A DNA stretch of 64,000 nucleotides from Parvularia atlantis (lineage: Eukaryota; Opisthokonta; Rotosphaerida). A model generated the notes under the pieces. The model was not told the origin of the DNA. It saw nothing but the letters and a program-made list of their open reading frames with translations, and made no database searches. The translations under genes and the position numbers were made by a program. The DNA is taken from contig CALSCO010000043.1 of the NCBI GenBank assembly GCA_943704415.1, positions 19,394-83,393 on the forward strand. Direction: 5' to 3'. Of the stretch, positions 1 to 64,000 are shown piece by piece; the stretch's first letter is position 1, and each line of letters opens with the position of its first letter.

Positions 1-960
1 CCTGATCGTGCGCTCGGCCACGTCCGGGTCGCAGATGCTGAGCGGCGCGCGAGGGTACGAGGGTGCGAGGGCGTCACGCGTGAGCCCGCCCATGCGCGCA
101 TCTCACGGCCGCCGCATCGGCCACACAACGCACACGCCCGCGCCCTTGAAGCGCGCGTCGCCGAGCGCGCGCGACACCTCGAGCTGGCCCATGACGCGCC
201 CGTCGCGCACCTGCCCACCGGCGCGCTGGATACGCTGGCGCTCGTCCCACAGCGTCGGGTCGTGGTCGCGCGTGAGCTCGACGGCGCGCACGTGGGTGGC
301 GGGCGTAACCCCGGGCGCGCGCCGCCGCGTCGCCAGCACGGCCTTGCAGTCGCCGACATGGGCCACGGCCAGGCGGTCGTCGCGCAGCAGCGCGAGCACG
401 GCGCAGGCGCCGTCGCGGTGGTGGGCGTGCGCGGGCTGGCGCAGCGTCTGGTCGGTGCGCCGGAAGGCCTCGAGCAGCGCGGCGCTGAGCGAACGTGTCG
501 CGGGCGCGCCCAGCGCGGCCCAGAGGTGCGTCGGCAGCTCGGTACAGGCCACGGTCGACGCGTTCTCGCCACCGTGCCCGTCCAGCACGAGCGCGAGCGC
601 GAGCGGGCCCAGGCGCTCGACGAGGTCCAGGTGCGCGCGGGCGACGTCAGCCTCGGGGTGCATCGCGTGCCGGTCCTGCATGTGCTCGCGCCGCCCTCGC
701 CGCGCCGCCGCGCACATCGCCGCCGGGCCGATGCCGCCGCTGCTGCTGCGCGCGCGCTTGACGAGCGGGCGCTCGGGCCGTGCCACGGCCGCTGCATTGT
801 CCGCCTCCTCCTCGTCGCTGCGCCGCCGCCGCGCGCAATCGCGCTCGCCAAACAGCTGCTCGATCGGCAGCGCGCGCAGTGCAGCGTCGCCGGCGGGCGC
901 GGCAGCGTCCGGGACCGCGGCCTTGGCGACGGGCGGCGGCAGGCCACCGAAGAGGTCCAT
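1..960 (-). CDS. ILKAP: ILKAP-like PP2C protein phosphatase, 3' part cut by window edge
   Basis: Metal-dependent Ser/Thr phosphatase of the PP2C family. The chosen start (960) gives an N-terminus beginning MDLFGGLP, which matches the MDLFG start of animal ILKAP. PP2C motifs appear in order: REHMQDRH, VLDGHGGENAS (metal-binding Asp/Gly), VAHVGDCKAVLA, then RAGGQVRDGRV and GQLEVSRALGDARFK, which is the ILKAP-type ending of the central domain. One intron at 133-38 (GTGCG donor, CAG acceptor) joins KGAGV to ICDPDVAERTI; the remaining C-terminal metal-binding motif lies outside the window. It is head-to-head with the helicase gene, with 32 bp between start codons. Family assignment is firm; ILKAP orthology rests on the N-terminal and central motifs. 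Confidence 0.88.
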
Positions 961-992
961 CAGTGGCTGGCTGGGAAATCGCGACACAAAAG
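961..992. promoter_or_regulatory. 32-bp bidirectional start-to-start spacer
   Basis: This interval separates the start codons of the ILKAP-like gene (minus) and the DDX28-like gene (plus). Any promoter must be shared or lie inside the two coding regions. I see no TATA-like motif in it. Confidence 0.5.
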
Positions 993-2904
993 ATGCTGGC
1001 GGTCGTTCGGCACGTGGTCCGCTCGCTGCGGACGCGCGCCGCTCGCCCCGCCGCCGCCGCCGCTGCACCGCCACCACCGCCGCCACCGCCCACACCGGTT
1101 GCCGCGCCGCGATCGGGCAGCGTCAACGTCAAGCGCAAGCTTGGGCCGGCGATGCAGCAGCAGCAGCAGCAGCAGCAGCCGCGGCAGTTTGCGCCCGCCA
1201 GGCTCGTCGACAACCCGCACCGCGACGGCGACGGCCGGCCGCGCCCGCCCGCATCGGCATCGGCATCGACGCCGCCTGCGCCCGCACCGCCTGCGCCCGC
1301 ACCGACGCCGCCGACGCCGCCCGTGCGCCGCTCGGCGCTGTGGAACGGCCTCGGGCTGCCGCAGTTCCTCCTGCGCAACCTCGACCGGCTGCGGTACCGC
1401 GCGCCCTCGGCCGTGCAGATCGGCACCGTGCCGCTGCTGCTGAGCGGGCGCGACGGCGTGCTGCAGGCCGCGACGGGTGCGCGCGGCCGCCGCCGCGACG
1501 GCGAGCACGCTGACGCCGCGCCGCGCAAAGGCACCGGCAAGACCCTCGCGTACCTCCTGCCGATCCTTGCGCGCGTGGCCAACAAGGACCCCGGCCCACA
1601 GGCCGTGATCGTGGTGCCGACGCGCGAGCTGGTGCGGTCGCGTGCCGTCGCGTGCTAGCCGCGCTGACCGCACACAGGCCGTGCAGGTCTCGACGCTCGC
1701 ACACGAGCTCGTCAAGGCCGGCGGGCCCAAGCGCGTGGCGCACCCGATCAGTGTGGTCAAGATCGTCGGCGACCTGCCGTCGGAGAACCTGCGGCGGCGG
1801 CTGACGGCGAGCGGCGCGCACGTCGTCGTGGGCACGCCCACGGCCCTGCTGAAGATGTTCACGACCAAGCCGCGCCCGTACAGCTGGTCGCGCGTGTTTG
1901 CGGTCGTGCTGGACGAGGTCGACTACCTGCTGCAGCCGCACACGCGCGAGACGGTCGAGACGCTGCTGCGATGCCGCGAGCACCCGAGCCCGCGCACGGT
2001 ACAGCGCGTGCTCGTCAGCGCGACGATCACGCCTGTCGTCGACGCCGTGGCCAAGCGCGAGCTCAACGACAACCGCTTCCGCACCACGGCCGCGCTCTTC
2101 CTCGACTCGATCCAGCGGTTGTCTGTGGCCGTGCGGCCCAGCGTGCAGACCAGCGTGCGGCCTGATGCTGGTGGTGCGGCTGCTGTGGCTGAGCCTTCGT
2201 CGCCCTCGCCTGCGCCGTCACCGGCACCGGCTGCAGAGGAGGCGCTGCTGCAACAGCTGATGGCGCAGGCAACGGTCACGGCCAATGAGCAGCTGCCCGT
2301 GACGCTCCGGCACGAGCTCATCCGGCCGACGACGTCGCTGCGGCCGACGCGCGGGCCTGTCTCCGAGGCGGACGCGTGGGACGCCGCGCTGTTCCGGCGG
2401 TGGTTCGCGGCGGCCAAGCCGCGCAAGGTGCTCGTGTTTTGCAACTCGCTCGGGCGGCTCGAGCGGCTGGCCGAGGTGCTCAAGGCCAAGGGGTTCCTCG
2501 TGGGCGTGCTCGCGGCCAACACGAAGAAGGACGAGCGGGCCGAGGTGCTGCGGAGCCTGCGGTCGCGCGGGGTGCAAGTGCTGCTGACGACCGAGATGGG
2601 CGCGCGCGGCCTCGACCTGCCCGACCTGACGCACGTCTACAACTACGACGTGCCCGCGACGGCCAACGTCTACATCCACCGTGCCGGGCGGGTGGCGCGG
2701 CTGGACCTGGTGCGGCTGGCGATGCGCGCGGGCACGGTCGTGACGCCGTGGGCGGGCGGCGCCGAGGTCGAGCGGCTGCTGGGCGAGCTGGGCGACGGCC
2801 ACGGCGTCGTGCTGCACACACTCGCGCTCGTGCAGAACCGGCTCGAGGCGTGGTCGGACGAGGCGCACGCGCACAGCCCAAAGATGATGCTGCCGATGGT
2901 GTGA
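993..2904 (+). CDS. DDX28: Mitochondrial DEAD-box RNA helicase (DDX28/MRH4 type)
   Basis: ATP-dependent RNA helicase, 603 aa after removing introns 1477-1530 and 1632-1677. The first splice restores motif I (QAATGTGKT) and the second restores motif Ia (PTRELAVQVS). Other motifs: Q-motif region with a LPQFLLRNL stretch, VGTPTALL, motif II as DEVD instead of DEAD, motif III SAT, TTEMGARGLDLP and the motif VI HRAGRVAR. The N-terminus (MLAVVRHVVRSLRTRAARP) is basic, Arg-rich and lacks acids, as expected for a mitochondrial presequence. It is followed by proline/alanine runs and eight consecutive Gln. In animals DDX28 and in yeast Mrh4 act in assembly of the large mitoribosomal subunit; that role here is inferred. 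The second acceptor ends CAG and the first ends AAG. Confidence 0.87.
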
Positions 2905-3115
2905 CGCCCGTAGATGTTGGCAAAAGACCGTTGCCTGGATTCATTCCGCTGTCGTCGCACCGTCGCGCCCCGCCGCGCCTGCCGCTCCGGACGGTGCGGC
3001 GCGCAGCGAATCGCAATCTTTGATGACGGTTGCCATATCCGGCCCCGTTGCCAAGCAAGACTTTTTCCCTTTCTGTATTTGCGGCCTCGGCCTTCTTCGC
3101 CTCCCTTCCTGCCGA

Positions 3116-5046
3116 ATGCCGCGCCCCGCCACCGCCCGCCTTCCCCTGCTCGTCGCCGCCGCGCTCGCCGCCGCCGCCGTCGTGCCGCGCGCCAATGCGG
3201 CGCTCCAGGTCGATATCGGTGCGTGCCGCGCCCGTGCGCCGCCGTTGGCGTTGCCGCTGATTTCCGCGCCGCCCCGACGAGCAGACGGCGCGTCCTTCAC
3301 GGCCAACAACGTCGACGTGCCGTACGGCAGCGTCGCGTACGCCGTGACCGCGCCGGCACCGTTCGTCAAGCTGCGTGTGGCGGCCAGCTGCGCGCTCGCG
3401 AGCGGTGCGCCCTTGTGGCAGCCGCGTGTTCACCGCCCTGCCTGATGCGGCCGGCCGCAGATGTCCCGCCCATCGCCCGCCCCGCCGTCGCCTACGTCAA
3501 CTTTGACGAGGCCAACGCGGCCGGCTGCGCCAGCTACGCCGAGCTGGTCGCGCGCGTGCTGCCGCTCGTCGACGCGTCCGTCTTTGTCCTCGCCCAGCGC
3601 GCGCGCGCCAAGAACCCGCCCGGCTACAACGACGTCTACGGCCCGCACGCCGCCTACGACCCGCCGCGCTTCGCGATCACGGTCATCTCGGGCCCCGCCG
3701 GCGTCGCGCTCGAGGCCGCGCTCGCCCAGGCCGCCGACCCCGCCGCCGCGACCGCGACCGTCACGAGCGGCGTCAACGAGTGGGCCGACTTCGCGACGTC
3801 GCCCGGTATCGTCGCCTTCCGCGTGTTCCAGACCGTCACGACCTTCGCCGCGCTCGCGTTCATCGTCACCAACCTCGTCCTCACCGCGCGCGCCCACGGC
3901 CTGCGCCAGCTGCTCCGCCTCACCCTCGGCGTGCGTCTCCAGCTGTGCCTCCTCGGCCTCTTCGCCTTTCGCTTCATCCAGGCCGCGGTCGACCCCGTCA
4001 ACAGCTCGCGCACGTTCGGCCCCTTCCCCGTGCATCAGGCCCTGCTCTACAGCGGCTTCTTCTGCGGCACGTGCGCCTTCGCCGTACTCCTCATCGGCTG
4101 GGCCCGCGCCTCGGCCTGGGCGCACGCGCGCGTCGACTGGCGCTCCAAGCTGCTCTGGACCGCGCTCATCTACCTCACTGTCGCCCTATTTTTCATCGCC
4201 TCAAGCCTGCTCGTCGCGGCCGCGTTCCAGGCCACGGCCGGCACCGCGCTTGACCGCGCGGCCGACGCGTGCCTGTACGTCGTCGGCGCGGTCATCCTGC
4301 TCCTGTGCTTCATGGCCATCGCCCTCGGCGTGACCCTCCTGCGAATCCTCGACCCAGGCCACTGGGCCAACGCCCACGGCGCTGACAAGCGCTCGTCGCG
4401 CCTGCTCATCTCGCCGGAGAAGGTGACGATGCTGCGCAAGATCTCGGGCCTGGTCATCGTCGCCAGCGTGGGCTTCATCGGCCTGCTGATCGACGTGCTC
4501 GCGGGCGTCCTGTTCTACATCACCCCGAACGCGCTCATGGGCATCATCTGGATGCAGAGCGTCCTCACGCTGATGATCTGCCTGGCCATGCTCGCGACCT
4601 TGCGCTACGACAGCCTCCACACGTCCCTGCATTCGTCCTCGCACAACAACTCGCACCCGCGCGTCAAGAGCGACGAGGTCGTGAGCCTCTCGAGCACGCT
4701 CGAATCGCCCGTCGGCACGCCCGAGCTCGCCAACAGCTTCGGCGGCGGCGGCGGCGGCGTCGGCGGCAGCAGTACCAGCAAGAACGCGTTGCGCACCTCG
4801 TTCGGCCTGATGCACCTCCTGCGCACGGGCAGCTCGGGCTCGGGCGCGCCCTCGACCGACAGCGCGGGCGGCTCGGCCGTGTTCAAGGTGGACGTGATCC
4901 TGAGCGAGCTCAGCGTGCCCGACGCCGCGGTGCAGCGCGCCGCCGTCGCCTCGCCCGTGACGCCCAGCAGCCACTACAGCCGCGACGCCGTCGCCGACGA
5001 GTTTGTGCCGGCCACCGCAGACGACGCCGCGGGCGACGCCGTCTGA
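3116..5046 (+). CDS. Seven-transmembrane protein with secreted N-terminal domain
   Basis: 602 aa from three exons (introns 3219-3284 and 3405-3460, both GTGCG...CAG). An N-terminal signal peptide (MPRPATARLPLLVAAALAAAAV) is followed by about 190 aa predicted to be outside the cell. Seven hydrophobic segments then follow, including AFRVFQTVTTFAALAFIVTN, ALIYLTVALFFIASSLLVAA and GLVIVASVGFIGLLIDVLAG. The Ser/Gly-rich cytoplasmic tail has a run of six glycines. The topology suits a receptor-like protein, but I recognise no named GPCR or channel family. A second protein with the same plan (seven TM plus Ser/Gly tail) lies at 48253-49985. A start upstream at 3020 is possible, but only 3116 puts the signal peptide at the N-terminus. 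Confidence 0.75.
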
Positions 5047-5133
5047 CAAGCCAGGCGAGCTGCGCTTGCCCTTTTTTTTTTTTTTTTCCACCATTGTTCT
5101 TGACCACCTCAAAAAAGACAGCAGCTCACGTTC
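5047..5133. other. Convergent 3' region with T16 tract
   Basis: This 87-bp gap lies between the stop codons of the seven-TM gene (plus) and the ankyrin gene (minus). It holds 16 consecutive T at 5072-5087, so 3' UTRs must be very short or overlap. No gene is seen here. Confidence 0.6.
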
Positions 5134-6145
5134 TTAATAGCCCTCGGCCGTGAGCGCGCGCGACGAGGGCCACTTGCCCGCCCCGGCCAGCGGCGCCCCG
5201 CCGTGCTGCTGGCGGTCATGGTGCTTACGCACGGTCTCTGTGGCGCGCGTGCGGCAGCGGTCGGCACACCGCCGCGCGCCGCAAATGCTGTCACGGCGCA
5301 CCTTGCAGGGCCGCGTCGTGCTTGTACGAGAAGACCCAGTCGCGCGGCGTCCAGCCCTGCTTGTTGCGCACGTTGTGGTTGGCGCCGGCCTCGATCAGCA
5401 CCTCGATGCCGCGCAGGAAGCCGTAGGCGCAGGCGTGGTGCAGCGGCGTGCACCCGTCCTTGTCGAGTGCGTCGACGTGCGCCCCGCCGCTGTCGAGCAG
5501 CATCTGCGCGCGGCGTGCGTGTTGGCGCGGCTCCCCACTGCGCCCGCACGCGCAAACACGCACGAGCATCATCTCCACGCGCGAGTGGCGCGCGCAAAAG
5601 TGCAGGCACGTCCACTGGTCCAGGTTGACAAGGTGCACCGACTGCGGGCAGCGGCGCACGAGCAGCGCAAACACCTGGGCCGGCCGCGGGGCCGCGATCA
5701 GCCGCACCAGCGCGACGGCGCCCCCGCGCACGCACGTCCATGCTCCCGTACTGGCACGCGACCATCAGCGGCGTATTCAGGTTCACGTCCTGCACGCCAT
5801 CGTGAGCCCGCGACCTGCCGGTGCCGCGTGCGCCGCACCCGCGCCACGCCGCCATCCTCGTGGCCCAGGTCGAGCAGCAGCGCGGCGACGGCGGCGTGGT
5901 TGTGGCGCGCGGCGTAGTGCAGCGACGACCTGCGCAGGCGACGCAAAGCCGCGCGCAGGGGCTGAGACGCACCCGCGACGCGGGCGAAACACGGCGCACC
6001 AGCCGCTCGCGGTATCGTAGTTCTGCACGGCGACGCTGCCGCCCGGCGCAGCCTGCGCGCCCCGCAGCAGCTTGCGGAAGCGGTCCGCGTGCCCGTCGAC
6101 CACCGCGTCGCGCAGCTTCTCGGCGAGCGACGCCGCGCGATGCAT
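5134..6145 (-). CDS. Ankyrin-repeat protein
   Basis: 235 aa from six exons; introns 5999-5930, 5838-5790, 5735-5675, 5563-5504 and 5301-5238. Removing them gives an unbroken frame from ATG (6145) to TAA (5134). About four ankyrin repeats are visible: SSLHYAARHNHAAVAALLLD, NTPLMVACQYGSMD, WTCLHFCARHSRVEMM and CTPLHHACAYGFLRGIEVLI, followed by a GWTPRDWVFSYKHDAA cap. The short basic/polar tail ends ALTAEGY. There are no membrane segments or extra domains, so it is probably a small adaptor; partner and function are unknown. It starts 130 bp from the divergent TOM20 gene. Confidence 0.82.
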
Positions 6146-6275
6146 CACAGCGAGCGCGGCCTGTCTGTCACGCAACTGAGCGAAAACCCGAGCTGCGGCG
6201 GTGCCGTTCACACGGCGCAGTGTCGGCCGCGTGGCACTTCCTCTCGTTCACCCGCCTCACCCGATCGCCCCGCCG

Positions 6276-7096
6276 ATGTCCGCGCCGTCGCCCGCCGTCG
6301 CCGCGCCGCCCGGCCTCGGCATCGCGCTGCCGCCCACGCCGCCCGCGCTGATGCCGCTGGCCGCCGCGCCGCCCCCGCCCGCCGCGCCCGATGCGTTGTC
6401 AGCTATCGCCGCCGCGCCGTCGTCGTGGTGGTGGACCGGCGCGGCCGTCGCCGCCGGCGCCCTCGGCTCGGCCGTGCTCGCCTACGCTGTTTACTTTGAC
6501 TACAAGCGCCGCAGCGACCCAGCCTTCCGCAAGCGCATCCGTGCGGGGCGAACGGGCATGCGCGAGGCGGCATCAGTGGCTGACGCGGCATCCCGCTCCC
6601 CCGCGGCTCACAGGCGACGCCTACCGCGAGGACGTGCGGCTGCAGCAGGAGCGCAACAAGCAACGCATGGCCAGCCTTGACTTTACCGTGCCGCCGCTGC
6701 CGACGCACCCGGTGCGTGCGTGCGAGGCGCGCTTGCTCGTTGCTGCTGACACAACCGGGGAAGGCCGAGCGCGAGCAGTTCATGATGGACCACCTGCAGC
6801 GCGGCGAGAACGTGCTGCGCCTGGGCGGTGCGTGCCGTAGCGGGCTGCGCGCGCGCTGACGGTGGCGGTGCAGGCCCCGAGGAGAAGGCCGCGTTCCACT
6901 TTTTCAACGCGGCGCGCGTCGTGCCCAACCCGACGCAGCTCATCCAGCTCTTCCAGCAGTCGCTGCCCTCGTCCACGTTCAACCTGATCCTGCAGTTTAT
7001 CCAGCAGGAGGTGCGGCGGCAGTGGGCGCGCGCGCTTCTTGGCCCTCACACGGAGCGCAGATCGAGCAGGCAAAGCCGGGCGTCGACATCGACTGA
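6276..7096 (+). CDS. TOMM20: Mitochondrial import receptor subunit TOM20
   Basis: 199 aa from five exons (introns 6541-6613, 6712-6763, 6828-6873, 7011-7060). An N-terminal proline-rich stretch precedes one transmembrane anchor (WWTGAAVAAGALGSAVLAYA). Directly after it comes YFDYKRRSDPAFRKRIR, closely matching the YFDRKRRSDPNFKNRLR of animal TOM20. The C-terminal receptor domain has REQFMMDHLQRGENVLRLG and NPTQLIQLFQQSLPSSTF, matching the TPR-like presequence-binding helices of the animal/fungal family. The long Pro/Ala N-terminal extension facing the intermembrane space (about 50 aa) is unusual. The product would sit in the outer mitochondrial membrane and bind presequences. The animal/fungal type of TOM20 (N-anchored) argues against a plant-lineage host. 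Confidence 0.9.
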
Positions 7097-7155
7097 TGGG
7101 CGCGGCCCGCCCGCACGTGCCTGCCCTTCTGTGTACAGCGCACGGGCCAGCTGAG

Positions 7156-8223
7156 CTACTTTGAAGTCGCGCCGTATTTGGCGCGGAGCTCGTTGCCCTT
7201 GCTGGCGTACTTGTTGCGGATGTTGCGCTGCGTCTGCGGGCGCGCCGATGAGCACAGCACAGCTCAGGACGGGCTTCGCGCGGCGCCACCTCCTGTGTGC
7301 TCTCACGCCGCTGCCGGTCGAGGTCGCTCTTGATGACCGTGGTCGAGGCCGTCTTGCGCCGCGCGATCAGCTCGCGGAAGGCGTCGATCCACCTGCGTGC
7401 ACGGCTCGCATGAGTGCAGGCCATGCACAGGGCACGCACCCCTCCATCGCATCGACCGAGAGCGCGACGAGGTCGAGTGTGACGTTGTCGGCGAAGACGA
7501 GCGAGAAGCTGCGGTCCTCGACTGCGCGCGTCGTGAACCGTGAGCGGCATGCGGCGTGCGGCGCGCGCGCGGGCACGGACACTTCTGGATGCCGTGGCCG
7601 AGGCAGCACGTGAGGAAGAAGAGCGTGTGGGCGCTGTGGAACGTGTCGGTCTGCTGCCCGACGACGACGGTGCGGAAGTCGTCCAGCTCGACCTGCGCGC
7701 GCGCCTCGGTGAGCCGTGCTGCGATCCGCACGGGAGGGCGTGGCACCTGCTCCGTCACGCCAAACTGGAACCGTTCCGACTTCCACTGCAGCAGCTCCTG
7801 GTCGGGGCTGACGCGCAGCCGCACCTCGTGGTCGGTGCCGTCGCGGTCGACCTTCTGGAAGATGGCCTCTGCCGCGCCGTGCCGCGCGCCGTCAGCATCC
7901 GCATCGCCCTCGCCCCGGCCACGCACCGCGCTGCAGCAGCGGCAGCTTCTGCGTCACCCACACGCTGCACGGCTCGCACGCGCGCCCGTCGCTCACGCCC
8001 AGGTCGCGCACGGTGATGCGCCAGTGCGAGCAGTCGTCGCAGAACACGTTGCCGCACAGCCGGCAGTGATGCTGCGCCGCACGTCAGCATCCGCGCCCTG
8101 ATGGCCATCGGACGCTCGGCCACCGCGAGCGCGCGCCTTGCGGTTGACGAGGTCGAAGCGGCCCTTGCACGAGGCGCAGTGCGTCGCGGCCGTGTCGGCC
8201 ACCCAGTGCGCCGTCGTCGCCAT
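7156..8223 (-). CDS. FYVE zinc-finger protein with PH-like domain
   Basis: 260 aa from six exons; introns 8136-8072 (GC-AG), 7926-7869, 7580-7522, 7439-7393 and 7289-7234. The FYVE finger begins almost at the N-terminus: WVADTAATHCASCKGRF, then the spliced NRKHHCRLCGNVFCDDC and RACEPC, giving the paired cysteines and the basic R/K-HHCR patch that binds phosphatidylinositol 3-phosphate. The middle region (about residues 80-225) ends with FSLVFADNVTLDLVA and WIDAFRELIARRK, typical of a PH-like fold of the phospholipase-C type. It is probably an endosomal membrane adaptor. The first intron has no usable GT donor; only a GC donor after AAG restores the finger. Stop codons of this gene and TOM20 are 59 bp apart. 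Confidence 0.84.
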
Positions 8224-8259
8224 CCGCAACCGCGAGCAGCAACAAAAACAGCGTCTGTG

Positions 8260-9504
8260 TCACCATGTCGCGCCCAGCCCCGGCCCGCCCCCGCCCCCGC
8301 TGCCCCCCGTGCCCCCACCCGGCCCGTGCGACGACACGTCCGGCGGCGGCCAGAACGTCGGCACGTCGACGTCGAACAGCGTCTTGTTGTTGCGGATGAA
8401 GGTCTTGTGCGCGCGCGCAATCAGCACGCGGAGCACCGGCACGCGAGCGCCGCGCCGGCCACGCACAAAGGTCCCGTACATGCGCCCCGCCGGCGTCTGC
8501 AGCACCGGCCCGGGCGAGCTCTCGTACACAAAGTGCTCGCCCGGGTTGAGGATCGGGCGCTTCCCGACCACGCCCAGGCCCTCAATGTTGTACACATTGC
8601 CGTCTGGCGCACACGGCGTCAGCCCGCCGCACACCCCACGTCACCGCACCGCCACGCACAGTCCTCCACGATCGTCCACTTGCGCGTCAGCAGCTGCACC
8701 ACGTCCGTCGTTGACGTGTTCTCGATTGTCACGTTGTACACCCACCGGAAGCGCATCTTGCTCGCCTTGCCCGCCTGCACGCTAAAGTCCGTGTGCCGCC
8801 CAAAGTCGAACTGCGGCACGACCGTGATCTGTCCGTGCACACGCGTGCCTCAGGCGCGTGCGCGTCAAGCGCGCCGACACGCACGCACCGACACGCTCCC
8901 GCCCGTGTTTCTGTACACGGAGCAGAACGGCAGCGTGCGCTGCAGCACGCGCGACCAGCGCAGCAGGCGGTCGTTGGGCGTGTAGGCGAGCTCGGGTGTG
9001 ACGTGGAACAGCCCGTCGGCCAGCGGACTCTCGACCGCCGTCTCGGGCTTGTACGGGAGGATGGACCGGTACGGCACTGCGGCGCGGCGCCGTCAGGGTC
9101 CTCGTGCACGGGCCGCCGCTGCGCCCACGCACCGTACGACGGCATCATGTCGAACCCGCGCATGTCGGCGCTCTCGTCGCGCACGTCGCGCGCCACGATA
9201 AAGTACGTGTCGCGCCGGGCCATCGAGCTGTTGGGCGCGGTCGTGCTACTGACGGGCCGGTCGTACACCAGCGCGCTCCACGGGTGCAGCACGATGCCGC
9301 GGTACCCTGCGCCGAGCCGGCCGTGAGTCGCCGTACGTGTGCGCGCGCACACGCACCAAACTGCAGGTGCACAAACGTCTGCCCGGGCTCGTACGACGGC
9401 GCGCGGCTCAGCATCTTGCCGATCGCCACCGTCGCCAGCGCGCGCGCCGGCGCGAGCGGCCGCGGCCCGCGCCAGCCGCACGCGCCGACGCAACGTGCGA
9501 GCAT
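8260..9504 (-). CDS. POLDIP2: POLDIP2-like protein (YccV + ApaG domains)
   Basis: 319 aa from six exons; introns 9356-9307, 9132-9077, 8888-8829, 8659-8604 and 8466-8404. After a short Ala/Arg-rich presequence-like N-terminus come PGQTFVHLQFGYRGIVLHPW (YccV/hemimethylated-DNA-binding-like domain), then VPYRSILPYKPE. The ApaG/DUF525 domain contains FRWVYNVTIENTSTTDVVQL, GLGVVGKRPILNPGEHF and TPAGRMYGTF, ending FDVDVPTF before a glycine tail. This order and these motifs match animal POLDIP2/PDIP38, which is found in mitochondria and binds CLPX and DNA polymerase delta. Human POLDIP2 is about 370 aa, so this is slightly shorter. The FYVE gene start lies 36 bp downstream on the same strand. Confidence 0.88.
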
Positions 9505-9857
9505 CTGTCACGGAAGTCCAATGATGATGTCATTGCTACCGCCCACAAGATGCCCGCGGTGCCGCGGGGGTACAAGAGGCGAGTGGTCAATTTGCATTCC
9601 AATACTTTCGCAAGGTTCGTGGCAAAAGCCAATCACACAAGCAGACCGGTTGCCCTTGTGCCCGGTCTCGCCTCACAAAGAAAACAAAAGCAAAAACCTC
9701 GACGAAAGAATCTGGACCACGTGGCCGCATATTTGTGACGCGCGGCCATGGCGGCCTCCTTGCGGGACCCGCGTCATCGTCACTCCTCGCTGCTGCCGCC
9801 ACGCGCGCGCCCACGCCACGGCCACGCCACGGCCACGCCACTTCGCGCGACGCCGCG
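9505..9857. other. Divergent intergenic region
   Basis: This 353-bp gap between POLDIP2 and the first tandem paralogue is visibly less GC-rich around 9590-9735 (AAAACAAAAGCAAAAAC). It probably holds the promoters of both genes. A 62-codon open frame at 9550-9738 has no recognisable content and is not called. Confidence 0.4.
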
Positions 9858-11935
9858 ATGGACCTGCCGCCGCCGTACCGCTCGCCCGCCGCTGCCGGCG
9901 GTGGCGCGCACGGCCGCACGGCCTCGACGCCCGCGCCCACGGCCCCGGCGCCGCCGCCGCGTCGCACGCCGCGCGCCGAGCAGCCGCAGCAGCCGCCCGG
10001 ATCGCCCTTCGCGCCGCACCTCGCCGCGCTGCAGCAGCAGCAGCACCTGGTCGAGGGCATCCACCAGGCCGACGACGCCCCGAGCGCCCTAGCCGTGTTT
10101 GAGCAGATCGTGACGCTGATGGGCGGCGCCACGGACGACATCGCCCTCAGCTGGATCGACAACGCGACCATCCGCCACGGCCTCGTCGACCTGCTCACGC
10201 CGGTCGTCCTGGCCGCGTGCGTGCTTTGCCGGCTCGAGACCGTGCTGATCGCGCCCGCGCGCGCCCACACAGCACATTCCAGTGGCTCCTCGCGCGCAAG
10301 CCCTACACGCCACCCTCCTCGGCCACCTCGGCCTTCGCCTTCGCCGCGTCCTACTACGGCAGCGGCAGCAGCGGCAGCAGCAGCACCGCGTCCACGCCCA
10401 CCAGCGCGTCCTCGTCCACCGGCAGCGACACCCTCGGCTTCCACGCATCGGCGCACGCGCGCGCGCAGCCGCAGCCGTCGCACCAGCCGCCGGGCTCGCG
10501 CACGGGCGCGCTGCAGCTGCTTGTGCGCCTCTTTGGCTGGATCTGGACGCGCTCGTCGACCTCGGGCGCGCGCGCCGGCGCCGCCGTGGGCCTCGACGAC
10601 GACGCCGGCGGTCCGCCCGCGCGCCCGCGCCTCGGCGACCAGGACGCGGCCGAGGCGCAAGAGTGCCTGGACCGCGACGAGGCCGTGCTCGAGCGCAAGT
10701 ATCAGGCGCGGCGCCGTGTGCCGCGCTGCAGCGTGCAGCAGTCGCGCCTCACGCTCGACGCGCTCCCGTACGACTCGCCGTTGCTCGTGCCGTGCCTGTT
10801 CAGCCACCTGCGCGGCGAGGCCCGCTCGCTGCGCGCCCTCGGCTTTTACGTCGCCCTGGTCGACCAGCTCGTGCGCCTGTTCTCGCGCTGGCACATGGCC
10901 TTCTCTGAGGCGCTGGACGACGCGCGCCGCCGCCCGGACGTGCTGCAACTCGTGGCTGAGGCCGTGCTCATGTTCCCCGCGGCCGTCGTCGAGCGCAGCG
11001 TGCCGGCCACGGCCGCGACCGAGCCCGCGTACGGCGACGAGCGACTGCAACGCCGCTCGCCGCCCGCCTCGGCCACCGTCACATCGATCGCCGCGGCCGC
11101 GGCCGACGAGCTGCGCAACTTCGAGCCGCAGGCGGTGCTGCTGCTCGACCGGCTGCTGCGCCTGGGTGTCGCGTGGATGGGCCGGCTGTACGACGTCGAC
11201 GCGGGCCAGCTGCTCGACTCGGTTCGGCGGCACGCCGTGCACAACGCGGCGGCGCACCTGAGTGCGTGCGTGGGGTCGTGCCCGCGCGCGACGCAACTCG
11301 ACGTCGTGCACTGGCTCGCGATCATCGTCACGACCAACGAGGCCGCGGCCGAGACGAGCAAGGCCGACGCGGACGTGCCGCCGAACGAGCAGCAGCTGCA
11401 CCTGCGCATGCTCATGCACAGCTCCAAGCGCGCCATCTTCGACACCCTCGCCGTCTTCAGCCAGGACCGCGCCCTCCTCGGCGCGTTCGAGCGTGAGTAC
11501 GGCCCGCAGGACCTGCTTGTGCTGCTCGCGCGCCCGTGCCTCGCCGCCAACCTCGTCGGGCTCGTCCTGTGCACGTACGGCCGCTGCCCGAACCTGTACC
11601 GGCACAAGACGGCGCTGCAGACGGCGCTCCAGGGCTTCCTGCACCCGCGCGACCTGTCGTCGGCCGTGCTCGGTGCCGTGATCGTGACTGCGCGTTGTTT
11701 CCCCCCCCCCCCCCCCCCCCCCCCCCCCCTGCCGGCGCTCACACGCAGCGCGCGCGCGCGCGCGTGCACAGCACCTGCCGCGTACGAGGCGCACGGCCTG
11801 CGGCTCGACACGATCCAGAAGCTGTGCCACTGGGCGCGCGACATGCTCCCGCTCCTGATCGAGCAGCTCGCCCTGCCGATGGACCGCAACCTGCGCTTCG
11901 CGCCGCTCTCGAGCCCGCACGCGATCCTGGCGTGA
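9858..11935 (+). CDS. Unrecognised helical protein, tandem paralogue A
   Basis: 640 aa from three exons (introns 10217-10272 and 11673-11771). I do not recognise the family. The N-terminus is Pro/Ala-rich; the rest looks alpha-helical with many Leu/Ala heptads, HEAT-like but without a clear repeat unit. There is a low-complexity Gly/Ser region near residues 140-160. It is clearly related to the next gene: VVLAATFQWLLARKPY matches ATIAAQMHGLFAGRQPY, and NLVGLVLCTYGRCPNLYRHK matches NLVGLVLAAHTPQCWKHS. The first intron interrupts the same alanine codon in the same phase in both. The second intron contains 29 consecutive C. There is no signal peptide or convincing TM segment. Function unknown. 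Confidence 0.7.
11701..11729. repeat. Homopolymer of 29 C inside an intron
   Basis: 29 consecutive C on the plus strand, inside the last intron of tandem paralogue A, upstream of a CTCAC branch-like site. The complementary strand is G29 and could form quadruplex structures. The length is likely to vary between alleles or sequencing runs. Confidence 0.9.
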
Positions 11936-12165
11936 CGCCCCGTGCCTTCCTCGTCTCCCTCTGTGAACTTGTCCCTGTGTGCGTGTCGCGCACGCGCTTT
12001 GCAACAACGTCCTTGAACGCGTCCTCCTTTCACGCGCATGATCGGGCCAGCACAAGCCATCATGAGCCGCGTCCGCGTCCGCAGCCCCGGCCGCCAGCAC
12101 ACCGCCAGGAGGCCGCACTTTCGCCGGGCGTGCCCCACAGCAACCGCGCGGTGCGGCCGCGGGCG

Positions 12166-13752
12166 ATGGACCTCGACCGGTGCGCGTCCCGGCCGCGTCC
12201 CGGCCGCGTCTCGTCGCGGCCGCGCTGAAACGCCGCGTCGCGCCGGTGCCGCGGACGCGTTTCGCCCGCGCGTAGCTACCGCGATCCGGAGCACCGCGCG
12301 CTGCGCGCTGAGCTCGCCAAGGGGCCGGACGACCCGGACGCGTCGCCGGCCGCGACGCTGTTTGCGTTCCGCGCGCTCGTGCGGCGGCTCAACGCGCACG
12401 TCGACCGCGGCGACATCGCGGCGTGCATGCGGACGCTGCAGGACGCGGGCGTGACACGCGCGCTGCTGGACCAGCTGCAGCCGGCGACGATCGCGGCGTG
12501 CGTGTGCCCGCGCGTGCTGTGTGCTGCGCGCCGCGTACTGCGTGCTGATGTGGGCCACGCGCAGGCAGATGCACGGGCTCTTCGCGGGCCGGCAGCCCTA
12601 CGCGCTCATCGCGCGGCGCCGCACGCACGGCCCGCGCAGGCAGCTCTGGCCGTCGCGGCTCATGCAGCTGCTCGCGTTGCTGGTGTGGCCCGCGACCGCC
12701 GCCTCGCCGTCGTCAAACGGGCGCGCCGGCAAGACCCACCCGGACGTGCGCGTGGTGCACGCCGCGCCGCCGCCGCGCCCGCGCGCCCCGCCGCTGCGCG
12801 CGCCCGCGCACATGACCGAGCTCAACCTGGACACGGTGCCGAGCGACTCGGAGCTGCCGTGGCGGAGCATGTTTGCGGACGCGACGTACCCCGGCGACGA
12901 GGCGATCGCGTTCTACTGCGAGCTTGTGCGGCTCCTGGCCGTGCTCGTGCAGCGCAGCATGCACACGTACCAGCTGCTGCGTGCCGAGCAGCGCCTGCGC
13001 AACGGGCTCCTGCTGGTCATGCACGCGCTGACGATGCTGCCCGAGCCCCTCCTGCGCGCCGGCGAGCACGCCCCGCCCGTCGAGCTCGCCCAGCACCTCG
13101 TCACCCTCGCCCTCGCCTGGATCGCACGCATGCTCGAGCACGAGCACGCGCAGCTTCGCGAACACGCCAGCCGCCCGCTCACCATTCGCTTCGCGACGCA
13201 CCTCGGCGCCATCGCCGCCACCGAGCACTGCCGGCCGCAGCTGCGCGCCGCAATCGTCGTGCTCGTCGCCGTCGTTGCCGCGCTCACCGACCGCGCCCAG
13301 CATCCGCTGCGCGGGTGCTGCCTGGCCGTTTCGGACGCGCTCGAGGCCGAGGTTCGTCATCGCCGCCGCCGCCGTCTGCTGTCGACCGACTGACACGACG
13401 CGCGGCGCAGGTCACGGCGCAGCTCGACCACGACCGCGCGCCGCTCACGCACTTCACCGACGTGCCGCACGACATCGCCACCGTGCTCGTCCTCCTCAGC
13501 CAGCCCGAGCCCGCCATCAACCTCGTCGGCCTCGTCCTCGCCGCCCATACGCCCCAGTGCTGGAAGCACAGCACGGTCGACCTGAGCGTCGCCATCAACC
13601 GCCTCGCGAAGGCCCCGCCCGAGCGCTGCGTCTTCCACGCAGCCGGCCACGGCGGCAGCGCCGATCTGCGCGCGCGCTGGGCCGACCGGCTCGCGCGGGC
13701 CGCTGCGCTGCGGCACCGGCTCGTGCTCGCGCTGGACGACTGGCGCGCGTAG
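12166..13752 (+). CDS. Unrecognised helical protein, tandem paralogue B
   Basis: 454 aa from four exons; introns 12180-12275, 12498-12564 and 13352-13410. The first coding exon is only 14 nt (Met-Asp-Leu-Asp plus two bases), so the N-terminus MDLD parallels MDLP of paralogue A. Shared blocks cover most of the length: an ALLDQLQPATIAA segment, a LAVLVQRSMHTYQLL segment matching VDQLVRLFSRWHMAF, LALAWIARMLEHEHAQL matching LGVAWMGRLYDVDAGQL, and the NLVGLVL block near the C-terminus. It lacks the Gly/Ser insert of A. No catalytic motif or membrane segment is seen. Tandem duplication followed by strong divergence is inferred; function unknown. Confidence 0.7.
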
Positions 13753-14353
13753 GCCTAGTGCGGCCCGAGTCGCCGTTCGACGACGAGGGCGAGGAACTGA
13801 AGGCGGCACAGGGTGACCTACGCCAACCGCGCCGGCCTTGTGTGGATTACTAGCAAAATGCGAAGCCACAACCGAGGCAAAGAAGAGGAGAGGCTGATCG
13901 CATAAAAGACACTCAGAGTCTCCGGGGAAGTAGATAATGGAACTGTGCGGGTTCATTTGCGCGGCACCTGCACAGCCACGCCCGAGTTCAAGTTTTTGCG
14001 GCAAGGAACACGCATTGCACAACCGCGTGTCCGACCCGCGTCGGTCTCTTCAAGGACGGCCTATACCTCTGAAACACGGTGCATTTTTTTTTTTGTGTGT
14101 GTGTGCATGCGGCTCGCAGTTCGCTGACTCGAACGACTGTTGACTCATGACCTGCTGAACGAACGTGAATTGTCGTTTGTTGTTTTCTCTTCAAGTTGTG
14201 TACGTACTCAGGGATACAGCACAAACACAGACGACGGAGGAGCCGGAGCGGGTGTATGTGAGTGAGCGGACGGGAAGAAAAGGAAAACAGCCCCATGCGT
14301 GGCGAGGCACTCACGCGTCGTCCTGTTCTCGCTGTCGGGGCGTGGAGAGGCGC
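13753..14353. other. Convergent intergenic region without genes
   Basis: This 600-bp region lies between the stop codons of paralogue B (plus) and the carrier (minus). It is less GC-rich than the coding DNA and includes a TTTTTTTTTTGTGTGTGTGTG tract near 14085-14105. No spliced frame with recognisable content was found on either strand. Confidence 0.5.
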
Positions 14354-15622
14354 TCACGCGTCGTCGCCACCCCGGGTCAGGCCGCGGTTGACGAGCTCGT
14401 ACGTGCCGAAGATAACGGCGTTGGACGGGATCGCGCGCAGGAGTGTCACGCCAAAGCCGCGGTAGAGGCCGCGCACGCCCTCCGTGCGCCAGAGCGCGCT
14501 CAGGCGGCCAAAGTAGTCAGGCTTGAGCGAGTTGGAGGCCTCGGCCTGAATCTGCGTCTTGACAACGTCGGCGGGGAACATGATCGCGTTGTAGCCGATG
14601 CCGCCGATCGAGCCCGCTGCCATGACCTGCACACCGTGGGGCGTGAGTCACGGGGCTGCGTTTTTGGCGTGCGTCACGAGGCGCACCTGCAGCGGCGAGA
14701 GCGACTCCTTGCGGCCGTCAGGCGCCATGGCCTTGACGCAGAGCTCGAAGGCGCCGAACCAGGCCGCGCCGCCAAAGGTCTCGCGGGCGAACGTGGCCGA
14801 GTGGCCCTTGTACATGCCGGCGACGCCGTTGGTGCGGAGCTCGCGGAAGACGGTGTCGAACGCGCCCGAGATCTCCTTCTGCATCTGCATGCGGCACTTG
14901 ACGAGCTCGACGGGGGTCATGACAAACGAGACGACGCTGCCGGCCATGGCGCCGGCCGCGGCCAGGCCGCCGATCGAGAGCGGGCCCTCGCTGTCGCCCT
15001 TGATGAGCTTCTGGATCTCGCCGTACGAGACGAAGAGCACGGCGTTCTCAAGGACCGCGCCCAGCATGGGGGCCACGAAGCCGCGGTAGACGCCGTGCCA
15101 TCCCTCGTGGCGCACGATGTGCTTGAGGCAGTCGTACGAGCCGGCAAACTGGCGGGGCGCGCTGAGGTCCTGGTGCCACACGCGATGTGTGCGTGAGATA
15201 AAAGAGCCATTCGCGGACAGTCGGCCCGATCGCGCGCGCACCTGGCACTGCAGGCGGACCTTGACCGTGTCGAACGGGTACTCGACGAGCTTGCTGGTGA
15301 CGCCGGCGCACGAGCCGGCGAGGAGGTCTGCGCGGGCGACGGCGCGCGCGTTGTGAGCCGTCGCGCGCGTGCGGCAAAAAAAAAAAAAAAAGGGAAAGGC
15401 GTCACCTGCGGTCTTGCGGTCGAGCGCAAGGGTCGGGAGGCGCAGCAGCGGCAGGCGGCGCAGCAGCGACGTCGCGGTGAGGGCGAGCGAGGTCGACGTG
15501 CTCGTGGCGGCCGCCGAGGCCGTGCTCATCACGGGGCGGGTGAGGAAGTGGCCCGCGAAGGCGCTCTCGAGCGCAACGACCGCAGAGCCCTGCGCGCCCC
15601 TCCACGTCAGCTGGCGTCCCAT
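14354..15622 (-). CDS. ORT1: Mitochondrial carrier, ornithine/basic amino-acid type
   Basis: 352 aa from four exons (introns 15405-15328, 15241-15170, 14686-14627). The three carrier repeats are visible: YPFDTVKVRLQ, TPVELVKCRMQ and FPADVVKTQIQ, each a PX[DE]XX[KR] signature. Flanking sequence such as LLAGSCAGVTSKLVEYPFD, FVAPMLGAVLENAVLFVSYG and RETFGGAAWFGAFE closely follows yeast Ort1 and animal ORC1, which exchange ornithine, lysine and arginine across the inner membrane. An N-terminal extension of about 60 aa precedes repeat 1. The start at 15622 is upstream of a second in-frame ATG at 15529, and either could be used. The first intron contains a 17-base T tract. Substrate is inferred from sequence resemblance. 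Confidence 0.87.
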
Positions 15623-15984
15623 CGCGCGCGCGCGCGCGCCTGCCTCACGCGCCTCCAGCTGGTTGTCCAGTAGCGTTGACGGGGCGCGGCGGGGGATGCG
15701 GCGGGGGATGCGGCGGTGCTGCGGCTTGCGGGCGGACGACGGCGGGGAAAAGGACTGGAAAAACGGCGGAACGAGGGACGAGCTGGCGGAGGGGGTGGCT
15801 GTCTGCGGCGGCGCGCGCTGTTGGTGCCTCGAGCGGACCGCGAAGGGGGAAGGACGAAGGAAGAAAACGGACGGCGCGCGCCGAGCGACTTGAGGGGCAC
15901 GGTGGGACACGTAATCGTTTCGGCCATCGTCGCGGGTCGTGGGGCGCACGCGTGCGGCAGACGTGGCCGCGCCTGTCACGTGCG

Positions 15985-16215
15985 GCGAGGCGAGGGCGCG
16001 GCTGGCGAGGGCGCAGATGGCGAGGGCGCGGCTGGCGAGGGCGCAGGAGGGCGTGGCTGGTGAGGGCGCGGCTGGCGAGGGCGCGGCTGGCGAGGGCGCG
16101 GCTGGCGAGGGCGTGGTTGCTGCCTGCTCGCTCGCTCGTCGCTGCGCAACCACGCGCAACCACGCGCAACCACACGCTCAACGTCGCGCTCAACGTCGCG
16201 CTCAACATCGCGCAG
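15985..16215. repeat. Cluster of short tandem repeats in a divergent promoter
   Basis: Three repeat blocks lie upstream of the MPO1-like gene. First, about eight imperfect copies of a 15-bp unit GGCGAGGGCGCGGCT at about 15985-16110. Second, three copies of a CGCGCAACCA-type unit near 16143-16171. Third, three copies of GCTCAACGTCGC near 16176-16208. They fill the gap between the carrier and MPO1 start codons and are not part of a called exon. Confidence 0.8.
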
Positions 16216-16237
16216 GCAGCACCAAACAAAGCCAAAG

Positions 16238-17134
16238 ATGGCACCGAGCAGCAGCGCCCTCGGCGACATGTTCGACTTCCACAAGCAGATCGGCTTCTAC
16301 GCCCAGTACCACAACAACAAGGTCAACCAGCTCATCCACATGGTCTTCGTCCCGACCATCCTCTGGACCGGTGCGCCGCCCCAGCCGCCGCGCCGCACCG
16401 TGCCGCGCTCACGTCGCACGCGCCCCAGTGCTCGTCTGGCTTACCTACACCGGCCCGCTCGTCGACCTGCCCTTCCTGCCCGCGTGGCTCCCGGCCAACG
16501 CCGCGCTGCTCGTCGGCGTCGTGTACAACGCCTACTACATCGCGCTCGAGCCCGTTGCCGGCGTGCGTCTCGCGGCCACCTGCCTCGCCCACCGCGCGAC
16601 TCACTCGCCCGCACACCGCAGACCCTCTACGTGCCCTTCATGGCCATGCTGCTCTACACTGCCAACGACGTCGCCAAGGTCGACAACGCCCTCATCATCA
16701 CCGCGGCCGTGCACGTCGCGTCGTGGTGCGCGCCTCTGCATGACGACCGATGTCGCTCAACGGCCCCGCCGTGCAGGGTCTTCCAGTTCCTCGGCCACGG
16801 CTACGCCGAGGGCCGCAAGCCCGCGCTGATCGACAACATTGTGCAGGTGCGCGCGCCGTCGCCCACGCCGTTGCACGCCGCTCACGCCGCCCGCAGGCGC
16901 TCGTGCTCGCGCCGCTCTTCGTCTGGATCGAGATGCTCTTCCAGCTCGGCTACAAGCCGGACCTCGCCAAGAAGATCGACACGGACGCCAAGGCGGCGAT
17001 CAAGGCACGGACAGCACACGACGCGCGCAAGCCCGCTCCCGCGCTCGCTCACGCGCCCCGCTGCGCCGCGCCCGCAGAAGTGGAAGAACTCACTGGCGGT
17101 GCAGCAGAAGCTGCAGAAGGAGCCGGCCAAGTAG
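16238..17134 (+). CDS. MPO1: MPO1-like 2-hydroxy fatty acid dioxygenase (DUF962)
   Basis: 201 aa from six exons; introns 16371-16428, 16563-16621, 16726-16776, 16847-16896 and 17005-17077 (GC-AG). It matches yeast Mpo1 throughout: QIGFYAQYHNNKVNQLIHMV with the conserved YHxNxxNxxIH histidines, FVPTILWT, FQFLGHGYAEGRKPALIDN with the second conserved His, and VLAPLFVWIEMLFQLGYKP. Several hydrophobic segments fit an ER membrane protein. Mpo1 performs alpha-oxidation of 2-hydroxy fatty acids in phytosphingosine breakdown. The last intron contains no GT anywhere between the coding end AAIK and the acceptor, so a GC donor is required to reach the basic tail ending QKLQKEPAK. Stop codons of this gene and HPRT are 56 bp apart. 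Confidence 0.9.
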   Translation: MAPSSSALGDMFDFHKQIGFYAQYHNNKVNQLIHMVFVPTILWTGAPPQPPRRTVPRSRRTRPSARLAYLHRPARRPALPARVAPGQRRAARRRRVQRLLHRARARCRRASRGHLPRPPRDSLARTPQTLYVPFMAMLLYTANDVAKVDNALIITAAVHVASWCAPLHDDRCRSTAPPCRVFQFLGHGYAEGRKPALIDNIVQVRAPSPTPLHAAHAARRRSCSRRSSSGSRCSSSSATSRTSPRRSTRTPRRRSRHGQHTTRASPLPRSLTRPAAPRPQKWKNSLAVQQKLQKEPAK

Positions 17135-17190
17135 CCGCGCTGTCGCCTGACAGTGGTTTTTCGTTTTCCGTGCTCTGTCTGTCTGCTACG

Positions 17191-17998
17191 TCACTTGGCG
17201 TACTTGAGCCGGCCCTGCTCGCTAATGACGCAGATGTGCTGCCGCGCGCGCACAGGCGACGTGAGACGCTGCCGCCACCACAGCCCGGCGCGCACCTGGA
17301 GGTCGCGAAAGTGCTCGTTGTAGTCGAGGCAGTAGCCGACCACAAACTCGTCCGGGATCGTGAAGCCCGCGTCTGCGCAGGCGCGTGCGCACGCACGGTG
17401 AGGCCGGTCGTGAAAGCGCCCCTCCGCAGCACGCACAGTCCGGCTTGAACCCGTTTGACTGTGGTGTGTCCTTGACCAGCAGGCTCGCGAAGCGGATGCG
17501 GCGCGGCTCTAGCGCGCGCAGCTTGGCGATGAGCGCGACGGCACTGCGGCCCGTGTCGATGATGTCCTCGACCACGAGCACGTCCTTGCCGCGCAGGTGC
17601 GCCAGGTCCGCGCCGGTCACGGCCACGTCGCCGGTCGAGCGGTCGTTGACATAGCTCTGCAGGCGCACAAACTCGACCTGGACGGCCACGGGCCGCTCGC
17701 GGTCGGCGTTGAGCGTCGCGATCACGCCGATCAGGTCCGCGTAGAAGCTGTGGCCGCCCTTGAGCACGCACACGGCCACGAGCGGCCCGTCGCTGTCCTC
17801 GATCACGTCGCGCGCGAGCTTGGCGATGCTGCAACGGCTCCGGTCAGCCCGAGCCAGCGCGCACCAGCCCACGCACCGATCGCGCACGAGCCCGTGCGGG
17901 ATCAGCACGCGCGACACGTCGCCCGCGTACTGCCGCGGCAGCGCCAGCAGCGCCGGCGACACGCCCGCGGACCGATCGACAACAATGCTGTTTGACAT
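17191..17998 (-). CDS. HPRT1: Hypoxanthine(-guanine) phosphoribosyltransferase
   Basis: 212 aa from four exons (introns 17876-17829, 17436-17373, 17295-17239). Purine salvage enzyme that transfers phosphoribosyl from PRPP to hypoxanthine or guanine. Diagnostic motifs: [33 protein letters not shown] (loop I), [11 protein letters not shown] (flexible loop), [14 protein letters not shown] (PRPP-binding motif), [19 protein letters not shown] and [10 protein letters not shown]. The length is close to the human enzyme (218 aa). The second splice creates the tyrosine of PDYAGF, as in the family. Cytosolic location is inferred. Confidence 0.95.
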
Positions 17999-18449
17999 TC
18001 GAAGAAATGTGACGGGAGGGAGTGGAGGGGCACCGCGCACGGCTCAGAAAGAATCCTGCAGCATGTCGCGCAGCAGCTGCGTGCGCCCAAGCCGAGACTG
18101 CTGGTGCGGCTGGAGAGCGCGAAACACAAGTGAAGCACAGTGAGACGCAATCGTCAGATCATGATTGGAACGATCGTAAGTTCGTGACAACCAGGGCTAA
18201 AGTTCACCGCGGAACATGGCCAGCGCCGTCGTCGGTGGGTGCGCACCGTCCCGCTGCCCCTGCCTCGTCCGGCGCCGCGCAGCACTGGCCGGCGCGCCGG
18301 GCCGCGACGGCCACCAGCGGTCCGCGCCTCTTCGCCTTTGACGCGCTGCTCGTCCTCGGCGCCGCCACAACGCTGCGCCTCTGAGCCGCTTGCCCGGCCC
18401 AGATGCGAAGCGCTGCGTGCCCGAGGAAAAGACGACACCGATCACACAA
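17999..18449. other. Intergenic region, same-strand neighbours
   Basis: 450 bp between the HPRT start and the histidine kinase stop codon (both minus). No convincing exon was found. It should hold the HPRT promoter and the kinase 3' UTR. Confidence 0.4.
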
Positions 18450-21400
18450 TTACACCACAGAGTCACCCCTTTCTAATTCGCCGCTGCTGCCGCTCGCGCC
18501 AATGTGCGTCACGCGCGCGACGGCCCGCATCAGTTCGTCCTTGCGGTACGGCTTGGAGATGTAGTCGTCCATGCCCGCGCTCATGCCCGCCGCGACGTGC
18601 ATCTGGCGTGCGCGATCGTCAGCCCACTTCGTCCACCACCACCACAGCCACGCAGGACGCACGTCGCGCGCGTTGCCCGACAGCCCGATGATCGGCACCC
18701 GCGCCCGCCCGTGCGCGCGCTCAAACTCGCGGATCCGCCGTGTCGCCTCGAGCCCGTCCATCACCGGCATCTCCACGTCCATCAGCACAATGTCGAACGG
18801 CTCGCGCTCGTACAGCTCGGCGGCGGCCAGGCCGTTGTCCGCGAGCGTCGTGGTGCATTGGAAGTCGCGGCAGGCCTCGAGCTGCCGCTTGAGCACGCGC
18901 TGGTTGATGTCGTTGTCCTCCACGACTGCGAGCAGGTGCGCACGTGCGTCGGTCAGCGGCACAGCGCGCACAATCAGTGGCCTCGCACGACGCACTCAGA
19001 GCGCGCAGCACGTCGTCTTTCGTCCGCCGTCGCTTGCGCACGGTCGCGCCGGATGACGAGGTCGCAGAGGCAGATGCGCTGTCACCCTCGCTCTGCTGGT
19101 GGTCGGGGGCCATGGCGCTGTCGGGCTGCCGCTCGGCGCCTTCGTCCGCGAGCGTCGAGACGATCGTGGGGGCCCTGGACTCGACCGGCGAGAGCGCGTG
19201 GCGCAGGACGCGCATGTACGGCGCCGACGTACTCAACACGACCTGGATCTCGCGCACGCCCTTGGTCTCGGCCGCCGACCCCGACCCGCCGCTCGACGCC
19301 GGCGCGACGGCGACGGTGCACGGCACGCTTACGGTGAAGGTCGTGCCCACGCCGGCCTCGCTCGCCACGCTAATGTCGCCGCCCATCAGGTCGAGCATCA
19401 TCTTGCTGATGTACAGGCCCAGGCCCGTCCCGCCGTAGCGCGAGTACGTCTTGAGGTTGGCCTGGCGGAAGCGCTGGAAGAGCGAGGCCTGCTCAGCCGG
19501 GGTCATGCCCACGCCCGAGTCCTTCACGCTGATGCACAGGATCATGCGCTCGTCCGCGTCCTGCGCCGCTGCAGCCGACGGGGGCGCCGCCAAAGGTGCC
19601 AGCAGCGGCCGCATCGGGGGCGGGATGGGCGGGGCCGGGAGGCAGTCGAGCACGACGTGGACCTCGCGCACGGCCGCGTTGATCGTGAACTTGAGGGCGT
19701 TTGAGATGAGGTTGATAACCACCTGCGCCAGAGTTAGATCCTCGCGCGTGGACGCGCACCACCTGCAAAGTCATCGCACCTGCGACAGGCGGTACGGGTC
19801 CGCGCTCACGATGACCTCGTCGCGCGGCGGCTCGGGCCCGCGCATGGTCAGGAGGACGCCGTTGGTGCGCGCCTGGGCCGAGAACATGTCGACGACGGCC
19901 TTGACGAGTTCGCTCGGGTTGACGGGCTCGAGGCTGAGCATGACGTTGCCCGAGCTCAGCTTGGACAGGTTGAGCACGTCGTCGGTGATCTTGCGCTGCG
20001 AGGCGGGCGGGGCAGCGGTGAGCGCTCACAAGAACGCATGCACGCACGCGCGCCAGGTGACGCACCTGGTGGTTCATGCAGATGTCGATCGACTTGAGCA
20101 GCGAGAGGTCGTCCGGAATTTGCGCCTGTAGGTTCGCGCGCAAGGGGCCCTCGACAAGCGCGGCAAGCAGCTGCTGGCGCTGCTCCATATTGATCTGGAG
20201 CAGGTCGACGCTGTTGACGATGCCGTTGAGCGGGTTGCGGATCTCGTGGCAGACCATGTCCACAAACAGCTCCTGCTTGCGCCGGTGCTCGTCGGCCTCA
20301 GTCGCGCGCTTGCGCGACTCAAGCTCGGCCTGCCGCAGCGCCGCTAGTCGTTCGGCCTCGAGCGTCTTCTGCTCGGTGATGTCGCTCACGGCCGAGACGA
20401 GTCCGCGCAGGGCCCCCGTGCGCGTGTCAAAGTCGCACATGCTCTGCTTGTAGATCCAGACCTGCTTCCCGTCGCACGGGCGGATGACGCGCAGCTCAAC
20501 CATGTGCGGCACGCCGCAATACGACTCGTGCAGCGACATCAGCGCCAGCTCCTTGTCGTCCGGGTGCACAAACTGGTGCCAGTCGACGAACGCGTCTACG
20601 CCCATGCCGACGATGCCGAGAATGCTCAGGAAGCGCTCGTTGGCGTACACCATGCGGCCCTGGGTGCGTGCGCGTGTGAGTGCGTCAGTGGTGTCTGGCG
20701 CCCAGGCGCAGGCCGCACCTGCGCGTCGCGACGGAAGATGCCGACGGGGCTGAGCTGCGTGATGAGCCGGTACTGCTTCTCGCTCTCGTACAGCGCGCGC
20801 GTGCGCTGGTGCACCATGCGCTCGAGGTGCGAGCGGAACATGCCCAGCTGCAGCTGCGTCTGCAGGCGCGCGATGAGCTCCTGCGCAACGGGGCCAGCGC
20901 ACAAGCCGCGTCAGCACAAGCGCGTGCCCGCTGCAGAGCAGAAGCAGCGCGCACCTTGGCCGAGAACGGCTTGCACAGGTAGTCGTCGGCGCCCGACTGC
21001 AGGCCCTCGATGCGCGCCTCCTCGCCCGAGCGCGCCGACAGGAGAATGATGGGGATGTGCTGCACGGCGGCGTCGGCGCGCAGGCGCTTGATGAGCGCAA
21101 AACCGTCGAGGCGCGGCATCATCACGTCCGAGATGATCGCGTCCGGCAGGCCCGTGGGCGTCGCCACCGACTCGTCCATGATCTCGGCCACCAGGTTCTG
21201 CATCTTGTCGAGCGCGTCCTGTCCGTCCATGGCGACGATGACACGGTAGCGCGTGCTCAGCATCGACTGGACGTACTGTGCGCGAGGTCAGCACGCGAAA
21301 CACACCCGCGCAAGCGTGCACACGCACCAGACGCATGTCGGCGTTGTCGTCCACGAGGAGCACGAGCGGACGCCGGCTGCGAGGCAGCGCGGCACGCAGG

Positions 21401-24259
21401 CGCGACATGCGCGCGTGCATGTCCGCCATGGTCGGCTGCTCCTTGTCGGTCGTCGTGCTGGCGTCGTCGTCGTCGCTGCTCTCAGGCCCGACGCTGACAA
21501 AGCCGGCCTTGCGCAGGAAGGGCTGGTCGTGGCGCCACTCGACCATGACCTCGCCCGTGAGGTGCGTGAGCGCCGCGATGTCGTCCTGCCGCTGCCCGCC
21601 AGGCGCCCCGCCCTGCTGCATCCACAGCGACGCCTGCTGCTCCTCGAGCGCGTGCAGGGCGTACTCGACCGAGAGCGCGCTGCCGTCGTCGCTGCCGTGC
21701 ATCTCGTTCTGCAGCTTGAGCGCGTCGAGCGGGCGAGCGACGGATGCGAGCGAGGTGTTGCTGGTGTCGCTCGTGGACGCGTGCTCGTCCTCCAGCAGGT
21801 TCACCGAGCTCAGCAGGCCCACGCGTGAGTTGCTTGCGTCGACCGCCATCGCCAGGGGATCGCCGTCGTCGGCGCTGCCGTGCCGGCCGAGACTTGCGCT
21901 CGAGACCTCGTCCGGCAGCCATCGGTTGGCCTCCTCAACGTACGACGCGGCGATAGACGTTGGCCCTCCGTGCGGCGCCACGCGCTTGGTCTGTTGAGCT
22001 TTGTGCTCGGGCAGGACCACGCGGTCGGCGGGCAGGTGCGCCGAGCCGAGCGGAATCGACACGGTGAACGTCGTGCCCTTGCCGAGCGTGCTCTCGACCG
22101 TGATACGCCCGCCGTGGATTTTGACGAGCTCCTGCGTGAGCGCGAGGCCGATGCCCGTGCCCTCGTAGCTGCGCCCCTGTGACGCGTCCACGCGGTGAAA
22201 GCGCTCAAACAGCCGCGGGATCTCAGACGCGGGCACGCCGCAGCCCGTGTCGCTCACGACCAGCACGGCGGCCGGCACGAGGCGTCGCGGGCGGGCGGGC
22301 GTCGTGGCGAGGCTCGCGCCGGCGGCGGCGGACGAGTCGGCGGGCACGAGGTGTGCAGCCTGGGGCGACTCGTGGGGCGCGGGCGCGATGCTACGCGCGA
22401 GCTTGACCGTGACGCCGCCCCGAAGCGTAAACTTGAACGCGTTCGACAGCAGGTTGAAGACGATCTTCTCCCACATGTCGCGGTCAATGTACACCGGCTC
22501 GCCCAGCCCGCTGCCGTTGCTCTCATCCGGCATGACCACGTCAAACGTCAGGCCGGCCGCCTCTATCGTTGAGCGGAAAACGCTGGCGAGGTCGGCCGTG
22601 AGGCGCGCGAGGTCGACGGGCTCGTACGTGGCCGTGACGCGCCCGGCCTCGATGCGGCTAAAATCGAGCAGAGAGTTGACCAGCTTCAGCAGGCGCGTCG
22701 AGTTGCGCTTGATCAGCTCCAGCCGCCGGCGGTGCACGGGCGGGAGGACGTTGGCCTTATCGTTCATCATCTCCTCGAGCGGGCCGCTGATGAGCGTGAG
22801 CGGCGTGCGGAACTCGTGCGAGACGTTGGAAAAAAACGTGGTCTTGGCCTGGTCGAGCTGGGACAGGGCCTGCGCGTTATTCGCACGCGCGCGCGCGCAC
22901 GATGAGCAAGGTGCACAAGAACTCAGGCAAGCGCGGGCGGCGCACCTCGGCACGACGGCGCTCCGCCTCGTAGCTCTTGGCGGTGCTGATCGCGTTGGCC
23001 ACTTGCCGTGTGACGAGGTCAAAGTAGACCAGGTAGTTGTCGTCAAGCGCGCGCCGCGGGTTGATGCCGAGAATGAGCACGCCCGAAGGCGTGTCCTGCG
23101 CCGAGGTCATGATCGGGCACAGCACCGCGTCACGGCAGGGATCGGGCCAGACGCCGCCTGCGAGCCGGCGCGGCGGCATCAGCGCACGCCACGGGCATAG
23201 CACACACGGTACGCACCGGAAAACTCTGCGCCAAACTTGTCGCCGATGTCGTACAGGGTGAGGACGCGGTGCGACTTGATCGCCTCGTTGAGCGGCCAGA
23301 TGCACCGCTTGGCCGCGTCCGTGTGCAGCACGAGCTCGCGGACGACGGCGGGGTGGTCGGGCGCAATGTTGGCCATGTTGTGCAGAACGAGCTGCGCGCA
23401 CGTTCAGCCTCCATCGTGCTGTCCCACGCGCGCGCGCGCGCGCACCTTGCTCTTGTCGCTCGAGAGCAGGTACAGCAGCGCAAACGTGGTGTCATGCCGG
23501 TGCTGCCCGAGCACGTTGATGCAGATCTCGCCGGCCTCACACACGGTCTGCGTGCCCGTGGCCTTGTAGCCGAGGTCGCGCAGGACGAGCAGGCGCCGCT
23601 CGCTGAGCACGCGCGTGGTCGTCTCGGTGATCTACGCGCCCGCGCGACGTGAGCGTCTAAACAAGTCCGCGCGCACACCACGCCAGCGGCCGCACCGGCG
23701 TGATCACGCCCAGGACCTCGCCGTTCTGGTTGCGCACGGGCGAGTACGACCAGGTGAAGTAGCACTCCTCGGCGTAGTTATTGCGCGTGAGCACGAGCTG
23801 CTGGTCGTCGGACCACGTCGCCTCGCCCTGGAACACGCGCAGCAGCATCGGCTCGATCACGTCCCAGACCTCGCTCCACGCCTCGCTGCCTGCGTCCATT
23901 TGCCGCTCAGCTGCGCGCACACGCCATGAGGTATCACAGCAACGCACCGGGCTTGCCCAGGGCCGCCGGGTGCTTGGTGGCGAAGATGGGGATGTACCCG
24001 TCGTTGTAGAGCACGTTCATGCGCGGGCCCCAGAACACGACGATCGGGAACTTGGAGTCGAGCATCAAGTTGGTCGCGTTGACCAGCGCCGACGGCCACT
24101 GCGCCATCGGCCCGAGCTCGGTCGCGGCCCAGTCGCGCGCGCGGATCAGGTCCGCCATCACGCCCGCGCCCCACACGCGCTGCGCCGTCGCCGCCTGCTC
24201 GACCTGCGCGCACGCGCCTCGTCAGCTTCCACACGGGCCCACACGCGCCGCACCTCCAT
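18450..24259 (-). CDS. Double hybrid histidine kinase (PAS-GAF-HK-REC-PAS-HK-REC)
   Basis: 1668 aa from 14 exons, in frame from ATG 24259 to TAA 18450. Introns: 24253-24204, 23947-23890, 23695-23632, 23445-23392, 23216-23158, 22945-22870, 21327-21276, 20954-20881, 20718-20660, 20065-19996, 19779-19723, 18995-18926, 18662-18603. Domains: PAS-like (RDWAATELGPMAQWPSAL, YFTWSYSPVRNQNGEVLG), GAF-like to about 340, HisKA with SHEFRTPL (His near 360), HATPase (LLSNAFKF, DTGCGVP, GTGIGLAL), receiver 1 (VDDNADM, SDVMMPRLDG, CKPF). Then PAS (about 1000-1130), a second HisKA with CHEIRNPLNG (near 1152), a second HATPase (ISNALKF, DSGVGM, GTGLGLYIS) and receiver 2 (VEDNDINQ, MDVEMPVMDG, ISKPY). All His and Asp phosphorylation sites are intact. 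No TM segment, so probably a cytosolic sensor. The 6-nt first coding exon (Met-Glu) is the weakest part. Confidence 0.88.
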
Positions 24260-24868
24260 CGGCACGCCAAGGGGGGATGGCGCCAGCGTGGCGCCCTCGT
24301 GTGGCTTCGTTTCCCTGCGCACCACCGCCGTCGCCGACCGTCAGCGCCCCACGCGACCGCGCCAACGACAACGACAGGCGGACGAGGCAGCAGCCAGGCG
24401 AGGGCGCACGTGGCGGCAACGCAGTGGAACGGACAGCAGCGGCGAAGCAAGTTAAGCGCCTGCCGTGTCACCGTTCCGCGTCACATGCGCGGCGTGCGGG
24501 CGACGAAGGCGGCGACACGGGGCGCGCGCGGCCGAGCGGCGTGCGAGCGAGGGACGCGTGCGGCGGCGAGCCTGAGAGAACAGAAAGAAGAGAGAAGGGC
24601 GGGCGGCAAAACAGAGCACCGGCGACGTCACCGGGCGCCGCCCGTACGGGCGCTTGTCGTGGTGATTGGAGCATAACCGATGCCAAAGGCCTCAGCCGGC
24701 GTGCTGCGCGGCCGACACGGCTCAGTTCTGCACCCTGCGGCACGGCCAGACAGAGAGGGGAAAAGTCGTGTCTCGTGTGCGCTCGTCTAAGCAGATCACT
24801 ACATTGAGATCGTCTCTCACTTGTGCTTTGATGCACACTTTGTTGAGCGGATCCCAGTGCTGCGGAAG
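24260..24868. other. Divergent intergenic region
   Basis: 609 bp between the starts of the histidine kinase (minus) and FATP (plus), one of the longest gaps in the window. It should hold both promoters. Open frames here have no recognisable content and no splice partners. Confidence 0.45.
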
Positions 24869-27768
24869 ATGCCGTCGCTGCTGCAGTCGGCGCTGCTCGC
24901 GGGCTCGGCCGTGCTCGTGGGCGACTACCTCGACCAGCAGTGGGGCCTGTCGAGCGACGTCAGCTTCCTCGTCCGGGCCGCGCGCGCCTACGCCAAGTGT
25001 GCCGCCTGCGAAGCGCCCGCGTTGAAGCCGATGGGCTGATCGCGTCGTCCAGGGTCGCCGACACGACGCGCACCTACGCCGACGTGTGGGAGGCCTCGGT
25101 CGACCGGCACGGCGCGCATCCGCTCGTGATCTTCGAGGGCCGCACGGTCTCGTTCCGCGCCGCCGACGACGGTGCGCTGTGTGCCGCGCGCCATCGCGCC
25201 CCGTCTTCTCACGGCTTTGCGCACGTATCACGCCAGCCGCCAACCGCCTCGTTCGCGCGCGCGTGCTGCGCCCTCCTCGTGTGCACGCGACTGACGCGAT
25301 CGTGCGCCGCGCAGGCCAACTGGCTCGTCGGCGCGGGCTTCAAGCAGGGCGGTGTGGCGCCCGCGATGGCGCGCGCCGGGCGCGATGGCGCGCGCTCACG
25401 TGACGCGCGTGTGTGGCAGACACGATCGCGCTGCTAATGGAGAACTGCCCCGAGTTCATCATCGTCGGCGCGGCGGTGGCCAAGATCGGCGTCAAGGCGC
25501 GTGCGCGGTGCTGCGTGCTCTCGTGGCCTGACGCTCGCTCGGCGCAGGTCGCGCTGATCAACACGAACCTGCGCGCCAAGAGCCTGCTGCACTGCGTCCA
25601 GATCTCCAACGCCAAGACGCTGCTGTTTGGCAGCGAGCTCACCGGTGCCGTCCAGGAGGTGCTCGAGCAGCTGCAGCAGCAGAGTGCGGCTCTGCGCCCC
25701 GCCAAGACGCGCGCGTTTGAGACACGCGCGCTTGTACCCAGGCATCCGCTTCTTCGTCCAAGGCGGCCCCGCGCCCTTTGCCGAGCACCTAGACCCGTTG
25801 CTGGCCGCGGCATCCAGCACGCGCCCGCACCGCTCGCTGCGCAGCTCGCTCACGACCGACTCGGTCTTCAGCCTCACGTACACGAGCGGCACGACGGGTG
25901 CGCCCACTGCAGTGCTTGCCGGCGGTCCTCATCTTCACCCTCACCCTCACCCTCACCCTTGCGCGCACACACAGGCCTGCCCAAGGCCGCCAACCTCCCG
26001 CACCTGAAGCAAATCGGTGTGTGCGCGCTCGGCCGACACCGCCACACCTGATGCACGCACGCCCAGGCGCCGGCTGCGTGCTCGAGACCATGTTTGACGT
26101 CACGGCCAAGGATCGCATCTACGTGACCATGCCACTGTACCATTCGGCTGCGGGTGCGATGGCCACGTCCGTGTGCGTGGTCACCGGCTGCACCATGATC
26201 CTCCGGCGCAAGTTCTCGGCCTCGGCGTTCGTGCCTGAGATCCGCGAGCACCGCGCGACGCTCTTCCAGTACATCGGTGTGCACGGTGCAGTGAACTGCG
26301 GCTGCTCGCTCACCGTGCTGCGCCAGGCGAGCTCTGCCGCTACCTCATGACCGTGCCTGAGACGCCGCTCGACGGCAAGAACCACCTGCGCCTCGCGTTT
26401 GGCAACGGCCTGCGCGGTGCGCTGCCTGTGACCGTGGCGCACTCGCACCCCCCTGCGCCTGATGCTTGTTGCGCAGCCGACATCTGGGAAAAGTTCCAGA
26501 AGCGGTTCAATATCCCGCGCATCGGCGAGCTGGTGCGCTGCGAGCACTCTGCCTTTCTGTGCTGACCGGCCAGCGCTGCACAGTACGCCGGCACGGAGCA
26601 CAACGTCAACTTTGTCGGCTTTACGACTGGCCGCACGCCGCTCGGCCGCGGTGCGCTCGCGAGCAGCGGCAGCCGTGGTGCTGGCCTCACACAGGGCGTC
26701 GCAGGCTCATTCGGCCGCACCGGCATCCTGCTGCGCCGCATCCTCAACTCGCGCATCGTCAAGTTTGACATCGAGAAGGAGGAGCCCGTGCGCGGCCCTG
26801 ACGGCCTGTGCATCGAGGTGCGCGTCGCTGCGAACCCGTAAGGCTCGCTGACCCATCTCTGCCAGTGCGCCGCAGACGAGCCCGGCGAGCTGCTCGGCAT
26901 GATCGACGCGCGCAACCAGTTCTATGGCTACCACGGCAACGCGGTGGTGCGCCGCCGCTGCCCGTCGTGCGCGTCGCCTCTCGCCGACCGCGCGCGCCGC
27001 TGCAGGACACCAACAAGAAGTTCATCTACAACGTGCTCAAGAAGGGCGACGCGTTCTACCGCACCGGCGGTGCGCTCGCGCGTCGTGCACCGGCCGTGCG
27101 CTTACTGCGCCGTGCGGCAGACCTCGTCAAGCGTGACGCCAAGGGCTTTGTTTACTTTGTCGACCGCATCGGCGACACGTTCCGCTGGAAGGGCGAGAAC
27201 GTGTCGACGAACGAGGCACGCTGCACTGCTCCAGCCTGCCTGCGCGCGCGTGCACGCTCGCTGATCGCTGCGCGCAGGTGATGGAGGCCCTGACGACGTT
27301 CGAGGGCGTGCAGGAGGCCAACGTGTACGGCGTGCGCGTGCCCGGCAAGGACGGCCGCGCGGGCATGGCTGCGGTCGTCATGGACGACAAGGTTCGCTTC
27401 ATGCGCATGTTGCCCGCACTGCTCTCACGACGATCGCCCAGATCGACCTGGCCAAGCTCGGCGAGCACGTCTCCAAGGCGCTGCCGGCTTATGCCGTGCC
27501 GCTGTTCCTGCGCAAGCTGCGCGCGGAGGAGGTTGCCGCGCAGTTCTCGACCGGCACGTTCAAGTACCAGAAGGTTCGCGGCCTGCTCGACGCGACCGCC
27601 GCCATGAGCGCTCACACGCCGCGCGCGCAGGTCACGCTGCGCAACGAGGGCTTCGACCCGAGCGTCGTCAAGGAGCAGCTCTTCGCGTTCAACCCGCAGA
27701 CGCGGGCCTACGAGGCGTTCGGCCCGAGCCAGTACGCGGCCATCGTCGCCGGCGCGGCGAAGCTGTGA
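24869..27768 (+). CDS. FATP-type very-long-chain acyl-CoA synthetase (SLC27)
   Basis: 626 aa from 19 exons. Introns: 24997-25052, 25172-25236, 25263-25314, 25352-25419, 25497-25547 (GC-AG), 25684-25741, 25898-25974, 26017-26066, 26277-26326, 26417-26476, 26533-26583, 26651-26704, 26818-26865, 26947-27005, 27070-27120, 27216-27277 (GC-AG), 27392-27441, 27574-27630. It activates long and very-long fatty acids to acyl-CoA. A hydrophobic N-terminal segment ([18 protein letters not shown]) may be a membrane anchor. The AMP-binding motif YTSGTTGLPKAA and the FATP signature RTGDLVKRD...[16 protein letters not shown] are both rebuilt only by splicing. The protein ends GAAKL, a PTS1-like tripeptide (yeast Fat1 ends IKL), so peroxisomal targeting is likely. 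Length matches the family. Confidence 0.92.
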
Positions 27769-27791
27769 TTGCCACATGTCGTGCGCTTTTG

Positions 27792-29243
27792 TCAGGCGAT
27801 GGACTTGTTGACGTTCGTAAACCCGACGCCGAGGCACTTGAGCAGCACCGTCTGGTTGCTCGGGTCGGTCGAGACCTTAAACGTGATGCCGAAGAACGTC
27901 TTAAGGTCGCGCAGGTACTGGATGCTGTGTCGCGCGGCCCGCGTGAGCCACAGCATGCGCATGCGCGGCACGGGCACGCACGAGGGCTCGGTCAGCTTGC
28001 CGAAGCGGATCTTGGACACGTCCTCGGGGCTCAGCGTCATCAGCAGCAGGTGCATCGCCTGGTTGAACACGTCCGTGCACCCGCCCTGGTGCAGACGTCA
28101 ACGCTGCACCTCCTCGCGTCCACCCGCACCTTGCTGATCTCGTACAGCAGCTGCTTGGCCGCCATGCGCCCGACGTCCTCCGGCGTCTCGCCGGCCTGGG
28201 CCGTGCACTCGGTGCTGATGAGCACGCCTGTCGTCGACTCGGCCACGAGGCACACGCCAAACCCGGGCGACCTGTACGCCACGCCGCGTCAGCGCCACGC
28301 CCCGCGTCCCTTGTGCCGCGCACGCACTTGCCAGACTCGGCGCCCTTGTAGTGGTCCGTGTAGATGAACACGTCGGGGATGTATTGGTTGAGCAGGGCGC
28401 GCGCCGAGTCGACGAGCCGGTTGGCCGTCTGTGGCGACACGCGCGTCGAGTAGGCGATGCCGCTGCGTCCGCGCTCAGCCCTCACGCGCCCGCATGACCG
28501 GCAGCCACGCACCGTATCCTCTTGATCCGCCCCTCGTCGACAAAGTCGATCGGCTTGAGCGCGCGAACGGGCGCGCAGCGGAACATGACCATGCCGCCGC
28601 CGTCGGGCGGCGCGCCGCGCTTTGTGATCTGCGCCACCGCGCGTGAGCCACACACGCCCGCCGGGCGCCCGCGCGCGCACCTTGAGCTCGAGGTCGCTCT
28701 CGATGCCGAACTTGGTCAGCTGCGGCAGGGTCACGGTGCGGAAGTGGTCGACGCTGAGGTCTGTCGCGTCGTTGGTGATGCCCGTCAGCGTCAGCACGAA
28801 CGGCTTCTTGCTGAACGGCGCGAGCTGGATCATCGGCTCGAGAAAGTACCCTGGGCGGCGCCGCGCGTCTCAGCCGCGCACGGCACGGCCGGCTGCTCCC
28901 GCACCGATCGCGCGCGCCGTGCCGCAGTCGTGCTCGACCTTGCCGCCGACGACGACGCCCGGGCGGAACGTGAGCGTGGTGCCGGTGTAGCTGATCTCGA
29001 CGCCCGTGCCGTTCGTGACCTTCTCGATCAGGCGGAGCAGGCTCGCCTCGTAGTCTTGCGAGACGCCGCGCTCTGAATCAGCACAGCACCGCTGATCGAC
29101 CGTCCACCGCACGCACCGCGCAGGCCCGGATCGTCGTCGCTCGAGCGGATGTGCGTCACGCGCACCGGCCGCGCGCTCAGCAGCGACAGCACCAGCCGCT
29201 GCCGCAGCGCCCCGGCGCCTTCGCACGCCACAAGCGACGCCAT
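27792..29243 (-). CDS. RCL1: RNA 3'-terminal phosphate cyclase-like protein RCL1
   Basis: 358 aa from eight exons; introns 29116-29055, 28904-28851, 28680-28629, 28512-28463, 28327-28272, 28129-28086 and 27981-27925. RCL1 is a nucleolar factor needed for early pre-rRNA cleavage in 18S rRNA production with BMS1. Matches to human RCL1 run through the protein: EGAGALRQRLVLSLLSARPV, IEKVTNGTGVEISYTGTTL, GKVEHDCGTARAIGYFLEP, LTGITNDATDLSVD, YSTRVSPQTANRLVDSAR, YIPDVFIYTDHYKG, PGFGVCLVAESTTG and ECTAQAGETPEDVG. The start at 29243 gives MASLVACEGAG, aligning with the LRFEGCNNFRQRL start of the family. The gene's stop codon is only 23 bp from the FATP stop. Confidence 0.93.
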
Positions 29244-29367
29244 CCAGCCGCCGCGCCACGTGGCGGTCGAACCTCAAGATCAGTGACGCTTCGACAGTCG
29301 AGCGCATCAACTACCATGACAGCTAACCGCTTCGCGACGGCGCTGTTGCTAGGCGGGTTGTTGTGGC

Positions 29368-31074
29368 ATGCCACAAGACCGTGCTGATGCGGCGCGCGGC
29401 GGGCGGCGGGCGGCGGCAGAGGCTGTGGAGCAGCGGCGAGGGCGTGCGGCGCGACGGGCCGTCGCGGGGGCGATCCGCGGGCGCGAGGACGAGGCGATGA
29501 GCGATGTCACGGCGCTGTTGCGGGTCGGCGCCACGAACGACGACGACGAGCACCAGCACCAGCACGACGACCCGGCCGCGCTCGACCTGTTCCCGGACGT
29601 GGGGCTCGTGCCGGACGCGCCACGCGACGCTGAGCTGCCAGCCGCCGTCGATGCGGACGACGAGGGCGACGACGATCAGCACGACGACGTCGCGGCGCAG
29701 CTCGAGCGCTGCTGGGCCGTTGCGTGCGCCGTCGGCCTTGTGCGGCGCGTGCTCACTGCTGTGTTGTGCAGGACGTCGAGGCGCAGGCGGACGACGCGGC
29801 GATCGATGCAGCGTGCGCCGTGCTCGCGCGCCTCAGCCGACGGCGCCGGCTCGTTGACGACGGCGCCGCGTACGCCGCGCTGCTGCGCCTCGCTGCGTCG
29901 TTCTGCGACCGTGTGCGCTTCGAGACCGTGCGCGTGCTGCTGCGCCTCGCGCGGCCGGCATCGACGGTGCCGCCCGACGACGCGACCGTCGCGGCGTGGT
30001 CGTCGGCGCTGTGCAGGTGCGTCGCATGTCGCGTGTCGCTCAGACCTGACCGCGCTGCCACGACGCAGTGCCGCTGCCGACGCGCACGTCTGGCTCGGCC
30101 GCGCCGCAACGCACACGATGCGCAGCGAGTGGCGGCAGCTGACGCACGGCGAGCTCGACGCGCTGCTGGAGCACTGCCACGCCGCCGCGGCCGCCTCCTC
30201 CGCCCACCCGCCCGACGACGACGCGCGGCTCAGCGGCACGTCGCGCGCGCACAGCGCTCACGACCGCTAACGGACACGGCGCAGGGCTCCGCGCGTGGCT
30301 CGATGTGACGATCAGTGCCGCGCTCGGCAGCGCCGCGTTCTGCCGGCTGTCGACGCGCAGCCCCAAGGACGCCGTGTTCGAGAGCGCCGCGTACGACGCG
30401 TGGCTCGCCGACGAGACAGTGCGGTGGACGGCGCAGCACGGCGCGCCCGGTGCGTCCGCGCCCGGTTGTTGATTGCTGCCCGTCTGACCTCGCGCCGGCT
30501 CGCAGCGACGTCGTTCACGCGCGCTGCCGTGCAGCACCTCGCGGCGCGCCACGGGCTGGCCGTCCACGGCGCCGCTGACGTGCTGCGGCTGCTGACGCGC
30601 TCGCGGCGAGTCGCATGGGACCTCGAAGAGACGTGGCGGCTGCGGCGCGCCGACGACGGGCTCGCGACCGACGTGCACGTCGTGCTGCGCGAGCTGCGCG
30701 CCGAGCCGCTGATCGACCGCGAGCTGCGCGCGTTCGTGCGCGGCGGGCGCGTCACGGCCGTCGGCCAGACTTTCGCCGCGTGCTACTTCCCCTGGGTGCG
30801 GCCGGACGAGTGGGCCGAGTGCATGCGCGCCGCACGCCGCTTCTGCGAGACGCTTCTGTACGCCGGCGACGTGCTCCCGCTGCGCGACTGCGTCCTTGAC
30901 CTCGCCGTACTGCCCGACCGCGTGCTGCTGATCGAGGTCAACGCGTTCGGCGGCGTGCTCGGCGGCGCGCTGTTCAGCTGGGAGCGCGACCGCGACCGGC
31001 TGTACTGCGGCCCGCCGCAGGGGCGCTACGTGGCCGACGCCGACGGCGCCGTGGGCTTCGTGGACGACCTCTGA
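29368..31074 (+). CDS. CDC123/D123-family protein with long N-terminal extension
   Basis: 498 aa from five exons (introns 29719-29771, 30017-30068, 30236-30284 (GC-AG), 30450-30505). The C-terminal half has the D123 pattern: FCRLSTRSPKDA, VVLRELRAEPLIDRELRAFV, GGRVTAVGQ, CVLDLAVLPDRVLLIEVNAF and GALFSWERD. These parallel SAPRDA, EFRCFVKENKLIGISQ and WLIDFNPFGEVTDSLLFTW of human CDC123, an ATP-grasp protein that assembles eIF2. The human protein has 336 aa; here about 160 extra N-terminal residues include an acidic and His-rich stretch (DDDEHQHQHDDP). NxFG replaces NPFG. It may be a divergent paralogue and not CDC123 itself. The third intron needs a GC donor. Divergent from RCL1 (124 bp between starts). 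Confidence 0.8.
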
Positions 31075-31112
31075 GCCCGTGTGCTGTACATAACCTTCAA
31101 CGCTTGACCGCT

Positions 31113-33306
31113 TCACAGGCGCTTGGGCTCGTACTTGGGCGCGGCGAAGCGCACGCCACCGATGCGCTTGGCCACTGGCGCGGGGCGCAGGGTGGCCGTC
31201 AGCGCACGTCAAGCGCGCGCGCGTGCGCACGCGGCCCACGCACCGGCGCGGTAGACCTCGCCACGCTGCCGCCGCACGTCGTCCACGCGCGACGCGGTCT
31301 TCTTGAGGCGCGCGTAGTCCTTCTCGGTCGAGGTGTAAGACGTGAACGGCGACCACTTCCCCGGCTTGTGCAGCACCGAGTAGACGTCGCGGGCCATGCG
31401 GAGCGCGTCGCGGGCGTGCTCTAGATCCGACTGGTACGCGGCCTGGGGGTCGCGCGCCGCTGCCTCCTCGGCCGTGCGCTCCGTCTTGAACGGAATCGCC
31501 TTTTTGAACTTGAGCCGTGCGGCCAGGTCGTCCATGGCCGGCGCGGTAAACGCGCGGGCGCGCAGGCGCGCCGCTTCTTCGGCGTCGATCATCCGGCTGG
31601 CGAGACGCCGCAGGCGCTGGTCCTCGACCTCGCGCACATCCTCCGTGTGCAGCTCGTGTGCCAGCGCCGAGCTCCGCTTGCGCGCCTGCACCCACAGCTT
31701 GGCGTCGCGGTAAAAATCGATGATGTCGATCTTGGTGCTCTTGACGGCGCGCATTGGGCCCTGACGCAGCTGGCCGCCTGCTCGACCGCGTCACACATGC
31801 ATGTCAGTGAAGCAGGTGGGCGGGAGCGAGCCGCTCCGTCCGCACGCACTCTCGGCGTCAAAGTTCTTGCGCGTAAACTCGGTCAGGTACTGCTCCAGGA
31901 CCTCCTTGCGCGGCTGGAAGACGGGCTCGTCGTCGACCATAGTCCACTTGCTCTCGGTTTTGCGCTCGGCCTTGGCGAGGATGGGGCCGGGCCAGACCAG
32001 CTCGCGCATCGCCTCGTCGTCGCTCGAGTCCGCGTGGACGTCGAGCGGGTGGAAGCCTGCGCCGCGGTTGCCAGCCGTTAGGCACATGCGCGCGCGCGGC
32101 GCGGGCCACACGCACGCTTGCGTTTCGGGCCGACCTCGCCGCGCCGCTTGCGCTCCATGTACGCGCGGTGCCGCTGCGCGCGGCGCGCGTCCTGGTGGTA
32201 GATGTTGGTCGCGGGGACGTACAGCTCGTGCTGCAGCTCAAGGCCGTGACGGAGCGCCACGGCGCGCTCCTGCTTCTCCGAGACAGTCCTGTGTGCGTTA
32301 TCAGGGCGCGCCCGCGATCCGCATGCGCTGACGGACGCACTTGGCCTTCATCGCGATCTGCACGGCGTGGTCGTACGCCTCGCCCACACTGAAGCCCTTG
32401 AGCCTGAGCAGGTGGCCGGCCTCGCTGACACTGGCTCGCGAGCGCACGCGCGCGCGCGCCCGTCAGCGCGCACAACGGACAAACGGGCGCCCGTCGACGC
32501 ACGTGCTCACGAGGTGCGCCGCGACCGACAGGCGGTTGGCCGGGCGCAGCGAGCCCTCGGCCGGGATGGGATGCTCGGAGAGCAGACTCGACTGGTCAAA
32601 GTCGAACGGCCGCTTGCCGTGCCTGCGCGTCTTGCGCCGTCCCGGCATGTTGGGGTAGGGGAAGCCCTCGTCCTCCTCGCTGTCGACGACCTCGAGCTCG
32701 GCAAAGTCGTCGTCCTCATCCTCCTCGCGCTCGCGCGCATCTGCGATCGTCTCGGAGCCCGTCGCCAGGCTGGCCTCGTCGGGCTGCTCCTCCTCGCTAG
32801 GCTTGCCTTTCTTGTAGTGCTGGCGCCGCTTCTGGCGCTGCTGCAGTTCCTCCGTTTCGTCGTCGCCGCGCGTCGGCAGCGACCGGATCTTGTCGTTGGC
32901 GAAACGGTCGAGGGCGCGCTCAAACTTCTCGTCCGCCGCGGCGTTCCAGATGAGCTCCTTGATCGGCGGGTCCTCCTCGAACGCGTTCATCACCACCATG
33001 CCGTGCTCGGCAAAGCGCGCGGCCTCGTCGGGCCGCCAGTTGATGTCGCGGTCGCTGCCGTCGTCGGGCTCGCTGTCGAACACGTCCACGTGCTCCTTGG
33101 CCATGACCTTGCGCGACTCGTCCTTGAGCGACTCATCGCTGGAGCGGAAGTCGAGCAGCGTGTTGTGGAGGTCGTAAAGCTGGAGCAGCCGCGGTATTTC
33201 TTGTGACTCGTTCAAGTACTTCTCGAACTCCTTCTTCGTGAACGGCTCGTCGTCTTCGCCCTGCGCGTCCCCGCCCTCAGCCGCCGCGTCCTGCACCGGC
33301 GCCTCT

Positions 33307-33338
<32 letters not shown>

Positions 33339-35082
33339 CTCGCCATCCTGGCCGTCGCGGAGCGACTGCTGCTGCGCCGTCACCGACGCCTTCTCTGCGT
33401 CCGAGGCCCTCTGCAGCTGCGCTTTGTTAAATGCGAAGACTTCGCTGGCGTTAAGCGGGTTCAGGACGTTGACGAGCCACTGGATGCCCTCGGCAGTCGT
33501 CTTTATCTCGCGCAGCTCATCCTGGTCCATTGCGGCCTTCTCGGCGTCGCTGTCGTCGGTGGTGCTGCTGTTGGTGTCGCTGACGTCGGTGTCGCTGACG
33601 TCGGTGTCGCCGCTGCCACTGGTGCTGCTGTCGGTGTCGCTGCTGGCACTGGTGCTGCTGCCGCTGGCATGCTCTGCGGCATTGCCACCCTGGCCGGGCT
33701 CGTTGAGCTTGCTCTCGAGCAGGGTCTCCCAGACCTTAGACGGCTTGCCGGTGAGCTTTTCGCCCAACTCGATGGCCAGTGCCCGTTCCACCTGCTTGAG
33801 CAGGGCGTTGAGGCGCAGTTTCTCGAACTCTTGCTCCTCCGCTGTAACAGACAAAACCTGGACCATGCTGGCGGTTGTCTCGACAACATCCTTCCCGACG
33901 GCGAGCTCGTCGCGCACGGCCGGGTACAGGGCACGCAGGGCACCGTCGCCCATGCTCGCGTTGACTGCCAGCGGCTCAAGCGCCTCGGTCAGGGCGTCGC
34001 TGTAGGGCCCCTCCTGCGCCTCGAGCTGCGCGAGCTGCTTGCGCTTCTCGTTGGCCACGCGTTGGCGCGCCTTCTTGTCCTTTGGCTCGTTGGCAGTGTC
34101 GTCGTCGTTGTCCAGCACGTAGTCCAGCGGCAGGGCTGCGATCACGCGCTGGCTGCCCCTGATGGTCTCGCCGTCGCGCTCGGGATGCTCGCCCCCCGTG
34201 CTCGCGGCGTCGGTCGCACGCGCGATGTCGTTCGCACTGCCACGGTAGTCGACTGTGTGCACTTCGCCCTCGTACTCGTTCGCCAGTTCGCCCTCGACGA
34301 CAGCTGCAGCCTCAGGCGTCTTCGTCGTGGCTGACGTCCGCTTGTCCTTCTTCTCGTCCCAGCGCGCGGGCGACGCGGTCGAGAACGTGCGGCGCGGGGT
34401 CTTGGCTGCGGCCGACGCTGTCCGTGCGCCGGCGGCGGTGCCCCGCTGCGGCGCCGTGCTGCCGCTGCTGCTCATGAAGCTCGGGCGCGGCGCGACGGGC
34501 GCGGCTGGCTCGGCGGGCGGGGCCGGTGCTGCCGTCTGCCCGGCCGAGGCCCCCGCGATCTCGCCCACGTCCGCCGTGTCCTCCTCGATGATCGTGCGTA
34601 TCACGTCGTCGTTGCGGCCCGGCGCCGTGAGCGTCGTGAAGACGTTGTCGCGCTGCAGCTCGCGGTGGCGCCGGTACACGGCCTCGATCTGCTCGCGCGA
34701 AAAGCCGAGCATGTAGAGCGTCTCGCGCGGGAGCGGCGGCGCGGCCACGCGTGACGGCTCGTGGCGGAACTCGGACGCGACGACGATGGGCTGCGCGATG
34801 CTGCGCACGTGACCGTCCGTCAGCGCCCGGAACACACGCGGAAAAAGGCAGAGCGGGAGGAAAGACGAGCGCGCGCGGCGAAGGCGGAAGGCAGGCGGGG
34901 GGCCCGGGGCACACGCACCGACGCATGAGGCGCTCGGCCGTGCGGCGCGGCGGCGGCGGCACGGGCGGGAAGCGCTCGACGGCGTCCATCCAGCGTGGGC
35001 GCTCGAGCACGTCGGCGCGCACCAGCCCGCGCACGCTGGGCAGCAGGCGCCCGGCGCTGCGCCACACGCCGCGGCGCGTCAT
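31113..35082 (-). CDS. Large acidic coiled-coil protein with mS23-like N-terminus
   Basis: 1175 aa from seven exons; introns 34918-34801, 32502-32431, 32340-32289, 32115-32057, 31849-31778 and 31243-31175. The first 45 residues (RRGVWRSAGRLLPSVRGLV, RPRWMDAVERFPPVPPPP) resemble mitoribosomal protein mS23/Rsm25, which has a similar R-V-x-L-L..PPWYDAVxxFPP start. The following 800 aa are acidic, low-complexity and charged, with 11 Gln in a row (about 33307-33341), an Asp/Thr/Ser repeat (DTDVSDTDVSDTNSSTTDDS) and KKEFEKYLNE-like helices. The C-terminal 300 aa look ordered and basic (SEAGHLLRLKGFSVGEAYDH, STKIDIIDFYRDAKLWVQAR) but match nothing I know. Mitochondrial role is only an inference from the N-terminus. 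The 118-nt first intron is the longest in the window. Confidence 0.72.
33307..33341 (-). repeat. CAG-type triplet run encoding poly-Gln
   Basis: Eleven consecutive Gln codons on the minus strand inside the large acidic protein, nearly pure CAG. It sits about 200 bp from a second repetitive block (33550-33665) encoding Asp-Thr-Asp-Val-Ser and Ser/Thr runs. Confidence 0.85.
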
Positions 35083-35232
35083 CGGTGTCGCGGCCGCGCG
35101 GTGGTGGCGGGGTGGTGGTGGTCGGGCGCGGCGCGGTGCGGTGCGGCGGGCCCGGGCGAACGAGAAGGAGCGAAAGAGACAGATCGCACGGCGTACATCA
35201 CACTGCACGTCGAGTCACGTGCCGTGCCGCAT

Positions 35233-37293
35233 TCACAGACGAGCCGAGAGCGGCTGCGGCGGCCAGGGCGCGCGCGGCGGCGGGTGGGCGGCCTCGATCT
35301 GCTTGGCGAGCATGAGCACGACGTCGTCGCGGTGGCGCTCGCCCACGATCTGTACCGCGACCTGCAGTCACGACCGCGCGCGTGAGCCGCGCGCCATCGG
35401 CAGCACTGATCGCGCGCACCGGCAGACCCGCCGCCGACGTGCCCACGCGCACGACCGCGGCCGGGTGACCCGAGAAATTGAACGGGAACATGAAGCCGGC
35501 GACGTGCCACGGCTGGTTGAAGTCATCGCCGTCGGCAAACTTGCGCGGCGCCGGGCCCGCGGCCGCGAACGGGTCCACGGGCATCGCGGGCGTGACAAGC
35601 ACGTCGTGGTCGCGGAACAGCGCCGTCAGCGCCGTGTTGAGCTCAAACACGCGGCGCATGAGCGCGCCCACGTCCGACGTCGTCGTGTCCTTGACCAGTG
35701 CCATGCCCTTGAGGTACGCCGGCTCAACCTGGTCCTCGTGCCCGCGGATCGCCTCCTCGACCATCGCGAGCTCCTGCGCGCGCAAGCGTGAGCACGATCG
35801 CCGTCCGGCTGTGACGGACAGCACGGGCGGCGCACCTGCGCGCCCATGTTGATGAGCCACTCGAGGCCGAGGTCCGGCAGCTCGAGGTCGACGCGCGCGA
35901 CCTTGTGGCCGCGCTTGGTGAAGCTCGCGAGGCCCTGCTCCACGACCGCCGCAATGTCGCGCTGCACTTTGATGGCTGCGGCCCGCACAGGTGAGCCACG
36001 GGCGAGCGGCGCGCCGCACACGCCGCACCGCCCAGGTCCGGGCTGAACGCGACCTTGAGCGCGGGCAGGGCCTCGGCGGCGCGGACGCGCTCGCGGAACG
36101 AGTACGGCGGCAGCGGCAGCGACGTCTTGGCGCACGGCTCGTTAGGCGCGAGCGCGCAGGCGGCTTGTGCGCACCGGGTCGCTTGGGTGGTAGCCGGCCG
36201 TGAGGTCCAGGAAGAGCGCCGCGTCGTCCACCGTGCGCGTGAGCGGGCCAAAGTGCACACAGCGCAGCCACTTGAACATGCCGAACTCGTGCGCCTCATT
36301 CTCTGCAAGGCGCAGCCAGTGAGCGCACGGGGCATGAACGACAAGGCACGCACCGGGGATGCGGCCAAAGGTCGGCTTGAGGCCAAAGCAGCCGACGAAC
36401 GCGGCCGGGATGCGGATGCTGCCGCCGCCGTCCGCGCTTGTCACGAGCGGCACAAGACCTCTGCGCACGCGTGGTCATTCGCATACTCGCGCGTCAGCAA
36501 CGCCGCGCACGCACCCAGCCAGCGCGGCCGACGAGCCGCCGCTTGATCCGCCTGCCGCATGCGCGTCAGCCTGGGCGACCGCGAGCGTGACACGGCGCGC
36601 GCACCGGGTGTGCGGCGCAGGTCCCACGGGTTGCGCGTCGGTCCGAACGGCACCTGCGCAGCACACGCCCCGTCAGTGCACCGCCCCGCACACACACACG
36701 CGCGCGCGCGCACGTTGTTGGTGTGCGCCTGCGAGCCGAAGATGGGCGTGTTGGTCTTGCCGACGACGATAGCGCCAGCGGCGCGCAGCCGCGCGACCTG
36801 CACCGAGTCCTTGGTCGCCGGGCGACCTGCGCGCGCAAAGAGCTCGCAACCGTACGACGTCGGCAGGCCCTCCGCGTCCTCCAGGTCCTTCACGCCCAGC
36901 GGGATGCCGGCCTGGACGGGGGCCCCGTCGTGAGCGCGCACGCACGCGCCGCCGATGTGCACGCACGAGCACGCCCAGCTGCTCGCCGCGACGCTGCACC
37001 TCGGTCTGCTGGCGCGCCTCGGCCAGCGCGCTGCTCACGACGAGCGTGAGCAGGACGGGCCAACACGGCACTGGTACACGTCGCACCGCTGCTCGCAGAG
37101 GAACACGAACGCGTTGAGTGCGCCGTTGCGCTCGCGGATGCGCTCTGCCGCGACCGTGACGGCGATGCGGTCGATGAGCGCGCACACGGCACGAGGTCGC
37201 GCCCGCCGCACCGAAGCACGCCTCGACCACGGCCAACGGCGTCACCTGCGCCGTCGCCACGAGGCGGCTCAGCTCGAGCACGCTCAGGTCCAT
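35233..37293 (-). CDS. Amidase-signature hydrolase (FAAH/GatA-like family)
   Basis: 480 aa from 12 exons. Introns: 37211-37145, 37086-37031, 36966-36912, 36713-36654, 36604-36552, 36514-36461, 36353-36303, 36174-36126, 36028-35976, 35835-35774, 35419-35362. The amidase catalytic triad is present: Lys in [12 protein letters not shown], the cis-Ser in [14 protein letters not shown] and the nucleophile Ser in [17 protein letters not shown]. Other family features are [44 protein letters not shown] and [17 protein letters not shown], ending [16 protein letters not shown]. It hydrolyses amide bonds; the substrate cannot be read from sequence. The four introns around the active site each split it, so splicing is essential. 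The C-terminus SARL is a weak PTS1-like tripeptide. Confidence 0.9.
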
Positions 37294-37866
37294 CCTGCGC
37301 GCCACACGGCGGGGCGCGGCGTGTGGGTGTGCAGTGCACGGGAGGGGCGCGATCGCGCGACAACTTACAGGTGCGGCGGCATGGCGTGCGAGCGAAGTGA
37401 TGTGGTCAAGCACTCGCTAACTCTCTGCCGCCGCGCTAGCCTTGCTCGGGCCGACGCAGGACGATCGCAGTGCCTGCAGGGTCCTGCCAGTGTGACTACG
37501 CGCCCGGAGGATCGTCGTCCTCCGCGTCTGCGGCCCCCTTCTCTGATGTAGTTGCGGACAAGTTTGTCGGGGTCGCTCGTGGCTGGGCCGTGACTTGATC
37601 GTTTCCGCTTTCGTTCAAGCTGTCTTCAAGTTGGACTTCTCATGCTTGACCCTGAATTGAACGCGAGGCTGAACTGCCAACAGCAGCAAGCGTACAGCCG
37701 GCGATCCGGCTACGCTGCGCCACCGAGCCGCGCACGAGCAGCAAGAGCACACGAGCTAGCCTGGGCACAAGTTCCACTCGGATGCCACTCGATATGCCCG
37801 ACGCAGCGTGTGATTGGTCGACGTCGATCAGCAAACGCCGGCCACGCTGTCATTTACCGCCTCCAG
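37294..37866. other. Divergent intergenic region
   Basis: 573 bp between the amidase (minus) and INTS1 (plus) start codons. It is relatively AT-richer around 37540-37640. No exon found; probable promoters of both genes. Confidence 0.45.
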
Positions 37867-40800
37867 ATGCCGGCGAAACGCGCGCCGCCTGCGCCGCCGC
37901 GCGCCCCGGCCGCGCTCGAGCCCATCCCGCTCGGCGACGGCGCGCCGGCCGCGCTGCGTGCGCCCGCCGCGGCTACGTCGGCGACGAACGGCACCAGCAA
38001 GCGCCCGCGCACCGATGGCGACGTGCCGGACGAGCTCGTCGACCTGCCCGACGAGGCGCGTCGTGACCGGCCGCTGCCCGCCCGCCGTCTGACGCGCGCG
38101 GCGGGCGCCAGGCGCTGAAGGCGGACGAGGAGCGGGCGGCGGCGCTAGTGACACAGGCCGTGCAGCTGCTGCGCCAGGCGGGGCCGCCGGGATTGCGCCC
38201 GCTCACGTTCCTGTACGTCGCGCTCGTCGTCGTCGCGCGCAAGCGGCCAGCTCTGTTCCGCGTGCCGTCGGTGCGCCGTGTGCCGCGTCATGTGCGGGCC
38301 GCGCTGAACGGGCGCGCACAGGTGCTGCTCGCGTGCATGGCCGTGCTGCGCGCACCCGCCGGTGCCCGCACGAGCGCCCCACTCGCCGCGACCGTGTGCA
38401 ACGCGCTGCTCGCCGCGTTCGACGGCGTCAAGCTCTGGCCTGAGGAGTTTGTGCACGCGTACCTCGACGTGCGTGCGGCTGGTGAGCGCGTCGTGCGCGG
38501 CCTGACCCTCGCGCAGGACGCGGCCGGCGAGCGCGCCTGGGTCGACCAGCCCGACTGCGCGCGCTTCGTCGACAACGTGCTGACGGCCTTCCCGGGGGCG
38601 TCGTCGCTCGACCGCAGCGCCGTGGTCGCGGCCACGCGCGCGACGGGCGACTCGCTGCACCGCCGCGTCGTGACGCAGCAGCTCACGGGGCGCGCGCGCG
38701 CGGGCAACAACAGCGACGACGGCGGCTACCAGCGCATGGACGTCGACAGCGGCGACGACGCCGCGCTCGCCTCGTCCTCATCGACCTCGCCTGCGGCCGG
38801 CGACTGGCTGGCGTACCGCTACGTCGACGGCGACCTGCAGCAGCGCATCCGCCAGTACGCCGTACGCTGCGTCGACAGCCTGGCGCAGCGCACGTTTGTC
38901 GGTGACATGATGCAGCGCAACCTGCTGCGCCTGCTGATTGTGACGTCTGGGTGCGCACCGGCGTGCACGTGAAACGGCTAGCACGCGCTCACCTGCAGCG
39001 TGAACAGCTTTGCCGAGACCATGCCCGTGGCCGCGCGCAACCTCGACGCCTGGCTCGGCAACGCAAGCACGGCGCGGCTGGCACGCGAGCTGCGGGCGCG
39101 CATCGTGCGCAACTGCGTAGCGATGGCCGAGCCCGAGCAGGTGCTGTGCGCCGCGGTGCATGCCGCCGCACGCTGACGCGCTGTGACGCCGCAGGAGACG
39201 ATCCGGGCGATGCTGCTGATTCGCCCGCGGCCCGGCGCCGCGCCCGACTCGGACGAGCACTTTGAGATGCTCGGCCAGCTGCTGCGCAACAACGACGAGT
39301 ACCCCGTGCGTCTGACCAGCAGTGCATGCCTCGTGCCACGGCCACCGACGAGCGCGTGCGCGCGCGCAGATGTTTGCGGCGTACCACGCGATCATGAGCG
39401 AGCTCCAGGCGGCCAAGAACACGTCGACAGCGCAGACCGGTGCCGGCAGTAACGCACGGCGGCCCGTGTCGGCGCACACGATCCGGCTGATGGGCCTAAT
39501 TGTGCCGCTGCGGGTGTCGCCGACGTGCAGCTACATCGGCAACCTGTTCCAGGTGTGCCGCGTGACGGCCGCACGCCGCAACCGCTCAGCACTGCTCGCA
39601 GAACGTCATGGCGGCGTCGGTGCACCTGCTGCCGGTCGCGCTCGCCCTGCTCGAGCGGCTGGCGCAGGTGACGGCGCTTGACTACGTCGCGTTCAACGAG
39701 GGCTTGCTCAACCTCAACTCGTCCACGTCGTCGCCCGCGGGCACGCTGGCGGCATGGCTCGACGCGCTCAAGCAGCTGCACGGCGTGGCCAGCGCAGGCC
39801 TGGCGGCGCAGCCGCTGACGGCGGGCGAGGATGCGCGGCGGCAGCAGTGGCAGCGGATGCAGCGGTCGGGCATGGTGTTCCTGCACTACCTGACGCGCAC
39901 GGCCCCGTCCACGAAGGGTGGATGCTCACTGGTGCACGCGGCCGCTGCTGACAACGAATCTGCACAGCGCTCAGCACCGTCCAGACGCTGTACGGCAGCG
40001 TGCCGCTGGACGACTTTCTTGCGCTGTTCCGGTGCGATCGTGGGCCATCGCACGCACGGACGGCTCTCTCACATGCGTGGGGCCGGCGCGTGCCAGCAAG
40101 CTGCTTGGCTTCGAGACCGCCCAGCTGGAGTCGACCGCCAAGCGCGATCCCGGGCGCGTCACGTTTGACGTGCGTCGCATGGGAGCGGTTGCAGCGTTGC
40201 TGACCGGCTCGCAGGACGCGCCCCTGGACGAGGTCGTGCTGCGCTGTGCGCTCGAACTGCCGCTGCCAAAGGTGCCCTGCTGCTGCGGCGGGCAGCCTGT
40301 GCAGTCCTGAGCGCCGTCGCGTCGCAGGCGTCCGTGATGCTACTGCTCGAGTACCTCGTGCGCCGCGGGTGCATGGCGATGCTGCCCCGTACCGCCGGTG
40401 CGCATGAGGCGGCTGGTGTGCAACATGCCCTGAACTGCGGCCGCGATGCGCAGGTGCACCACCGCCCGCTGCGCCTCCGTTCACGCCGGCCGTGGCGACG
40501 AGCGTCATCCGCGACATCCTCGCCCTGACCGTCGTCCCAGTCGAGCACACCAGCCGCCTGTTTTGCGACGCCGCGCTGTTCTGGCGCGCGACGCTGATAC
40601 TGTGCCTGCTGGCCGCGATCAGCCCGGAGGTCTTTGGTGCGCAGCTGTGGCAGGGCAACCCGACGATCCGGTGCGCGCTGGGCTGCTCCGTCGCCCTTAC
40701 CGCGCTGACGTCGCCGCAGCGGGATGATGGAGATGATGATCACGCGCGTCTTTAGCGTCGGCGCTGTCGGCAGTCAGGGCACCGGCGTGACCGAGGCGCA

Positions 40801-43800
40801 GCTCGCACGCGAGGAAAGCGACGCCACCGCGGGTGCGCTGTCCGCACGTGCGACGGCCGCCAACGGCCGCTGACCGCACCGCGGCAGTGTTCCTCACGAC
40901 GCGCACGGGCGATGACGTGACGCGGCTGATGTTCTTCGACCCACACGGCGCACGACGCGTCCCGCCCGAGACCACCTGCCAACTGCTCGAGCGGGTGCGC
41001 GCTCGCTTGTGGTGCTGCGTGGCGCGGCTGAGCGCATGTGTCGCCGCCAGGCAACGAATGGCTTCAAGCTCGGCGCGCGTCTGTGCACGTGCCGTGAGCC
41101 CGACTACCTCGAGCAGCTGTCGCAACGCGGCGCGGCGGGTGCGGAAGGCGCGGCGGCCTGGCTTGGGCCCATGATCGCAGCCGACGCGAGCATGCTCGAC
41201 TATCTGCCGATGAGCTCGCTCTACCCGCTCGCGCTGGTGTGCCGCTGCCGTCTGCACGTTTGCCATACGCTGAGCACCACACAGGACCTGGTGGAGAAGG
41301 AGCTCGCGGCGACTGGGGGCGCGAGCAACGAGTCGCTCCAGCAGCGCATCGTCGGCAAGCTGCGCACCGAGGCGCTGCACGAACCGCTCAAGTGCGTGCA
41401 AGCGAACGCGTGTCGAAGCGCGAGCTCAGCAGCGCGATGCAGTGACGGAACAGCGGCGCTGCTCACGACCGCGCTGCAGGGCTTGGCCTCGGCGGTGCCC
41501 GGGCGCCGCTCGGCGACCGAGACGCTGCTGCGCTCGCTCGTGGGTCAGCTGGACGGCGACTGGCTGGATGCGTTCAGCAGCACACCGGCGCGCACGCAGC
41601 TGCTTGTACCGGCGCTGGTGAGTGCACTGTCGTTCGAGACGCGCGTGCCAGTGGCGCGACGCTACACGGCCGCCCTCGCCGCACACCGCGACGCGCTGTC
41701 GATCGAGCACATGGACCGGCTCGCGGCACTCCCTCGGTTGCGTCCGCTGCTGCTCAAGGCGCTGCTGGCGTCCGGCGAGGTGCGCTCTCGCGGGCCGCAT
41801 TGCGCTCGCGGTGCTCACATGGTCGACACAGGACACATCGCTCGCGTGGTCAGCACTCGCCAGCACGGCGATGCGCCGACAGACGCAGGTGGGCCTCATG
41901 ATGGCGCTGGACCTGCACCACGCACGACCCAGCACGGCTTTCGAGCAGCTGCTGCAAGCCGCGCCGTCAATCGAGATCGAGACGTTTGCCGCCGCGAGCG
42001 TGGAGAACGCGCGTCGGCTCGTGCTGAGCGGCCTACCGGGGCTCGTGCCCGCTGGCTTGCGTCTGCTGAGTGCAAGTGCGTGTCCGGTTGCGCCGCTGGA
42101 CGCGAATCCGCTGATGCGCCGCCGCCGCCAGATCAGCAGCTCGACCTGCTGCAGGTCGCCGCCGTCTGGACCCGTGATGCCGCGGCAACCGCGCTCCTCG
42201 CCGCGCTCGACCGCCAGGTCCCAGCCGCAACCGCGCCGATCACGGCGTCGGCTGCGTGCACGACCCAGCAGCGTCTCTCGGCGTGGCGCTCAGCACGCCC
42301 CAACACCCCCGGGCACGCCTTCAGCGCCTGGCTGTCCGCTCACATGCCAGCGCCGCCAGCACCGACGGCCAGCACGACGATGCACACCGACGAACGCGTG
42401 ACGGCCCAGACGCGGTTGCACGCATGGTCGACTGACATGGACCTGGCGACGCATGCGGCTACTGCGTTGGCTCAGCCGAAGGCGCCGCCGCTGCACGTAC
42501 GCACGGCACGGGTGCACTATCGGCGCGGGCTCACGCCGCGGTGGCGCGCGCAGATCGTTCGCCTGACTGTCAAGCTTGCAGGAACCGAGGCTGCACTGCA
42601 GTCACAAGCAGCGGGCCTGCTTGGTTTGGCGCGCGATGGCACGACGGCATGGGCGACGGTTGATCTGCTGGCGAGGCTGGCGGGGCAGCAGGCGCCGACT
42701 GGGCCGCGCAGCCGCACGCGTTCGCAGCGCGGCAAGTCGGGGACTGAGGCGCTGCGACAGGACCGTGCGAGCGAGGGCGCGTGGCAGCGGCTTCTCGGGG
42801 CGCTCTTTCATCGCGCGAGTGCCGGCGAGCCCTGGCACCGATCGCGCGCCCTCGAGTTGCCGAACGACGCGTCTGGTGTGCAGCACGTGCTGCCTGCGCT
42901 GCAAGACGCACTCCTCGCGTGCTGCACGACCCCGCACACCGTCATTGACGACCCGCAGACGCGTCTGCGCGCTGTTTCGCGCCTGCGCTGGGTGGCGCCG
43001 TGGCTGCTGCACTCGTCGAGCTGGTCGGACATCACGCGCTTCCTGGCTGACGCCCTGCGGCCGCCCACGCCCGTGCCGATGCCGCTCTCGCCGACGCTCG
43101 TGCTCGACGCGACAACGGCGGCCCTGCGGCACCCGCGCAGCCTGCTGCCGCTCGTGGCGTCGTTCGCCGCGACCAACAGCCGCGCGGAGCAGACGATGTG
43201 GACGGACGTCGTCGGCGGGCGTCAGGGCAGCGCCGAGGCGGTACCGAGCGTGCTCAGGATCCTGCGCAAGAGCAGCGGCAGCGACGGGCGCCCGCACGCT
43301 GTGCTTGAGACGCTCGCGCAAGCGGTCTTCCAGGAGCAGGTGCAGGCGCAGCACGACGTGCGCGGCCGTCTCGGGCTGCTGCTGCACGTCACGGGCGGGC
43401 GGGCTGAGCTGACAGCAGCGGTGCGGAGGACGTGGACGCAGCTGCAGACGGCGAGCGCGGGCGACGCTCGAGCCGTGGCTGCACGTCTCGTGGCCGACTG
43501 GGACGCGTGGACGGGCATGGACGCGGCTGCGCCGGGGACGGTGAGCCTGCTCCGCCCGGACGCGCTGTGCACGACGCACGAACTGATCGCGACCATGTTC
43601 CTTGACACGTCGCCGGACCACGTCCGCGCGGCGAGCGCGTACGCCTGGCTGCGGCGCATCGGGACCAAGCGCCCGCGAATGCTGCTTGCGTGCCTGCCCG
43701 CCATCGCCGCGCTGCTCGACGGCACAACCGACGTGACCGTACCCGAGTTTGTCAAGCGACATCACCACACCGTGTTCTTCCAGCTCGTGAGCCTGCTGGA

Positions 43801-44655
43801 CGTGTGCCCGGCCGCCGAGCTCTTCCGCGCGCAGAACGAGCCGGCGCTGTCGCAGGTGCTGCAGCGCCTCGTCGACATGTTTGCGATGCTGCACCGCTAC
43901 AGCCTCGGCGCATCGCCGACCGTGCCCCTGCGCCAGTTTGCGGTGCTCGTGAGCCGCGTCGCGCAGCTGCTGGCGTTGTACGTGCGCGAGTTCCCGCACC
44001 GTGCGCTCGTCTTCTTCGCGCACGACAATGTGCTCGTGCTCGTCGGTGCCCTCGGCCTCTTTGCGGACGTCGTGCCACTGCAACAACTCGTTGCGAGCCT
44101 CACGGCGATGAGCGGCGCGCCGACGCAGCTCGCGAGCGTCCCGCCCGAGCTCGTCAGCCGCACGCGCGCGACCCTGCTCCTGCCCTCGCCTGCCCTGCAC
44201 AACGCGCTCTCGGCCGAGCAAGTCGAGACGCTGACGGCGACGCTGCAGGACGTCGACCGGGTGACGCTGCACATGCCCGAGATGCTCGACGTTTTTGCCG
44301 ACGCCCTTCTCATGCTCGTGCGGGTGCCCGAGCGCCTCTGGGACAGCGCGCTGTGCAAGCACGCTTGGAAGCTACTGCACCGGCACGCGCTGCAGGGTGA
44401 TCGCGGCGCGCGCAACGTCGCCCGCTGCTTGCACGACTGCATCGCCGCGGGCTCAAGCTCGGCGCAGGAGGTCGCGGCGGACATGCTCGTGTTCTGCACT
44501 GCTGGTGCGCGCGAAGCCGTTTGAGCATCGCTGGTCTGACCCGCGCGCGCACAGACGAGTGCAAGCAGATCGTCCGCCTGCTGTTTGCAGCGCAGCCGCG
44601 CCAGGCAGCCGCGGTCGTCGGCCGGCTGATCAGGACGCACGACGGGGCACCTTGA
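37867..44655 (+). CDS. INTS1: Integrator complex subunit 1 (INTS1)
   Basis: 1954 aa from 18 exons (human 2190). Introns: 38056-38111 (GC-AG), 38951-39007, 39141-39194, 39306-39369, 39553-39601, 39918-39967, 40032-40096, 40272-40327, 40398-40453, 40671-40719, 40833-40887, 40995-41050, 41237-41284, 41392-41442, 41780-41831, 42076-42131, 44505-44554. Integrator cleaves nascent snRNA and mRNA at paused RNA polymerase II. Diagnostic blocks: KLWPEEFVHAYLD, ERAWVDQPDCARFVDNVLTA, MQRNLLRLLIVTSG, NPTIRGMMEMMITRVFS, FKLGARLCTCREPDYLEQL and RPRMLLACLPAIAALLDGTT, all matching human INTS1. The Lys/Arg-rich N-terminus (KRAPPAPP, SKRPRTDGD) could be a nuclear signal. The first intron may instead use a GT donor at 38036. 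Confidence 0.93.
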
Positions 44656-44943
44656 GCGCCCTGTGTCGTGTACTCACACCTGCATGCGGCCCGCCCTTAC
44701 CCTTACCCACATAGCTGTCGTGCAAGCCCGTCTGCTCTTTTGCTCAGGTGCGCGCACGCCTGCTGCCTAGAGTGCTCGGGGTGTCGCTGACGCGCTGTGC
44801 GATGCGGCAGAGAGAGAGAGAGATAGAGTGAGAGAGAGATCTCGCGGCAGCCTTCGTGCGCCCCTCGCTTTTTCTGTTCGCTCGTGCTGCTGCTCGCAGA
44901 TGCGCATCACGCTGACCGCTGGCCGTTGCGCCCCCTCAGGTGC
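44656..44943. repeat. Intergenic GA microsatellite
   Basis: This 288-bp gap between INTS1 and ELAC2 holds an (AG)n tract at about 44809-44840 (roughly 15 units, interrupted) and CCCTTACCCTTACCC at 44693-44707. It probably contains the ELAC2 promoter. No exon called. Confidence 0.7.
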
Positions 44944-47900
44944 ATGGCCCGTGCGCCCGAACGGCCGCTCCGTCTCGTCATGGCCGTGCCGTCCCTGCAG
45001 CTGCTGGCGTTCGGACGCACGCGGCCGTCGCCCGCGCCGCTCGCCGCGACCGCCGAGGGCGTCACGCCGGTGCTGCCGGCGACGGCGCCGACCGTCGCGC
45101 TGCACTGCGGCGAGCGGCGGTACCTGTTTGGCGGCGTCGGCGAGGGCATGCAGCGCCTGGCGGGCGAGCACCGCTTCCGCCTATCGCGCGCGCAGCACAT
45201 CTTCCTCGCGTGCAGCCGGTGGCACCACGTCGCCGGCCTGTCGGGTGCACAGCCAGCTCGCGTGCGCTTCGGTACTTTGCCGCTGATGCTTACTCCAGGC
45301 GCTCTCATGACCCTGGCGGACGCGAGCGTGTCGGGCGTGTCGCTCTTTGGCCCACAGAACCTCACGCGCCTGATCGCAAGCATGCGGTACTTCCTCAACC
45401 GGTGCGCAGCCGTGGCCCCGTGCACGCGTGCCGCCCGGTTCTGATCGCGGTCGGCAGGACCAACATGCGCGTCGACATCCGCGAGGTCGTCGAGGCCGAG
45501 CCCGTAACTGTGCACCAAGACGCGATCGTCAGCGTGCGCGCCGTGCCCCTTGCGCTGAGCACACGCAGCGAGGCCGAGGCGGTGCGGGCCGAGGCCGCGC
45601 GACAGGCCGCTGACGAGATCACGACGCTGATGTTTGCCGACCGGCCAGACGTAACGTCCAGCCAGGTGCGTGCTCGTCGGCCTGATTTTTGCCGCTGAGG
45701 GCGCGTACGGTGGACAGACGGTTTCGGCCAACGAGAAGCGCAAGCGCGTGCGCACGCTCGAGCGCGAGAGCATCGAGGAGGCCGCCCCCGTGGACGCGCT
45801 CGACAACACGCTGCCGCTACTGGACGAGACCGCGCTGGTCTACATTGTGCAGCTCGCCGACATTCCCGGGCGCGTCGACAAGGAGCGTCTGGCGCGGCTG
45901 CGCATCCCGGCCGGGCCATACATCGGTGCGCCCCGGCCATGCGTGCGTTCTGCGCGCTTACGCCGTCGGCAGGCCGCCTCAAGGCAGGCGAGACCGTCAC
46001 GCTGGACGATGGGCGCACGATCCAGCCGGCCGACGTAGCTGAGCCGGCGATGCTCGGCGAGGCACGGCTGCTCACTGGCATCCTCCATGTTGCTGACGCG
46101 CCGCGCGGCCGGCAGATCGTCCTGATGGTGACCTGCCCCTCGCTCGAGTACGTCGCGCGCCTGGCTGCCTCGACAGCGTTCGACGAGCTGCGGCCTGCCA
46201 CCGCGCGATCGCTAACGCTCGTGCACATGTCGCCGCCACACGTGCTCGCGGCCGCGCGCTACGTCGCCTGGACCAACAGCTTTGGCGCGAGGGCGCGGGT
46301 GCGCTGACTGGTTCGTGGGCTCGCACGCACGCTTACGTGCCCGCTTGCAGCACGTCTTCTGCGACGAGTCAATGGAGTACATCGTCGACCTGCACGAGGG
46401 ACGGACGCCCCGCTGGCGGCACCACCTCAACGGCTCGTCGCTCAACCACGAGCTGCTGCGCTTCGTGCAGCCGCAGCTCTTCGCGCCGCTCCCGCTCTGC
46501 CCGTCGTCGGCCGAGCTGCGCGGCGCGCTGCTGCGCTCGGAGATGCTGCGCACGTGGCCGCTCGTCAGCACTGTGCCGCTCCGGCTCTACAACCAGCTGT
46601 ATCTACGGCGGCGCACGCCGCAGACTGAGCAGCGTGAGCACGAGGCCGCCGTTGCGCGTGCGTCTGCCCGGCCCGCACCCGCAAGGCGCTGACTGTTCGC
46701 GGCAGTCATCAACTCGGGCTCGAAGCAGCTCGTATTGGACGTGCTCGGGCTGGTGACCACGCGTCCCGTGAGCGACTCAGGCACGGAGCTGGAGCAGCAG
46801 CTGGCCGAGCTGACGTGCGTGCATTGTAACGCTTGAAGCGTGCTCACGTGCCCGCAGTGGGCGAGCGGATTTTGCGGCCGCACTCGAGCAGTACCGCGCG
46901 GCGTGTGCGGCGTACGCGGTGCAGCCCGAGGTGTACGACGAGGGCGGGTGGCGCGTGACGTTCTTGGGCACGGGCTCGTCGATTCCGTCCAAGTACCGCA
47001 ACGGTGCGTCTGCTCAGCACGCCGCGTATCCGACGTGCTGACCCCGGAGGCCGCAGTGAGCTCGACGATGGTGCACATGGGCGAAGACGCCGCGCTGCGG
47101 ACGCTGCTGTTCGACTGCGGCGAGGGCACGTGCTCGCAGCTGCTCCGCATTGTCGGCGATGGTGCGCGCAGCCGGCCCCGTTTGCGGTTTGCTGATCGAC
47201 TGCGAGCGCCCCAGACGCGGAGGCTCGTCGCGAGCTGTTCGGCCGCCTGCGCTGCGTGTTTGTCTCGCACATGCACGCGGACCACCAGACGGGCCTGCTC
47301 GAGCTGATGCTGATGCGCAGCTCGTACACTGTGTGCACGCGAACCGCACACCCGTATGTAAGCTGACGGCGTGTGCAGAGCGAGCCGCTGGACGTCGTGG
47401 GGCCGCGCCAGCTCGGCCAGTTCCTGCACGAGGTCGGCCTGATCGAGCCGCTGCCGCCGCACCGCTTCACGGACAACATCGCCGTCAGCCACGACGCGCC
47501 GCCGTGCGCCTCGCGCGCTCGTAGGCGACACGAGCTGACGCGGCATGCGCAGCGACCTGCTGGAGGCGCTCGGGCTCGCGCGCGTTGTGGCCGTGACCGT
47601 GCCGCACACGAGCTCGTCGTTCGGCTTTGTGCTGCACCGCCACGACGGCTTCCGGCTCGTGTGCGTGCACCGCGTTGTGCGTGCGCCGGCCTGCCTTGAC
47701 AAGTGCGCTGCAGCTTCTCGGGTGACACGCGGCCCTCGGACAACCTCGTGAACGCCGGGGTGCGTGTCGCCGCTCGGTAGGCCACTCGGCTGACCCGGCG
47801 GCGCTGCCAGACGGGAGCCGACGTGCTCATCCACGAGGCGACGCTGGAGGACGGCCTCGAGAAGGAGGCGAAAGCCAAGCGGCACTGCACCATGGGCGAG

Positions 47901-48209
47901 GCGGTCGCGGCCGCATCGAGGTACGCGAGAGACATCGGCGCTGGGCCGGCGCGCGCTGAGGCCGTCGTCGACGGCGACAGGATGAACGCGCGCCATGTGC
48001 TGTTGACGCACTTCAGCCAGCGGTACCCCAAGGCGCCCGCGGTGCTCGCGTCGACGTCTGCATCCGCGTCCGCCGCGACGGCCGCCGCGTGGGATCGCTG
48101 CGGGCTCGCAGCCGACCTGATGCAAGTCACGGCGCGGACGATGCCACTGCTCGTGCGCATGAAGCCGCTGCTACCGTTCCTGTTCCCGGCCGAGGACCCG
48201 AGCGACTGA
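44944..48209 (+). CDS. ELAC2: Long-form tRNase Z (ELAC2)
   Basis: 868 aa from 14 exons (human 826). Introns: 45245-45298, 45402-45457, 45666-45717, 45926-45972, 46299-46350, 46658-46705, 46815-46857 (43 nt, the shortest in the window), 47004-47056, 47162-47214, 47331-47378, 47504-47552, 47661-47713, 47760-47810. This endonuclease removes tRNA 3' trailers. The inactive N-terminal half has GERRYLFGGVGEGMQRL, HVAGLSGALMT and GPYIGRLKAGETVTLDDG. The active C-terminal half has FLGTGSSIPSKYRN, LFDCGEGTCSQLLR, the metal motif FVSHMHADHQTG, FSGDTRPSDNLVNAG and the final HFSQRYPK motif with its His. In-frame ATG 44980 is an alternative start. No mitochondrial presequence is obvious. Confidence 0.93.
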
Positions 48210-48252
48210 GCGCGAGCGCCGGCGTGAGCGCACGTGTCTTCTGGTTCGAGGG

Positions 48253-49985
48253 TCACATTGACAGCAGGCTCATCGACAGCGGCCGGTGGTGCTCGTCCAC
48301 GAGCGACACGAGCGCCTCGCGCAGCACGTCACTGGGCTCCATCGACCCCGTAACGATGTCCTGATCGGCGTCCTCGCTCGTGCCGGCTGCGGGCGGCTGG
48401 GCGAGCGGCACGAGCGTGATCACGCTCGCGTTCAGCGACGACCCAGCCGGCCCGACGTGCGCCGTCTTGCCGTTCGCGCCCCCGCTGCCGCTGCCGCTGC
48501 CGCCCGTCAAGGCGCTTGCGGGGCTGCCGGGCTTGCCGAGGCTCTTGTCGCTGCTGCTGATGGCGCCAAGGGGCGTGCTGGACCGCCGACCGCTGCGGTC
48601 GCCGCCGCCCGAGCTGCTGCCGCGGTCCGTCTCGTCCATCTGCCCGTGTAGCTCGCTGTTGTCACGGGACCTGAGTTAGTCCCTCAAGTTCGCGGCGGCG
48701 CAGGCGGCACGCACAGCCAGATCATCACCGACGTGGCGCACAGCACTAGCGCCTGCACGCCGACGTCGAACATGAACTGGAAGGCGAACGAGGACACGAC
48801 CTGCGTGACGATGCCGAGGCGCACGATCGCGAGCACGACCACGAGGGCGCCAAAGACGGCGAGGGCCGGCGAGGCCGCGAAGATCACGACCTTGAGCTGC
48901 AAGGCGACGCGCGTTTGAGTTACACGTCTCTTTTACACGGCACCGGACGCACCCGGCGGATCGACCGCTCCATCGACGGCCCGTGCGAGCGCGCCGCGAC
49001 GGCGTAGTTGTGCTGGACTATGATGATCAGGCGCGAGCAATAGAACCAGAACGTGAGCGCGAGCATGATCACGAAGATCGCCCAGAAGGCGTAGTGGATC
49101 TGCGCGCGCGCGCGCGCGCGCGCGTTCAGGCCGCCCACGCACACCCACGTCGGCCATGGCGCGCACCGTGTACAGCCGCTCGATCGCGCCGATGCCCTGC
49201 GTCTCGAACGTGCGGCCGATGAGCACGGCGAGCGTGACGATCGCCGTGAGCGACCCGAGCGCCTCAAACAGACAGAAACCGACGCTGCGGGCGCGCGTCG
49301 CGATCAGCTCGCACCGCGAGCACGGCACACGGCGCACGGCGCACGCACAGCACGCGGCGCGGCGGCAGAAAGTTGTTGTGCATCATGCCCTTGGTGTCCA
49401 TGTAGGCCGCGGGGATCGAGTGCACGCTGTGCGCCGCGTGTGTTCAGCCACCAGCGATGCAAGCGCGCGCGCGAGGCACAGCCAAGACAAGACGCACACG
49501 GCGAAGAGGAAGAAGACGAAGGCGTCAAAGAGGATGAGCCACGCAAACTCGGCCACGACCCAGCGCGCGACCCACGACGGGTACTTGTCGAAGGCGATGA
49601 GGGCCGCGTCCACGGCGCGGACTGCCGCGCTTGGCGTGAGCAGGGCGAGCGAGGGGGGGGGGCGCGACGTGCAGTGCGGCCGCGCACAGACAAAGCTGAT
49701 GCAGACGAGCAGCACCGTGCCGTCGATCGCGCCCGGCCCGTACGCGAACACGAGCGGGTGGCCCTTGACGCGGCGCAGGACGAGGTAGACCATGTTAATG
49801 ACGACGACGGCGACCGACGTGGCTAGCGCCGTAAGCTTGATGGCCCGGTGCCCGCGCTCGTCGGGGCACCGCAGCACGTTCACAAACCAGTCGCAGTACG
49901 GGTAGAAGACGTCGCTGCGTCCGCCAACGTCAACGTGAGCAGCGGCACCGTCCACAAGGCGCACGGGGACGCACCCGGCTTCCAT
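48253..49985 (-). CDS. Second seven-transmembrane protein with Ser/Gly-rich tail
   Basis: 460 aa from seven exons; introns 49687-49622, 49497-49427, 49348-49285, 49148-49100, 48952-48897 and 48714-48671. No signal peptide; about 45 N-terminal residues then seven hydrophobic segments, including ALATSVAVVVINMVYLVL, AEFAWLILFDAFVFFLFAVV, LFEALGSLTAIVTLAVLIG, FVIMLALTFWFYCSRLIIIV and ALAVFGALVVVLAIVRLGIV. The cytoplasmic tail (about 140 aa) is rich in Ser and Gly. It resembles the 3116-5046 protein in topology and tail composition, but the family is not recognised. It may be a receptor, channel or transporter. Its stop is 43 bp from the ELAC2 stop. Confidence 0.72.
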
Positions 49986-50246
49986 GGAAGACGGTGGCAC
50001 GCTTAGCGCCGAAGCCGCGCTAGTCTCACCCGCCGCGCCTCCTGCGCGCACCGCGTTCAGTTACCGGGCGCACAGCACGGCAGCGTGCAGCGAGCACGGC
50101 AGCGGGGGGTGGGTGGCCCCAAAGGGGCGGCGGGTAGGCGCGCAGAGGACGCGGACGAGGCGGGAAGCGGTGTCGCTGCCCATGGCAACGCGTCTGTGAT
50201 CGCACCAATCAGCGCGCGCGTTGCTGTGAACTTATGTCTTTGGACG

Positions 50247-51989
50247 ATGCGGATGCGCGCGCTCGTTCCGCTGCTGCTTCTCCTCGTGGCCACGGCGGCC
50301 GCGGCGCAGCCCCCGCGCGACCCGCTGATCGCGAGCACGGTGGCGCGCGTCGATGCGGGCGAGCTGCAGAGGTCGGTCGAGACGCTCGTGTCGTTCGGTG
50401 CGTCACCTGGATCGCGTCGCCGCGCGCCGAGTGCGGCTGACGGGAGATCGACCCCACCAAAGGCACGCGCAACACGTTCTCGGCCACGACGGGCGTGACG
50501 GGCATCGGCGCGGCGCGCGAGTGGATCTTTGACCAGTTTGAGCAGTGCGCACGCACGAGGCGGCTGCACAGACGTGCGCGCGCGCGATCGCCAACGTGAA
50601 CGCAGGATCGCGCAGCAGAGCGCCGGCCGCATGACCGTCGCCTTCGACCAGTTCACGGCCGTCGTCAATGGCCGCAGCGTCGAGATCGTCAACGTGATCG
50701 CGACGCTCGCCGGCACGGACGCGGCCGACACGCGCGTCGTCATGATCAGGTGCCGCCGCCGCCGTTGCGCGTCAAGCTTGGGCTCAACGGGCGCGTCGCA
50801 GCGGCCACTACGACTCGCGCGCGTCCAACACCAACGACGGCGTCACGGGCGCGCCCGGCGCCAACGACGATGCGTCCGGCACGGCCGTCACGATCGAGGC
50901 CGCGCGCGTGCTCGCCACGTCGCGCCTGCCCTGCACGCTTGTCTTCGTCGCCTTCGCGGCCGAGGAGCAGGGCCTGATCGGCTCGGCGCAGTGCGCGGGG
51001 CTGCCTGCTGCCCGCGCGTAGTTGACGTGCTGCGCAGCCTGGCCGACGTGTACGTGCGCGCGGGCGTGAACCTGTACGCCATGCTCAACAACGACATCGT
51101 CGGCGGCGCGCTCTACAGCAGCGACACGAAGCTGCGCAGTGCGTGCCGCTCTTGAACATATGCGCACTCCAGGCTGATCCGGTGCCGCGCAGACAACCTC
51201 CAGGTGCGCCTATTCAGCGAGACGGGTGACACCGGTGCGCGCTGCTGCACTAGCCCAGTGGCCGTGCTGACGCAACGCTGCCCTGCGCAGGCGTCGAGGA
51301 CGACTCGCCGCAGCGCCAGCTGGCGCGCTACGTCAAGGAGATTGCCGAGCGCTACGTGGACCAGGTGCGCCGCGTGTGGGCTCGCGGCTGACGGCTGAGC
51401 GAGGCCGGCGCAGCTCTCGCCCGTGCTCATCTATCGCCGTGACCGCTACAACCGCGGTGGCGACCAGACGTCGTTCACAAATGAGGGCTTCAACGCGATC
51501 CGCATCACCGAGATGAACGAGAACTTTGTGTGGCAGCATCAGGACGTGCGCGAGGAGGGCGGCGTGGCGTACGGCGACGTGCCCGAGAACGTCGACTTTG
51601 ACTACGTGCGCAAGGTGTGCTTGGGGCAGAGGTGGGATACGGCTGGTGAGGGCTGACGGCGGAGGGACGCGCAGGTCACACAGATGAACGTCGCGGCCGC
51701 GATGAGCCTCGCGTACGCGCCCGGCAGCCCGCGCACGGCCTCGCTCAACACGGCGCAGCTAAGCAACGAAGCGCGCCTGGCATGGACGTCGCCGGCGTCG
51801 TCCTCGGGCGCGTCGCGCGTGGCGGGCTACTATGTGTTGCGGCGCACGACCGACGCGGCGACATGGGAGACGCGCCTGTTCGTCAACGGCACGAGCGCGA
51901 CGGTGCCGTACTCGATCGACAACTACCTCTTCGCGGTGCAGGCCGTGGACGCGGACGGCCACGAGTCGATCGCGGTGGCCGCGCGCTGA
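50247..51989 (+). CDS. Secreted M28-family aminopeptidase
   Basis: 432 aa from nine exons; introns 50398-50462, 50545-50605, 50750-50801, 50991-51037, 51139-51192, 51235-51290, 51365-51413 and 51615-51674. A signal peptide ([20 protein letters not shown]) is cut near AQPPRDP. M28 zinc-peptidase motifs follow: VVMISGHYDSR (metal His/Asp), [14 protein letters not shown] (bridging Asp), [16 protein letters not shown] (catalytic Glu-Glu) and [10 protein letters not shown] (metal Asp). The C-terminal 90 aa ([32 protein letters not shown]) look like a fibronectin-type-III-like beta domain. It is likely a secreted or lumenal broad-specificity aminopeptidase. The SDR gene begins 53 bp downstream on the same strand. 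Confidence 0.88.
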
Positions 51990-52042
51990 GCACGTTGAGG
52001 TTGCGCTGCGTCAGTTTGTCGCGCTAGTGTCAGTAGTGCGCA

Positions 52043-53407
52043 ATGGAGATGCTCGCGGCCGCCTGGCACCACGTCCTCGGCTCGCCCGGCCCCTCGGGCT
52101 TCGGCAGCGCGTCGACGGCGGAGGACGTGGCGCAGCGCTACGCCGACCGCGTCGCCGGCAAGGCGCGTCGCGATGCCGCGGATGACCGTCGGCACTGACC
52201 GTCGAGACACTGCAGGTCGCGATCGTGACCGGCGCGACGAGCGGCATCGGCAAGGAGACGGCGCGGGTGCTGGCGCGGCACGGCGCGACCGTCTTCGTGT
52301 GCGCGCGGACGCAGGACAAGGGCGACGCGCTCGTGCGCGAGCTGCTGGCCGAGTTGCCGTCGGCCCGGCTGCGCGTGCTCGTGATGGACATGGAGGCGCT
52401 CGCGTCGGTGCACGGGGCGGCGGCCGCGTTCAAGCGCGAGGGCGTGCCGCTCAACATCCTCGTCAACAACGCCGGTGCGCGCGTCCCGTGGACGTCTCGT
52501 GGACGTCTCGTGGACGTCTCGTGGACGTCGCGATCGCGCAGGCGTCATGTACACGCCGGACGCGGCGCGCACGGCCGACGGCCTCGAGATGCAGTTTGGC
52601 GTGAACCACCTCGCCGTGCGCCTCGTCTTCGCCTGCGCGCCGTTGCCCTGGGCTCATTGTCGCCGCAGCACTTTGTCTTCACCGAGCTGCTGATGGACGA
52701 GCTGCGCGCCGGCCGCCCGTCGCGCGTCGTCAACGTCTCGTCGCTGGCGCAGTGGTGCGGCGTGTGCGGCGCGTGCGGCCGCGTGGCTGATCGCGAAAGG
52801 GCTGCAGGGCGCTCGCGCCGTCGAGTGGCGTCGACTTTGACGTGGACAGCCTCAAGCAGCGCAACTCGCGCGAGCGCTACGGCATCTCGAAGCTAGCCAA
52901 CGCGCTGCACGCGCAGGGTGCGGGCTGCTGGTGCGCGCTGCCGTGCTCAGTCGTGTGGCGCAGACATCACGCGCCGGCACGCGGCAGAGGGCGTCACGGC
53001 CTACGCGCTGCACCCGGGCAACATCTACACGCCGCTGATGCGGCACGTCCTTCCGTCATTCCTCAACGACTCGGCCGTGCGCGCGCTGCTCTGTTGCTGA
53101 TCAGCAGCACGGCGTCCTGACCGCCTGATCAGCTCGTCAAGAGCCTCTCGCGCCTCGTGCCCGTGCTCAAGACGGTCGAGCAGGGCGCCGCGACGCAGGT
53201 GTACTGCGCGCTCGCGCCCGACGCCGAGCCCGGCTTCTACAACGGTGCGGCGTCGCGGGGCGACGTGAGGTGCGCGCTGGCTGATCGCGGCGGGCAGACT
53301 GCAACGTCGACCGCGTCTTTGTGCACGCACAGCTGGCCGACCCGACCGCGGCCGCCCGGCTGCACGCGTTGAGCTGCGAGCTCGGGGGCCTGCCGGCGCC
53401 CAAGTGA
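52043..53407 (+). CDS. Short-chain dehydrogenase (retinol dehydrogenase/WWOX-like)
   Basis: 327 aa from eight exons; introns 52163-52215 (GC-AG), 52475-52541, 52616-52668, 52755-52807, 52918-52963, 53077-53132 and 53245-53297. N-terminal GFGSASTAEDVAQRYAD precedes the Rossmann motif VAIVTGATSGIGKETARVLA (NADP type, with a following CARTQDKG). NNAGVMY, FGVNHLAHFVFTELL, VVNVSS and the catalytic RYGISKLAN (YxxxK) are all present, then GVTAYALHPG and KTVEQGAATQVYCAL. These are features of the retinol dehydrogenase/WWOX/Tic32 group. Substrate cannot be deduced. The first intron needs a GC donor to join GK to VAIVTG. The second contains an 11-bp minisatellite. Confidence 0.88.
52489..52532 (+). repeat. 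Four 11-bp tandem repeats inside an intron
   Basis: Four copies of TGGACGTCTCG (the last with one change) within the second intron of the SDR gene. They contribute 44 of its 67 nt and replace the usual unique sequence between donor and acceptor. Confidence 0.85.
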
Positions 53408-53443
53408 TGTGCATGTGCGTGTGCAAACGGAAATCGTGTGCGT

Positions 53444-54961
53444 CTATGCGGGCGCAGCGGGCTCGGGCGGGTCGTCGTCGGTCCACGCCGGCAGCGAGGC
53501 GTTGCTGTTGGGGATGATGACTGGCGGCGTGCCCGGCGGCGGCAGCTTGTAGCGCATGAGGCTGAGCGCTATCCCGCCGCTGCTGACGTGCAGCATGCCG
53601 TCGGGCTTGAGGCCGATGAAGCGCGTGATGGCGCGGTTGCCCGTGAGCACGTACGCCGTCCACCCGTGGAACTGCTCGCGGAACGTGCGGCCCGTGACGA
53701 TGTACAGGTCCTTGAGCGTGGGCTCGATGTCGTCGAAGATGAAGTTCTGAAGGCGGCGGTGCGGCATGACCTTCGTGGCCTTGGCCATGATACGGATGCC
53801 GTACGGCGGGTTGGTCACAATGACGCTGCGCGCCGCCGCGGTCAGCAGGGGTTCCCTGCCGGCAGACAGCGCGCGCGCGCGCGCCCTGTGCGCACCCCTT
53901 GTCGGACGGCGTGGACGGGCGCGTGACGTCCTCGATCGAGCGCTTGCTGAAGCGGATGAGCGGGAGCAGCCCGAGCCGCCGCGCGCTGCCCTCGGCCAGG
54001 CGGAGCACGGTGCCCTCGGCGTCGCCAGCAAAGATGCGCTCGCCGCCGCCCTTGGCGCGCTGCAGGCCCTCAAACTTGCGCTGGCGCGCCTCGTCGACCA
54101 TCTGCCGCCACAGCGCCGCGTCGAACGTAGGCCAGGCCTGGAAGCCGAAGCGGTCGCGCATCAGGCTAGGCGCACAGTCGGCGAGGATCATCGCAGCCTC
54201 GAGCGCGATCGTGCCCGTGCCACAGAACGGGTCGACGAGGACGGTGGGGCGGTCGGCGATGTACGACCACCACTTGGCCATGTCGAGCACGCCCGCCGCG
54301 ACGTTCTCCTTAAGCGGCGCGAGGGCCAGCGACGACGACGGTGTCTCGCGGTAGTTGCGCAGGTGCAGGCTCTCGCCGCTCGCGTCGAGGCTGAGTGCGA
54401 CGCGCGAGCCGCTGAAGAAGGCGTGCACGCGCACGGTCGGCCTGTAGCGGTCGATGTTGGAGCGCCGGTTATCGAAGCGGCGCCGCTGCTGGTCGACGAT
54501 TGCGTCCTTGATCTGCAACAGGTGCGCACGTCAGGCCGCACGTCCGGCGAGCAGCAGCACAACGCGCGCCTTCTGCCCCGCGTACTGCCGGCTGTGGACG
54601 TGCTTCATGCCCGCACCGACGACCTCGACCGCAAACGAGGAGGTGGGCGGGATGTAGTGCGTCCAATCGATCTCGCCCGTGCGCTGCGCCAGCGCGGTCG
54701 GCGTGTCGTACTCGATGTCGGCGACGTGCATCTGCCGCGCCGTCAGCAGCCGCACGGGCAGCAGCACGGCAGTCGCACCAGCACGCGGTACGGGATGCGC
54801 GCCCACAGACACAGCCGGTACATCGTCGCCACGTCGCCCGTGCCACCGATCGTCATCGGGCTCAGCCGCGCCGCGTCCACCAGGCCCAGCCGCCGCGCCT
54901 CGGCCGCCGCCGCGCCCTCCAGCCCCGGCGGCGTCGTCAGCAGCAGCCGAACGCGCTGCAT
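53444..54961 (-). CDS. THUMP-domain rRNA methyltransferase, RlmL-like
   Basis: 447 aa from four exons (introns 54778-54732, 54569-54513 (GC-AG), 53895-53826). The start MQRVRLLLTTPPGLEG parallels the bacterial RlmL start FATCPPGLEELL. Then come GEIDWTHYIPPTSSFAVEVV (THUMP region), KIKDAIVDQQRRRF, DRYRPTVRVHAFFSG, SLDASGESLHLRNYR, the SAM-binding VDPFCGTGTIALEAAMI and the catalytic VTNPPYGIR. Bacterial RlmL makes m2G2445 in 23S rRNA. Here the target could be cytosolic, mitochondrial or plastid rRNA or tRNA; unknown. An upstream ATG at 54991 overlaps the divergent Nudix start, so 54961 is preferred. The GC donor makes the YAGQKIKDAIVD spacing equal to the E. coli protein. Confidence 0.86.
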
Positions 54962-54989
54962 ACGCCGCAGTTCGCAATCAAAGTGAAGC
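54962..54989. promoter_or_regulatory. 28-bp bidirectional start-to-start spacer
   Basis: Only 28 bp separate the start codons of the RlmL-like (minus) and Nudix (plus) genes. The two must share regulatory DNA or use sequence within each other's coding regions. Confidence 0.5.
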
Positions 54990-56130
54990 ATGACAGCCTC
55001 GCTGCTGCGTCACGTGACCGCGCTGGACAACCTGCGCGAGGCGGCGGTGGCGGCGCGGCTCGTCGTGGACGGCGCGGCGGTGGGCCGGCTGCGTGCGGAC
55101 GTGCTCGTGGTGGTGCTGGCCGAGCACGTGGATGTGTTTGCGCGCGATGCGCAGGGCGACGTCGGCTTCGCGCCCGGCGTTGCGCCGACGTTCGAGGCGC
55201 GATCGCAGGCCGTGCACGGCGTCGTGACGCGCTGGCGCGCCGACGGGCGCTTCCCGGCGGCGTTGGGCGGCTGGCGCAACGAGGTGCGCGTCGATCGCTT
55301 GTGCGGCCCCGGCTCACGCGACCCGCAGCGCTGCCCCGTCCCAACGCGCGCGCTCGGCTCGCCCGTCCTGTTTGAGTGCGAGCGCAGCGCGATGGGCCTG
55401 TTTGGCCTGCCCGGCTTCGGCGTGCACCTGAACGCATTCGTCGGCCGCGGCCCGACGCTGCGCATGTGGGTCGGCCGGCGCAGCGCGCGCAAGCAGACGT
55501 ACCCGGGCATGCTCGACCAGATGGCGCGCGCGCGTCGTGCCCGCGTGCTTGTCGTGCGTGCAGCTGCTGACGCGCCGCGCAGGTCGCCGGCGGCATCCCG
55601 ACGGGCGTGGGCGTGCTCGAGAACCTCGTGCGCGAGTGCCAGGAGGAGGCCGGCGTCGCGCCACAGCTGGCCGGGCAGGCCGTGCCGGTGCGCGCGCACG
55701 CGGTGCTGCGCGGGGCTGATGGGCGGCGCGCAAGGTCGGCACGATCAACTACGTGCACGAGAACGACCGCGGCATCCACCCCGAGACGCAATACATCTAC
55801 GGTGCGTCTTGCAGGCGCGCACGTGCTGCCAGCTGAACGCGTCATGCAGATCTCGAGCTGCCTGCAGTGCGTGCGCGGCACACACATGCTGGCGCGGTGC
55901 TGACGTGTGTGTGTGCGTGCGCGCAGGACTTTGTGCCCGTGCCGCAGGACGGCGAGGTGGACGAGTTTCTGCTGCTGAGCGTGCCCGAGCTGCGTGAGCG
56001 CCTGGCGCGCGAAGAGTTCAAGCCCAACTGCGCCGTCGTTGTCGTGCACTTCCTCGTGCGGCACGGCCTCGTCACGCCCGAGAGCGAGCCCGACTACGTC
56101 GACATCGTGCGGCACATGACGCGGCGCTGA
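54990..56130 (+). CDS. Nudix hydrolase of the DUF4743/Nudt20-24 type
   Basis: 293 aa from six exons; introns 55284-55328, 55524-55582 (GC-AG), 55688-55734, 55802-55849 and 55867-55926. The N-terminal DUF4743-like region has ALGGWRNE and ECERSAMGLFGLPGFGVHLN, then MWVGRRSARKQTYPGMLDQ. The Nudix box is GGIPTGVGVLENLVRECQEEAGV, with the REx2EExG catalytic glutamates. The end matches the family: YDLELPADFVPVPQDGEVDE and FKPNCAVVVVHFLVRHGL. Related yeast and plant proteins hydrolyse damaged thiamine diphosphates or nucleotide diphosphates; substrate here is inferred only. A 17-nt micro-exon (55850-55866) supplies most of DLELPA. Confidence 0.91.
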
Positions 56131-56196
56131 TGCGTTGGTGGCGCGGCATAGCGACCATGCACAGAACTAAGAGGGAAAAAAAAAAGCGCGCAGCGC

Positions 56197-57101
56197 TCAG
56201 AACGACGTCGCAAACGCCTTCTCGAGGCCCTCGGTCATCGCCGCGCGCACCTGGTCGGCTGCGGCCGACGCGCCCTTGGTGCTGTCACTACGGTACTTTT
56301 CGTAGTTGAGCACGGCTGCGATGCGGGCGCGATCGTGAGTCGCGCCGCCACGACGCGGTCGCCGTGCACACGCGCCGTTGCGGTACGCCTTGGCAAAGGT
56401 CGGGATGGCGCTCTCGACGACCCACTGCATCCAGCTCGCGGGCGCCGTGCCCTGGAGGTCGTCGAAGCAGTGCACGTAAAACCGGGTGGCGGCGCCGCCG
56501 GGCGCGGCCTCGCGCAGGGCGACGTTCTGGAACGACTCGGTCACGCGCACGAAGCCCTTGCGCACGGGCACGGTCGCGTGGGGCTTGGACCGGAAGAGCA
56601 CACCGAAGCAGCGACGCCCATCGGCGTCCGTGCTTGGGCGGTCCTCGCTCAGGCGCTCGAGGCAGTAGTCGCGGTCGCTGAGCGGGGCCGGGAAGTGCAC
56701 GACCCAGTACCAGCCGTCGTCCAGCAGCGGCACCTGCTTGATATCTTTGATGAGCGTGTCCCACCTTGGCGCGTCGCCGCACGTCGCCGCACGTTCAGCA
56801 AGCAGCAGCAAGCAGTGCGCCACACGACAGACAAGACGCACTTGCGCCGGTACTCGACATCCATCAGCACGTCGAAGCACGTCCGCGTCGGCAGCGCCAC
56901 CGTCCCCGTCGCCTTGTACTCGAACAGGCCCGGGCGCACCTCGCGCCGGAACAGCTGCGCGTCGACGTCTGCGTGCGCAGCTGAGCAGGCTTCGCGACGC
57001 GCAGCTCACGCCGCACCGGCCACGCGGAAGGCCTGCCAGCCCGCGCCGCCCGTCTGCGGGTCGTCCAGGCGCGCGAAGAGCTCGTCGAACGTGCGCGCCA
57101 T
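56197..57101 (-). CDS. START-domain lipid-transfer protein (PCTP/STARD2-like)
   Basis: 241 aa from four exons (introns 57016-56969, 56841-56765, 56369-56316). Almost the whole protein is one START domain: FEYKATGTVALPTRTCFDVL, DVEYRRKWDTLIKDIKQV, DDGWYWVVHFPAPLSDRDYC with the conserved phosphate-binding Arg-Asp-Tyr, HCFDDLQGTAPASWMQWVVE and IPTFAKAYRNG. The length and absence of other domains fit the phosphatidylcholine-transfer-protein group, which moves single lipids between membranes. The bound lipid is not known. The second intron uses an AAG acceptor. The tRNA-Gln gene and its T-run terminator lie just upstream of the start codon (57101). Confidence 0.88.
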
Positions 57102-57113
57102 CGACGGAGGAAG

Positions 57114-57123
57114 AAAAAAAAAA
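57114..57123 (-). terminator. RNA polymerase III terminator (T10)
   Basis: Ten consecutive A on the plus strand, read as T10 on the minus strand, starting 7 nt past the tRNA-Gln 3' end. This is the expected Pol III stop signal. Confidence 0.8.
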
Positions 57124-57130
57124 CAGTGTT

Positions 57131-57217
57131 TGGTCATGGCCAGGTTCGAACTGGCGTTATCGGCTGCCCGCGGAGCAAAATCAAAGGCCGATGTGATGAC
57201 CACTACACTACACGACC
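57131..57217 (-). tRNA. tRNA-Gln (anticodon TTG) with 15-nt intron
   Basis: On the minus strand the acceptor arms GGTCGTG and CATGACC pair (one G-U) with discriminator A. The D arm is GTGTAGTGGTCATCAC, a classic A-box. The T arm is GCCAG-TTCGAAC-CTGGC, a B-box. The anticodon stem TCGGC/GCCGA encloses 22 nt instead of 7. Placing the intron at the canonical position after base 37 (57180-57166, 15 nt) gives loop CTTTGAA with anticodon TTG. The mature RNA has 72 nt before CCA addition. CCA is not encoded. Processing by tRNA splicing endonuclease is inferred. Confidence 0.93.
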
Positions 57218-57272
57218 CTCCAGACGCTCGGCGCGGTAAACGCCCATGGATGGTGCATCGTCGTGCTCGGCA

Positions 57273-59411
57273 CTAACTCAGCGCGTCGTCGGCGTCGTCG
57301 GCGTCGGCGTCGGTGGCGTCGCCGAGCTGCAGCTGCCGATACGAGCCGCGGCCGGCGGGTGCGGCGAGCTTGGCGGTGTGCGCTGCGCGCGCGCTTGCTG
57401 GTAAGACGAGGCGCGGCACACGCGCAGACCGGACGCCACCGTCCGGAATGATGAGCTCGATCGCGTCGTCCTCGACGTCGGCAAGACCAAGCGCGTCGTC
57501 CGAGCCGCCGTCGGTCGAGGCGACGGGCGTGCTGCGCGTGCTGCTGCTTCTGGCGCGCCACTTGAGCCACTGCGAGAAGAACAGCAGCACGTGCGTGACG
57601 AGCGCGACGACGGCAAAGACGCGGAACGACACGCGCCCGCCGTACGCCGCGTAGACAAAGCCCTGTGTGCGTGCGTGGCGCATGTCAGCCAGCATGTCCG
57701 CGCACGCACGCAGCAGGCAAGCATGCACGCCCACGAGCGCGCCGATGCCATTGCCCGCGCCCCTGTTTGCAGCATCGCGCGCGCGTCAGTCGCCGCAACA
57801 TGTGCCAAACAAGCCGGCGCACCAGTGGATGCCCGAGAGCAGGCCCTGCATCGACGCCTCGAGCCCGCGCGGCGCGATCGACGCGGCGTAGTCGGTGCTG
57901 GCCGCCCACGACGCGGCGTACGTGAGCCTGGCGGTCGCCTCTCGGGTCAAATCACGTTCGTTCTGTCGACGGCGAGAGAGTGCGCACCCGTGCAGCGCCT
58001 CGGCCGGCAAGACGAGCCACGGGTCGGACAGGTACGAGTACCAGACAAAGCGCAGGATGTACGTGAGCAGGCCGATGTGCAGCACGACATCGTTGCCAAA
58101 GCGCCGGATGAGGTGCCCCGCGAAGAAGAATAACGGCACCTCGGTCACGCACATCACCGCCAGGCACAGGCCAAACAGCTCGGGCGGCGCGCTCAGCTCC
58201 TCGGCCAGGTACACAAACAGGAACGCGGTGATCTGCCTGCACGCCATGTGATGAGCGAGCCCGGCCGTCAGCGCGCAAAGCGGCACGCACCCCATGAGGA
58301 TGCCCATGAGCAGCATCACGGCGAAGAACGCGACGACCTCGGGCCGCGCAAACAGGTCGCGCATCGCGCGCAGCAGCGGCGGCTTGATGTCGCCTGCGCT
58401 CACGACGTCAGCGTGCGACGACGGCACGGGCCAGGGCGCGGCACGCACCGCTCCGCCGCTTGGCGAACGGCACGCGGTAGAACGGCACCAGCGACGCCAG
58501 CATCGCGAGCACCTGCATACCAAAGTACGCGCGCGTGTCGCCCGTCCACCCGACGACGAGCCCGACGAGCAGCGACGCGATGCCCCAGCTGACCGCGCCC
58601 CTGTGCCGTGACATGCGCGCGTCAGCACACACGAACATCGTATGTCACACGCACACCATAATCTACTCTTGCCGTAGTCGCCGCGCCGCCCGCGCAGCTG
58701 CTGCAGCGTCGAGACGTCCAGCAGCGGTCCGACGCCGGACCCGACGACGTCCGCGCACCTGCGAGAGGCGCACGCGCGTGTCACGACACCGTCGTGCAGG
58801 TGCACAGCGGCCCGCACAGCACGATCACGACCATCGCGCCGAACGAGGGCGCGACCGTGAGCATCGCGCGCACGAGCACGGCGACGACGGCGCAGCACAG
58901 CAGCACGACGCGGTGCACACCGGCGTAGTCGGCCAGCGTCGTCCAGAGCGGCGCACCTGCGCGTCTTGCGCACGTCAACCGCGCTGATCCGGAGCGCAGA
59001 GCGGACGCACCGACCGCGCCCGCGAATGGCTGCAGCGCGCCAACGATGCCGATCTCCTGCGGCGACAGCCCTCGCCCCTGCACGCGCACGATCCGCATCA
59101 GATGCAGAGCACAATTGTGTGACACGCGCACCTGCAGGTACACGGTCAGGACGGGGCTGACGCACGCGAAGGTGAAGAACGCCATGAAGTACGCGATCTG
59201 CGACGTGGCGCGTCAGCGTCAGCCACGTGCGCACGTCGCCGCATCGGCGCCGGGCACGCACCTTGTGCGGGATCGTATCGGGGTTGACACGTTCGATGCA
59301 CCCGCACACGCGCGCGTCCCGCACGTCGTCCGCCACGCCGCCCGCCTCGTCTGGCGCGTCGTCCGCCGTCTCATCAACAGGCGCACGTGGCCCGTCACGC
59401 TTCGCGGGCAT
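57273..59411 (-). CDS. MFS transporter (MFSD6/LacY-like)
   Basis: 526 aa from 11 exons; introns 59261-59198, 59131-59078, 59010-58957, 58805-58759, 58656-58601, 58448-58394, 58290-58237, 57987-57928, 57810-57763 and 57728-57663. After a cytosolic N-terminus come about 12 hydrophobic segments: AYFMAFFTFACVSPVLTVYL, GLSPQEIGIVGALQPFAG, the conserved APLWTTLADYAGVHR loop, RLWGAVSWGIASLLVGLVVG, GLLSGIHWCAGLGAGNGIGA and GGFVYAAYGGRVSFRVFAVV. The LWGxxxWG-type and GLSxxEIG motifs are typical of the MFS_1-like/MFSD6 group. Substrate unknown. A 34-nt exon (57762-57729) supplies GAGNGIGALVG. The C-terminal tail is acidic and ends DADADDADDALS. A splice after 57430 cannot be excluded. Confidence 0.87.
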
Positions 59412-59443
59412 TGCTCGGTGACACTTCGAAAGTCATCAGTCGA
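59412..59443. promoter_or_regulatory. 32-bp bidirectional start-to-start spacer
   Basis: The start codons of the MFS transporter (minus) and hexokinase (plus) are separated by 32 bp. If the substrate is a sugar, shared control would be sensible, but this is speculation. Confidence 0.5.
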
Positions 59444-61616
59444 ATGTCGGACACGGCGGCGTCATCGGGCGCGTCGCGCCTCGCCGGCTGGGCGCAGCAC
59501 GTCAACTGGCCGATGTGGAGCACGCTCGGGCTGCTATGGGCCGCCGGTGCGTGCTGCGATGCGTGGAGGTGTGCGCGCGCGGGCCCACGGCGCTGGCGCG
59601 CACAGGCTTCCTGCACGGCTACCTCTTCGCGTCAGCATCGTCTGAGCGACGCCGGCGCGGCTCACGCGCGATCGCGGCCGAGGCGAGGCGTGACGAGGGC
59701 GGCGTAGCATTGACCGTGCGCGACCAGCCGTCGGCACTGCAGCTTGTGCCGCGCAGCCAGCGCTGGATGGACGACCTTGAGGCTGCGTTCCACGTCTCGT
59801 CGACTCATCTGTACGAGATCGTGTGCGTCCGCGCTTGCGCCCGCGCCCGCTGCAGCCGTGGCTGAGCATCGAGCGTGTGCGTGTGCGTACAGCCGCCACT
59901 TTGTCGCAGAGATGGAGCTCGGCCTGACCAAGACCGGCAGCAGCATGAAGATGATTCCGTCGTTCGTCGAGCGCCTTCCCACGGGCAACGAGCGCGGCAG
60001 CATGCTCGCCCTCGACCTCGGCGGCTCCAACTTCCGCGTCGTGCAGGTGTGCGCGTGACACAGTGCACGTCTCTGCTCACCACGAGACGCGTGCGTGCAG
60101 GTGATGATGGACGGCAACGGCCAGACGCGCACGCAGCACAAGAAGTTTGTCGTGAGCGACGAGCTCAAAGTCGGCCACGTCGACGACGTGCGCGCCCGCT
60201 CCGCACCCGCTTGTCTGTGCGCGTCCCTTACCCGCCCGGGCGCGCAGCTGTTTGACTTCCTGGCCGACTGCATCAAGCAGTTTCTGCAGGAGAGCAACCT
60301 CGGCGTCGAGGCCGAGCACTTCCTCGGCTTCACGTTCTCGTTCCCCGTGCGGCAGCACTCGATCAACAGCGGCGAGCTGATAGAGTGGACCAAGGGTGCG
60401 CGTGCGCCCACGCACCCTCAAGCCCGCGCTGAATTCTCGCGCCGCAGGCTTCTCGATCCCGAGCGCGGTCAACCAGGACGTGTGCGGGCTGCTCGACCGC
60501 GCGATCAAGCGCAAGGTGCGCACGTGGTGCACGACACAGCGCGTAGGGTCTGACGCGCGGCGCACGAAGGGCATGAACGTCAAGGTCGCCGCGCTTGTCA
60601 ACGACACCGTCGGCACGCTCGTCGCCCACGCCTATCAGGACATCGAGACGGTCGCGGGTGTGATCCTCGGCACGGGCAGCAACGCCGCGTACGTGGAGAA
60701 GCTGAGCAACGTGCCCAAGTGGGACGCGCCGCCCAGTAAGAGCGGCCTGATGATCATCAACATGGAGTGGGGCAACTTTGACTACAGGCGCAAGGTGCTG
60801 CTGGGCGAGCGTGTCGCGCGTGCGGCTCATGGCTCACGGCGCCGCGCGCAGGTGCTGCCGATCACGCGCTACGACGTCGAGATCGACGAGCGCTCGCCGA
60901 ACCCGGGAAAGCAGCTGTACGAGAAGCTCATCTCGGGCATGTACCTGGGCGAGATCTTGCGCGTCGTGCTCGTCGACCTCGCCAAGCGCGGGCACATCTT
61001 CCGCGGCGAGATGTCGAAGCAGCTCGAGACGCCGTACGGCATTGACACGGCGTTCCTGTCGCGCATCGAGCGGTGCGTGAACACGCTCGAGCACAACGCC
61101 CGCGACGTGGCTGACCGCTCGCACCAGCGACCACTCGCTTGACCTGCACGACACGCGCGCCGTGATCGAGGAGCTGCTCGGCATCAAGGAGCCCTCGAGC
61201 GAGGACTGCAAGGTCGTCAAGCGCGTGAGCGAGCTCGTTGGCATTCGCGCGGCGCGGCTGAGCGCGGCGGGCGTGGCAGGCGTGGTGCGCACTCCCTTTG
61301 CTGGTGTGCGTCGAGCCTCATGCCGACGCGCGCGCGCGCGTACCCGCAGGTGACCAAGACGAACCGCCTCGGCGGCTGCACGGTCGCGGTCGACGGCTCG
61401 GTGTTTGAGAAGTACCCGCACTTTGCGAACCGCATGAACGACGGTGCAACACTTTGCGCCAGCCCGCCTGGCCGCCTGCCTGACACGCCCGCCCGCCGCC
61501 GCGCAGCGCTCATCGAGATCTTTGGCGTGTCGGCCGACGCGATCCGCATGGTCCAAGCGCGCGACGGCTCGAGCGTCGGCGCCGGGCTCATTGCGATGCT
61601 CGCGAGCCAGTCGTGA
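59444..61616 (+). CDS. Hexokinase with N-terminal membrane anchor
   Basis: 527 aa from 11 exons; introns 59547-59605, 59823-59892, 60047-60100, 60188-60247, 60396-60447, 60516-60569, 60795-60851, 61073-61127, 61285-61349 and 61444-61506. It phosphorylates glucose with ATP at the start of glycolysis. Motifs: [14 protein letters not shown] (phosphate 1), [31 protein letters not shown] with the sugar-binding Asn-Gln-Asp, [17 protein letters not shown] with the catalytic Asp, [42 protein letters not shown] and [14 protein letters not shown] (adenosine motif). The N-terminus carries a hydrophobic segment ([18 protein letters not shown]) like plant and some protist hexokinases that bind the outer mitochondrial membrane. 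At 527 aa it is the single-domain type. Confidence 0.93.
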
Positions 61617-61813
61617 GCGTGTCGTCCTGTCCCGCCAGCAGAAACTCAAAGGGCGCTCGTGCGGAGCGTGCTGTCCAATCCGAAAAGAGCATTCTGAAAT
61701 AACGCGTGCTCCGCGCGCCGATTGGTCCGCCCCTTCGAAGGCACGTGGCTTCCGCGGAAAACGCTCCCACGGTTGCATTCCTCTCGCTGTCTCTCGAGCA
61801 CCCGGCTGACGCG

Positions 61814-64000
61814 ATGCTGCCGCGCGGCGCACGGCACGTCGCAGCTCTCGCGCTGGTCGTGCTGGCCGCGGCCGTTGGCACGGCGCACGCCGCCGACTCG
61901 TGTCTCGCCTACGCCGGTGCGCGCCGCTGTCAACAACAACAACAAAAAAAAAAGGCTCGCCGCGGTCGTGGTTGACGGGTTCGCGGACGCAGCGACGTTC
62001 TCGCAGGCGTACCCTGGCTACAGCCCGAACTGCGTCATGTCTGCGTGCGTTTGTCGTGCGACGTGAGAGAGGGGGGGATCCCCGCTGCTGACGGGCGGAT
62101 CGCGCTTGTCGAAAGGCCGCGCAACATCTTCTGCTCGTTCGACTCGACGTCGTACCCGTTCTGCGGGCCGACGTCGTGCCAGCAGGTCAAGGACTACGGC
62201 CCATACATGCAGCAGCGCTGCAACATGCAGCTGGGCGCGTGCTGCTCGTGCTCGCTCTCGTGCGGCTTCTGCACGGCCAACCGCAAGGACGAGTTCGTCG
62301 ACTGCTCGTGCACCATCCCCTACTACGACGCGTGCACGGCGTGCATCCCGCGCACCGGCGCGCCGTACTACGGCCCGACGTGCTCGGGCATCTGCCCGGC
62401 GTGCGTCAACGGTGCGTGCGGCGCGTCCTGTGCGCGCAGCCTGAGCCGTCCGCCGCGAAGGAACGTGCCGCTCGGGCCCGACGGGCGACGGCGGCTGCAC
62501 GTGCATCACGGGCTACGGCGGGGCGCTGTGCAACACCAGTGCGCCCTCCGCCATCGCCCGCTGCGCCCGCTCATCCGCGCCGCGCAGCCGTCTGCGGCGA
62601 CGGGCTCGTCCTGGGCGACGAGCAGTGCGACACGGGCGTGGCGGTCAACAGCCGCATCAACTGCCCGTACGGCCAGACCTCGTGCGGCGCGGGCTGCTAC
62701 CAGTGCCGGAACGTGACCTTTGAGGTGAGGCGCGGCGCCTCGTGCCCGCGATCGCGCCCTCACGCCGCGCGCAGAACGAACCGACCGCGTACAACGTCCG
62801 CTACTGCGGCGACGGCATCATCACGACCAACGGCTGGCTTAACCAGTCCACGGCGCAGAACGAGGCGTGCGACACGGGCCCCAGCGTCAACAGCCCTTGG
62901 CGCTGCCAGTATGGCGTGCCGAGCTGCTCGGGCTGCTACCAGTGCAAGAGCATCTCGCCGCCCGTACGCGCGCACGCGGTGGGCGAATATTTCCCCCCTG
63001 ACTGACCGAGCGCACGGCGCGCAGAACCCAAACATACTCACGGCACGGTGCGGCGACGGCATCGTCCAGACCGGCTGGCCGGGCCAATCGAGGGACGAGC
63101 AGTGCGACCTGGGCGCGGCCAACGGCGGCGTGAGCGGATGCAACAACCAGTGCCAGTTCTTCACGCCCACGCCGTCCGCGACCGCCACAGCCACGTTCAC
63201 TCCCTTCACGCCGAGCGCGACCGCCAGCGCGTCGGCGAGCGAGACGGCCACGGCGACCGCGACGGGCACGGCGACGATGGAGATGACGCCGAGTGCGACC
63301 GCGAGCGCGACAGCGTTGGAGAACGAGACAGCCTCGGCGACAGAGACATCCGCGCCCACGGCCGCAGCGACTCCCACTACGACCTTGACGCCCACGGCCG
63401 CAGCGACTCCCACTACGACCTTGACGCCCACGGCCGCAGCGACTCCCAGTACGACATCCGCGCCCACGGCCGCGGCAACACCCACTACGACCTTGACGCC
63501 CACGGCCGCAGCGACCGCTTCTTTGACTGCCATGGCGAGCGCGACCGCAACAGCGAGCGCGATGGACACCGCGTCAAGCACTGCGACAGCAAGCGCATCG
63601 GACACCGCGACGGCGTCCTCGTCTGAGACCGCGACCGACACGGTATTCGCCTCGGCGTCCGCCACCGCATCCACCTCGGCAACGGCTTCTGCCACCGACT
63701 CGGACACCGCCAGTGCGACGGCCAGCGCGACCACGACGCCGCGCGCGACCATCACGCCCACGCCCACACCCACGCCGGTCTACTACACCGCGACCGTACG
63801 CCGCACCAGCGCGGGCGCCGCAAGCTCGTACCTGAACGAGCAAGTCGGCTCGGCCGGTCTCGACGCGGCCGTCGTGTTCCAGGCGACCGTCACGCCCTCG
63901 CCGCTGCCCACGGCCAGCCTTCTCTACACGTGGACGTGCATTAATCCCATCGCCGTGTGCCCGCAGATCACGCAGACCAACCAGGTGCGCTTGTGTGAGC
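61814..64000 (+). CDS. Secreted cysteine-rich, mucin-like protein, 3' part cut by window edge
   Basis: At least 605 aa from seven exons, then an intron opening at 63985. Earlier introns: 61917-61992, 62045-62115, 62412-62460, 62539-62587, 62725-62774 and 62964-63024. A signal peptide (MLPRGARHVAALALVVLAAA) ends at HAADS. A Cys-rich region (CNMQLGACCSCSLSCGFC) is followed by GDGGCTCITGYGG (EGF-like) and three repeats of CGDG...CD-G: CGDGLVLGDEQCDTG, CGDGIITTNGW...EACDTG and CGDGIVQTGW...EQCDLG, the DUF4215/Myxococcus Cys-rich type. Then about 200 residues of Thr/Ala/Ser/Pro, with a 12-residue tandem repeat, look heavily O-glycosylated. The last visible part (SLLYTWTCINPIAVCP) may begin a PKD/REJ-like domain. 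Probably a cell-surface or matrix protein. Confidence 0.8.
63352..63531 (+). repeat. 36-bp coding minisatellite (five units)
   Basis: Five in-frame 36-bp units at 63352, 63388, 63424, 63460 and 63496 encode [AT]PTAAATPTTTL and variants. The units differ mainly at their ends, and the last is degenerate. They form the core of the Thr/Ala-rich linker. Confidence 0.88.

Follow-up and report, generated by a model that had tools for sequence, protein, structure and literature searches.

In the published reports considered here, GTGCG-type donors are described from two systems. The introns of the green alga Ostreococcus lucimarinus that lie outside chromosome 2 have a GTGCGTG donor, with 4.8 bits over positions +3 to +6, and a CTGAC branch core, and Irimia and Roy (2008) asked whether snRNAs compensate for such donors (PMC2483917). 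In Micromonas, canonical introns and introner elements have an AG/GTGCGT donor and an NCTGAC branch motif, with GC donors in some introners (PMC3879977). Changes in splice-site use under an otherwise conserved machinery are reported from two other groups. In Saccharomycotina, according to Parker et al. (2023; PMC10581693), the preferred base at +4 has switched between A and U, and U is linked to the absence of METTL16 or of SNRNP27K through gene loss. In the tunicate Fritillaria borealis, most introns depart from the GT/AG rule while the core spliceosome and METTL16 are preserved, and the same report mentions a larvacean that has METTL16 yet strongly reduced U6 m6A (PMC13326754).

We analysed a 64,000-nucleotide stretch of DNA (hereafter the window) and further loci of the same genome. 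Its introns resemble the O. lucimarinus set in their atypical GTGCG donor, strong 5' splice site and CTGAC branch core, and those of Micromonas in part of the donor sequence and in the CTGAC motif. Unlike the intron-poor O. lucimarinus set, our gene models are intron-rich and their branch motif is looser. As in Saccharomycotina, the +4 preference appears to have changed and the U1 and U6 sequences have not (PMC10581693); unlike the A/U exchange described there, the new base is C, METTL16 and SNRNP27K are both present, and the genome is intron-rich. F. borealis likewise combines unusual splice sites with a conserved core spliceosome and the presence of METTL16 (PMC13326754), but here GT...AG is retained and the change is mainly at +3 and +4. 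Relative to these systems, what is new is that GTGCG donors occur in an intron-rich and apparently non-photosynthetic genome that may be opisthokont and that has both METTL16 and canonical snRNAs.

GTGCG donors in the window and in the sampled genome

Using a learned donor model, we predicted 199 introns in 26 genes of the window, with intron ends set by reading frame and homology and allowed lengths of 28-160 bases. GTGCG is the donor of 157 of them, followed by GTGTG (10), GTGCA (5) and GTGAG (2), which agrees with the preliminary description, where most of about 188 introns in 29 genes began with GTGCG. The same model found GTGCG at 670/921 introns in 256 kb of sampled sequence. This set was trimmed from 921 to 918 introns, one being counted twice where a sampled locus overlaps the window; 668/918 start with GTGCG and 15/918 with GTRAG. 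The pattern is not merely local, a check that the preliminary description had called for, as 511/719 introns beyond the window begin in the same way. The predicted introns confirm GTGCG as a genome-wide start code in all parts sampled, with the consensus G/GTGCG(C/T).

Compared with the Mamiellophyceae-type AG/GTGCGT donor, the GTGCG share and the presence of G at -1 (70% of donors) agree, but A at -2 occurs in only 32%, and C is commoner than T at +6. The +4 base is C in 86% and G in 3% of the 918 introns. Positions +3 to +6 carry 4.24 bits in all models and 5.92 bits in 62 homology-accepted donors, both scores being taken against uniform bases and thus partly reflecting composition. The fetched sequence has 67.5% GC, and 100 complete gene models contain 8.56 introns each on average, with a median intron of 57.

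The GT...AG ends were required by the finder; the 72 homology-accepted introns described below have such ends, and controls with other dinucleotides lead back to GT. GC is such a frequent dinucleotide that runs allowing GT or GC at equal cost say nothing about how many introns are GC-AG; one alignment-supported GC-AG intron was found, in the SNRNP27K gene. None of the 918 introns has a U12-type ATATCCT or GTATCCT donor, a weak test as the models demand GT and short introns. An introner origin was considered and rejected, since the introns are rarely alike: there are 26 similar pairs among 918, and of the 15 pairs listed, nine come from one locus and one is an overlap between two fetched stretches.

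In the 16.25 Mb assembly, no match was obtained for the light-harvesting signature PF00504, which would have pointed to a green alga. Chitin synthase PF03142 likewise gave no match, an outcome that speaks neither for nor against a fungus. EF1A bears an insert, which we take to be an opisthokont feature. The genome is thus apparently non-photosynthetic and perhaps opisthokont.

Donor-blind predictions and controls

When the finder was given GT alone as donor information, GTGCG was found at 447/874 introns, 5.5 times the background. A donor-blind run with codon usage taken from one gene gave 412/842, a 5.3-fold enrichment relative to all GT sites. A simple count of GTGCG near branch motifs, since superseded, had shown only 2-fold enrichment. 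Across donor-blind runs the GTGCG share is 41-51%, below that in conserved genes. Among learned-model introns for which a single in-frame GT is possible, 123/183 (67%) have GTGCG and 82% have C at +4. The lower shares in the donor-blind and frame-forced sets are partly finder error.

Controls forced to start introns with GC, GA, CT or TG gave about the same number of introns (770-896), and so intron number proves nothing. Among the six most frequent pentamers listed for each control, only GCGGT, GAGGT and CTGGT exceeded 2.1-fold (at most 3.9). As all three terminate in GT, the control runs themselves lead to the real donors.

Junctions supported by homology

Five of the 26 window genes and PRP8, chosen as recognisable conserved families, yielded 72 homology-accepted donors (63 tallied plus nine added). 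GTGCG accounts for 68 of them and C at +4 for 71, and none is GTRAG. Junctions were accepted by eye on alignments having no gap within about three residues; those of EF1A were left uncounted. Five PRP8 junctions (extein residues 510-682) were accepted on length balance only and two DEAD-box junctions on the helicase motifs AATGTGKT and PTRELAVQ (Table 1). A PRP8 intron missed by the model (GTGCGC) was added by hand. The first RCL1 intron was made 18 bases too short by the model; with an AAG acceptor the aligned protein is recovered, and the junction was kept.

Nearby alignment gaps or the lack of an alignment led us to drop 12 rows, 7 of them GTGCG: three of nine in the aligned part of hexokinase (two GTGCG, one GTGCT), two of 11 in the amidase (both GTGCG), one of three in the DEAD-box gene (GTGCG), four of 51 in PRP8 (GTTGC, GTACG, GTGCG and GTGCC) and two PRP8 predictions lying inside inteins (GTGCG and GTGGG). 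Past about codon 526, the hexokinase model is probably a second gene joined wrongly.

Table 1. Genes and introns of the window, with positions counted from its first nucleotide
Feature	Position	Strand	Evidence	Donors
Intron GTGCGC...AAG, DEAD-box helicase gene	1477..1530	+	Translation: removal gives AATGTGKT	
Intron GTGCGG...CTGAC...CAG, same DEAD-box helicase gene	1632..1677	+	Translation: removal gives PTRELAVQ	
Hypoxanthine phosphoribosyltransferase gene	17191..17998	-	Ungapped alignment	3/3 introns GTGCG
AMP-binding (acyl-CoA synthetase-like) gene	24869..27768	+	Pfam; introns from gene model alone	16 predicted introns, 9 GTGCG
RCL1 (RNA 3'-terminal phosphate cyclase-like) gene	27792..29243	-	Alignment	6/6 introns GTGCG
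Amidase gene	35233..37293	-	Alignment	9/11 junctions accepted, 9/9 GTGCG
tRNase Z-like gene	44980..48209	+	Pfam; introns from gene model alone	13 predicted introns, 11 GTGCG
Hexokinase gene model	59444..63626	+	Alignment of part of the model	6/9 junctions of aligned part accepted, 4 GTGCG, 5 with +4C

The PRP8 gene appears to contain six in-frame inteins. All six have Cys at position 1, a terminal Asn and Cys, Ser or Thr at +1, with the block B His identified by eye, and PF05203 matches four of them; by these sequence features the inserts are classed as Prp8 inteins.

Branch site and acceptor

The window acceptors are CAG in 186/199 introns and AAG in 10/199, very close to the preliminary description (CAG, with AAG in about ten). 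The branch-like motifs that it had pointed out also recur: among intron tails, 30% contain CTGAC and 24% contain CTCAC, whereas after shuffling each motif is left in about 3%. Because CT(A/G)AC was favoured by the finder, the frequency of CTGAC is to some extent a product of the method, unlike that of CTCAC. Within the last 45 bases, which were searched, the motif lies 12-25 bases from the acceptor in 537/617 cases, compared with 43-52 bases in Micromonas (PMC3879977); with a median intron of 57, there is hardly space for motifs farther upstream than the stretch searched. CTGA is equally frequent at GTGCG and other donors (odds ratio 1.01), and this one test thus lends no support to the earlier suggestion of greater reliance on the branch site. 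CTGAC and CTCAC would stand in place of CTAAC opposite a canonical U2, a replacement similar to that of the donor.

Pairing register of the donor

Among the 447 donor-blind GTGCG sites, G at -1 and T at +6 avoid each other (odds ratio 0.28, p 6.5e-9). The odds ratios in two further donor-blind sets, with much overlap, are 0.27 and 0.37; the 63 homology-accepted donors give 0.15 (p 0.005), against 1.04 (p 0.74) in the background formed by every GTGCG word (2,576 in all) in the window and sampled loci. Where G is lacking at -1, +6T, which can pair with U1 and U6, makes up for it, and this trade-off suggests that donors are paired in the normal register. C at +4 takes no part in it, showing no association with -1G (odds ratio 1.15, p 0.54). 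For A at -2, the trade-off with +6T is only a trend (odds ratio 0.64, p 0.06), and -1G and +5G are slightly associated (odds ratio 1.68, p 0.015). By +4 base, the mean U1 duplex is weakest with C (-4.19 kcal/mol), followed by T (-4.43), G (-7.18) and A (-7.85).

snRNA and spliceosomal protein genes

U1, U2, U5 and U6 each gave one match in the assembly, canonical at the intron-contacting positions; the U1 gene has the canonical 5' end AUACUUACCUG and the U6 gene the canonical ACAGAGA box. Relaxed searches (E up to 10) for variants returned only a 13-bit fragment for U1 and nothing further for U6. As the assembly may be incomplete, it could lack a variant U1 or U6. The sole U6 gene found carries a 48-base insert at the AGC triad and may not be the working copy. 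It folds no better than shuffles (z -0.25), and inspection by eye found no GT-AG pair that would restore the triad.

A METTL16 relative is present; a second METTL16-like match was set aside, as it looks like another methyltransferase, HemK-like on reading. SNRNP27K is also encoded; its M141 is retained, and its alignment to the solved chain is good. Outside the inteins, PRP8 shows few gaps relative to solved PRP8 chains.

Interpretation of the +4 cytosine

We consider it likely that GTGCG is the ordinary donor of the major (U2-type) spliceosome, the U1 and U6 RNA sequences being unchanged. G at +5 and the +6 base would pair as usual, with U1 first and then with U6. C at +4 would lie opposite U6 A43 and opposite position 5 of U1, which is usually a pseudouridine, and would form a Watson-Crick or wobble pair with neither. 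Strong GC pressure most likely stripped the ancestral A from +3 and +4. At +3, G could replace A through U1 wobble, whereas at +4 a bulky, probably methylated A43 would accept only C, a small base, which would then have become preferred. The one indication of A43 methylation is the METTL16 relative, and against it stands the larvacean in which U6 m6A is strongly reduced despite METTL16 (PMC13326754). C at +4 appears to be selected, since G would suit the composition equally well and pair more strongly with U1, yet is almost absent; we infer a preference beyond mere tolerance.

Pure GC drift, with +4 hardly selected and following genome composition, would be consistent with the high GC content and with the occurrence of GTGCGT in Ostreococcus and Micromonas, which are GC-rich. 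The proportion of +4C increases from 80% to 91% from the lowest to the highest intron-GC quartile (p 0.0002), indicating that drift contributes. As a full account it is unlikely, as the preliminary description had argued of GC bias: intron interiors contain 36.5% C and 35.1% G, far from the split at +4, and +4C persists at 80% in the lowest quartile and in 71/92 introns of the lowest decile.

Just as unlikely is reading of +4C by a spliceosomal protein, such as a changed SNRNP27K, LUC7, U1-C or PRP8 surface near U6 A43. The high information at +4, where neither U1 nor U6 can pair, would suit such a reader, and SNRNP27K M141 lies close to A43 (PMC10581693). Of the two proteins compared, however, SNRNP27K retains this residue in a good alignment and PRP8 has few gaps.

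Slightly less probable still, +4C might represent a third evolutionary state that is actively read, the U6 letters being the same and the chemistry of A43 changed. A43 deaminated to inosine would pair with C, and a protonated or unmethylated A43 would favour a C-A pair. If so, the splice code would have been rewritten by RNA modification, without snRNA mutation.

A compensatory change in U1 or U6, giving a variant snRNA that pairs fully with GTGCG, was proposed in the preliminary description, and the same idea was raised for Ostreococcus by Irimia and Roy (PMC2483917). The donor is indeed nearly invariant from +3 to +5 in the homology-accepted set, as though it were read by pairing, but the canonical U1 and U6 and the outcome of the relaxed searches make this improbable. 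Finally, that GTGCG is a common GC-rich word mistaken for an intron start has a negligible probability: it is the commonest GT pentamer of the window (647) and the finder is equally productive with wrong dinucleotides, but GTGCG is enriched 5.3- to 5.5-fold when donor-blind runs use a branch model, with no equivalent in the dinucleotide controls, and the homology-accepted donors largely refute an artefact.

Under the favoured reading, an ordinary U2-type donor with unchanged U1 and U6, two rules face a counter-example in this genome. Intron-rich genomes are expected to have loose donor signals, and here the donors carry 5.92 or 4.24 bits; METTL16 together with SNRNP27K is expected to go with A at +4, and here both genes are present and +4 is C. 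As far as the snRNA genes found in this genome show, the question of Irimia and Roy, whether snRNAs compensate for such donors, is answered here in the negative. The genome would thus offer a natural experiment on what reads the +4 position: RNA pairing, RNA modification or protein.

GTGCG is the predominant predicted donor in the sampled sequence

The assembly comprises 16.25 Mb in 616 contigs, with the window at C5:19394-83393, and the sequence sampled first has a GC content of 67.5%. We analysed the window and 180 kb outside it, together with additional loci and stretches taken for individual genes, and looked for snRNAs and splicing factors in the genome. Introns of 28-160 bases were predicted using a custom gene finder, which took its starting codon usage from a single helicase gene and had GT as its sole donor information in the first round. 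GTGCG opened 412 of 842 predicted introns in this donor-blind round and 670 of 921 after learning (256 kb in both cases; median intron length after learning, 57 bases). The next donors of the learned model were GTGTG (48), GTGCA (26) and GTGCC (24), with GTGAG at 14. The preliminary description, which had GTGCG starting most introns and acceptors being mostly CAG with some AAG, agrees with these predictions: GTGCG accounts for 157 of 199 introns in the window, and acceptors of all 921 learned-model introns were CAG (854), AAG (36), TAG (28) and GAG (3). As to whether GTGCG is merely local, it starts 511 of 719 introns elsewhere and is thus widespread in the sampled sequence.

A run with learned codons and no donor model placed GTGCG at the start of 447 of 874 introns, a 5.5-fold enrichment relative to all GT sites; dropping the branch model as well gave 439 of 993 (4.8-fold). 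Control runs with forced GC, GA, CT or TG intron starts yielded similar intron totals (770-896), and intron counts as such therefore prove nothing. Among the six commonest pentamers printed per control, only GCGGT, GAGGT and CTGGT exceeded 2.1-fold (maximum 3.9); as all three end in GT, they indicate the true donor three bases downstream. Where the reading frame left a single in-frame GT in learned-model introns, it was GTGCG in 123 of 183 cases.

Protein homology supports the junctions

We aligned RCL1, hexokinase, HPRT, amidase and PRP8 (inteins removed) to solved structures, and judged two introns of a DEAD-box helicase gene by the motifs of that family. PRP8 contributed 46 of the 72 accepted donors (37 as far as residue 1841 in the solved structure and 9 past it), and the five window genes supplied the other 26; a tally of 63 was followed by nine more, all nine GTGCG. 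Sixty-eight of the 72 are GTGCG, 71 have +4C and none is GTRAG; 12 junctions, including 7 with GTGCG, were dropped from the count. Because the set is made up of conserved genes, its GTGCG share may be higher than that genome-wide. Outside the 72, the SNRNP27K gene has one alignment-supported GC-AG intron, whose donor GCACGC also carries +4C.

The U1 and U6 genes found carry no compensatory change

Single matches were found for U1 (88.1 bits, contig C477), whose 5' end reads AUACUUACCUG, and for U6 (63.7 bits, contig C142), which carries GAUACAGAGAAGAUU. Neither offers base pairing with +4C, contrary to the compensatory U1/U6 change envisaged as one of two options at the outset. Searches for variants at E up to 10 in this possibly incomplete assembly returned one extra 13-bit fragment for U1 and no further match for U6. 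U2 contains GUGUAGUAUCUGUUC, and the U5 loop is CGCCUUUUACUA. ViennaRNA gave a mean of -4.33 kcal/mol for duplexes between the observed donors and the 5' end of U1; substituting +4 in silico gave means of -7.85 (A), -7.18 (G), -4.43 (T) and -4.19 (C) kcal/mol.

In this sole U6 match, 48 extra bases sit at the AGC catalytic triad, in the context GAUUA[GUUGCG...GUCGUU]GCAUGG, with no AG end that would restore U6. A B-box-like word can be spotted by eye in this insert, as in the S. pombe U6 intron.

Donors appear to be read in the normal register

In the usual U1/U6 register, absence of -1G is expected to be compensated elsewhere in the donor. Among donor-blind GTGCG sites, +6T was present in 79 of 316 donors with -1G and 71 of 131 without it (odds ratio 0.28, p 6.5e-9). 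Two additional donor-blind sets with large overlap gave ratios of 0.27 and 0.37, and the 63 homology-accepted donors 0.15 (p 0.005); the link was absent when every GTGCG word in the window and first outside loci was counted (2,576 words; 1.04, p 0.74). -2A showed only a trend with +6T (0.64, p 0.06), +4C had no trade-off with -1G (1.15, p 0.54), and +5G was slightly associated with -1G (1.68, p 0.015). Since +6T offsets the loss of -1G, our reading is that donors pair in the normal register, with +4C facing U1 position 5 and U6 A43.

Composition contributes to +4C without deciding it

At +4 the bases are 3% A, 86% C, 3% G and 8% T, against 11.4% A, 36.5% C, 35.1% G and 17.0% T in intron interiors. 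With C and G near-equal in interiors, composition cannot favour C over G, in keeping with the initial view that GC bias alone explains +4C poorly. The share of +4C climbs with intron GC, from 80% in the lowest quartile to 91% in the highest, yet +4C is still found in 71 of 92 introns of the lowest decile, indicating that composition contributes but does not decide. In all loci run through the finder, intron tails carry the branch motifs CTGAC (30%), CTCAC (24%) and CTAAC (1%), of which only the CTCAC share is independent of the finder, which favoured a purine as the third base; U2 is canonical. GC pressure may have removed A at +3, +4 and in the branch motif, C being the substitute that would be permitted at +4.

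Similar donors have been published: AG/GTGCGT in Micromonas (PMC3879977) and GTGCGTG in Ostreococcus lucimarinus, whose authors raised the question of snRNA compensation (PMC2483917). Text searches also listed other papers in which such words occur a few times, e.g. one on Hypoxylaceae stwintrons (PMC9024468). The present donor may be a variant of this known kind, and there may be further published hosts. Neither a light-harvesting protein in the assembly nor a chitin synthase 2 domain in the genome was found, and EF1A carries the insert MPWFKGWKKLDKKGAEVKGVTLVEALD, presumably an opisthokont mark; on these grounds, we infer that this genome is independent of Mamiellophyceae.

PRP8 and other loci

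PRP8, a core spliceosome protein, is predicted to have ~5,125 residues and 51 introns. It appears from its sequence to hold six inteins: in-frame inserts of 316-612 residues start with C and end with N followed by C, S or T, and the exteins show few gaps when compared with solved PRP8 chains. Four inserts match the Hom_end_hint family (PF05203); inteins 1 and 6 have no Pfam match and are mutually similar. Seven Prp8 intein insertion sites are described across eukaryotes (PMC6805012), and a narrow text check found no report of six inteins in one Prp8. No additional intein resembling these six was found in the sequence sampled to that point. PRP8 maturation would require six protein-splicing events.

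Contig C3 (23.5% GC), with 7 tRNAs and ORFs resembling mitochondrial nad1, nad4 and ribosomal proteins, is probably mitochondrial DNA; the finder returned no gene models there. At locus L014, several adjacent introns are 82-96% alike and form a local repeat.

Locations of features
Feature	Location	Strand	Description	Basis
PRP8 with six putative inteins	G000:C417:5600-26500 (loci L038, L036, L039)			gene model + alignment
Putative PRP8 inteins 1-6	six sites		462, 407, 531, 612, 316, 475 residues	
U6 gene	L002:1501-1662 (C142:8820-8981)			
SNRNP27K gene, GC-AG intron	L026:1460-1510 (C442)		AAG/GCACGC...CACACAG	alignment to solved SNRNP27K chain
Probable mitochondrial contig	L010 (C3:1-10000)			
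tRNA gene	window 57131-57217	-	87 bases	only Rfam match in window at gathering threshold
Histidine kinase-like gene model	window 18450-24259	-	1,675 residues	likeness by eye

Splicing factors associated with the +4 base

A METTL16 relative on contig C232 matches PF05971 (E 1.6e-52) and retains the NPPF motif. Among solved structures it scores highest against the U6 A43 methyltransferase (168 bits) and slightly lower against psilocybin synthase (159); the match covers the part up to about residue 309, and the protein is called a relative by similarity. In SNRNP27K, the residue aligned with position 141 of the solved chain is still methionine. The presence of a METTL16 gene is not proof of methylation (PMC13326754).

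According to Parker et al. 2023 (PMC10581693), +4A goes with METTL16 and SNRNP27K genes and +4U with their loss, the U1 and U6 bases facing the donor are invariant across +4 switches, and the W:S ratio at +4 changes little. In contrast to these +4A/+4U switches, +4C is found here with both genes present. Intron loss has been linked to more invariant donors (Parker et al. 2025, PMC11732430). This genome departs from that rule, being intron-rich (mean 8.56 introns per gene in 100 complete gene models; 3.73 per kb of sequence) yet having high-information donors, with 4.24 bits at +3 to +6 in all models and 5.92 in 62 homology-accepted donors. C would represent an additional +4 state alongside a METTL16 relative and SNRNP27K.
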